NCBI GenBank assembly: GCA_002433675.1
Contig: DJIP01000078.1
Span: forward strand, 1 to 34,632
Source: Halomonas halophila
GTDB taxonomy: Bacteria; Pseudomonadota; Gammaproteobacteria; Pseudomonadales; Halomonadaceae
Reading direction: 5' to 3'
Length of the DNA stretch: 34,632 nucleotides
The notes beneath the pieces were generated by a model that was given only the letters and a program-made list of their open reading frames with translations, was not told the origin of the DNA and did not search any database. A program made the position numbers and the translations under genes. Shown piece after piece: positions 1-34,632 of the stretch; the first letter of the stretch is position 1, and every line of letters begins with the position of its first letter.

Positions 1-209
1 TCCTCGACCTCTTCGGCCTTGACGGCGGTGACGTCGCCTAGGGCGGCGAATGGACCGTCATGGAACATGCCGCGCATGTGCTCGAGCCAGACTCGGGCAC
101 CGTACTTGGCGGGATCGAAGTTGGCGGCCATCTGCTCGATCCACTGGCGTGAGATCTTGCGGCCGTCTGTGGTTGCGCCTTCGGTGGCGATTCGGAACCA
201 GCGTGCCAT
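1..209 (-). CDS. O: Phage capsid scaffolding protein gpO, N-terminal part (runs off the left edge)
   Basis: About 69 residues of the N-terminus are visible; the rest lies beyond the left edge. The start MARWFRIATEGATTDGR and the later WLEHMRGMF match the opening of P2 gpO, which scaffolds the capsid and carries a serine protease domain in its N-terminal half. The ATG at 209 is preceded by GAGGAAGCCC, a good ribosome binding site. The gene diverges from the terminase gene at 350, as O diverges from P and Q in P2. The catalytic residues are outside the visible part. Family assignment is confident; completeness cannot be judged. Confidence 0.9.
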   Translation of the reverse strand, partial: MARWFRIATEGATTDGRKISRQWIEQMAANFDPAKYGARVWLEHMRGMFHDGPFAALGDVTAVKAEEVE

Positions 210-282
210 GGGCTTCCTCGGGGTGCGGTGTCGGTGTTGCCGTCAGGGTCGCACCCCACGCGAGCGACTCAACCGAACCGCG

Positions 283-304
283 TTGTACCGGCCCTCTGGT
301 ACAA
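283..304. promoter_or_regulatory. Candidate late-gene activator (Ogr/Delta-type) operator
   Basis: A perfect 7-bp inverted repeat, TTGTACC (283-289) and GGTACAA (298-304), separated by 8 bp, lies in the O/P divergent spacer. P2-type late promoters are activated by zinc-finger Ogr proteins that bind TGT...ACA dyads about 55 bp upstream of the transcription start. The centre at 293.5 would place a start for O near 238, leaving a 29-nt leader. The TGT-ACA spacing is 14 here against 12 in P2, so this is an inference. Confidence 0.5.
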
Positions 305-349
305 GAATCAGCAACATGCGGCAGCCTTCCTCACGGTTAGGCTGGCGGC

Positions 350-2122
350 ATGACGACTATGCCCCCAGACCCCAACTCTCCGCGCCTCACGGCCCGTCAC
401 CTGTACTGGCAGGGATGGCGAGTGGCGCGTATCGCCGAGTTCATCGGACAAAAGCCCTCCACCGTGCACAGTTGGAAGGAACGCGACGGCTGGGAGAAGG
501 CCTCGCCCACCGAGCGCGTCGAGGGTGCGCTCGAGGCACGCCTGATCCAGTTGATCGGCAAGGAAGCGAAGGAAGGCCGTGATTTCAAGGAGATCGACTT
601 GCTGGGCCGCCAGATCGAGCGACTGGCCCGGGTGCATCGGTACCAGGAGACCGGCAAGGAAAGCGACCTCAATCCCAATATCACGGCGCGCAACGAGGCT
701 CCACGGCGCAAGCAGAAGCGCAACGCCCTGGATGACGAGCAGGTCGAGGCGCTCGAAGCGGCGTTTCTCGAATCGCTATTCGAGTACCAGCACCAATGGC
801 ACGAGGCGGGACACAAGCACCGTATTCGCAACATTCTGAAGTCACGCCAGATCGGGGCCACCTGGTACTTCGCCAGAGAGGCCATCGTTGATGCGTTCAA
901 GACTGGGCGAAACAAGATCTTCCTGTCGGCGAGCAAAGCCCAGGCCCACATCTTCCGCAACTACATCGTCCAGTTCGTGAAGGAGGTCACCGACGTCGAG
1001 CTCAAGGGCTCGCCGCTGGTCCTCGACAACGGGGCCGAGCTTCACTTTCTCGGCACCAACTCGAAGACGGCCCAGGGCTATCACGGTGATGTCTACCTCG
1101 ACGAGTACTTCTGGATCCACCGCTTCCAGGAGTTCCGAAAGGTCACCTCTGGCATGGCCATGCACAAAAAATGGCGCCAGACCTACTTTTCGACGCCCTC
1201 GAGCCTGGGGCATCAAGCCTACCCGTTCTGGTCGGGTGAGCTGTTCAACAAGCGACGGCCAAAGAAGGACCGGGCCGAGTTCGATGTCTCCCACCTTGCC
1301 TGCGCTGGAGGGCAACTGTGTGCCGATGGTCAGTGGCGCCAGATCGTCACGGTGGAAGACGCCATCGCTGGCGGGTGCGACTTGTTCGACCTCGACCAGC
1401 TGCGCCTCGAGTATTCCGATGAGGAGTTCGCCAACCTGCTGATGTGCCAGTTCGTTGACGACAGCCAGTCGGCGTTCCCGCTGGCCATGGTGCACCCCTG
1501 CATGGTGGATAGCTGGGAAGTCTGGGACGACTTCAGACCGTTCGCCCCGCGTCCAGTGGGGGATCGCGGCGTGTGGGTCGGCTATGACCCCACCGGCACG
1601 GGCGAGGATGGCGACGGTGCAGGCCTGGTGGTGGTCTTGCCGGCACGAAGTGCCGATGAGCGCCATCGCATTCTTGAGCGCCACCGGCTCAAGGGGCAGG
1701 ACTACGAGAAGCAGGCGGCGGAGATCCGCAAGCTCACCAGCCGCTATCGCATCGAGCACATCGGCATCGACGTGACCGGGATCGGCGAGGCGGTAGCCGA
1801 GCACGTGGCTAAGTGGTTCCCGACCCTGGTGCGATTCCGCTACGACCCCGCCGTCAAGGCGCGCCTGGTGATGCAGGCACAGCAGATCATGCGCAAAGGT
1901 CGCCTGGAGTTCGATGCGGGTTGGTCGGACCTGGCGCAGTCCTTCATGGCCATCAAGCGTGAGCTGACCGCTTCCGGCCGGCAGTTCACCTATGTCAGCG
2001 GCCGCACCCAGGCGACCGGTCATGCCGATCTGGCCTGGGCGACGATGCACGCCCTCTCTCACGAACCTATCGATGGCCCCGCCGACGGGGCCGGCCAATC
2101 CCTGATGGAGATCTTCGAATGA
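350..2122 (+). CDS. P: Phage terminase, ATPase/endonuclease large subunit (P2 gpP family)
   Basis: This is the DNA-packaging motor, which cuts concatemers at cos and pumps DNA into the prohead through the portal. It has 590 residues, about the length of P2 gpP. An N-terminal helix-turn-helix covers about residues 14-48 (ARHLYWQGWRV, then KPSTVHSWKERDGW). A Walker-A-like SRQIGATW is at 165-172 and a Walker-B VYLDEYFW at 248-255. A C-terminal RNase-H-type nuclease domain begins near residue 410 (GYDPTGTGEDGDG), with further acidic positions in GIDVTGIG (about 470) and GHADLAWA (about 558). The stop overlaps the start of the portal gene (ATGA). No frameshift or internal stop is seen, so the protein looks functional. 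Confidence 0.95.
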   Translation: MTTMPPDPNSPRLTARHLYWQGWRVARIAEFIGQKPSTVHSWKERDGWEKASPTERVEGALEARLIQLIGKEAKEGRDFKEIDLLGRQIERLARVHRYQETGKESDLNPNITARNEAPRRKQKRNALDDEQVEALEAAFLESLFEYQHQWHEAGHKHRIRNILKSRQIGATWYFAREAIVDAFKTGRNKIFLSASKAQAHIFRNYIVQFVKEVTDVELKGSPLVLDNGAELHFLGTNSKTAQGYHGDVYLDEYFWIHRFQEFRKVTSGMAMHKKWRQTYFSTPSSLGHQAYPFWSGELFNKRRPKKDRAEFDVSHLACAGGQLCADGQWRQIVTVEDAIAGGCDLFDLDQLRLEYSDEEFANLLMCQFVDDSQSAFPLAMVHPCMVDSWEVWDDFRPFAPRPVGDRGVWVGYDPTGTGEDGDGAGLVVVLPARSADERHRILERHRLKGQDYEKQAAEIRKLTSRYRIEHIGIDVTGIGEAVAEHVAKWFPTLVRFRYDPAVKARLVMQAQQIMRKGRLEFDAGWSDLAQSFMAIKRELTASGRQFTYVSGRTQATGHADLAWATMHALSHEPIDGPADGAGQSLMEIFE

Positions 2123-3198
2123 CAGCTTCCGCCAGCAAGCCCCGGGTCCGCCTGCCGGCGGGCTACTCCGCCACCAACTCGGCACCGGCGGCACCGCGTG
2201 CTCGGACCGAGGCGTTCAGCTTCGGTGATCCCGAGCCCGTCACCAGCATGCGTGACTTCTTCTACGAGGGGCTCTGGCTTTCCTCGGACGAGTGGTACGA
2301 GCCACCGGTACCGCTGGATATCCTGGCCAAGTCCTACCGGGCAACGGCTCACCATGGCAGCGCGCTGCAGGTGAAGCGAAATATCCTGCTGCGCACCTTC
2401 AAGCCGCACCCGCTGTTGGGTCGGCAGGCGTTCAGCGGCCTGGCGCTCGACTACCTGGTGTTCGGTAACGCCTACCTGGAGGAAGTCGTCGGGCGCTTGG
2501 GGCGCCGCCTTCCGTTTCGCCACTTGCGCGCACGCTACGTACGTCGTGGTGGCCTCAACGGCGAGCGCTACTGGTGGGTACCCAACTTCATCGATCGAAC
2601 CGAGCTGCCCATGGGGCGGGTGCTCCACCTGCTCGAGCCGGACATTGACCAGGGCATCTATGGCGTGCCGGATTACCTGGGCAGCCTGCAATCCGCGTGG
2701 CTCAACGAGAACGCCACCCTGTTCAGGCGTCGTTACTTCCTGAACGGCTCACACGCCGGCTTCATCATGTACGTCAGCGACCCCGCCCATGACCAGAAGG
2801 ACATCGACGCCATGCGCCAGGCCCTGAAGGACTCTAAGGGCCCCGGCAACTTCCGCAATCTCTTCCTGTATTCGCCCAATGGCAAGAAGGACGGCGTCCA
2901 GGTCATCCCGGTATCGGAGGTCGCAGCCAAGGACGACTTCTGGAACATCAAGAACATCACCCGGGATGACCAGCTCGCCGGTCACCGCATTCCACCGCAG
3001 CTGATGGGGATCATCCCGCAGAATACCGGTGGATTCGGTGACGTCGAGAAGGCCGCCCGGGTATTCGTGGCCAACGAGCTCGAGCCCCTTCAGGCGGCCA
3101 TGCGCGAGGTCAACGAGTGGGCAGGTGAAGAGATCGTGAGCTTCCGAAGCTACTCGCTGGATGGTGCCGAAGATGGGAGCCTTGATCCCTCACGGTAG
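2119..3198 (+). CDS. Q: Phage portal protein (P2 gpQ / PBSX family)
   Basis: The gene encodes a 359-residue protein of the P2 gpQ portal family, close to the usual 340-360. The portal is the ring at the capsid vertex through which terminase packages DNA. Recognisable family stretches are LALDYLVFGNAYLE, HLLEPDIDQGIYGVPDYL, the LFLYSPNGKKDGVQ region and HRIPPQLMGIIPQNTGGFGD near the C-terminus. The start overlaps the terminase stop by 4 bases, so the two are probably translationally coupled. A strong terminator follows 38 bases after the stop, ending the P-Q transcript. It is the last phage gene before the attachment site. Confidence 0.95.
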   Translation: MTASASKPRVRLPAGYSATNSAPAAPRARTEAFSFGDPEPVTSMRDFFYEGLWLSSDEWYEPPVPLDILAKSYRATAHHGSALQVKRNILLRTFKPHPLLGRQAFSGLALDYLVFGNAYLEEVVGRLGRRLPFRHLRARYVRRGGLNGERYWWVPNFIDRTELPMGRVLHLLEPDIDQGIYGVPDYLGSLQSAWLNENATLFRRRYFLNGSHAGFIMYVSDPAHDQKDIDAMRQALKDSKGPGNFRNLFLYSPNGKKDGVQVIPVSEVAAKDDFWNIKNITRDDQLAGHRIPPQLMGIIPQNTGGFGDVEKAARVFVANELEPLQAAMREVNEWAGEEIVSFRSYSLDGAEDGSLDPSR

Positions 3199-3235
3199 CA
3201 CTCGGCCCCTTCAACAAGCACGTCCTTCAGATACC

Positions 3236-3263
3236 GCCACCCTCTGACCAGGGTGGCTTTTTT
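3236..3263 (+). terminator. Rho-independent terminator after portal gene
   Basis: GCCACCCT (3236-3243), a 6-base loop and AGGGTGGC (3250-3257) form a perfect 8-bp stem followed by six T residues (3258-3263). It lies 38 bases after the portal stop and would end the P-Q transcript. Confidence 0.92.
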
Positions 3264-3732
3264 CATCTCGGTTTAAATGCCTGATTCGAGACGTTCCTGT
3301 TCTTCGCCACCCAGGGCACATCACAGCTTGGTGTGGGCGTCTGGTGGTCAGCGCGTCATCACCATTGAGTGAATTCGAGATGGCGAACAGCTGGTGGTTA
3401 TAAGCGGCCTTCGAGCCTTCTGACCACCCTGCAGCGCCCCCTGGCGCGCCGTCGACACCCCGCCCCGCCCGCGCTCTAAACGTGCTGGTTTTTATGCACC
3501 TGCGCAATAAGGGCGTAGCCCGCACCAATACTGGGCCTCGCGTGGGATATTGGCCCCCTTCAATTCATGCGGTTTTGCTCATTTTTCGGCAGAGTTATGC
3601 ACAGGGGGTCATAGGTGCCGGAAAACACAGCGTAGGCGCGTCGCATAAACCTATGATTTCTCGTGCCCTTTGACATGTTTTTACGTAGATAAAAAACGCG
3701 TAAGTGATTGCTGTACAAGAATACTTTGATTT
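3264..3732. other. Gene-free prophage end between late genes and attachment site
   Basis: No convincing gene is present in these 469 bases; the short open frames have no family features or ribosome binding sites. The stretch contains a 9-bp inverted repeat GGTGGTCAG (3344-3352) / CTGACCACC (3420-3428), a GC-rich cos-like block near 3440-3475, a GGGC-GTA-GCCC mini-hairpin near 3510, and an AT-rich TTTTTA-CGTAGA-TAAAAA dyad (3678-3695) close to the attachment core. Repeats of these kinds suit cos packaging signals and integrase or IHF arm sites, but none can be assigned by eye. Confidence 0.6.
3456..3474. other. Possible cos (cohesive end) site
   Basis: CACCCCGCCCCGCCCGCGC resembles the complement of the P2/P4 cohesive end (GGCGAGGCGGGG-type) in composition and order. 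It lies in the expected place between the start of the Q-side late genes and the attachment site. It is flanked by GGCGCGCC (3443-3450) and GTCGAC (3451-3456). The exact nick positions cannot be fixed, and this is a resemblance only. Confidence 0.3.
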
Positions 3733-3778
3733 ACTTGTAATCAGTAGGTCCCGGGTTCGACTCCTGGTGCCGGCACCA
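3733..3778 (+). other. Prophage attachment site: 3' part of tRNA-Thr(TGT)
   Basis: The stretch reads as the 3' part of a tRNA. The anticodon loop CTTGTAA (3734-3740, anticodon TGT) is followed by the 3' anticodon-stem strand TCAGT, the variable loop, a T-arm CCGGG-TTCGACT-CCTGG, the acceptor strand TGCCGGC, the discriminator A, and an encoded CCA at 3776-3778. Left of 3733 the sequence no longer pairs with TCAGT, and nothing resembles a D-arm or the 5' acceptor strand GCCGGCA. The gene is therefore not functional at this end. A tRNA 3' part next to phage genes is the standard signature of an att core; the complete tRNA should be at the other prophage end. Confidence 0.85.
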
Positions 3779-3818
3779 TCTGAAAGATGGTTATGGATCG
3801 ACGACTTGCTGCAACATC

Positions 3819-3845
3819 AAAACCGCCCATCGAGGCGGTTTTTTT
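3819..3845 (+). terminator. Rho-independent terminator after the tRNA-Thr fragment
   Basis: AAAACCGCC (3819-3827), a 6-base loop and GGCGGTTTT (3834-3842) form a 9-bp stem with a run of seven T (3839-3845). It lies 40 bases after the tRNA CCA end and was presumably the terminator of the original tRNA-Thr transcript, left on this side by the phage insertion. Confidence 0.9.
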
Positions 3846-3932
3846 GTGCGTGGGTGAATCATGGTGTCGTGCCCGACAGGGCGGGGGCGCTTCAGGCGTG
3901 CTGCTGGTGTTCGTCACCTACGCCGGCCTGGC

Positions 3933-4925
3933 CTAGCGCTTGAGCTCGTCTCTCAGCGTCCTGACCTGCTCGATATCTAGCCCCGACAGATCCGCCACCA
4001 TCTGGTCGTCCATCTGCGTCCGCTCGATCATGTTGCGAGCGGTGTCCAGGCGAGCCTTCTGTTCGCCCTTCTGTTCGCCCTTCTGTTCGCCCTCCTGCAG
4101 TCCTTCCTGGCGTCCTTGCTTGCGCCCTTCTTCAAGGCCCTGCTGTTTCCACTGCTCGGGCCATCGTTTTGCACGCTCGGCCAGCATACTGTGTACCTCA
4201 TTGAGTTCGTTGAGATTCTGCCACTCGGGTCCTTCGCCCTCGGGTATCCAGCTGGGCAGCAGCACGCGCTTGATCCAGATGGCGAAGTGGCGGCGCAGAC
4301 GAGTCTGGTCCGGTGCTTCGAGCCATCTTGCCAGCAACCCGATCAGTTCGACCGCCTCCCTGGTGCCTCGGTGGTGTTCCAGACGAAATATGGCGGCTAC
4401 CACGTTGCGGGCCTCTGGCGACCAATGCTCTGACTCCACGATGGCGCCTTCGTCCAGCAGAAGGTAGGGCATTCGTGGGCGGTATCGCTCCAGCTCCCTG
4501 GGCACGCTTTGAACGAGGTCCGATACGTCGACGGCGGCGTTCCACCGCTTTTCTCCATTGTAGAGCACGACGGGCAGCACCGGGGGCAATCGGGTTTGGG
4601 GCAAGAGCTTCTTCTGCTTGATCAAATCCTGATAAAGAAGGCCCACGTAGGTCATGATACGCAGTGCCATGAAGGGATCGATGGTGCTCTGGAATTCGAT
4701 CAACAGATAGACGTAGACCCAGTCATCGCCGAAGCGTGCACGCCAGATGACGTCGGACTCCCGATCGCGCAGGTCGTCGCTGACAAAGCTGCTGCTGACC
4801 TTCTCCAATGAGTCGAGGTCGAGACGCGCTATCCAGTCCTCCTTGATGAAGCCTGTCAGGAGATCTCGAATGACCCTGGGTTCGCTGAACAGCAGTTTGT
4901 AGCTGTGGTCGTGCTGGTGGTTCAT
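3933..4925 (-). CDS. Rpn/YhgA-like recombination-promoting nuclease (PD-(D/E)XK)
   Basis: This 330-residue protein opens with HDHSYKLLFSEPRVIRDLL, the usual start of the Rpn (YhgA-like, 'transposase_31') family. These are DNA endonucleases that promote RecA-independent recombination in E. coli. The PD-(D/E)XK core shows an acidic ESDVIW (D58) and EFQS (E77, Q79), followed by family stretches PPVLPVVLYNGEKRW and PYLLLDEG. The C-terminal third is charged and contains a Gly/Glu/Gln/Lys repeat (GEQK three times) from an in-frame 12-bp DNA repeat, then a short helical tail. The start at 4925 fits the family; the upstream ribosome binding site is weak. Such genes are often multicopy and rapidly evolving. 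The gene sits next to the prophage junction but belongs to the host side. Confidence 0.88.
   Translation of the reverse strand: MNHQHDHSYKLLFSEPRVIRDLLTGFIKEDWIARLDLDSLEKVSSSFVSDDLRDRESDVIWRARFGDDWVYVYLLIEFQSTIDPFMALRIMTYVGLLYQDLIKQKKLLPQTRLPPVLPVVLYNGEKRWNAAVDVSDLVQSVPRELERYRPRMPYLLLDEGAIVESEHWSPEARNVVAAIFRLEHHRGTREAVELIGLLARWLEAPDQTRLRRHFAIWIKRVLLPSWIPEGEGPEWQNLNELNEVHSMLAERAKRWPEQWKQQGLEEGRKQGRQEGLQEGEQKGEQKGEQKARLDTARNMIERTQMDDQMVADLSGLDIEQVRTLRDELKR
4056..4091 (-). repeat. Three perfect 12-bp tandem repeats inside the Rpn gene
   Basis: CTTCTGTTCGCC occurs three times head to tail on the plus strand, coding GEQK repeats on the minus strand. A change of copy number would keep the frame. 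Confidence 0.95.
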
Positions 4926-5337
4926 GGGATATCAGCCGCCGACTGGCAAAGCCAGCAATGGAAGGGGATGGCAATCATCCTGGCGAATGATGAATGGAGG
5001 CTCCTCAATTGTGAGTTTTTCAAGCTACAAAAGTGGGAAGAACAAATGGGCGAGCATAGGTTGTGGTCTCGCTGTGCTTCTTTAGTCTGCTGGTCATACA
5101 GTTTTCGCGGTAAATTGACCGGAAATGAGGTGGAAAGGCTGCAATCAAGTTTGGAGGAGCTTCTGTCAGGGTTACATATGCTTTTTCGGTAAAATCGAAG
5201 GGCGGCTGCTTATGCTAGCCGCCCCAGCGTCTTGTTGGTGGTTTGAATTCAAGCAACACTTGAGCCGTGTGCCGTATTACATGGCAATGGCTCTGGCCAG
5301 CTGTGTCTGACTGAAATCCCTGTCACGCTCTCGATCA
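4926..5337. other. Gene-free spacer of about 410 bp, locally AT-richer
   Basis: I see no supported gene. The longest plus-strand frame (4905-5192, 95 codons) begins inside the Rpn gene on the other strand, has no ribosome binding site and no recognisable domain. Composition is visibly lower in G+C from about 5000 to 5200 than in the neighbouring genes. The only clear element is the hairpin at 5200-5224. Confidence 0.6.
5200..5224 (-). terminator. Probable terminator of the Tsx-like porin transcript
   Basis: GGGCGGCT (5200-5207) and AGCCGCCC (5217-5224) form a perfect 8-bp stem with a 9-base loop. On the minus strand it is followed by TTCGATTTTA, a loose U tract. It is about 115 bases past the porin stop. 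Confidence 0.55.
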
Positions 5338-6192
5338 TCAGAGATGCCATTCCAGGTTGAAGCTCACCGCATCGGTATCTGAGCCAGGCACATCGTGGTT
5401 ACCGTACTTGTTGCGCCAGAATTCGTAGCCGGCGCCAACCCATAGCTGGTTGCTGTCGCCCCACACCATGTCGCCAATATCCATCATCAACGATGACCGG
5501 ATCAGACGTTCAGGCTTGGTTTCTCGACCGAAGTAGTCTTCTCCCTTGGGGGCGTTGTAATTGAAGAACCCTTGGAACTTGAGCGGCACGTTGTAGGCAT
5601 CGAAGGGGATGCCCCAGGCGGCATTAAACTGATAGAAGGCGTCAAAGGAAATGTCGTTTTCATTGTCACCAAGACCGCACGCGTCCAGTCCACAGTGATT
5701 CCACTCTCGGGCGTAGTAAAGGCTGACATCCAGAAAGCCCGCCGGAAGGTCGAACTTGAGGGTTGGTCCAACAGCTAGGAAGCGCTTCTGAGGAGCAAAT
5801 TCGCTGTTCTTTGTGTTCAGGTCGAAACCGGCGGTGAGCGCCACGTCCTTGACAGGCCCGAAGGCCAGCGGTTCGTCGAACAGCTTTCCGTAGTGCAATT
5901 GGTGGCGGTAGACCAGGTAGGCTTCGGTTGCTCCATCATCGCTGCTCTTGGCAGGGTCTTCGTCGCCGGAGTGTAGAACGTCCAGGTTGAAGAAGTTTTG
6001 GCCGTAGCGATAGCCGCTGACATGGCCAAGCTGCAGGATGTTCTTTTCCACATCGTCGCTGTTGCCGGGTTCGCTGAACTGCGAGCCATAGCGATAGCCG
6101 ATGAACGTGTCGCTCCAGGTAAGGGCGTGAGCGGTGGAGCTGAGAAGCAGAAGACCACCGATGGCGACGGTCTTGACCATCATTGTTTTCAT
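5338..6192 (-). CDS. Tsx/OmpK-family outer-membrane channel
   Basis: The protein has 284 residues, close to Tsx (about 290), and is of the nucleoside-specific channel (Tsx/OmpK) family. A signal peptide is clear: MKTMMVK, a hydrophobic VAIGGLLLLSS and an AHA-type cleavage site before LTWSDTFIGYRYG. The mature start and later LQLGHVSGYRYGQNFFNLD, alternating beta-strand pattern and GYEFWRNKYGN are typical. I place the start at 6192 (ATG) because it gives a proper signal peptide; the ribosome binding site is weak, and the frame continues open upstream to 6303 without signal features. The C-terminus is EWHL, with Leu rather than the usual terminal Phe/Trp. It follows the catabolic operon on the same strand and may import its substrate, which is inference. 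Confidence 0.85.
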   Translation of the reverse strand: MKTMMVKTVAIGGLLLLSSTAHALTWSDTFIGYRYGSQFSEPGNSDDVEKNILQLGHVSGYRYGQNFFNLDVLHSGDEDPAKSSDDGATEAYLVYRHQLHYGKLFDEPLAFGPVKDVALTAGFDLNTKNSEFAPQKRFLAVGPTLKFDLPAGFLDVSLYYAREWNHCGLDACGLGDNENDISFDAFYQFNAAWGIPFDAYNVPLKFQGFFNYNAPKGEDYFGRETKPERLIRSSLMMDIGDMVWGDSNQLWVGAGYEFWRNKYGNHDVPGSDTDAVSFNLEWHL

Positions 6193-6275
6193 TGTGCGAA
6201 TACTCAATGCTGTGTTGTTAAGGTTCAGAGGGCTGGGGCCAGGAGAGCGGTTCCTGGACATGGCTTTGCCGTGTC

Positions 6276-6293
6276 CGCGGACTTGCGTCCGCG
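6276..6293 (-). other. Hairpin between decarboxylase and porin genes
   Basis: CGCGGAC (6276-6282), TTGC and GTCCGCG (6287-6293) form a perfect 7-bp stem with a 4-base loop. There is no U tract, so it may be an attenuating or mRNA-stabilising structure rather than a terminator. Confidence 0.4.
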
Positions 6294-6327
6294 AAACGGG
6301 CAAAAGATGGGGGGTAGAAGTTTCGAA

Positions 6328-7962
6328 CTAGTAGAGTTTTTTCTGAGGCGGCCCGGCGAATTCGAGTGGGCCGACACTCTTCATATCGACTTCGATGACT
6401 GCCGGGCCCTTGCGTCCTACCGCTTCGGCAACAATTCCGTGGAAGTCGTCACCCTGGCTTACTTTCCAGTGAGGCAGGTCGAGTGCTTGAGCCAGCGCCT
6501 GGAAGTCCGGCGTGTGCAGATCGTTATAGTACTGCCGGTCGCCAAAGTACTTGCTCTGGATGCCGCGCATGACGCCATAGCCACCGTCATTCATGATGAT
6601 CAAGGTCATGTCGAGGTCTTCCTGCGCGAGGGTGGCCATCTCGCCCACCATCAGCATCAGCCCGCCGTCCCCGACGATGGTGACGACCTTACGGCCTTCG
6701 GCACCCACGGCGCAGCCGATTCCAGTCGCCAGGCCCTGGCCGATGGCGCCTGCGAGGGAGTGGATGTTAGTCAGTGGTAGCTGTGCGGGGAGCAATCTGC
6801 TGCCCCAGGTGCTGCCCGATACTGTGATGTCGCGGACAAAGATTCCGTCGTCGGGTAAAGCAAGACGGATGGCGTCACACAGCTTACTGTACGCTCCGAC
6901 CTGATCACGCAGCGCCCGTTCTGCCTGTTCCACCGCCTGGGTAACTTCCCGGTCTACTTCCGTATCGGGCTCCAAGCTGCCTTCGAGCCTGTCAGCCAAC
7001 CGGGACAACACGTCACTGCACTCGCCGCACAGGAAGGTATCGGCGACATAATTGCGATGGGCTGCAGCAGGGTCGATATCGATCTGTATCAGCGGGCGAG
7101 GCAGTTCCACTGAGTAAGTGCGCGTCTCGTTACTGCGCAGGCGTGAACCAGCCACCAGCATCAGGTCGCTCTTGGCGTACAAATTTTCCACAGAAGGTGA
7201 GCTGTGGAAGGCGCGCAGGCTGCGTGGGTGGCTATCGGGCAGGACGCCGCGGGCGTGAGTACTGGATACCACCGAGATACCGAGATCGGCCAGGCGACGC
7301 ACCGCCTCAGAAGCCTCAAGGCAACCGCCGCCAATCCATAGCATTGGGCGCCGGGCAGCCTTGATCTGGGCTGTGAGTCGATCGATGGCGTCGTCGCTGA
7401 GCCTCGCCGTCCTTGCCGGCTCGACTGGGGGCATCTCCACCCATTCCACCTGGCTGGCCTGGATATCGATGGGGATCTCAAGGCTGACCGGACCTTTAGG
7501 CAGGGTCATTGCCTCCTGAATAGCCCGGTGCAGCAGCGGTACAACCTGTTCGACGGTGGTAGCCCGCCAGGCGCGCTTGGAGCAGGCCTCGAGAAAGCCC
7601 CGTTGGTCCCGGGTTTCGTGTATAAAGCCTGCGTCTCGGTCGAGATAGGCCTTCTCCACCTGACCGGTGATATGCAGCAGAGGGGTCCCGGCATTGAGCG
7701 CCTCGAGCATGGCGCCCACGGCATTGCCAGCTCCGGCACCGGTACTGGTGAGTGCCACACCAAGGCCACCCATTCGGGTATGGCCATCGGCCATGGTCAC
7801 TGCACCGGCCTCACCGCGCGAAGGTACGAAACGAAGGCGCTGGCGCTGGCCAATAGCATCTGCAATGGGAAGGTTGTGAATGGAGATGACGCCATAGACG
7901 GCGGAGACCGAATAGGCCTCCAAGGTGCGGGCGACGGCTTCACCGACGGTGATGGTGGTCAT
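6328..7962 (-). CDS. ThDP-dependent 2-oxo-acid decarboxylase/acetolactate synthase-like enzyme
   Basis: This 544-residue protein has the three-domain layout of thiamin-diphosphate enzymes (acetolactate synthase, benzoylformate decarboxylase). The N-terminal PYR domain has the cofactor-activating Glu in SRGEAGA (E51) and the STGAGAGNAVGA loop. A central Rossmann-like domain shows PMLWIGGGC. The C-terminal domain carries the ThDP/Mg motif GDGG near residue 430, ending in NDGGYG. I chose ATG 7962, preceded by GAGGAATACCAC, over an upstream in-frame ATG at 7989. It is the last gene of the IclR-led unit and follows the aldehyde dehydrogenase by 27 bases. The pairing suggests decarboxylation of a 2-oxo acid to an aldehyde that the dehydrogenase oxidises. 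Ligation chemistry cannot be excluded. Confidence 0.88.
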   Translation of the reverse strand: MTTITVGEAVARTLEAYSVSAVYGVISIHNLPIADAIGQRQRLRFVPSRGEAGAVTMADGHTRMGGLGVALTSTGAGAGNAVGAMLEALNAGTPLLHITGQVEKAYLDRDAGFIHETRDQRGFLEACSKRAWRATTVEQVVPLLHRAIQEAMTLPKGPVSLEIPIDIQASQVEWVEMPPVEPARTARLSDDAIDRLTAQIKAARRPMLWIGGGCLEASEAVRRLADLGISVVSSTHARGVLPDSHPRSLRAFHSSPSVENLYAKSDLMLVAGSRLRSNETRTYSVELPRPLIQIDIDPAAAHRNYVADTFLCGECSDVLSRLADRLEGSLEPDTEVDREVTQAVEQAERALRDQVGAYSKLCDAIRLALPDDGIFVRDITVSGSTWGSRLLPAQLPLTNIHSLAGAIGQGLATGIGCAVGAEGRKVVTIVGDGGLMLMVGEMATLAQEDLDMTLIIMNDGGYGVMRGIQSKYFGDRQYYNDLHTPDFQALAQALDLPHWKVSQGDDFHGIVAEAVGRKGPAVIEVDMKSVGPLEFAGPPQKKLY

Positions 7963-7989
7963 GTGGTATTCCTCTTTGGCCGTGGGCAT

Positions 7990-9456
7990 TCAGTCACACC
8001 AGTTCATGGGGGCGGGGTCGAGCCCCAGGTACAGGCTCTTTTGCTGCATGTAGGCATGAATGCCCTGACGTCCTTTTTCCCGTCCCAGGCCGCTGGCCTT
8101 GTAGCCACCGAACGGGGTGGAGATGGAGAATTTCTTGTAGGTGTTGATCCAGACGGTGCCAGCCTCGAGCCGGCTGGCCAGCGCCAGAGCGCGGCGGTAG
8201 TCGCGGCTCCAGATGCCGGCGGCGAGGCCGTAAGCGTTGTCATTGGCGAGGCCCACCAGTTCGTCGTCATCGTCATAGGGCATCGCCACCAGTACAGGAC
8301 CGAAGATTTCTTCCTGGCAGACGCTGCTGTGGTGAGGCAGGCCCTCGATCAGGGTCGGCAGGTAGAAGCTGCCGTTGGCGAGCCCAGTATCCTCGGGGAT
8401 GCTGCCCCCGGCGCGGATGCAGGCGCCTTCCTCACGGGCTCGATCGACATAGGCGGCCACGCTGTCCCGGTGGCTGTCGCTGATGAGGGGGCCGATGTGG
8501 GTGCCTGGCGTCTCGGGGTGGCCGACGCGAAGACTGCAGGTGATCTGTTCGAGACGCTCCATGGCCTGCTGGTAAAGGCTGCGATGGATGAACAGCCGTG
8601 ACCCGGCAATACAGGCTTGCCCGCCGGAGCTGTAGATGCCGTAGGCGACACCTTTCACCGCCTGCTCCAGGTCAGCGTCGTCACAAATGATGGTCGGCGA
8701 TTTGCCACCGAGCTCCAGGGAGGTGCCAATCAGCTTGTCGGCAGCCACATGAGCCAGATGTCGGCCGGTATTGGTGCCGCCTGTAAAGGAGATTCTGCGG
8801 ATCTTGGGATGACGCACGATGGCCTCGCCAATAACGCTGCCACGACCGGGCAGGACGCTGAGCAGCCCCTTCGGAAGCCCGGCTTCCTCGAACAGTTCGG
8901 CCAATTTCAGCGCCATCAAAGGCGTAGCCTCGGCGGGCTTGAGCACGACCGCGTTGCCACCGGCCAGGGCCGGCGCGACCTTCTGCATTTCACTGGCGAT
9001 CGGAGAGTTCCAGGGGGTAATGGCGGCGATGACGCCGAGTGGCTCGTACTGACTGAACGTCATCAAGTCGGCATTACGCTGGGTTGGCAGCTCTCCTTCC
9101 AGAGTTTCGCAGGCCGCGGCGAAGTAGCGAGCGGTTGCGGCGGCGCTGGACACCAGAGCGCGGGTCTCCGTCAGCGGCTTGCCGTTGTCGCGAGTCTGGA
9201 GGGCGGCGAGTTCCTCGTTGCGTTGCTTGATCAGTTCGCTGACCCGGTAGAGCACTTCGGCGCGTTCGTGAGGCTGACGGGCACGCCAGCTGGGCGCACG
9301 CCAGGCCTGATCGGCGGCCTCCACAGCCTGTTCGACATCGTCCAGGCTGGCGGCGTTCAGCTCGGCATTGACCGAACCATCGGCAGGAAAGCGTGTCACC
9401 AGCCGGTCACCACGCCCTTCGCGCCATTCGCCGCCAACAAAAATCTTGTGAGTCAT
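7990..9456 (-). CDS. NAD(P)-dependent aldehyde dehydrogenase
   Basis: The 488-residue protein is a full-length ALDH-superfamily enzyme. Key residues are all present: N150 in TPWN, K173 in LKPAEATP, E248 in LELGGKSP and the catalytic C282 in GGQACIAG. Later motifs EEIFGPV, GLAAGIWSRD and PFGGYKASGLGREKG are intact. The style is that of the betaine/hydroxymuconic-semialdehyde type, but the substrate cannot be fixed. It lies between aspartate dehydrogenase (29 bases) and the ThDP decarboxylase (27 bases). It probably oxidises the aldehyde released by the decarboxylase. The start at 9456 has AAAGGTG upstream. Confidence 0.93.
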   Translation of the reverse strand: MTHKIFVGGEWREGRGDRLVTRFPADGSVNAELNAASLDDVEQAVEAADQAWRAPSWRARQPHERAEVLYRVSELIKQRNEELAALQTRDNGKPLTETRALVSSAAATARYFAAACETLEGELPTQRNADLMTFSQYEPLGVIAAITPWNSPIASEMQKVAPALAGGNAVVLKPAEATPLMALKLAELFEEAGLPKGLLSVLPGRGSVIGEAIVRHPKIRRISFTGGTNTGRHLAHVAADKLIGTSLELGGKSPTIICDDADLEQAVKGVAYGIYSSGGQACIAGSRLFIHRSLYQQAMERLEQITCSLRVGHPETPGTHIGPLISDSHRDSVAAYVDRAREEGACIRAGGSIPEDTGLANGSFYLPTLIEGLPHHSSVCQEEIFGPVLVAMPYDDDDELVGLANDNAYGLAAGIWSRDYRRALALASRLEAGTVWINTYKKFSISTPFGGYKASGLGREKGRQGIHAYMQQKSLYLGLDPAPMNWCD

Positions 9457-9485
9457 CTGGGCACCTTTTTCGTTGGACGTGACTG

Positions 9486-10280
9486 TTAGAAGGAGACCGG
9501 CTCGAGCGCCTGTCGACAGGCGCGTACCACGGACAGGGCGGCCAGGGTCGAGGTCTTGGGGTTACTCTCCAGGGGGAAGCCGTTGAGTTCGATGGTGAAC
9601 TCGCCGAAGCGTCCGCGTACGTGAATGCAGTGAGTGTTGCGCTGGGTATGCGGGTCTACCGACAGCTTGACCGCGGTGCCGCGCATGCCGAGTCCGGCCA
9701 GGGCGATGGTGGCGGCAACATTGGAGTTGGCCGGGAACAGGCGCGCCGCTTCGCCGGCATCCCCTTCGAAGAACACCGTCCTGTCACACACGGCCTCTAA
9801 ATCGATCAACTTTTCGGCATGGCTACCACGCCAGCTCCGGGGCGCCTTGCAGGCTTCGTAGGTAACTTCGTCGAGGCCACCCTCGCGGGCGGCCGAGAGG
9901 CCGTCCATGCCGGCCACGGCTCCCGACAGTAGCTGCATGCGTCCGCCGCCGTCCCGAGCAGCACCGGCAAGGCGCTGGTACAACGCTTCGTCGGCCAGGG
10001 CTCCGGTGGCCACCACCGCCAGGGTGAGGCCGCGACGCAGCACTGCTTCACCGTGCTCGGCGAGCCCGGGCTGGCCGGCGCATTCCACCACCAGGTCGGG
10101 GGTCTCGGTGCATTGGTCGATACGGCTGAGCACCTCGATCTTGTCGTCAAGCCGCTGGCTCACCTCGGCGGCGAATGCTTCTGGCACCACAACCCAGGCC
10201 AGCTTCATGCCGTCGGGCAGCAGTCGATGTACTTCGGCTCCCATGGCGCCGTAGCCAATCATCAGCAGTCGTTTTGTCAT
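9486..10280 (-). CDS. nadX: L-aspartate dehydrogenase family protein
   Basis: The 264-residue protein begins with a Rossmann motif GYGAMG (9-14) and has family signatures VVECAGQ, LLSGAVAGMDGL, the KAPRSWRG segment, FPANSNVAATIALAG and DPHTQRNTH (D209, N215, H217) of NAD(P)-dependent L-aspartate dehydrogenases (NadX). Those enzymes interconvert L-aspartate with iminoaspartate or oxaloacetate plus ammonia. In some bacteria they feed NAD synthesis, but here no nadA or nadC is nearby. The gene is embedded in an aromatic-type catabolic operon between an SDR and an aldehyde dehydrogenase, so a catabolic role on an amino or imino acid is likelier. The start at 10280 has GGAGACC upstream. Confidence 0.85.
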   Translation of the reverse strand: MTKRLLMIGYGAMGAEVHRLLPDGMKLAWVVVPEAFAAEVSQRLDDKIEVLSRIDQCTETPDLVVECAGQPGLAEHGEAVLRRGLTLAVVATGALADEALYQRLAGAARDGGGRMQLLSGAVAGMDGLSAAREGGLDEVTYEACKAPRSWRGSHAEKLIDLEAVCDRTVFFEGDAGEAARLFPANSNVAATIALAGLGMRGTAVKLSVDPHTQRNTHCIHVRGRFGEFTIELNGFPLESNPKTSTLAALSVVRACRQALEPVSF

Positions 10281-10307
10281 TGGGGGGTCTCCGTGGGGTG
10301 GCCCAGG

Positions 10308-11102
10308 TCACAGATGGCGGTTGAAGCCACCGGACACGTCCAGCGCGGCGCCCGTGGTGAACGAGGCCAGTGGTGAGGCCAGAAATACCAGCGCGCGGGC
10401 AGGTTCTTGCGGGCGTCCGAGACGTCCCATCGGGATGCCGCGTCTGGCAGCGATGGCGGCGGTCCAGTCTTCCCAACTCTGGGAGGTGTCCTCGCGTTGC
10501 TCGAATCGGCGGCGCCACTGGCCGGACTCGACCATGCCGAGCAGAATTGAATTGACCCGAATGCCTTCGACAACCAGCTCGTGGGATAGCGAGTGGGTCA
10601 TGTTGAGCAGTGCTGCCCGGGCCGAAGAGGTGGCGATCATGTGCGGCTCGGGTTGCAGTGCCAGCAGTGAATTGACGCAGGTCAGAGAGCCGATGTCGGA
10701 TGCCGCCAGCTGGGGTCGAAAGGCCGCCAGGGGGTTGAGCACACCGAATAGCTTCAAGCGCGACTCGGATAGCCAGGCATCGGTTGGGGTGTCATCCAGA
10801 TGCGCCACGTATCCTTGACCAGCGTTGGCGATTAGCATGTCGGTACCGCCGAAGGCCTGGTGCACGCGGGCGGCGAATGAGGCACAGTCGCTTTCCTTCA
10901 GCACATCACAGGTCTCAACCAGCAGATTTGCCTCGGGGTAGTCGCGGCCAAGCTCGTTGCGGGCCGACTCAAGTCGTTCGGGGTTGCGGCCGCACAGGGC
11001 CACTTTGGCACCCTGTTCCAGCAGCAGACGAGCGGTTTCCAGGCCGATCCCGGAGGACCCGCCAGTCACCACGGCGACGCGATCTTCAATCATGAAACTC
11101 AT
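10308..11102 (-). CDS. SDR-family protein lacking the catalytic Tyr and Lys
   Basis: This 264-residue short-chain dehydrogenase/reductase keeps the NAD(P)-binding TGGSSGIG (13-20), NAG (93-95) and the C-terminal FTTGAALDVSGG. The active-site Ser is at 145, but the YxxxK pair is replaced: Thr at 158 and Arg at 162 (ATSSAR). The other SDR in this locus has S145, Y158 and K162 at the same positions, which makes the contrast clear. The Rossmann fold is intact, so it may bind nucleotide but catalyse differently or have a non-redox role. I place the start at ATG 11102 (MSFMIEDR), with GAGGAAGATACC upstream, not at the longer frame opening at 11342. It follows the hydrolase by 14 bases. Confidence 0.88.
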   Translation of the reverse strand: MSFMIEDRVAVVTGGSSGIGLETARLLLEQGAKVALCGRNPERLESARNELGRDYPEANLLVETCDVLKESDCASFAARVHQAFGGTDMLIANAGQGYVAHLDDTPTDAWLSESRLKLFGVLNPLAAFRPQLAASDIGSLTCVNSLLALQPEPHMIATSSARAALLNMTHSLSHELVVEGIRVNSILLGMVESGQWRRRFEQREDTSQSWEDWTAAIAARRGIPMGRLGRPQEPARALVFLASPLASFTTGAALDVSGGFNRHL

Positions 11103-11116
11103 GGTATCTTCCTCGA

Positions 11117-11962
11117 TCAATGCTCGGTCGCCGCTGTCAGCAGTGGACCTGCGAAACTGTCCACGGCCGTGGCGAAGGCCTCGGGCGCGTCGATGTAGCT
11201 GGCGTGACCGGCGTGCGGAATTCCCCGGCACGGCAGATTCAGCCGCTGGGCAAGGGCCTGACAGGATGGCGGTGGAGTAATGCGGTCCTCGTCGCCGCAC
11301 AGCACCGAGGCGGGGACCTGCAGGCCGCTTGGCAGGTAGCATTCCAGTGCATCATTGGCGAGCATCCAGCTGGCCTGGGCGAATCCCTCGACATGGAGCC
11401 TCTGCATCCCCTCGCGGACACGGGCGACGTCCTCTTCCCGGGCGCCGTCGCGCAGCAGTCGTGGTGCACGCGCTGCTGCGTAGGCCTGGTGTCCTTGCTC
11501 GGCAAGCACCGTCCAACGGCTGCGGTAGACCTCGTCACGTTTGCTGGGATCCGCGTCGCGGTAGCCTAGTGCAGGGTCCGCCAGCACCACGCCTGCCAGG
11601 CGCTCCGGGCGCCGCGCCGCATAGGCGCTAGCGATCATGGCGCCGAGGGAATGGCCTACCACTACGCAGCGCTCAATACCCAGCGCCGACAGCCAGTCGT
11701 CGAGGCGCTCGGCGTAGTCACAGGCTCTGGGGCGGGGCTCCGCCAAGGGCTGGCTGTCGGCGTAGCCCGGGGCGTCCCAGGCCAGCAGCCGGTAGTGGCT
11801 TAGGTAGGGGACTACCGGTACCCAGGACGACGACCCCGAGCTGATGCCGTGCAGCAGCACGATCGTCGGTCCCGCACCGTGTTCGCGGTAGTCCAACCGG
11901 CCGGCCGGGAGCGCCAGCTGTTGGCGCTCCAAGGACGCTTGACTCGGAGTCCGGGTCGTCAT
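11117..11962 (-). CDS. Alpha/beta-fold hydrolase (meta-cleavage-product hydrolase type)
   Basis: The 281-residue protein has the oxyanion-hole HG (LLHGISSGSSSW, near 38), the nucleophile elbow GHSLG (S105), the acid region in LCGDEDRITPP and the catalytic His in PHAGHASYID. The size and sequence style suit C-C hydrolases of ring meta-cleavage products, although esterase or lactonase activity is possible. The start ATG 11962 has AAGGAGACAGGCC upstream; the frame continues open to 12058 within the cupin gene but without support. It lies 11 bases after the cupin stop, consistent with one operon. Confidence 0.88.
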   Translation of the reverse strand: MTTRTPSQASLERQQLALPAGRLDYREHGAGPTIVLLHGISSGSSSWVPVVPYLSHYRLLAWDAPGYADSQPLAEPRPRACDYAERLDDWLSALGIERCVVVGHSLGAMIASAYAARRPERLAGVVLADPALGYRDADPSKRDEVYRSRWTVLAEQGHQAYAAARAPRLLRDGAREEDVARVREGMQRLHVEGFAQASWMLANDALECYLPSGLQVPASVLCGDEDRITPPPSCQALAQRLNLPCRGIPHAGHASYIDAPEAFATAVDSFAGPLLTAATEH

Positions 11963-11973
11963 GGCCTGTCTCC

Positions 11974-12498
11974 TTATCCGTTGCGCTTGACCTTGGACAG
12001 CGGGTGATCGTCTGGATAGGTCGGGATCTGCGGCTTGGGAGTTCCCAGCATCACGCACATCAGGGCTTCCTCTTCGCTCTCGTTGAGCAGGCCGCGATAG
12101 ATACCGGGGGGCACGGAGATCACATCGCGCTCTTCGAGCACCGTCTCGGTGGTGTTGTCACCATCCTGAATAAACAGGCGAATGGTGCCCTTCAGCACGA
12201 AGAAGACCTCTTCTACGTCGTCATGCACATGCAGGGGGCCTTCACACTTGGAGGGCAGCACCATGGTGGAGAAGGTGAAGTGTTCCGCCGGAATGGTATT
12301 GGTATCAGTGGCGACGCCGGTGGCGCCGGTGCCGATGTAGCGCATCTGGGCACGGCGATATTTTGGGTCGAAGTCGGCCTGGAACTTCAGCGCGTTCCAG
12401 TCGTACTTGCGGCCCTTGAAGCGAGCGATGCGAGACTCGATCCAGTCGCTGAGGGATAGATCGTCGGGCTTGTTCCAGGTGGAGAACTGTTGGGACAT
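11974..12498 (-). CDS. Cupin-domain protein
   Basis: The 174-residue single cupin has first-motif ligands H90, H92 and E96 (GPLHVHDDVEEVFF) and the second motif PPGIYRGLLNE. In that second motif the usual metal-binding His is Arg (R135). With only three of four usual ligands it may still bind a metal, as in some cupin dioxygenases and isomerases, or be non-catalytic. It is preceded by a good ribosome binding site (GAGGAAACACACC). The position next to the hydrolase and the VOC dioxygenase suggests a step on a ring-cleavage intermediate. The substrate is unknown. Confidence 0.85.
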   Translation of the reverse strand: MSQQFSTWNKPDDLSLSDWIESRIARFKGRKYDWNALKFQADFDPKYRRAQMRYIGTGATGVATDTNTIPAEHFTFSTMVLPSKCEGPLHVHDDVEEVFFVLKGTIRLFIQDGDNTTETVLEERDVISVPPGIYRGLLNESEEEALMCVMLGTPKPQIPTYPDDHPLSKVKRNG

Positions 12499-12533
12499 GG
12501 TGTGTTTCCTCGAAATCGCGCAGCTAAAGATGA

Positions 12534-12612
12534 AGAGGCCCTTGTGCGCGTCACCCGTTGGCCGTCATGGCGTCTTCGGGACAAGGGCTCTCCGGCCGGT
12601 CACCAACGGGTG
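12534..12612 (-). repeat. Two interleaved inverted repeats in the VOC-cupin spacer
   Basis: AGAGGCCCTTGT (12534-12545) pairs with ACAAGGGCTCT (12581-12591, one bulged base). CACCCGTTGG (12552-12561) pairs with CCAACGGGTG (12603-12612). The order A-B-A'-B' means the stems cannot nest; they would form a pseudoknot or alternative structures in the mRNA upstream of the cupin gene. Confidence 0.7.
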
Positions 12613-12685
12613 GCCGGTGGTGTGGTCAATCTCCAGGCAACTAACTGCCAGCGTGCCGGGGGTTCCGGTCGGGACTGTTGGCGGT

Positions 12686-13633
12686 TCAGGCCTCGGACTT
12701 CTTTTGGCGGCGAGTTTCGGCGTCGATGCCGCCCTCGACCGCCCACTCGGTGAAAGACTCGAGCGAGTGCTGCATTTCCCGCGGGGTCCAGGCCTCAGTG
12801 AGAAAGTCTTCGTTGGTGTAGTACTCGAAGGCGCCGCCGAGGGGACTGTTGACGTACCAGAAGTAGGCCGAGGAAATCGGATGGCGTCCCGGCCCGAGGA
12901 AGGTGCTCCACTGGCGTCGGTTCATTGCCAGGCCGCCCCCGATCACCTCATGGATATCGCGCACGGTGAAGGCGACGTGGTTGAGCCCGGCACCACGATG
13001 GGGAAGCTTGAGCAGAAACAGATTGTGATGGCCGCCGCGTGCCTGCATGCGCAGGAAAACGGCACGGTCGGTGTAGCGATCGGAAACCGAAAACCCCAGG
13101 CGCTCGCGGTAGAACGACTCGCAGGCTTCGAGGTCATCGACGAAGAACACCGTGTGTCCGATGCCCACCGGCGAGGCCTGATCGTAGACGGGACTTGGCT
13201 GGTCCACGCGGGACATGTCGCCGTATTGATTGATCGGCGTGACATCCAGCTTGACCTCGCGCAGACGGCTCTCGCGGATGCGCACAGCAAGACCGTTGGG
13301 GTCGCGGCATTCGAGACTGTCACCATGGTCGGTAAAGCCAGGTTGGTCCCGCAGGCTTTCGCGCAGCGTGTCCAACGCTTTGGCTGAGGCGGCCCCCCAG
13401 GTCATGCGACGCAGGGTAGAACCTTCCTCGAAGGCGGCCGGTAGTGTCGGGTCGTCGATGGTGCGAATGACCAGGCGGGCGCCGTCGAGGGTTTCAAAGG
13501 TACTTTGCTCGGAGCCGCTGACCCGAGTCAGGCCGAAGTCTTCGGCGAATCGCTCGCCGGTTACCACTTCCTCGACGCCGAAATCCAGTTCTTCGATACC
13601 GACGATACTGCCGGCTGTGTCGCGTGTTGTCAT
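12686..13633 (-). CDS. Two-domain VOC-family extradiol-type ring-cleavage dioxygenase
   Basis: The 315-residue protein has the size and two-module layout of type I extradiol dioxygenases. The C-terminal module carries the metal ligands: H160 (GIGHTVFFV), H219 (LNHVAFTV) and E270 (GGAFEYYT). The N-terminal module is degenerate, as is usual. It should use Fe(II) or Mn(II) to cleave a dihydroxylated ring. I chose ATG 13633, preceded by GGGAGAGCCCC; the open frame continues to 13756 without support. It is the first structural gene after the IclR regulator and probably acts on the product of the Rieske oxygenase and dehydrogenase encoded upstream. The substrate is not predictable by eye. Confidence 0.88.
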   Translation of the reverse strand: MTTRDTAGSIVGIEELDFGVEEVVTGERFAEDFGLTRVSGSEQSTFETLDGARLVIRTIDDPTLPAAFEEGSTLRRMTWGAASAKALDTLRESLRDQPGFTDHGDSLECRDPNGLAVRIRESRLREVKLDVTPINQYGDMSRVDQPSPVYDQASPVGIGHTVFFVDDLEACESFYRERLGFSVSDRYTDRAVFLRMQARGGHHNLFLLKLPHRGAGLNHVAFTVRDIHEVIGGGLAMNRRQWSTFLGPGRHPISSAYFWYVNSPLGGAFEYYTNEDFLTEAWTPREMQHSLESFTEWAVEGGIDAETRRQKKSEA

Positions 13634-13840
13634 GGGGCTCTCCCGCTGGACATGACCCTCAGGCAGGGGCGCTTGCTGGTCATGTGTCAGCTCTTCGCTT
13701 TCAGGTTTCAGGAAATTCCGGGCGTAGCGGTCCCCTGCGTGCCACCTCGATGGCACGACGGTCGTATGGAGATCACGGTGTCAGCGTCGTGGCGAGCCCG
13801 GATGGTCGCCACGGCAGGGAATCAAAACGTGGTGGCTATC
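13634..13840 (-). other. Spacer with two hairpins between iclR and the VOC gene
   Basis: The 207-bp spacer contains GTGCCA-N6-TGGCAC (13739-13756) and GTGGCGA-N10-TCGCCAC (13789-13812). Neither has a U tract on the minus strand. They may be operators or mRNA processing structures that set regulator and enzyme levels apart. I found no convincing promoter of its own here. Confidence 0.45.
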
Positions 13841-14647
13841 TCATCCGGTTTCGTCCTTCTGCGTGGCCTGATAGCCCAGCAGGCTAGAGATAGAGCTGGC
13901 CGCCCTGGCGACTTCCAGGCGCAGCGGTTCTCGGTCGCTTTCGGGAATCTCGTGCATCGGCACCATGATGCTGACAACGCCCTGTACCTCGCCGTCATGG
14001 TTGAACAGCGGGTACACGATCGAAGAGATGCCAAACTGGAAGAAGGACTCGCCGATTACGTAACCGCGCGTCCGATCCTCCTGGACCATTTCCCAGAGTG
14101 CGTCACGATAGATCGGCGAGCCGGGGTCGCTGTCGGGGAGCTGTTGTTCGGGGTAGAGCGCCTCGAAGTCCTGGCGATCAACACCGGTCAGAAGCATCCG
14201 CCCCAACGAGGTGCGATGCACCGGAAGGCGGGTTCCCACATTGACCTGACGGTTCTGCGCATTGGTGGCGCTGACCCGCGCGACGTAGATCACGTCTCGT
14301 TCATCGCGAATGGCGATGTGGCTCGAGCATCCTGTCGTGTCACGCAATGCCTCGATGACCGGCTGACCCACCTGCACCACATCCAGTGAAGTGACGTACT
14401 CAAAGCCGAGTCGCAGCACGCTGACGCCCAGAGAATAGAGCCCGCTGGTAGGGTGACGCCGGACGAAACCCATATGCTCCAGGGTCTGCAGGGCGCGATA
14501 GGCAGTGGCCTTGGGAATATCCACGAGCTTGAGAATCTCGGCAAAGCCCATCTCCCGGTGATGTCTGCTCAATACCATCAGGATCAGCAGGCCCCTCTCA
14601 AGGCCGGGGATCAGGTACTTGCGTGATGTCTTGTCGGTGTCGCTCAT
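13841..14647 (-). CDS. IclR-family transcriptional regulator of the ring-degradation locus
   Basis: The 268-residue protein has an N-terminal winged helix-turn-helix (about residues 14-75: LERGLLILMVLSRH, then IPKATAYRALQTLEHMGFV) and the IclR effector domain (HRTSLGRMLLTG, TRGYVIGESFFQFGISSI, GVVSIMVP). A ribosome binding site CAGGAGACCGCC precedes the ATG at 14647. Its own promoter and that of the Rieske operon share an operator half-site, so it likely represses both units and is released by a pathway compound. Position downstream of the transcription starts argues for repression. Confidence 0.93.
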   Translation of the reverse strand: MSDTDKTSRKYLIPGLERGLLILMVLSRHHREMGFAEILKLVDIPKATAYRALQTLEHMGFVRRHPTSGLYSLGVSVLRLGFEYVTSLDVVQVGQPVIEALRDTTGCSSHIAIRDERDVIYVARVSATNAQNRQVNVGTRLPVHRTSLGRMLLTGVDRQDFEALYPEQQLPDSDPGSPIYRDALWEMVQEDRTRGYVIGESFFQFGISSIVYPLFNHDGEVQGVVSIMVPMHEIPESDREPLRLEVARAASSISSLLGYQATQKDETG

Positions 14648-14740
14648 GGCGGTCTCCTGATATCGGTCGGCGTTTCTGCTTGGTGCAACGTTACCGGATA
14701 TCGACCGGTGAACCGATAGGGTGCTGCAGTGCTTTGGTTT

Positions 14741-14804
14741 AAATATGAAACAATGGTTCTTATTTGATACGTTTAAAATTAGTCGTGCATTGACCTTCTG
14801 TCAA
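14741..14804 (-). promoter_or_regulatory. Promoter and IclR-type operator in front of iclR
   Basis: On the minus strand a perfect -35 TTGACA (14804-14799) is followed after 17 bp by TAATTT (14781-14776), a weak -10, giving a start near 14769. An imperfect palindrome follows at 14741-14765: plus-strand AAATATGAAAC, AAT, then GGTTCTTATTT (9 of 11 positions paired). The same half-site is found at 20009-20019 in the same arrangement. Confidence 0.72.
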
Positions 14805-14865
14805 GAAAATCGTGTTCGCTATTGTTTTGCAAGCTGTTGTTTTGTAAATAAAATTTTTCTCCCAT

Positions 14866-14905
14866 GCCTCCTCCTCGGGGTGTTTCCCGACCTGGAGGAG
14901 GAGGC
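14866..14905 (-). terminator. Probable terminator after the MFS gene
   Basis: GCCTCCTCCTC (14866-14876) and GAGGAGGAGGC (14895-14905) form a perfect 11-bp stem, with an inner CGGG/CCCG stem. On the minus strand it is followed by AAAAATTTTA about 8 bases on. It separates the Rieske-MFS unit from the iclR promoter. Confidence 0.65.
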
Positions 14906-14929
14906 TCCGAAGCTTTTACGTGGGCCCGA

Positions 14930-16204
14930 TCAGTAGCGGCGAATCAGAGGGATCAGCACGCTAGCACCGAGGAAGGCCATGACCATCATGAACATCAGGC
15001 CCGCAGTCATGTTGCCGGTAGCCGCGATCAGCGCGCCGATCAAGACGGGCACCAGCGCCCCCGAGAAATTTCCCAGCCCATTGAAGATGCCGCCGGCGGT
15101 GGCACTGACGTCGGAAGACGTCGCCTTGGCCAGCAGTGCGAACACATTGGGTGCGCCGAAGCCCCACATGGCGGCGCTGAACGACATGGCCGCGATCATT
15201 GCCCAGTTTGAGCCATCGATGGACAGCACCAGCCACAGGCCCAGTCCTGCACCGAGCAATGAAATTGAGCACAGCAAGGCTCGGCGATCGAAGCGGTCGG
15301 AGGCGAAGGCCCCGATCACCTCGCCCACCAGCATGGCGATGAAGGGAAGTGACGAGAACACGCCGGCCTGGTCGAGATTGATGCCCTTGTCCTGTACTAG
15401 GTAGGTGGGCAGCCAGCTGTTGAGTCCCCACAGGTAGGCCAGGAAAGCGACGTTGAAAAGGCAGATGGACCAGAACGACCAGCGCTTGAGCAGCTTGGCG
15501 GTGGCAGCCCGGTGGGTGGATAGCGGCACGTGGGAACGATCGGTCTGCTGGAGCGCGGGAGAACGTGTCGTGACGTCCAGCTTGCGGAAGACCAGATAGA
15601 CGATAAGCACCACCGGAATCGTCAGTAGCGCAATGGCGAAGAAGCTGGTGCGCCAGCCGAACTGATCGACCACCCAGATGGTGAAAGGAAAGCCGAGGGT
15701 CGCTCCGATGGGGGTGCCGAGCAGCCACAGCATGGTCGCACGGGCTTGTTCACGCGGGGGAAACAACCGCTTGACGATCGTGTAGGCCACCGCAAATAGG
15801 GGCCCCTCGGCGATTCCCAGCAGGATGCGTAGTCCCAGCAGCACGCCGTAGTCGTCGACGAACCCCATGACGGCCATCAGTGCCGCTGTCATGAACAACA
15901 TGGCATAGAGGCAGCTTTTGGGGCTGAAGATGTCACCCAGAAAGCCCAGAAACATCGACGAGGCGCCGTAGGACAGCAGGAACCCCGTCATCAGCATGCC
16001 GAGTTTGGTGGCTTCTCCGGTCAGGCCGAGGTCAGCCTGAAAGGCGGGGGTGGAAATCAGCACCGCAATGCTGATCTTGTCGAAGAACGAGAGAACCACA
16101 CAGGCCAGCAGCGCCAGGGGCACCAGCCAGCGGCGTACTCCCGTACTGTCTTCGATGCCCTGTGCGCTGCCGGGCGCAGGGGTGGTAGCGGCGGAGTGAA
16201 CCAT
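14930..16204 (-). CDS. MFS transporter, anion:cation symporter (ACS) type
   Basis: The 424-residue membrane protein has about 12 predicted transmembrane helices. The first is LVPLALLACVVLSFFDKISIAVL; the helix 2-3 loop carries a GFLGDIFSPK signature and helix 4 shows RILLGIAEGP. These features are typical of the ACS family, which takes up organic acids such as glucarate, galactonate, 4-hydroxybenzoate-like or phthalate anions. It is the last gene of the Rieske unit and is likely the importer of the acidic aromatic substrate; the cargo is inference. The start has TAAGGTAATGAC upstream. Confidence 0.9.
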   Translation of the reverse strand: MVHSAATTPAPGSAQGIEDSTGVRRWLVPLALLACVVLSFFDKISIAVLISTPAFQADLGLTGEATKLGMLMTGFLLSYGASSMFLGFLGDIFSPKSCLYAMLFMTAALMAVMGFVDDYGVLLGLRILLGIAEGPLFAVAYTIVKRLFPPREQARATMLWLLGTPIGATLGFPFTIWVVDQFGWRTSFFAIALLTIPVVLIVYLVFRKLDVTTRSPALQQTDRSHVPLSTHRAATAKLLKRWSFWSICLFNVAFLAYLWGLNSWLPTYLVQDKGINLDQAGVFSSLPFIAMLVGEVIGAFASDRFDRRALLCSISLLGAGLGLWLVLSIDGSNWAMIAAMSFSAAMWGFGAPNVFALLAKATSSDVSATAGGIFNGLGNFSGALVPVLIGALIAATGNMTAGLMFMMVMAFLGASVLIPLIRRY

Positions 16205-16279
16205 GTCATTACCTTATTGTTGTAGCGTTGTCAGGCTGTGTCGTCAGGGAGGCGAGCGCTTTTCCGGCGATGGGCCCGG

Positions 16280-17485
16280 TCAGCGCAGTTGCATGAGGTT
16301 GAAATCGGGATTGGCCAGGGCCTTGGCATCGAGTTCCCGGGATGCGGCCAGCCAGCGCTTGCCCAGCTTGATCGCACGGGGCTGATCGAAGGCCACCATC
16401 TGCACCAGTCGGTCGTCGGCGTCGAGATAGAAGAACACCGGTCCTTGGGGATCGGAGCGCTGCACGCAGCGTGTCTCGCCACGGGGGATGCCGAGGATCT
16501 GAATGTTCACACCGTGCTGGTCTGACCATAGCCAGGCGGGTTCGTCATAATGGGCGTCCTGGCCGAGCATTGCCCTTGCCGCCACCTGTGCCTGATTCTG
16601 GGCATAGGCCCATGACTGAAGACACAGTCCCAGGTGGGGGTGTTGGGACACATCGCCGGCGGCGAATACCGCCGGGTCTGAGGTGCGACCCGCTGCGTCG
16701 ATGACGATACCCTGGGCCGTATCGAGACCTGCAGCGCGGGCCAGTTCCAGGTTGATATCGACCCCGACTCCCACCACCACGCAATCGTAGGGGGGCTGGG
16801 TCTGGCCATCGGCGCTTAAGCAGACCCGGCCATCGCTGTCGCCGTCGAGCTGGATGTCCTGACGTGCCAGGCGCAGGCCAACGCCATTTCGCAGATGCAG
16901 GGCCTGGATATACTCGGCGACTTCCGGACCTATGCTACGTCCGCATAGTGACGCAGCGCGCTCGAACACATCCACTTCGATACCTAACTTGCGAGCGCTG
17001 GAGGCGATTTCCAGGCCGATCCAGCCGCCGCCGATGATGCCGACCCGCCGACTGGTGGACAGGCGTTGCCGGAGCCTGGTGGCATCGTCCCAGGAGCGCA
17101 GGGTCAGGACGTTGTCGATCTTGGCCCAGGCGTTCGTAGGCAGGCGCGGTCGGCTCCCCGTGGCGATCAGCAGTCGGTCGTAGACGAGCCTGCTACCGTC
17201 ATTGAGCTCCACTTCCCGGGCGTCACGGTGGATTTCGGTGGCTCGGCACGGGCGGCGCCAGTCGATGTTCAAGGCCGCCTGGCTGTCGTCCGGGAACAGC
17301 CTCGGCAGCGGTTCCTGGTCGACGATCACTCCCTTGGACAACGGTGGACGCTCATAGAAGTCGTGTGGCTCGTCGGCGATGACCGTCAGCCGGCCCTCGT
17401 AACCTTCGCTGCGCAGTGTCTTGCAGGCGTGTCCACTGGCCTGACCGGCGCCGATGATGACGATACTTTCGATTGTGCTTGTCAT
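16280..17485 (-). CDS. FAD-dependent NAD(P)H-ferredoxin reductase of the Rieske system
   Basis: The 401-residue protein has an FAD-binding GAGQASG (12-18), the ERPPLSKG motif typical of oxygenase-linked ferredoxin reductases, ATGSRPR, a second Rossmann motif GIIGGGWIGLE for NAD(P)H and the FAD motif FAAGDV. The C-terminal domain is present. The protein would pass electrons from NAD(P)H to the Rieske ferredoxin (19652-19969) and on to the oxygenase, completing a three-component system. It follows the SDR by 12 bases and precedes the MFS gene by 75 bases. Confidence 0.93.
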   Translation of the reverse strand: MTSTIESIVIIGAGQASGHACKTLRSEGYEGRLTVIADEPHDFYERPPLSKGVIVDQEPLPRLFPDDSQAALNIDWRRPCRATEIHRDAREVELNDGSRLVYDRLLIATGSRPRLPTNAWAKIDNVLTLRSWDDATRLRQRLSTSRRVGIIGGGWIGLEIASSARKLGIEVDVFERAASLCGRSIGPEVAEYIQALHLRNGVGLRLARQDIQLDGDSDGRVCLSADGQTQPPYDCVVVGVGVDINLELARAAGLDTAQGIVIDAAGRTSDPAVFAAGDVSQHPHLGLCLQSWAYAQNQAQVAARAMLGQDAHYDEPAWLWSDQHGVNIQILGIPRGETRCVQRSDPQGPVFFYLDADDRLVQMVAFDQPRAIKLGKRWLAASRELDAKALANPDFNLMQLR

Positions 17486-17497
17486 GTTCCCCGGGCC

Positions 17498-18253
17498 TCA
17501 GTTGAAGACGAAACCGCCGTTGACCGGAATGACCTGGCCAGTGACGAATTTCGACCAGTCGGACAGGAGGTACAGAATGGTGCCGTCCACGTCATCGGGC
17601 TGCTGCTCACGCTTCAACGCGCGGCCCTGGGCGTAGAAGTCATAGCGCTCCTGGGGAACGTACTCGGTGGCCTCGCAGTGAGTCAGCCCCGGGGCGACGG
17701 CGTTGACACGAATTTCGCGCTCGCCCAATTCCCTGGCCATGGCGCGTGTCATGGAAATCACCGCGCCCTTGCTGGCGACGTAGGCCATCAACCGGGGGGC
17801 GCCCCATAGTGCAGTGTCCGAGGCCAGATTGACGATCTGGCCTCCTCCCTCTTCTTCTAACAGCGGCACTGCTGCGCGGGTCATCAGCCACAGACCGCGG
17901 ATGTTGACGTTCATGACGCGATCCCACAGCGCCATGTCGTAATCCATCAGCGTCTCGCCACCCACGCCGGTGGCGATGGCGGCATTGTTGACCAGACCGT
18001 GAAGGGGGCCGGCGGCCGCGATCGCGGAAAAGCCAGCGTCGATGGATGCAGAATCGGCCTGGTCAATGACCAGTGTCTCGACGTTGGCTCCGCTGCTGCG
18101 AAGACACTTGGCGGTGGCCTCTAGCTCGGTGGCGAGAATGTCACTGATGACCAGCCGGGCGCCTTGTGCGGCGGCAGCCTGGGCTACGCTGCGGCCGAGA
18201 CCGCGGGCGGCACCGGTCACCAGGATGCGCTTGTTCTCGAGCATCCGGGACAT
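17498..18253 (-). CDS. SDR-family dehydrogenase, probable cis-dihydrodiol or alcohol dehydrogenase
   Basis: The 251-residue protein is a classical short-chain dehydrogenase with TGAARGLG (13-20), NNAA (89-92), S145, Y158 and K162 (YVASK), and a C-terminal VTGQVIPVNGGF. All catalytic residues are present. It begins one base after the Rieske oxygenase stop, so the two are very probably translationally coupled. By position it may rearomatise the dihydrodiol made by the oxygenase. Other alcohols are possible if the oxygenase is a monooxygenase. Confidence 0.92.
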   Translation of the reverse strand: MSRMLENKRILVTGAARGLGRSVAQAAAAQGARLVISDILATELEATAKCLRSSGANVETLVIDQADSASIDAGFSAIAAAGPLHGLVNNAAIATGVGGETLMDYDMALWDRVMNVNIRGLWLMTRAAVPLLEEEGGGQIVNLASDTALWGAPRLMAYVASKGAVISMTRAMARELGEREIRVNAVAPGLTHCEATEYVPQERYDFYAQGRALKREQQPDDVDGTILYLLSDWSKFVTGQVIPVNGGFVFN

Positions 18254-18254
18254 G

Positions 18255-19286
18255 TCAGGCCACCTGCTGGCGCTGGGCCAACTGCTGCTTGGCCATCTTC
18301 AGCATCACCCGGCGCAGGCGAGACAAGCCGACGTCATGTTGATAGAGGTTTTCGTGATGGCGAGCTTCCGGTGCCAGGTTCTCGAGGATGATGCGATCCT
18401 GTTCCAGCACGTTCCAATGCAACTGCTCGAGCTTGTTGCGGTAGAAGAAGCGCCACACCTGACGCTGCCAGCCGCTGACCTTGCGCACGCGCCAGAAGAA
18501 TACCCGGGTGTTGTCTTTGTCCTCCGGCACGGCCATGCCGACGATCCAGAAGGGGCCGCCTGGACCGAAGCGCTGCTGGTAGGGGATCGAAAGCCGCAGC
18601 CACAGGCAATCGGTATTGCCGTATTCCACCCAGTCGAAGTTGACACCGGTCTGCCCGGTCTTCTTGAAGATAAAACCGTGCTCGGTAGGTTCCAGCACCA
18701 TCTCCGCCTGGCGATCCCCTTCGGCCATGGAGTGGGAGTCCGAGTGCAAGTAGGTGCCGTGCATGGGGTCCATGACGTTGTCGATGGCGTACTGGTAGTT
18801 GCACTTCCAGGTGGCGGTACACAGGAAGTGGCCATAGCTCTCTTCGTCGGTCAGTTGCTCTGGGAGCGCCAACTCGCGGGGCGCTTCATCCGCAGTGGTA
18901 GCGAAGTAGACGAAGATGGCGCCGTGGGCCTCTTTGATCGGATAGTGGCGCACGCAGTTCTGACCAACCAGCGGACTCCCGCTGATGGCAGGAACATCGC
19001 AGACCTCGCCCTCACCATTGACTTCGACACCGTGGTACCAGCAGGCCAGACGATTGCCCAGGTTCCAGCCCTTGGACAGGCGTGCACCTCGGTGGGGGCA
19101 GCGGTCCTCGATGGCGTGCAGGGTGCCGTCGTGATCACGCCACAACGCCAGGTTCTCGCCCAGGCGAGTGATGCCGATAGGGTCGCTGCCGACTTCCCAG
19201 CTGGCGGCGACGGGGTACCACAGGGAACGCAGTCCACTGTCCAGGTAGTCCTGAACGGAAGTGTCGATGGAGGTTGCAGTGGTCAT
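18255..19286 (-). CDS. Rieske non-heme iron oxygenase, alpha subunit
   Basis: The 343-residue protein has a Rieske [2Fe-2S] site C63-x-H65 and C82-x2-H85 (CPHRGA, CWYHG) and a mononuclear iron site with D173, H176, H181 (DPMHGTYLH) and D297 (EQDRIILE). This matches the alpha-only oxygenases of the phthalate or carbazole dioxygenase type; no beta subunit gene is present. The start at ATG 19286 has CGAGGTCGAGTC upstream, and the longer frame to 19331 has no support. Electrons would come from the adjacent ferredoxin and reductase. It could be a dioxygenase or a demethylating or hydroxylating monooxygenase. The substrate is unknown. Confidence 0.93.
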   Translation of the reverse strand: MTTATSIDTSVQDYLDSGLRSLWYPVAASWEVGSDPIGITRLGENLALWRDHDGTLHAIEDRCPHRGARLSKGWNLGNRLACWYHGVEVNGEGEVCDVPAISGSPLVGQNCVRHYPIKEAHGAIFVYFATTADEAPRELALPEQLTDEESYGHFLCTATWKCNYQYAIDNVMDPMHGTYLHSDSHSMAEGDRQAEMVLEPTEHGFIFKKTGQTGVNFDWVEYGNTDCLWLRLSIPYQQRFGPGGPFWIVGMAVPEDKDNTRVFFWRVRKVSGWQRQVWRFFYRNKLEQLHWNVLEQDRIILENLAPEARHHENLYQHDVGLSRLRRVMLKMAKQQLAQRQQVA

Positions 19287-19345
19287 GACTCGACCTCGTT
19301 GTTCGATATTCGGGGGGAGGAGAAGTGTCAACGATGACGTAGAGA

Positions 19346-19648
19346 TCAGCCCAGAACGGCCATCTCCTGGAGAAAGCTCTCCTGGGTCCAGGGCTCACCG
19401 TGGCGATCATGGTGCTGGCGCTCGTTGAGGCCTTTGACCAGTTCGTCGAGCTCGGTCGAGCCCGCAGCAAAGATGTCTTCCAAGGCTTCGATCAGGGACA
19501 GTTCGAAGCCCCCGGGTACGCTGGAGCGGGTCTGCCATACTGGATTGGCGAAGCCTCCCGGTGCCTCGATGCTGCCCTGTCCGGGCTCACTGGAGGGGAT
19601 GATGCTCTGCCAATTCTTCAGGTGGGGGTTGTAGTCCTGCTGGGTCAT
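19346..19648 (-). CDS. Small protein with possible recombinase-like helix-turn-helix fold, Rieske-associated
   Basis: This 100-residue soluble protein (MTQQDYNPHLKNWQS, then NPVWQTRSSVPG and a helical SLIEALEDIFAAGSTELDELVKGLNE) ends with a short PWTQESFLQEMAVLG. I recall similar small proteins, annotated as having a recombinase-like helix-turn-helix domain, beside Rieske oxygenase genes; that is memory, not a search. The gene is tightly packed, starting 3 bases after the ferredoxin stop with GAGGAGGACTGAAC as a strong ribosome binding site, so it is certainly expressed with the oxygenase. The function is unknown. It could be an accessory subunit or assembly factor as easily as a DNA-binding protein. 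Confidence 0.8.
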   Translation of the reverse strand: MTQQDYNPHLKNWQSIIPSSEPGQGSIEAPGGFANPVWQTRSSVPGGFELSLIEALEDIFAAGSTELDELVKGLNERQHHDRHGEPWTQESFLQEMAVLG

Positions 19649-19651
19649 GGT

Positions 19652-19969
19652 TCAGTCCTCCTCTCGGGGCTTGAGCTGCACTTCGTCGTCGATGATGCGT
19701 ACCGGGTAGACGTGAAGATCACGATCCGCCGGCTCGCGCAGACACTTGCCGGTACGAATGTCGAAGGTGGCTTCATGAAGCGGACATTCGACCTGTCCAT
19801 CCTCGACAAACCCTTGTGACAGCAGGGCGTAAGCGTGGGGACAGACGTCTTCGAGTGCGTAGTACTCGCCATCCAGCACGTAGACGCCGACTTCCTTGCC
19901 ATCGAGCTTGGTGGAGTAGGGGAAATCTTCCTTGACCTCGCTAGTCCTGCAGACAGTGGTCCAACTCAT
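19652..19969 (-). CDS. Rieske-type ferredoxin of the oxygenase system
   Basis: The 105-residue protein has a single Rieske cluster site, C43-x-H45 (VCPHAY) and C62-x2-H65 (ECPLHEATFD), as in oxygenase ferredoxins such as those of biphenyl or carbazole systems. It would shuttle electrons from the FAD reductase to the oxygenase. The ATG at 19969 follows GAGGACCGCAC; the frame is open upstream to 20161, but that stretch holds the promoter and has no protein features. It is the first gene of its unit, with a leader of about 73 bases. Confidence 0.93.
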   Translation of the reverse strand: MSWTTVCRTSEVKEDFPYSTKLDGKEVGVYVLDGEYYALEDVCPHAYALLSQGFVEDGQVECPLHEATFDIRTGKCLREPADRDLHVYPVRIIDDEVQLKPREED

Positions 19970-20008
19970 GGTGCGGTCCTCATTGGTCGGGACAGGTCTT
20001 GTTGTGTC

Positions 20009-20076
20009 AAATATGAAACTTTGTTTTTTATATGACTCTTTGAGCGTCAGTATAGTGATCGCTGAAAAGCTGTCAA
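20009..20076 (-). promoter_or_regulatory. Promoter and IclR-type operator of the Rieske operon
   Basis: On the minus strand TTGACA (20076-20071) is followed after 16 bp by TATACT (20054-20049), a near-consensus sigma-70 promoter with a start near 20042. Downstream lies AAATATGAAAC (20009-20019, plus strand), TTT and GTTTTTTATAT (20023-20033), a palindrome with 8 of 11 pairs. The layout matches the iclR promoter at 14741-14804. Confidence 0.8.
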
Positions 20077-20132
20077 ATACTACATAGTAATGGATTTGTA
20101 ATAGAGTCTTTCTACAGGCACGCGAAGAGGTG

Positions 20133-20154
20133 CGTCGCCCGGCCGCGGGCGACG
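20133..20154 (-). terminator. Probable terminator after the GntR gene
   Basis: CGTCGCCCG (20133-20141), GCCG and CGGGCGACG (20146-20154) form a perfect 9-bp stem with a 4-base loop. The minus-strand tail is CACCTCTT, so the U tract is poor. It separates the GntR gene from the Rieske operon promoter. Confidence 0.5.
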
Positions 20155-20198
20155 TGAACAAGGGGGCAGGCAGGTGGAATGCGAGGTAAGAAAGCGGT

Positions 20199-20978
20199 TT
20201 AGCGCAGTAGGGTATTCAGTGAGAGGCTGTAGGCATTGACGGGGATGTGCATGACTTGCCAGGCCACGGGGGTACCATCCTCACGTCGATAGAGGGTCTC
20301 CAGTCTGATGCCCCATGGGGATGGAGCGTCAGCATCTGCCAATATCGAGTGGGCTATGGCCTTGGGCAGCCGTACCATGCGCAAGCGGTTTTCAGCCTGG
20401 CTGAGAGCGATCCGGCCAGAGGTCTCGAGCAGGGGCAGTATGCTGTCATGCTCCAGGGCCTCGGCCGCGACGTCCATCAACGAAGCGGCTATATCGAAGC
20501 GCAGATGAATTTCGGTGTGGCAGTCGAAGGTACCGTCGATGCGATCCTGGCGAACCAGGTGGACATAGCCGCTGTCGCAGTCACCCAGAACATCTCGCCA
20601 CTGCCCGGGGCGCTGGACGCGCTCTCGCTTCTTCAAGCGGATGAAGACCATACGCACGCGGGTGCCGTCTGGCCGTACAAAATGGAACGCCGGAGTGGTG
20701 ATTTCACGGCGGTGGTCGCCAGTGGAAACAAAGGTGCCTAGCCGTCGCCGGCGATGGAGTTCACCGCTGTCGACCAGCACGCGCAGCGCCTTCTGAACCG
20801 TTCCCAGGCTAACCGGCAGCGCTTGCGCCAATTCCTGTTCCGTTGGCAGGCGGGCGCCTTCTGCCAAGACTCCTTCCACGATCAGCTCGATGATAGCGTC
20901 GCGTAGGCACAGGTACTTGGGTGTCCTGGGGGAGGACTGCAACAATTGCGAGGTTCGCTCGGCCAGCAGCGAGAGCAT
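20199..20978 (-). CDS. GntR-family regulator with UTRA (HutC-type) effector domain
   Basis: The 259-residue protein has a winged helix-turn-helix at about 20-85 (YLCLRDAIIELIVEGVLAEGARLPTEQELAQALPVS... pattern, ending RRRRLGTFVS) and a UTRA-type ligand-binding domain with a C-terminal ETLYRREDGTPVAWQVMHIP. I start it at ATG 20978, with AAGGCAATGC upstream; the frame is open to 21116 but those residues are low-complexity and unsupported. It follows the aldehyde dehydrogenase gene and may control region 4, or the Rieske operon just downstream. Direction of control is unknown. Confidence 0.88.
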   Translation of the reverse strand: MLSLLAERTSQLLQSSPRTPKYLCLRDAIIELIVEGVLAEGARLPTEQELAQALPVSLGTVQKALRVLVDSGELHRRRRLGTFVSTGDHRREITTPAFHFVRPDGTRVRMVFIRLKKRERVQRPGQWRDVLGDCDSGYVHLVRQDRIDGTFDCHTEIHLRFDIAASLMDVAAEALEHDSILPLLETSGRIALSQAENRLRMVRLPKAIAHSILADADAPSPWGIRLETLYRREDGTPVAWQVMHIPVNAYSLSLNTLLR

Positions 20979-21168
20979 GGCATTGCCTTTTTGTGAGCTT
21001 GAACTGGAAGGCCGGAGTCTAGCAAGGAAAGCCAGGGCAGTGGGGAACCCGAGTCCGGCGTTGACAGGGTCGCCACGTGCTGCCTGGGGGAGCGACGGCT
21101 GTACAAGCCTTCCCATTCAGGGGCATCGGCGACGTCGGCCTTTTGCCCCATGCATCGCATGCGGAGAC

Positions 21169-22590
21169 TCAGCCCCCCAGAATGGCCTTGGTTTCCAGAT
21201 ATTCCGCGAGGCCCTCTTCGCCCCATTCGCGGCCGTTGCCGGATTGGCCATAGCCGCCGAAGGGGGCATCGAAGGAAAACTCCGCCCCTTGCAGATAGCA
21301 CTGGCCGGCCTTGAGGCGGCGGGCGATGGGCAGGGCGGCTTCGGCGCTGGCGGCGTAGACGGCGGAAGATAGCCCATAGGGCGTGTCGTTGGCGATCTCG
21401 ATGGCCTGTTCCAGGTCGTCGTAGGGGATCAGGCACAGCACCGGGCCAAAAATTTCTGAGCGTGCGATCGCCATGTCGTTGCTGACGTCGCTGAAGAGGG
21501 TGGGGCGAACGTAGTAGCCCTGCTCCAGCCCCTCAGGGGACTCGGTACCGCCCAGCATCAAGCGCGCACCCTCGGCGACACCTTGCTCAATGTATTGGCG
21601 TACGCTGTCGCGCTGGCGCCGGGATACCAGCGGTCCCATGGTGGTGGCGGTGTCCGTCGGGTCGCCTACTACCTGCTCCCTGGCGACCGTCAGTGCGATG
21701 CGTTCGGCGTCGGCCAGGCGTGAGCGTGGTACCAGCATGCGGGTGAAGGCGTCGCAGGTCTGACCACTGTTGGCCATGACGTTTTCCACCCCGAAGCGCA
21801 CCGCTCTGCCTAGGTCTGCGTCCTCGGTGATGATCAGCGGCGACTTGCCCCCCAGCTCCTGACACACCCGCTTGACCCCGGCGGCGGCGTTGATCGCCAC
21901 CTCGATACCGGCGCGGGTGGAGCCGGTGAAGGACACCATGTCGACCTCTGGATGACTCGCCAACAGAGGGCCGATCTCGCTCCCGGAGCCCGTCACCAGG
22001 TTGAAGACTCCGGCGGGGAGGCCGGCGGTCTCGAGGATTTCGGCCATGATGAAGTCCTGCAGCGGCGTCTGTTCCGCTGGTTTGGTGACCAGGGTACAAC
22101 CCGCCGCCAGGGCCGGGGCCAGCTTGCCGACCAGCTGATGCAGTGGATAGTTCCAGGGGTTGATCAGCGCACACACGCCGACCGGCTCGCGGACGATGGC
22201 GACGCCATTGCGGCGTTCGATCTCTTCGGTACGCGAGGCGCGCTCGGCATAGTAGCGCATGCCTTCGATGGGGCCATCCACGTGCATGGCGGGGGTAATC
22301 TGGATCGGGCAGCCCAGGGTGATGACGTGTGCCTCGACCAGGTCGGCGTGGCGTCTTTGCATTTCGTCGGCGACGGCGAGAAGCAGTTCGCGCCGTTGCC
22401 GGGCCGGGGTGGCCGACCAGCCGGGCAGGGCACGCCGCGCCGCCTCGATGGCGGCGTCGATGTCCGCTCGATGAGCCCTCGGCACCGAGGCACACAGATT
22501 CTCGGTGGCAGGGCTGAGGATACCAAAGCGTTCGCTGTCGCTGGGCGTGTGCCAGCGGCCGTTTATAAAGAAGTGTTCTCTGTAGTGCAT
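21169..22590 (-). CDS. NAD(P)-dependent aldehyde dehydrogenase
   Basis: The 473-residue ALDH-superfamily enzyme has N147 (NPWNY), K170 (VTKPAEQTP), E245 (QELGGKSP) and catalytic C279 (NSGQTCDAF), with EIFGPVL and PFGGYGQSGNGREWG near the C-terminus. It resembles the general betaine/succinate-semialdehyde style, substrate unknown. The ATG at 22590 has GAGGACACCGCC upstream; the longer open frame to 22692 runs into the preceding gene. It is 70 bases after the 3-hydroxyisobutyrate-dehydrogenase-like gene and probably co-transcribed with it. Confidence 0.92.
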   Translation of the reverse strand: MHYREHFFINGRWHTPSDSERFGILSPATENLCASVPRAHRADIDAAIEAARRALPGWSATPARQRRELLLAVADEMQRRHADLVEAHVITLGCPIQITPAMHVDGPIEGMRYYAERASRTEEIERRNGVAIVREPVGVCALINPWNYPLHQLVGKLAPALAAGCTLVTKPAEQTPLQDFIMAEILETAGLPAGVFNLVTGSGSEIGPLLASHPEVDMVSFTGSTRAGIEVAINAAAGVKRVCQELGGKSPLIITEDADLGRAVRFGVENVMANSGQTCDAFTRMLVPRSRLADAERIALTVAREQVVGDPTDTATTMGPLVSRRQRDSVRQYIEQGVAEGARLMLGGTESPEGLEQGYYVRPTLFSDVSNDMAIARSEIFGPVLCLIPYDDLEQAIEIANDTPYGLSSAVYAASAEAALPIARRLKAGQCYLQGAEFSFDAPFGGYGQSGNGREWGEEGLAEYLETKAILGG

Positions 22591-22660
22591 GGCGGTGTCC
22601 TCGTTGGCCCGGATGACGATCAAGGCAGGCGTGTGTCGTCGTGGTCTACTTGGCTGCCCA

Positions 22661-23623
22661 TTACTGGGGTCTGCCGCCCACGACCACTTCATGACCGGCC
22701 TCTTCCGGCTCGTCGTCGGTCAGTTCTGCAGGGAAGCCGTCGCCGAGTACCTCGACGCCACAGGCGTCCTCGAGGCGCCGGATGATGTTGGAGGACCACT
22801 CCCGGGAGCCATAGCGCTCTTGGCCATCCTGGAAGATGTCGAGCAGCAGCGGCGATATCTCGAGGGGCACCTCGAGGCTTCGGGCCAGGGCGTCGAACAG
22901 GCCCACGTCCTTGAGCACCAGGTCCATGGTGAAGCTGATATCGCGGCTACCGTTGAGAATGACCTGGGATTCGGTCTCGTGGACAAAGGAGTTGCCCGAG
23001 GAGATACGGATCGCCTCGAAGGTGGTGTTCATGTCCAGGCCGGCCTTGCGAGCCACGGTCAAGGCTTCGGCCACCGAGCACAGGTTGGCGGTGGCCAGGT
23101 AGTTGGTCAGTACCTTGAGCACCGACGCCGTGCCCAGAGGTCCGGTGTGCAGAACCCGACGCCCGAGGGTAGTCAGCACCGGCAGCACCCGTTCGAAGGT
23201 ATCGCGATCACCGCCGGCGAAGATCGAGATGTTGCCGGTGGCGGCGCGGTGGCAGCCCCCGGAGACCGGTGTCTCCATGGCGAGGGCGCCGGTGGCGGCG
23301 ACCCTGGCGGCGATGCGCACCAGTTCCTGGGCGTCGGTGGTGCTCATTTCCAGCCACACCTTGCCGGGGGAGAGCCCGGCGATGACGCCGTCCTCGGCCT
23401 CCATTACCGCGCTGCAGGCGCGGGGAGATGGCAGGCAGGTGATGATCAGGTCGCTGACCTCGGCCACCGATCTGGGGCTGCTGGCGACGGCGGCACCCTG
23501 GTCGACAAAGCGTTGGCAGACCTCGGGGTCGAGGTCGCGGATCGTGACGTGATAGCCATTGCGCAGCAGACTGCCGGCGAGCTTGCCGCCGACGTTGCCA
23601 AGTCCGATAAAGCCGATGTTCAT
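22661..23623 (-). CDS. NAD(P)-dependent beta-hydroxyacid dehydrogenase (3-hydroxyisobutyrate dehydrogenase-like)
   Basis: The 320-residue protein begins with the Rossmann motif GLGNVGG (7-13), then ETPVSGG (substrate-binding region near 117-123) and LKVLTNYL with the catalytic Lys at K170 and N174. These are the marks of the beta-hydroxyacid dehydrogenase family, which includes 3-hydroxyisobutyrate dehydrogenase and tartronate-semialdehyde reductase. The C-terminus is about 20-25 residues longer than usual and acidic (TDDEPEEAGHE). It interconverts a hydroxyacid and a semialdehyde, and the aldehyde dehydrogenase downstream could use that semialdehyde. Its promoter region carries a tandem repeat. 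Confidence 0.88.
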   Translation of the reverse strand: MNIGFIGLGNVGGKLAGSLLRNGYHVTIRDLDPEVCQRFVDQGAAVASSPRSVAEVSDLIITCLPSPRACSAVMEAEDGVIAGLSPGKVWLEMSTTDAQELVRIAARVAATGALAMETPVSGGCHRAATGNISIFAGGDRDTFERVLPVLTTLGRRVLHTGPLGTASVLKVLTNYLATANLCSVAEALTVARKAGLDMNTTFEAIRISSGNSFVHETESQVILNGSRDISFTMDLVLKDVGLFDALARSLEVPLEISPLLLDIFQDGQERYGSREWSSNIIRRLEDACGVEVLGDGFPAELTDDEPEEAGHEVVVGGRPQ

Positions 23624-23706
23624 GGGATGTCATCTCATGCGGTGAGCCGATCACCTTGCAGTGACATCCTTGCGCGGAGGCGGATGAAGCGCTGCAGGTA
23701 GAGTTC

Positions 23707-23769
23707 ACGCTAGGCACGGCGGGGGCAGGCGACAATTCATCTTTTCTTGGCGATTGGTCACTTTTCTTG
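23707..23769 (-). promoter_or_regulatory. Candidate activated promoter with 20-bp-spaced direct repeats
   Basis: On the plus strand CTTTTCTTG occurs at 23741-23749 and 23761-23769, exactly 20 bp apart. On the minus strand these lie just upstream of a weak TTGTCG (23735-23730), 17 bp and TAGCGT (23712-23707). Two helical turns of spacing next to a poor promoter suits an activator site. The regulator is unknown; the adjacent LysR protein is a candidate. Confidence 0.45.
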
Positions 23770-23795
23770 AGAGAAGGCGGCCCAGCCCCGCTGGC

Positions 23796-24731
23796 TCACC
23801 CTCGCTGACTCAACAGCCAGGCGCTGAAGGCCGCTACGCGAGGATCGTCGGTCAGATGGTCGGGATGGGCGATGCCCCATTCACCGGCGGCCCGCTGTAC
23901 CTTGCCCGCCGGGTTGATCAGCCGGCCCGTGGCCAGGTCATCCTCGGCGAAGGGGCCGTTGACCAGGGCGATGCCTTCACCTCGGGCGGCCATCTCGAGC
24001 GCCGCCGCCAGGGTATCGACCTGAAGGTCGCGTGATGGGGCGGGCCGTGTGGCGGCAGGCGACTGGGCGTCGAACCAGCCCTGCCAGCTCCAGCTCTCGG
24101 TGTAGACGCTGATGAGCGGAAAGGCCTGCAGCGCCTCAGGGGCCAGCGGCAACGAATATCCCGCCACCAGCGATGGGCTGCACACCGGGGTCAGCGTCGA
24201 GGGAAACAGCGGTGTCCAGCAAAGTCGAGAGGGCAGCGGGCCATCACGGAAGAGGATGGCGATATCGGCGTTGGTGCCGTCGAAGGACCAGTCCAGGCTG
24301 TAGGTCTTTACCTGGAGTTCGGTCTCGGGATGGCATTGGTGAAACTGCGCCAGTCGTGGGGCCAGCCAGCGAATCGAGGTGGTGACATAGACCTGTACGC
24401 GCAGAGGTTCAAGGCAGGGGTCGCGACGCAGTGCTTCGGCGCCCAGGACCAGCGCTTCCAGCGCGTCGCGCACGATAGGGTAGAAGCGCCGTCCGGGCTC
24501 GGTGAGCTCGATATGCCGACCCCGGCGGGCGAACAGTTTCGTCCCCAGACTTTGTTCCAGGCGTTGTATCTGGTTGGCGACAGCGGGATGGGAGAGGTGC
24601 AGTTCCTCGGCGGCGGCGCGCAGGCTCGACAGTCGTGCCGTGGCCTCGAAACCCTTGAGCGCGCTCAAGGGAGGCAGGCGATCCAGCGGCAGCGGCGCCG
24701 TGGATGTCGGACTATGCGAGGTGTCAGACAA
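23796..24731 (-). CDS. LysR-family regulator (GcvA-like), TTG start
   Basis: The 311-residue protein has the N-terminal LysR helix-turn-helix (LSALKGFEATARLSSLRAAA, SHPAVANQIQRLEQSLG, TKLFARRGRHIELTEPG) and a periplasmic-binding-protein-like effector domain. The extended N-terminus rich in Pro/Ser/Thr and the LKGFEA pattern fit the GcvA subgroup. The best start is TTG at 24731, overlapping the preceding IclR gene by 8 bases; no ATG or GTG lies before the helix-turn-helix. The overlap suggests translational coupling of two regulators. It probably acts on the divergent repeats upstream of the hydroxyacid dehydrogenase, which is inference. Confidence 0.88.
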   Translation of the reverse strand: MSDTSHSPTSTAPLPLDRLPPLSALKGFEATARLSSLRAAAEELHLSHPAVANQIQRLEQSLGTKLFARRGRHIELTEPGRRFYPIVRDALEALVLGAEALRRDPCLEPLRVQVYVTTSIRWLAPRLAQFHQCHPETELQVKTYSLDWSFDGTNADIAILFRDGPLPSRLCWTPLFPSTLTPVCSPSLVAGYSLPLAPEALQAFPLISVYTESWSWQGWFDAQSPAATRPAPSRDLQVDTLAAALEMAARGEGIALVNGPFAEDDLATGRLINPAGKVQRAAGEWGIAHPDHLTDDPRVAAFSAWLLSQRG

Positions 24732-25491
24732 CGCGGGACGACAGCTGGCGGGCGGCCTGCACCAGGTTCTTGGAGTAGCGGCGCGCCTCCTGGGGGCTCA
24801 GGGTGCCGCTGCTGATGGCGGCGCTGATCGCCGCGATGGGTTCGTTGCGCAGGTTGAGCACCGGTGCGGCGACGCAGCTGACGCCCTGCTCAGGCGCGCC
24901 GTTGGAGGTGGCGTAGCCGAGCCGATGGGCGCGCCCCAGCTCCGCCATGACGCCCTTCACCCCCTTGTCCTCGGGAGCAAGGCCAAGCTCGTCGGCGAGA
25001 TAGCTCGGCCACGAGTCCTCGTCGCGCATCGCCAGGATGATCTTGCCACTGGCGGCTTCGTGCAGCGCCATGGTCTTGCCGACGTAAAGGTTGAAGCCTG
25101 CGCCACTGGCGCCGTCGATCTTGGACACCACCACCACCTTGTTGCCGATGGGCACACACAGAAAGATCGTCTTGTGGATCTCGTTTTTCAGGATTTCTGC
25201 AATTGGATAGAAGTAGGGAATCAGGCTCTGCTTGTTATAGATAGTGGAAGATATCTGGAAGATGCGCGAGCCAATGCAGTAGGACTTTCTGCGGCTCGGA
25301 TCCTGGGCCACCAGCTGATGGTGGAGCAGGGCGTTGATGACACGGTGACCGGTGGCCGGCGAGATGCCGGTGGCGCCACAGATTTCCGAGAGCGTCATGG
25401 GGTAGCTGGTGGCCGCCAGCAGGTCCAGGATCATGACGCTATGATCGACCGCCGGAGCCTTGGTCTTTTCCGAGGTCCTTTCTGAATTCAT
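24724..25491 (-). CDS. IclR-family transcriptional regulator of the second locus
   Basis: The 255-residue protein has a winged helix-turn-helix at about 12-75 (SVMILDLLAATSYPMTLSEIC, ISPATGHRVINALLHHQLV) and an IclR effector domain (ALHEAASGKIILA, RLGYATSNGAPEQGVSCVAAPV). It is only distantly like the IclR protein at 13841-14647. It lies between the GMC oxidoreductase and the LysR gene. Tandem sites upstream of the AldA-like gene at the head of this operon fit an IclR-type activator and could be its target. The ribosome binding site is weak. Confidence 0.9.
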   Translation of the reverse strand: MNSERTSEKTKAPAVDHSVMILDLLAATSYPMTLSEICGATGISPATGHRVINALLHHQLVAQDPSRRKSYCIGSRIFQISSTIYNKQSLIPYFYPIAEILKNEIHKTIFLCVPIGNKVVVVSKIDGASGAGFNLYVGKTMALHEAASGKIILAMRDEDSWPSYLADELGLAPEDKGVKGVMAELGRAHRLGYATSNGAPEQGVSCVAAPVLNLRNEPIAAISAAISSGTLSPQEARRYSKNLVQAARQLSSRVV

Positions 25492-25583
25492 GATCAGCCG
25501 CGGTCTCCAAAACGCGAATACGGGGACGAATGCAGGTGACTCGTCCGGTCAGGCTCAGGAGCGTTGGAGCTCCTGGGTGTCGT

Positions 25584-27200
25584 TCAGATCGGGTGGTCCT
25601 TGAGGATCAGCTCGGCCCCCTTTTCCGCCACCATCATCACCGGTGCATTGAGGTTGCCCGAGGTGATGTTGGGAAAGATCGAGGCGTCGATGACCCTGAG
25701 CCCGGACACACCATGCACCCTGAGACTGCCGTCGACCACCGCCTCGCGAGGGTCGGGCCCCATGGCGCAGGTGCCGCACAGATGATAGATGGAGCCTGCG
25801 TTGGCGCGAAAGTACTCTAACATGCTTTGGTCATCGTGGACGGCGTCTGCCGGCGTGACCTCGGCGTCGATGACGGCACCCAGGGCGGCCGTTTCGGCCA
25901 GCGCGCGAATGAGCCGGCTGCCCTGAATGGCCTCGTCCCGATCACGTCGGGTTTCCAGATAGTTTGGCCGGATCACCGCCGGTTCGCGGGCATCGGCGCT
26001 GGCCAGTTCGATGGCGCCACGACTGGTGGGGCGACAGGAATTGAAGGCCAGCAGAAAGCCGGAGTAGGCATCCGCGGTCAGTGTCGTGTTCGGAGGTGCC
26101 GGGATGCGATAGGACAGCGGGTTGAAGTAGAGCTGGATATTGGGTCTGGGTTCGTCGGTATTGCCACGAAAGAAGCCGCCAGCCTGGTTGACGCTCATCG
26201 CCAGCGGGCCGCTGCGATTGATCAGGTACCTCATCATTGCCCGGGTCAGGCCGGGAAGAGAGTTGAAGTCGTCGTTCAGGGTCCGGCAGGTGGCGCGATA
26301 AAAGTAGCTGACGGCCAGATGATCCTGCAGGTTGCGGCCCACGCCGGGCAACTGCTGGAGCGGCGTTATCCCGTGCTGTTTAAGCTTCTCGCTGTCCCCG
26401 AGTCCCGAGAGCATCAACAGCTTTGGCGAGTCCACCGCTCCAGCGCAGACGATTACCTCACGGCGTGCGCGCAGGGTCTTTATCTGGCCCTGCTCCTGGT
26501 ATTGGATGCCGGTGGCGCGACGCTGATCGTCGAACAGTATCCGATGCACCTGGCTGACGTGCTTGAGGGTGAGGTTGGAGCGCTCGAGCGCCGGCTTCAG
26601 GTAGGCGGTGTTGCTGGAATCGCGACGGCCTCGGCGGATGTTCGTCTCATAGAGGCCGGCGCCTTCGATGGAGGCGCCGTTGAAGTCGTCATTGAGCGGG
26701 TAGCCGAGTTCACCGGCGGCCCTGAGGTAGGACTGGCAGATCGGATGGGCGAGCCCCTTGAGCGGTGTGATGCCGATCAGTCCCCGGCTCGAGTGGAACT
26801 CGGTATCGCCAGCAGGGTGCTGCTCGAGTCTCTTGAAATAGGGCAGCAGCGCCTGGTAGCCCCAGCCCGGGTTGCCCGCACGCTCCCAGTCATCGAAGTC
26901 CGACGGCTGTCCTCGCACATAGACCATGGCGTTGATCGAGCCGGAGCCGCCCTGGACCTTGCCCCGAGGGGTGTAGATCTGCCGGTTGGCCAACGCCGGC
27001 TCCTCGGCACTGTAGTACATGTAGTTGTAGCCGGGGTGATAGTAGGTCTTGGCAAAGCCCACCGGCACCCTGAGCCAGGGGGAGTTGTCGCGGCCGCCGG
27101 CCTCGATGATCAGAACCTTGTGGCGTCCGTTGGCACTCAGCCGGTGGGCCAGCACACAGCCCGCAGACCCCGCGCCGACGATGATGAAGTCGTAGTCCAT
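25584..27200 (-). CDS. GMC-family FAD oxidoreductase (alcohol/choline dehydrogenase type)
   Basis: The 538-residue protein has the FAD motif GAGSAG (9-14) with IIEAGG (E33), the GMC signatures GKVQGGSGSINAMVYVRG and GAVDSPKLLMLSG, and the active-site His in YHLCGTCAMGPD followed by SGNLNAPVMM near the C-terminus. Members oxidise primary alcohols, choline, glucose or polyethylene glycols, passing electrons to quinones or oxygen. No signal peptide is seen, so it is cytoplasmic or membrane-associated. It starts 4 bases after the enolase-superfamily gene stop, so both are co-translated. The substrate may be a sugar or polyol. Confidence 0.92.
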   Translation of the reverse strand: MDYDFIIVGAGSAGCVLAHRLSANGRHKVLIIEAGGRDNSPWLRVPVGFAKTYYHPGYNYMYYSAEEPALANRQIYTPRGKVQGGSGSINAMVYVRGQPSDFDDWERAGNPGWGYQALLPYFKRLEQHPAGDTEFHSSRGLIGITPLKGLAHPICQSYLRAAGELGYPLNDDFNGASIEGAGLYETNIRRGRRDSSNTAYLKPALERSNLTLKHVSQVHRILFDDQRRATGIQYQEQGQIKTLRARREVIVCAGAVDSPKLLMLSGLGDSEKLKQHGITPLQQLPGVGRNLQDHLAVSYFYRATCRTLNDDFNSLPGLTRAMMRYLINRSGPLAMSVNQAGGFFRGNTDEPRPNIQLYFNPLSYRIPAPPNTTLTADAYSGFLLAFNSCRPTSRGAIELASADAREPAVIRPNYLETRRDRDEAIQGSRLIRALAETAALGAVIDAEVTPADAVHDDQSMLEYFRANAGSIYHLCGTCAMGPDPREAVVDGSLRVHGVSGLRVIDASIFPNITSGNLNAPVMMVAEKGAELILKDHPI

Positions 27201-27204
27201 CGGC

Positions 27205-28440
27205 TCAATCCTCCGGCCGGGTCTTCCAGCGAGTGCAGGACTGCTGGACGACGTCGTAGGGAGTGGCGTCCATGCTCAGGTGCAGGCGCCTGCCGGTATA
27301 GGGCGAGTGGGCCCTGACCACCGCCATGTCCAGTTCCACCCCGAGTCCCGGTCGATCGGAGGGGATGATAAAGCCGTCACTCCACTCGATCTTGCGTTCG
27401 AGCACCTCGGCGTGGAAGCCGTCCCAGGTGCCGATGCTCTCCTGGATCAGGAAGTTGGGCGTGGCGGCGGCGAGCTGAATGCTGGCCGCCGCACCCACCG
27501 GGCCGTTGTAGAGGTGGGGGGCGATCTGGGCGTAGTGGACTTCGGCCAGGGCAGCGATCTTCTTGCCCTCGAGGATGCCGCCGACCCGGCCAAGGTTCAT
27601 CTGCAGGATAGAGGCGGCCTGGTGGCGCAGCAGGTCATGGAACTCGTACTTGGTGGTCAGCCGCTCGCCGGTAGCAACCGGGATGGAGGTATGGTCGGCG
27701 ACCCTGGCCATGGCTTCGCTCTGGCCCGGTGGTACCGGCTCCTCGAACCACAAAGGGTCGAAGGGTTCGAGGCGCTTGGCCAGGCGGATCGCCGAGGCCG
27801 GCGTCATCTGACCGTGGGTACCGAACAGCAGATCGCAGCCGTTGCCGACCGCCTCGCGGATACGCTGGCAGAAGGTCGCGCTCTTTTCCAGCGCCTCCAG
27901 TGACAGCATATGGCCACAGTAGGCGGTGTAGGGGCCCGCCGGGTCGAACTTGAGCGCGGTAAAGCCGAGGGCCTTCTGCTCCAGGGCGCACTCCACCGCC
28001 AGCTCGACGTTGTCGTAGTCGTACTCGCCGTCGGGGGCGCGGGGATAGAGGTAGGTGTAGGAGCGCAGCCGATCGTGGAGCTTGCCGCCGATCAGGGCGT
28101 GCACCGGCTGGCCGGCGGCCTTGCCGACGATGTCCCAGCAGGCCATCTCGAGGCCGCTGAGCACCCCCATCATGGTCAGGTCCGGGCGCTGGGTGAAGCC
28201 GCTCGAGTAGGTCTCGCGGTACAGCCGTTCCAGCTGGTGTGGATCCCGACCCTTCAGGTAGCGCTCGAATACGTCCTCGATGGCGGCCACCACCACCTGC
28301 GGATGGAAGGTCGCCGCGTAGACCTCGCCGACGCCTTCGATACCACAGGCGGTCCCCAGCCTGACGAAGATCCAGTACATGCCGCCGACGTGGGGTGGGG
28401 GCGTGGCGACCACGTGGCTTTCACAACTGACGACTTCCAT
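27205..28440 (-). CDS. Enolase-superfamily (mandelate racemase/MLE) sugar-acid dehydratase-like enzyme
   Basis: The 412-residue protein has the mandelate-racemase/muconate-lactonizing fold: a capping domain ending in CWDIVGKAAGQPVHALIGG and a barrel with FTALKFDP (K), LFGTHGQM, WFEEPVPPG, ATGERLTTKYEF and QIAPHLYNGP (catalytic His). These resemble sugar-acid dehydratases such as galactonate dehydratase and 3,6-anhydrogalactonate cycloisomerase. One usual metal-ligand position (DFHGR in galactonate dehydratase) reads GTHGQ here. I start it at ATG 28440 (MEVVSCESH), with GAGGACTCGCC upstream; the longer frame to 28593 is driven by the 15-bp repeat and is unsupported. Confidence 0.87.
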   Translation of the reverse strand: MEVVSCESHVVATPPPHVGGMYWIFVRLGTACGIEGVGEVYAATFHPQVVVAAIEDVFERYLKGRDPHQLERLYRETYSSGFTQRPDLTMMGVLSGLEMACWDIVGKAAGQPVHALIGGKLHDRLRSYTYLYPRAPDGEYDYDNVELAVECALEQKALGFTALKFDPAGPYTAYCGHMLSLEALEKSATFCQRIREAVGNGCDLLFGTHGQMTPASAIRLAKRLEPFDPLWFEEPVPPGQSEAMARVADHTSIPVATGERLTTKYEFHDLLRHQAASILQMNLGRVGGILEGKKIAALAEVHYAQIAPHLYNGPVGAAASIQLAAATPNFLIQESIGTWDGFHAEVLERKIEWSDGFIIPSDRPGLGVELDMAVVRAHSPYTGRRLHLSMDATPYDVVQQSCTRWKTRPED

Positions 28441-28456
28441 GAACGGCGAGTCCTCT

Positions 28457-28486
28457 GAAAAGGGCGGCAAGGAAAAGGGCGGCAAG
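28457..28486. repeat. Perfect 15-bp tandem duplication
   Basis: GAAAAGGGCGGCAAG occurs at 28457-28471 and again at 28472-28486, in the spacer between the AldA-like gene and the enolase-superfamily gene. The rest of that 191-bp spacer shows no strong terminator. Confidence 0.95.
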
Positions 28487-28631
28487 CTAGCCGACCGCCA
28501 GGTGAAGACACGGCGGCGACGGGCTTGGGTGCGGGATGACGCGCAGCGGTACCAGGCCGATGACGAACGGCAGGGGCGGGGCCGAACAGCCAAGGCCAGA
28601 CCGCCATGGCCCCGAACAAAGAGATGGTGTG

Positions 28632-30056
28632 TCAGTAGTTCAGCACCACCAGTCGGGTCTGGGTGTAGTCCAGCATGCCGTGCTTGCCGTCGTCGCCGCC
28701 GAGGCCCGAGCGTTTCCAGCCGGCGTGGTAGCCCTGGTAGGGGTCCGATGGGGTGCGGTTGATGTAGACCTCGCCCGCCTCGATGTTGTGGGCCACCTTC
28801 ATGGCGGTGCGGTAGTTCTCGGTGAACACCACCGAGGCAAGGCCAAACTGGTGGTCGTTGGCCAGCTCCAGGGCTTCATCCACATCGGCGTAGGTCAGCA
28901 CCGGCAGTACCGGGCCGAAGATCTCCTCCTGGACGATTTCCATGTCCTGGCGGCAGTCGGTCAGCAGGGTCGGTGGGTAGAAGTGTCCGGGGCCAGGGGG
29001 AATCTCGCCACCGGTCGCCAGGGTGGCGCCGTCGTCGATGGCCCGCTCGACCATCTGGTGGACGTTGAGGCGGGTGTTCTCGTTGATCAGGGGGCCCATG
29101 TGGTCCGGGTTTTCGGCACGATTGCCGAAAGTGCAGGCCTCCATGTTGGCCTTGAGCAGGGCGATGAAAGGCTCGGCAATGGACTGGTGCACGTAGACCC
29201 GTTCGATGGCGGTACACAGCTGCCCGCAGTTGGTGGTCTTGGAGGCCACGATCTGGCGGGCGGCCTGCTCGAGGTCGGCGTCGGGCTCGACGATGGCCGG
29301 CGACTTGCCGCCCAGTTCCAGCGACGACTTGGCGATGTTGACCTGAGAGTACTCCAGCACCTTGCGGCCGGCGCCGACGCTGCCGGTGAGGGTGATCATG
29401 CCGACCCTGGGATGGGTACACACGGCCTCGGCGGTGGCGTGGTCCATGCTCAGGATGTTGATCACCCCCGGCGGGATCTCGGCAGCCTGGACGGCCCGGG
29501 CAATTTCGAAGGCCGAGCGCGGGGTGTTGTTGCTCGGGCGCACGATCACGCTATTGCCGGTGATCATTGCCGGTGCAATCTTGCGCAGTAAGGTGAAGAC
29601 GGGATAGTTGAACGGAATCAGGCAGGCCACCACGCCGATCGGCTCCCGGGTGAGCAGCAGGCTCTCGTCAGGGGTGTCGCTGGGCATGATGTCGCCCTCG
29701 ATCCGTCGTGCCCATTCGGCGTGGTAACGGGTGATATCGGCCGCGTATACCGCCTCGTTGGTGGCGTCCTCGAGGCTCTTGCCCGACTCTTCGGCCAGTG
29801 CCCGCCCGATGGCCTCGCGACGCTCCATCAGGGCGTCGGCCAGGCGCTGCATATGCACCGCCCGCTCGGCGCTGGTCAGCCGTCGCCAGTGCTTCTGGGC
29901 CTTGGCCGCGACCTCGACAGCTTCCATCGCCTGGGCGTTGGTGGCGGCCTGGACCTCGCCCACCAGTGCTTCTGTGGCGGGACAGTAGACCGGGATCATG
30001 CTGGCCTGGGGAGTGCTGACAAAGGCGTTGTTGATGAAGTTCCCGTCGGTGCTCAT
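28632..30056 (-). CDS. aldA: Lactaldehyde/glycolaldehyde dehydrogenase (AldA-like)
   Basis: The 474-residue ALDH is close in pattern to E. coli AldA throughout, most clearly in AEWARRIEGDI, NCGQLCTAIERVYV, EEIFGPVLPV and the C-terminal QGYHAGWKRSGLGG. AldA oxidises L-lactaldehyde and glycolaldehyde in sugar catabolism. N150, E247 and catalytic C281 are present. Two cofactor-site positions differ: Arg 173 replaces the usual Lys and Asn 176 the usual Glu (IVRPSNNTP against IKPSEFTP), so nucleotide preference may differ. It heads the operon with the enolase-superfamily and GMC genes. The ATG at 30056 follows GAGGAATCAGCC. Confidence 0.9.
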   Translation of the reverse strand: MSTDGNFINNAFVSTPQASMIPVYCPATEALVGEVQAATNAQAMEAVEVAAKAQKHWRRLTSAERAVHMQRLADALMERREAIGRALAEESGKSLEDATNEAVYAADITRYHAEWARRIEGDIMPSDTPDESLLLTREPIGVVACLIPFNYPVFTLLRKIAPAMITGNSVIVRPSNNTPRSAFEIARAVQAAEIPPGVINILSMDHATAEAVCTHPRVGMITLTGSVGAGRKVLEYSQVNIAKSSLELGGKSPAIVEPDADLEQAARQIVASKTTNCGQLCTAIERVYVHQSIAEPFIALLKANMEACTFGNRAENPDHMGPLINENTRLNVHQMVERAIDDGATLATGGEIPPGPGHFYPPTLLTDCRQDMEIVQEEIFGPVLPVLTYADVDEALELANDHQFGLASVVFTENYRTAMKVAHNIEAGEVYINRTPSDPYQGYHAGWKRSGLGGDDGKHGMLDYTQTRLVVLNY

Positions 30057-30082
30057 GGCTGATTCCTCGTCAAGTTGAAACC

Positions 30083-30153
30083 AGCCTAGGAAGCGACACT
30101 GAGGGCGTCAAGAAAATTCCTTATGCGGAAATAAAATTCTGCATGTGGAATTT
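30083..30153 (-). promoter_or_regulatory. Promoter of the AldA operon with two tandem 20-bp operator-like sites
   Basis: Two adjacent 20-bp sites (30114-30133, 30134-30153) share AAATTC at the start and TGxGGAA in the right half; 14 of 20 positions agree. Each is itself a near-palindrome (AAATTC...GAATTT in the second). On the minus strand they abut TTGACG (30111-30106), 17 bp and TAGGCT (30088-30083), a weak promoter with a start near 30076. The place upstream of the -35 box fits activation, for example by the IclR protein at 24724-25491. Confidence 0.6.
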
Positions 30154-30477
30154 GTGTCGATGAGTCGATGTCTGCATGGGAGCCGGGAGGAAGCCAAGAG
30201 AACGCCAGGAAGAGCATATCTCGCGCACGACTGCTTGGCGCGCTGAGTCAGTGCTGATTTGGGAGGTAAATGGTAGATCGCCTTTACCCTGGTGGCGCAG
30301 GCGCGCTCGCCCCGCCAGATCGGCGGGACGAACAGCGACGGCTTCGGAGACTCGAATCCAGTGGCTAAAGATGATGACCGGAAAACAGTGGCCGGAAAGA
30401 CTGGCCATCGAGGCTGCCAAGGAAAGAACGATCAAGCGCCCTGCCGGCGACGGCCAGCGGGGCGCTTGTCATCGGGC
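30154..30477. other. Gene-free spacer between AldA promoter and acuI
   Basis: No supported gene is present. It holds a small CCCGCC-AGATC-GGCGGG hairpin (30311-30327) and the terminator-like hairpin at 30434-30467. A TCGAATCC stretch at 30352 recalls a T-loop but has no tRNA around it. Confidence 0.6.
30434..30467 (-). terminator. Probable terminator after acuI
   Basis: AAGCGCCC (30434-30441) pairs with GGGCGCTT (30460-30467), with an inner CTGCCG/CGGCCAG stem. On the minus strand the hairpin is followed by GATCGTTCTTTCCTT. It lies 11 bases past the acuI stop. Confidence 0.65.
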
Positions 30478-31458
30478 CTAGCGAGTGGCGACCACTACGC
30501 GGCCTCTGACCTTGCCTTCCATCAGGCGCTCTGCGGTGGTGATGGCCTCGCTCAGCGGGATCTCGCTGGCGATGTCGGCGAAACGCTCCTCGGGCATCAG
30601 CTCGGCCAGGCGCTGCCAGGCTTCCAGGCGGGCCTCCCTGGGCTGCATCACGCTGTCGATGCCGGCCAGGGTGACGCCGCGCAGGATGAAGGGCATCACC
30701 GTGGCGGGAAGGTCCATGCCCTGGGCCAGGCCGCAGGCGGTCACCGTACCGCCGTAGCGGGTCGAGGCCAGCACGTTGACCAGGGTATGGCTGCCGACGC
30801 TGTCGACGGCGCCCGCCCAGCGTTCCTTGGCCAGGGGCTTGCCGGGCTGTTCGAGTTCGCTACGATCGATGATCGAGGTGGCGCCAAGCGCCTTCAGATA
30901 GTCCGCTTCCTCGACCCTGCCGGTGGAGGCGACCACCTCGTAGCCCAGCTTGGCCAGAAGGGTAATGGCAAAACTGCCGACGCCACCGCTGGCGCCGGTG
31001 ACCAGCACCTCGCCCTGGTCCGGGGTCACGCCGTGGCGCTGCAGCGCCAGTACCGAGAGCATGGCGGTGTAGCCGGCGGTGCCGATGGCCATGGCGTTTC
31101 TGGTGCTGAAGGCCTCGGGCAGCGGGATCAGCCAGTCGCCGTTCAGCCGTGCCTTCTGGGCCAGCCCGCCCCAGTGCTTCTCGCCGACGCCCCAGCCGTT
31201 CAGGACCACTCGGTCGCCCGGCTGGAAGTCCTGGTGCTGCGAGGTTTCCACCACGCCGGCAAGGTCGATGCCCGGCACCATGGGGAAGGACTTGACCACC
31301 GGCCCCTTGCCGGTGATCGCCAGCCCGTCCTTATAGTTCAAAGTGCTGTAGTCGACGTTCACGGTCACGTCGCCATCGGGCAGGGCCTGGTCGTCCAGCG
31401 ATTCGATGGCGGCTTTCTGAGTATCGCCTTCCTTGCGGATCACGATGGCGTCGAACAT
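30478..31458 (-). CDS. acuI: Acrylyl-CoA reductase (AcuI/YhdH family)
   Basis: The 326-residue medium-chain dehydrogenase/reductase matches AcuI/YhdH in length (about 324) and in motifs: the [16 protein letters not shown] start region, [34 protein letters not shown] for NADPH, and the KVRGRVVV end. AcuI reduces acrylyl-CoA to propionyl-CoA with NADPH, in the detoxification of acrylate from DMSP or 3-hydroxypropionate metabolism. The start at 31458 has AAAGGAGACCGCC immediately upstream, and a TetR operator lies at 31473-31487. No dddD, acuN or acuK is nearby, so a housekeeping detoxification role is likely. Confidence 0.92.
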
Positions 31459-31472
31459 GGCGGTCTCCTTTT

Positions 31473-31487
31473 TAGACGGTTTGTCTA
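31473..31487. promoter_or_regulatory. AcuR/TetR operator upstream of acuI
   Basis: TAGAC (31473-31477), N5 and GTCTA (31483-31487) form a perfect dyad, followed by TAAA. The same dyad with the same flanks occurs at 32263-32277 in front of the TetR gene. Confidence 0.8.
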
Positions 31488-31583
31488 TAAATTGGCGCAG
31501 GCAGTGCCCGGGCGCCGTGTACGACCCGCAGGAGCGGGCTCGTGGTTCAGAGTCAGGCGTTTGCAAGGCCAAGCCAGGTCAGT

Positions 31584-32252
31584 TCATGACGATGGGCGAC
31601 CCTGGTGCTGGGCGTTGAGGCCCGAAAAAAAGCTGTCGGTGAATACATCGATCGGGCGCGGGCTGCGTTCCAGCCTGGCGCGCATGATGGCGCCCTCCCA
31701 GCCGATCCAGAAGGCCTCGGCCAGCCGGTCAGGGTCCCTGTCGGAGGCGATATCGCCGTGGTGGCGTGCTTCTTCCAGGCAAGCGGCGAGCCGTCGCTGC
31801 CAGTCGGTGAGCGTAGAGATCAGCCGCTCGCGGTAGTCTGCCGGCAGACCGGCTGCCTCCTGGCCGAGATTGCCCACCAGACAGCCACGGCGATAGTCGT
31901 GGCGCGCCATGCCGGCCTTGGCATCGTCGATGAAGGCCTGCACGCGCTCGAGCGGTGGCCGGGAATCATCGGAAAGATGGCGGTCGAGCTTGTCGGCAAA
32001 GTAGCGGGCATAGCGCTCGAGCACCGCCTGGCCGAAGGCTTCCTTGCTGGCAAAGTAGTGATAGAAGGAACCCTTGGGCACCCCGGCGCGCTTGAGCATG
32101 CCGTCGAGCCCCGCACTCAGAAAACCCTGTTCGGTCAGGGTCTCGAGGCCGCTGGCGATCAGCGCCGCTCTGGCGTCGCCCTGGGTGGCGCCGACACTGT
32201 AGTCGGTCTTCGGCGGTCGCCCCCGGCGTCTGGCTATCGTCGTATTGGTCAT
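31584..32252 (-). CDS. acuR: TetR-family repressor of acuI (AcuR-like)
   Basis: The 222-residue protein has an N-terminal basic extension (ARRRGRPPKTD), a TetR helix-turn-helix at about 25-75 (ALIASGLETLTEQGF, VPKGSFYHYFASKEAF) and a C-terminal ligand domain with GCLVGNLGQE, typical of AcuR-type regulators. It lies 125 bases upstream of acuI on the same strand, and both have the TAGAC-N5-GTCTA dyad before them. This indicates repression of itself and acuI, probably relieved by acrylate. There is no good ribosome binding site before ATG 32252. Confidence 0.9.
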   Translation of the reverse strand: MTNTTIARRRGRPPKTDYSVGATQGDARAALIASGLETLTEQGFLSAGLDGMLKRAGVPKGSFYHYFASKEAFGQAVLERYARYFADKLDRHLSDDSRPPLERVQAFIDDAKAGMARHDYRRGCLVGNLGQEAAGLPADYRERLISTLTDWQRRLAACLEEARHHGDIASDRDPDRLAEAFWIGWEGAIMRARLERSPRPIDVFTDSFFSGLNAQHQGRPSS

Positions 32253-32262
32253 GCAATGATTT

Positions 32263-32277
32263 TAGACCAGGCGTCTA
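32263..32277. promoter_or_regulatory. AcuR/TetR operator upstream of the TetR gene
   Basis: TAGAC (32263-32267), N5 and GTCTA (32273-32277) form a perfect dyad 11 bases upstream of the start codon. On the minus strand it overlaps TATAGA, a likely -10, so binding would block transcription. Confidence 0.8.
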
Positions 32278-32311
32278 TAAAATCAATGATGGCCGAGCAC
32301 GACGGGGCACG

Positions 32312-32340
32312 CGAAGAGACACGAAGAGACACTAGGAGAC
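32312..32340. repeat. Short 10-bp imperfect direct repeat, three copies
   Basis: CGAAGAGACA occurs twice head to tail (32312 and 32322), followed by the degenerate copy CTAGGAGAC. It sits in the spacer before the TetR gene. Confidence 0.75.
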
Positions 32341-32382
32341 CTGAGGGTCGCCAGGAGGACGACAGCGTCGTCTGAAACGACA

Positions 32383-32408
32383 CCAGCGGCCCGATACCGG
32401 GCCGCTGG
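32383..32408 (-). terminator. Strong hairpin after the sodium:solute symporter gene
   Basis: CCAGCGGCCCG (32383-32393), ATAC and CGGGCCGCTGG (32398-32408) form a perfect 11-bp stem with a 4-base loop. The minus-strand tail TGTCGTTTCAG is only weakly U-rich. Position just past the symporter stop suggests a terminator. Confidence 0.65.
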
Positions 32409-32438
32409 CGAGTGGTGCAGGTCTTCGACGGGCGTCTA

Positions 32439-33914
32439 TCAGACCTGGGGTGACAGGCTCTCTACCGGCGAGCGGGACTCGCGCGACTTGCGCATCAGGC
32501 TAATGATGACAAAGATCGCCGAGTTGACCACCAGGCCGCAGAAGCCCGGATGCCATCCGAAGGGAGCGTCGATGCCGAATTGCAGCAGTAGGGTGATGAC
32601 GGCGCCAACGCTCAGCCCGATAAAGGCCGCGGTCTGGGACGCGCGACGCCAGAACAGAGCGCCCAGCAGCATCGGCAGCAGTTGCACGATGATGCCGTAG
32701 GCACCCAGCAGCAGGCTGACCAGCGAGCCGGGGTTCGCCAGTGCCAGCAGGTACGCCATCAGCGATATCGCGATGACCCCGTAGCGCGTCAACGACAGCG
32801 CCTTGTGCTCGGGCAGGGCACGCATCCTGGGCGAGAACTGGACCACGTCACGCACCAGGATGGTGGCCGAGGTGTGGGCAAGGTTGGCGGCGGTCGACAT
32901 GGCCGCCGCCAGGGCGCCGGACAGTGCCAGGCCGATCACCCAGGCGGGCAGGTCGGCGAGCTCCACCACGATGGTCAGCAGCACCCGATCCGGTGAATCC
33001 AGCGGCGTGTCGGCGAGCAGCACGATGCCGGCGAAGCCGATGATCAACAGGGGGACCAGCAGGTAGCTGTAGAGCGGGTAGAGCACAAAGACACGCTTGA
33101 GCGTCCTGACGTCCTTGGCGCTGTAGAACTTCATGAAGATGTGAGGCCACATCACGCAACCCAGCGCGCTGACGAGGACTGCGGTGGAGAAGGCGCCCCA
33201 GCCCATCCCGGTGGCGCCGGGCATGGTCAGGTATTCCGGCGCCTGGTCCTTGATCTGCTGGAACATTTCACCGACGCCACCGAAGAACTGCTCGGCCGTG
33301 GTCAGCCCCAGTGCCCAGGCGATGACGACCATCATCAAGCCCTGCATCAGGTTGGTCCAGCCGATGCCCTGAAGGCCGCTGGCGTAGACGTAGGCCGCCA
33401 CCACGCCGCAGGCCAGCAGACTGCCCAGCCAGAACGGGATGGTGCCGGAGGTTGCCGCTTCGAACAGCATGCCGGCGCCGGCGATCTGGATGGTCAGGTA
33501 GGGGATCATCGCCAGCACGCTGACGACACCGATGACCAGGCCCAGCACATTCTTCGGGGTGGGGTAGCAGGCCGAGAGAAACTCGGCCTGGGTCAGAAAG
33601 CCGTGGCGGCGACCCAGCCGCGAGATATGCGGCGCGATCAGCCACCACACGATCACCGCCAGCGTCAGGTAGGCGATGATGTAGAACGCCGGGGCGCCCT
33701 TGCTGTAGGCCCAGCCCGGAGCGCCGAGGAAGGCAAAGGCGGAGAAGATCTCGGCGCCGAGGATGAAGAACAGCACCAACAGCCCCATATGGCGACCGCC
33801 CGCCACGTAGCCTTCCAGCGAGGAGGTCTGGCCACGCCGTGCGCGCAGGCCCACCAGCAGCACGATGACCAGGTACCCCACCGTCATGGCGGTGATCAGC
33901 AGAGAATCACTCAT
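32439..33914 (-). CDS. Sodium:solute symporter (SSS family)
   Basis: The 491-residue membrane protein has about 13 predicted helices. Early motifs are the YVAGGRHMGLL and FSAFAFLGAPGWAYSKG loops; later come GLQGIGWTNLMQGLMMVV and the SGALAAAMSTAANLAHTSATILVRDVV segment typical of the family. It would couple Na+ entry to uptake of an organic acid or amino-acid-like solute. It overlaps the DUF3311 gene by 8 bases, a pairing common for this subgroup, and follows an M20 amidohydrolase, which could hydrolyse the same class of N-acyl substrate. Confidence 0.93.
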   Translation of the reverse strand: MSDSLLITAMTVGYLVIVLLVGLRARRGQTSSLEGYVAGGRHMGLLVLFFILGAEIFSAFAFLGAPGWAYSKGAPAFYIIAYLTLAVIVWWLIAPHISRLGRRHGFLTQAEFLSACYPTPKNVLGLVIGVVSVLAMIPYLTIQIAGAGMLFEAATSGTIPFWLGSLLACGVVAAYVYASGLQGIGWTNLMQGLMMVVIAWALGLTTAEQFFGGVGEMFQQIKDQAPEYLTMPGATGMGWGAFSTAVLVSALGCVMWPHIFMKFYSAKDVRTLKRVFVLYPLYSYLLVPLLIIGFAGIVLLADTPLDSPDRVLLTIVVELADLPAWVIGLALSGALAAAMSTAANLAHTSATILVRDVVQFSPRMRALPEHKALSLTRYGVIAISLMAYLLALANPGSLVSLLLGAYGIIVQLLPMLLGALFWRRASQTAAFIGLSVGAVITLLLQFGIDAPFGWHPGFCGLVVNSAIFVIISLMRKSRESRSPVESLSPQV

Positions 33915-34131
33915 GGTCTGCCTCCTCGCCGCTGTCCTTGCGATAGGCGATCACCAGGCCCACAAACAGCGCGAAGACCCAGGCCACGTACCAGAACATG
34001 AAGAACGGCATGCCGAGCACCATCGGATCGATGCGATTGGCGATCAGCGCGCCCGGCCACACCATGGCCAGGGTGCACAGCACGAAGTAGATCAGCAGGC
34101 CCTTGGAAGGCATGCCTTTTTGGTGGTTCAT
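33907..34131 (-). CDS. DUF3311-family small membrane protein
   Basis: The 74-residue protein has two hydrophobic segments (LLIYFVLCTLAMVWPGAL and FFMFWYVAWVFALFVGLVIA) and the WPGALIANRIDP pattern of DUF3311 proteins. These small membrane proteins are usually encoded directly before sodium:solute symporters, and a role as an accessory subunit is assumed. The start has AGAGGTCTACCC upstream, and the stop overlaps the symporter start. Confidence 0.9.
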   Translation of the reverse strand: MNHQKGMPSKGLLIYFVLCTLAMVWPGALIANRIDPMVLGMPFFMFWYVAWVFALFVGLVIAYRKDSGEEADHE

Positions 34132-34175
34132 GGGTAGACCTCTTGTTGTGGATTGTGGTCGTTGTCGGCATCGCC

Positions 34176-34632
34176 TCAGCGATGGTCGTTCAAGGCGCCA
34201 AGAGCGATGGCAACCAGTAGTCGGCTGCCGACGGGAATGATGGCGTCGTTGAAGTCGTAGCGAGCGTTATGAAGCGGCGGGGTATTGTCCGATTCGGCGC
34301 TGCCGAGGAAGAAGTAGGCTCCCGGGCACTTTTCGAGCATAAAGGCGAAGTCTTCACCGCCAAGGCTGGGGTTGACGTCGCGCTCCAGTGCGGCCTCTCC
34401 CAGCAGCTCCCTGGCGGTGGCGATGACGTGGTCGGTGGCAGCGGGGTGATTGACGGTGGCCGGGAAGATGCGCTGGTGATCGACGTCTATCTCGCCGCCG
34501 TAGGTTGCCGCTACGCCATTGCAGGTGCGCTGGATGGCCTCGGCGATGCGATCCTGGGTGGCGCTGTCGAGGGTTCGCACCGTGCCGCTCAGGCGGACCT
34601 CGTCGGGGATGATGGCGAAGCCGTCGAGTTCA
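34176..34632 (-). CDS. M20-family amidohydrolase (hippurate/N-acyl amino acid hydrolase type), C-terminal part
   Basis: The C-terminal 151 or so residues are visible; the gene runs off the right edge. Reading in from the edge gives IIPDEVRLSGTVRTLD, typical of the dimerisation domain end of M20D peptidases, then HPAATDHV, NPSLGGEDFAFM and PLHNARYDFND (metal-ligand His region) before the end. These enzymes hydrolyse N-acyl or N-aroyl amino acids such as hippurate or indole-acetyl conjugates. The frame is open through to the window edge, so the GTG at 34580 is internal, not the start. It is followed after 44 bases by the DUF3311 gene. Confidence 0.9.
   Translation of the reverse strand, partial: ELDGFAIIPDEVRLSGTVRTLDSATQDRIAEAIQRTCNGVAATYGGEIDVDHQRIFPATVNHPAATDHVIATARELLGEAALERDVNPSLGGEDFAFMLEKCPGAYFFLGSAESDNTPPLHNARYDFNDAIIPVGSRLLVAIALGALNDHR

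Follow-up and report, generated by a model that had tools for sequence, protein, structure and literature searches.

A proposed kynurenate 7,8-diol pathway encoded by a gene cluster conserved among Proteobacteria

In Halomonas halophila, fourteen adjacent minus-strand genes (6328-19969 of the window, the name used here for the whole analysed stretch of 34,632 nucleotides, contig DJIP01000078.1) probably encode a single 7,8-diol pathway for the degradation of kynurenate (4-oxoquinoline-2-carboxylate), a reading to which we give a probability of roughly 60%. The gene set is kept in bacteria from soil to hospital germs, with intact active sites and conserved operator-like sites. Kynurenate is a tryptophan breakdown product acting on host nerve and immune receptors. 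If the proposal is true, gut, urinary and lung bacteria carrying the locus could remove this neuro- and immune-active host metabolite, and the locus would serve as a marker for such removal in gut and lung communities. Moreover, a sixty-year-old pathway known from extracts would gain genes and become directly testable, and about ten genes would be named in many genomes, apparently including uncharacterized ones of Pseudomonas aeruginosa PAO1.

Gene content and conservation of the locus

Families were assigned by Pfam and NCBIfam profile matches, and gene starts were set by orthologue alignment and by the purine runs upstream. The genes are the following:

19652-19969, minus: Rieske-type ferredoxin, 105 aa (PF00355, 2.1e-22; start set by orthologues)
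19346-19648, minus: small HTH_62 protein, "recombinase-like helix-turn-helix" (PF20552, 9.7e-24)
18255-19286, minus: Rieske oxygenase alpha subunit, VanA_C type (PF00355 and PF19112)
17498-18253, minus: canonical short-chain dehydrogenase, SDR1 (Pfam, NCBIfam)
16280-17485, minus: ferredoxin--NAD reductase, Pyr_redox_2 and Reductase_C (Pfam; AndAa/HcaD likeness below their cut-offs)
14930-16204, minus: MFS importer (PF07690, 6.1e-48; galactonate-transporter group, below cut-off)
13841-14647, minus: IclR-family regulator (Pfam; PcaR/PobR group, below cut-off)
12686-13633, minus: type I extradiol dioxygenase, VOC (Pfam; relatives of homoprotocatechuate 2,3-dioxygenase)
11974-12498, minus: single-domain cupin (PF07883)
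11117-11962, minus: alpha/beta hydrolase (Pfam)
10308-11102, minus: atypical SDR2, Ser-Thr-Arg (NF005468, 424 bits, cut-off 266; 3lf1, 288 bits)
9486-10280, minus: L-aspartate dehydrogenase family, AspDH (PF01958, NF009828; 2dc1, 109 bits)
7990-9456, minus: aldehyde dehydrogenase, ALDH (PF00171, 7.3e-166)
6328-7962, minus: ThDP-dependent enzyme (NF005470, 814 bits, cut-off 495)

The matches confirm the fourteen minus-strand genes and the families named in a preliminary description of this DNA, with two corrections. Several likely starts lie inside the listed open reading frames (ThDP-dependent enzyme, 7962; extradiol dioxygenase, 13633; oxygenase, 19286; ferredoxin, 19969), and the fourteenth gene is that of the HTH_62 protein (19346-19648). 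The small open reading frame at 16209-16529 was left out of the count because it has no Pfam match and overlaps the ferredoxin reductase gene. The end at 20076 given earlier is the first base of a promoter, TTGACA-16-TATACT.

The oxygenase, SDR1, extradiol dioxygenase, cupin, hydrolase, SDR2, AspDH and ALDH genes lie together within the fetched stretch in 74 of 86 loci, which span the gamma-, beta- and alphaproteobacteria; in Klebsiella all fourteen families form a single tight block. This neighbourhood search gives no support to the earlier view of two separate units joined in one place, and points instead to one widely kept set. Among the remaining twelve, eight loci of the Halomonas/Saccharospirillum type show the first half followed by other genes, the stretch ending before more becomes visible; one is cut by a contig end (L029), one looks decayed (L062), one has no match past the hydrolase (L084) and one has no SDR1 match (L085). 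Carriers include Klebsiella, Serratia, Enterobacter, Acinetobacter and Comamonas-like genomes. When the flanks were clustered, the 40 largest groups included large enterobacterial ones fitting the speA/speB/metK neighbours annotated in Klebsiella, and Halomonas-type ones including GntR and FAD monooxygenase.

The presence of a similar locus in pseudomonads, previously put forward, agrees with the pseudomonad-type loci and with a 2025 paper on PAO1 (PMC12771364), whose "two contiguous uncharacterized operons" apparently correspond to this locus. In P. aeruginosa, an oxygenase fragment (P0201) matches the window's oxygenase at 54% and is joined to a RidA-family domain. This fusion and the gene order in genomes G708 and G736 agree with the order in PAO1, where the counterpart would be PA3498-PA3514. 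The G708 locus carries a BenC-like reductase, an SsuA-like ABC binding protein and a RidA-family gene, without an HTH_62 match. The RidA family comprises imine/enamine deaminases, and one of its genes adjoins the oxygenase in four of five pseudomonad-type loci; among the loci collected before these, the P0201 RidA domain found only weak matches, in L047. The HTH_62 gene adjoins the oxygenase in enterobacterial, Acinetobacter, Halomonas-type and Burkholderiaceae-type loci.

The proposed pathway and its enzymes

The kynurenate 7,8-dihydrodiol ("quinoline") pathway of P. fluorescens, reportedly described by Taniuchi and Hayaishi in 1963, is said to be known from extracts of the 1960s, with glutamate, alanine and acetate as end products. 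In this scheme, the order and type of the steps as far as 5-(2-carboxyethyl)-4,6-dihydroxypicolinate match the families of the locus: those for each step are present together, and every enzyme gene has a step. We infer the substrate, by chemical logic, and every chemical step.

Kynurenate would first be converted to its 7,8-cis-dihydrodiol by the three-component Rieske system, and SDR1 would yield 7,8-dihydroxykynurenate. Cleavage between C8 and C8a by the extradiol enzyme would give a pyridine bearing a 3-carboxy-3-oxopropenyl side chain, that is, a vinylogous 2-oxo acid, which would therefore call for a reductase, a ThDP decarboxylase and an ALDH rather than for a hydratase and an aldolase. 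SDR2 would saturate the double bond of this side chain, the ThDP enzyme would decarboxylate the resulting 2-oxo acid, and ALDH would oxidise the aldehyde to 5-(2-carboxyethyl)-4,6-dihydroxypicolinate. The ending is our own proposal: with two waters added by the cupin and the alpha/beta hydrolase, the picolinate would be split into glutarate and iminosuccinate (by hand, C9H9NO6 + 2 H2O = C5H8O4 + C4H5NO4), and AspDH would reduce the latter to L-aspartate. We see about an even chance that the locus holds all genes of the 7,8-diol pathway, with a C=C-reducing Thr/Arg SDR and a new glutarate/iminosuccinate ending in which the ring nitrogen leaves as L-aspartate. This ending does not directly give the glutamate, alanine and acetate reported for the older pathway. 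A title on glutamic acid synthesis is listed in the older kynurenate literature. CsiD (glutarate hydroxylase) has a match of 454 bits in the same genome; among 20 genomes with the locus, 6 have a CsiD match above the cut-off, which counts against the proposal. Under the complete reading, three enzymes which we take to be known by activity only (EC 1.14.99.2, 1.3.1.18 and 1.13.11.10) would gain genes.

Pathway intermediates are named beside 7,8-dihydroxykynurenate in PMC11364965 and under tryptophan metabolism in PMC10543884, and the P. fluorescens route is cited in PMC5610271; three compound names were taken from print. A published gene assignment for this pathway was not found in the open-licence literature.

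The oxygenase is the proposed kynurenate 7,8-dioxygenase. Its Rieske ligands, N-x2-D-x2-H-x4-H motif and distal Asp are kept in all 104 aligned orthologues, and the CxH/CxxH and mononuclear 2-His-1-Asp ligands, together with the ferredoxin and reductase genes, are those of a three-component system; some relatives have other redox partners. Grouping with a characterised enzyme, which the preliminary description had named as evidence against its reading, was not seen: among solved structures the top match was carbazole dioxygenase, at 85 bits over residues 32-207, and the top NCBIfam score was 80 bits against a cut-off of 600. The low and partial likeness to solved enzymes also speaks against the least probable of the alternatives considered, in which a nitrogen-free aromatic acid is degraded by meta-cleavage and AspDH makes aspartate from the pathway's oxaloacetate. 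The automatic name of the oxygenase, phenylpropionate dioxygenase-like, and the resemblance of the extradiol enzyme to homoprotocatechuate dioxygenase would suit such an acid, but the retention of AspDH in three classes and the presence of a RidA-family gene in pseudomonad-type loci are hard to explain without an imine.

SDR1, the proposed cis-dihydrodiol dehydrogenase, has Ser-Tyr-Lys in 103/103 aligned orthologues. A canonical SDR of this kind suits a dihydrodiol intermediate, which argues against entry by a close relative of kynurenate, namely xanthurenate (8-hydroxykynurenate), its 8-sulfate or quinaldate, with an unchanged lower pathway. This variant is unlikely, though the best placed of the alternatives: the loci of Nitratireductor (L011) and Saccharospirillum (L018) each have an extra FAD monooxygenase gene, its match to the 3-hydroxybenzoate 6-monooxygenase/salicylate hydroxylase group falling below cut-offs, similar reading frames were seen by eye in G208, G238 and G379, and such an enzyme could hydroxylate an 8-hydroxyquinoline at C7. 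An arylsulfatase-like gene occurs in L018, below cut-offs, with similar reading frames by eye in L013, L060 and G208. Both kinds of gene are, however, absent from the window's cluster and from the annotated Klebsiella and Acinetobacter stretches.

Under the kynurenate reading, the extradiol enzyme is the proposed 8,8a-cleaving enzyme. It has type I iron ligands, His-His-Glu, in 94/94 aligned orthologues, and the second-sphere His; the second-sphere Tyr position holds Pro in six and Phe in two of the 94. The cupin, whose HxH...EE motif is kept in 94/94, may hydrate the pyridine or open its ring, a guess; alphaproteobacterial loci have a different and longer cupin (30% identity). For the alpha/beta hydrolase (Ser-Asp-His in 93/93), relatives include an enamide hydrolase and a putative aminoacrylate hydrolase (3kxp and 3v48), and a C-C or lactam hydrolase releasing iminosuccinate is proposed. 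In SDR2 the catalytic Tyr and Lys of the classical Ser-Tyr-Lys set are replaced by Thr and Arg, Ser-Thr-Arg being found in 93/93 aligned orthologues. Isopiperitenone-reductase-like SDRs, which reduce C=C bonds, have likewise lost the catalytic Tyr; we guess that SDR2 is the side-chain reductase. The ALDH is closest to betaine-aldehyde and hydroxymuconic-semialdehyde types, and the ThDP enzyme, a proposed 2-oxo acid decarboxylase, keeps its catalytic Glu in 84/84.

AspDH is of the true L-aspartate dehydrogenase type, with an NPKTS motif and the conserved His in its C-domain (of 93 aligned orthologues, 92 have His-Asn-Lys and one has His-Asn-Arg), and is the proposed iminosuccinate reductase. 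It could merely assimilate released ammonia if the substrate were another aromatic valued for nitrogen or sulfur, for instance a sulfonated or sulfated heteroaromatic; we rate this, too, as unlikely, slightly below the xanthurenate-type variant. In its favour, PMC12892962 has the A. baumannii cupin, AspDH and ALDH up by about 2 log2 units on methylcobalamin, in a table group shared with sulfonate and taurine genes, a rise which may reflect the growth condition rather than a regulon. The SsuA-like protein of G708 (below cut-off) and an NMT1-type one in Novosphingobium point the same way, but SsuA/NMT1 proteins form a broad group, an MFS gene takes their place in many loci, and no recognised desulfonating-family gene recurs in the set.

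Comparison with known pathways

Biphenyl/naphthalene-type meta-cleavage shares with the locus the three-component Rieske system, cis-diol dehydrogenase, extradiol cleavage and alpha/beta hydrolase. The locus differs in having the ThDP enzyme, ALDH and AspDH in place of a hydratase and aldolase: as the preliminary description had stated, profile searches found no such families among the fourteen genes, the 2-hydroxypenta-2,4-dienoate pair included. Its further suggestions of ring degradation, of a ThDP enzyme and ALDH acting on a 2-oxo acid and of an imino acid for AspDH agree with the pathway proposed here; as to substrate, a nitrogen ring fits, and 4-oxoquinoline-2-carboxylate is likelier than an aromatic conjugated to an amino acid.

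According to PMC12746152, the lum (riboflavin/lumichrome) pathway of Nocardioides simplex likewise brings a Rieske dioxygenase, extradiol enzyme, ThDP decarboxylase and cupin, there acting as a hydratase, into one N-heteroaromatic pathway. Its own features are an alpha/beta-subunit Rieske enzyme, a two-subunit ThDP enzyme whose target is the ring, a xanthine-oxidase step and a hydratase and retro-aldolase ending, and the text of the paper nowhere uses the word "dehydrogenase". The locus has neither an alpha/beta Rieske enzyme, nor a two-subunit ThDP enzyme, nor a xanthine-oxidase subunit.

Links to kynurenine metabolism and regulation

Tryptophan dioxygenase (TDO) co-occurred in 9/15 against 98/383, and in one alpha-type family in 11/13 against 105/235 (p = 0.006 and 0.005). 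This argument was dropped because a control, homogentisate dioxygenase, was associated as strongly (13/13 against 156/235, p = 0.006). The oxygenase and TDO occur together in 19 genomes (nine from the first comparison and eleven from the second, G208 being in both). In 18 of these the two lie on different contigs; in the other, G208, TDO is about 10 kb from the locus, with a reading frame like kynureninase by eye. P. aeruginosa CHA secretes kynurenate, its kynU mutant reaching 100 uM at 24 h (PMC4938989), which would count against the proposal if CHA carries the locus; the locus is rare in P. aeruginosa according to the excerpt of PMC12771364.

Upstream of the ferredoxin and iclR genes, the following features were found:

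20049-20076, minus: sigma-70-like promoter TTGACA-16-TATACT, upstream of the ferredoxin gene
20007-20018, minus: putative IclR operator TTTCATATTTGA, directly downstream of the promoter
14741-14765, minus: inverted repeat AAATAAGAA-N7-TTCATATTT, 8/9 paired, upstream of iclR, related to the TTTCATATTTGA operator
20077-20090, no strand assigned: palindrome similar to ATACTATATAGTAT, with 2 mismatches, at the -35 box
20199-21116, minus: GntR-family regulator (PF00392)

The ferredoxin and iclR upstream regions share a motif at 17/20 positions, shuffles reaching at most 15. A shared motif upstream of the extradiol dioxygenase and cupin genes was rejected, since none of the pairwise matches differed by more than one from the top value of ten shuffles. 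To judge from sequence, the ferredoxin promoter has a conserved, putative operator site, which in this clade is also present upstream of iclR. The palindrome at the -35 box is a possible GntR protein site, and a GntR gene precedes the ferredoxin gene in 9/9 loci of the Halomonas/Saccharospirillum group. Which regulator binds which site is likewise our inference; the main promoter would be controlled by IclR and, in this clade, by GntR.

Gene content and conservation of the set

The genome holding the window is fragmented (4.28 Mb, 400 contigs, 87% complete). Pfam and NCBIfam families were matched by all fourteen minus-strand genes between 6328 and 19969, and the preliminary description was thus right in seeing a fourteen-gene catabolic locus there. 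The main features are:

6328-19969 (-): fourteen genes, in the order Rieske ferredoxin, HTH_62 protein, VanA_C-type Rieske oxygenase (RO), canonical SDR (SDR1), ferredoxin reductase, MFS importer, IclR regulator, extradiol dioxygenase (VOC), cupin, alpha/beta hydrolase, atypical SDR (SDR2), L-aspartate dehydrogenase (AspDH), aldehyde dehydrogenase (ALDH), ThDP enzyme
19346-19648 (-): HTH_62 'recombinase-like' protein, 100 residues
20007-20018: TTTCATATTTGA, putative IclR operator
20076-20049: strong sigma-70-like promoter upstream of the ferredoxin gene
20077-20090: palindrome resembling ATACTATATAGTAT, possible GntR-protein site

A total of 86 loci was compared, six from plasmid records and 80 from genome contigs, the latter being skewed to enterobacteria and Acinetobacter; the closest RO among these best 80 of at least 577 genome-contig loci is that of a Halomonas MAG (L012, 91%). 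RO, SDR1, VOC, cupin, hydrolase, SDR2, AspDH and ALDH are all present in 74/86 loci (each above 60 bits; 80 loci being the best of at least 577), and among these 74 the ThDP gene is found in 66 and the reductase in 72. In Klebsiella the fourteen families form one block with a largest gap of 88 bp, and in Acinetobacter the block is the same but with iclR divergent. The enzymes are retained in a changed order in Caballeronia, Novosphingobium, Paracoccus and Nitratireductor, three of these genera having different importers; Paracoccus and Nitratireductor also have a flavodoxin-type partner. The novelty implied earlier, namely that two separate units had been joined, is therefore not upheld, since the Klebsiella block and the 74/86 loci point to one conserved set.

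In an even sample of 398 genomes of the phylum, RO (counted at E 1e-60 or better) was present in 15. Leaving out the window's own genome, nine enzymes were all near RO in 12/14, while one of the other two lacked a nearby ALDH and one had RO at a contig end. Since RO-bearing genomes are few but the enzymes mostly stand together in them, the distribution is patchy, yet the gene set travels together. RO was also found in 8/158 genomes of a family taken as Pseudomonadaceae and in 14/61 relatives of a genome taken as Comamonas-like. The protein matched by the cupin in alpha-type genomes is longer and only distantly similar (29-31%).

The HTH_62 gene adjoins RO in enterobacterial, Acinetobacter, Halomonas-type and Burkholderiaceae-type loci and lies elsewhere within the cluster in Paracoccus and Nitratireductor; no match was found in the Comamonas-like and pseudomonad-type loci examined. 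In the stretch fetched from Candidatus Symbiopectobacterium (L062), only ferredoxin, HTH_62 and RO were matched, perhaps a decaying copy of the locus in a symbiont.

Active sites and proposed chemistry

Once rows under the identity floor (28-50% by gene) or without coverage of the residues had been removed, the catalytic residues were intact in the alignments: the Rieske and iron ligands of RO (104/104 orthologues), Ser-Tyr-Lys of SDR1 (103/103), His-His-Glu of the extradiol dioxygenase (94/94), Ser-Asp-His of the alpha/beta hydrolase (93/93) and the glutamate of the ThDP enzyme (84/84). Unlike SDR1, SDR2 has Ser-Thr-Arg (93/93). Among solved structures it is closest, by a wide margin, to Q9HYA2 (3lf1; 288 bits, the next 112), a P. 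aeruginosa protein for which an atypical catalytic centre has reportedly been described. RO has no close relative among solved structures, the best being carbazole dioxygenase (85 bits, half of the protein covered). Biochemical papers on the AspDH of P. aeruginosa PAO1 and Ralstonia eutropha are said to show true aspartate dehydrogenase activity for the group.

The locus most likely encodes kynurenate breakdown by the classical 7,8-diol route; the substrate is assigned by chemical logic. The extradiol enzyme would cut 7,8-dihydroxykynurenate at C8-C8a, giving 4,6-dihydroxypicolinate with a -CH=CH-CO-COOH side chain, which would then be reduced, decarboxylated and oxidised; such processing would call for three enzymes, namely a C=C reductase, ThDP decarboxylase and ALDH, without any hydratase or aldolase. 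By hand mass balance, the remaining compound (C9H9NO6) plus two waters equals glutarate and iminosuccinate, the latter corresponding to the AspDH substrate in imino form; the two waters may be assigned to the two leftover genes, cupin and alpha/beta hydrolase. Relatives of this hydrolase include acetamidomethylene-succinate hydrolase and RutD, and the water-adding step proposed for the cupin has a parallel in the lumichrome pathway, where the cupin LumY is described as a hydratase (PMC12746152). Moreover, a RidA-family gene adjoins RO in 4/5 fetched pseudomonad-type loci, in keeping with a free imine or enamine. For the glutarate hydroxylase CsiD, there is a match of 454 bits in the genome holding the window, which supports the glutarate ending only mildly because 6/20 locus-bearing genomes pass the cut-off.

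In old kynurenate work, the end products were reportedly glutamate, alanine and acetate, which an ending in glutarate and iminosuccinate does not directly yield. A title on glutamic acid synthesis is among the old work cited in PMC11354673. The 7,8-diol and two picolinate intermediates appear by name in metabolomics papers (PMC11364965, PMC10543884), and the route is ascribed to P. fluorescens in PMC5610271. Among top-ranked matches in the open-licence PMC literature (subscription papers being outside its scope), neither a gene assignment for kynurenate breakdown nor a functional account of this locus was found. The proposed assignment is specific and cheap to test, and links a widespread uncharacterised gene set with a pathway for which that literature showed no genes.

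Tryptophan 2,3-dioxygenase is commoner in locus-bearing genomes, both in the phylum sample (9/15 vs 98/383) and in one alpha-type family (11/13 vs 105/235). This co-occurrence was rejected as substrate evidence, since the control, homogentisate dioxygenase, is likewise over-represented in that family (13/13 vs 156/235). In a Comamonas-like genome (G196), a pair of tryptophan 2,3-dioxygenase genes lies on contig C35 with about 8 kb between them, the locus being on another contig. A point against kynurenate as the substrate is its secretion by P. aeruginosa CHA, with a kynU mutant at 100 µM after 24 h (PMC4938989).

Regulation and the sulfur alternative

Intergenic gaps in the window locus are below 80 bp except cupin-VOC (187), VOC-iclR (207) and iclR-MFS (282), so that this copy may form several transcripts; the single Klebsiella block suggests that all fourteen genes are regulated together there. 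TTTCATATTTGA occurs exactly at 20007, just downstream of the ferredoxin promoter, and again with one mismatch within an inverted repeat upstream of iclR (2 matches in the window vs 0.00 expected), and is absent from the window's cupin and VOC promoters. With at most one mismatch and within 280 bases, it was found around the ferredoxin start in 39/83 loci with a ferredoxin match, many of them close relatives, vs 60/6210 background windows. It precedes iclR in 6/80 loci, five belonging to the Halomonas/Saccharospirillum group. In 9/9 loci of this group, a ATACTATATAGTAT-like palindrome is kept at the -35 box, along with a GntR gene; both occur in the window, where two positions of the palindrome are mismatched.

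In A. baumannii, A1S_0956-0958, named as AspDH, ALDH and acetolactate-synthase-like, are mucin-induced (values 2.2-2.4; PMC5757984), and ABUW_2946, 2943 and 2942 (cupin, AspDH, ALDH) go up jointly on methylcobalamin (PMC12892962); by names and spacing, both sets would be the same locus. The sulfur-gene company of the A. baumannii copy in the latter source, together with an SsuA-like binding protein and an arylsulfatase-like gene in some relatives, keeps a sulfur-type substrate as an alternative to kynurenate.

Variant clusters with other importers, in Saccharospirillum (L018) and Nitratireductor (L011), have a salicylate-hydroxylase-like FAD monooxygenase, plus an arylsulfatase-like gene in L018 (genes at L018:13260-14381, L018:17428-19011 and L011:11670-12800), suggesting a second entry substrate, hydroxylated or sulfated.

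Neighbouring genes

The locus is flanked by:

350-3198 (+): terminase large subunit (PF03237/PF17289/PF06056) and phage portal protein (PF04860), at the left end of the contig
3933-4925 (-): YhgA-like putative transposase (PF04754)
5338-6303 (-): 321-residue ORF without Pfam or NCBIfam match, which may be no gene
21169-33914 (-): second catabolic-looking gene run

The phage genes, separated from the locus by the transposase, are probably a prophage or remnant adjoining it. The second run comprises two ALDHs, a hydroxyisobutyrate-dehydrogenase-like protein, a GMC oxidoreductase, a galactonate-dehydratase-like enolase and a Zn-ADH, as well as a sodium:solute symporter and LysR, IclR and TetR regulators.
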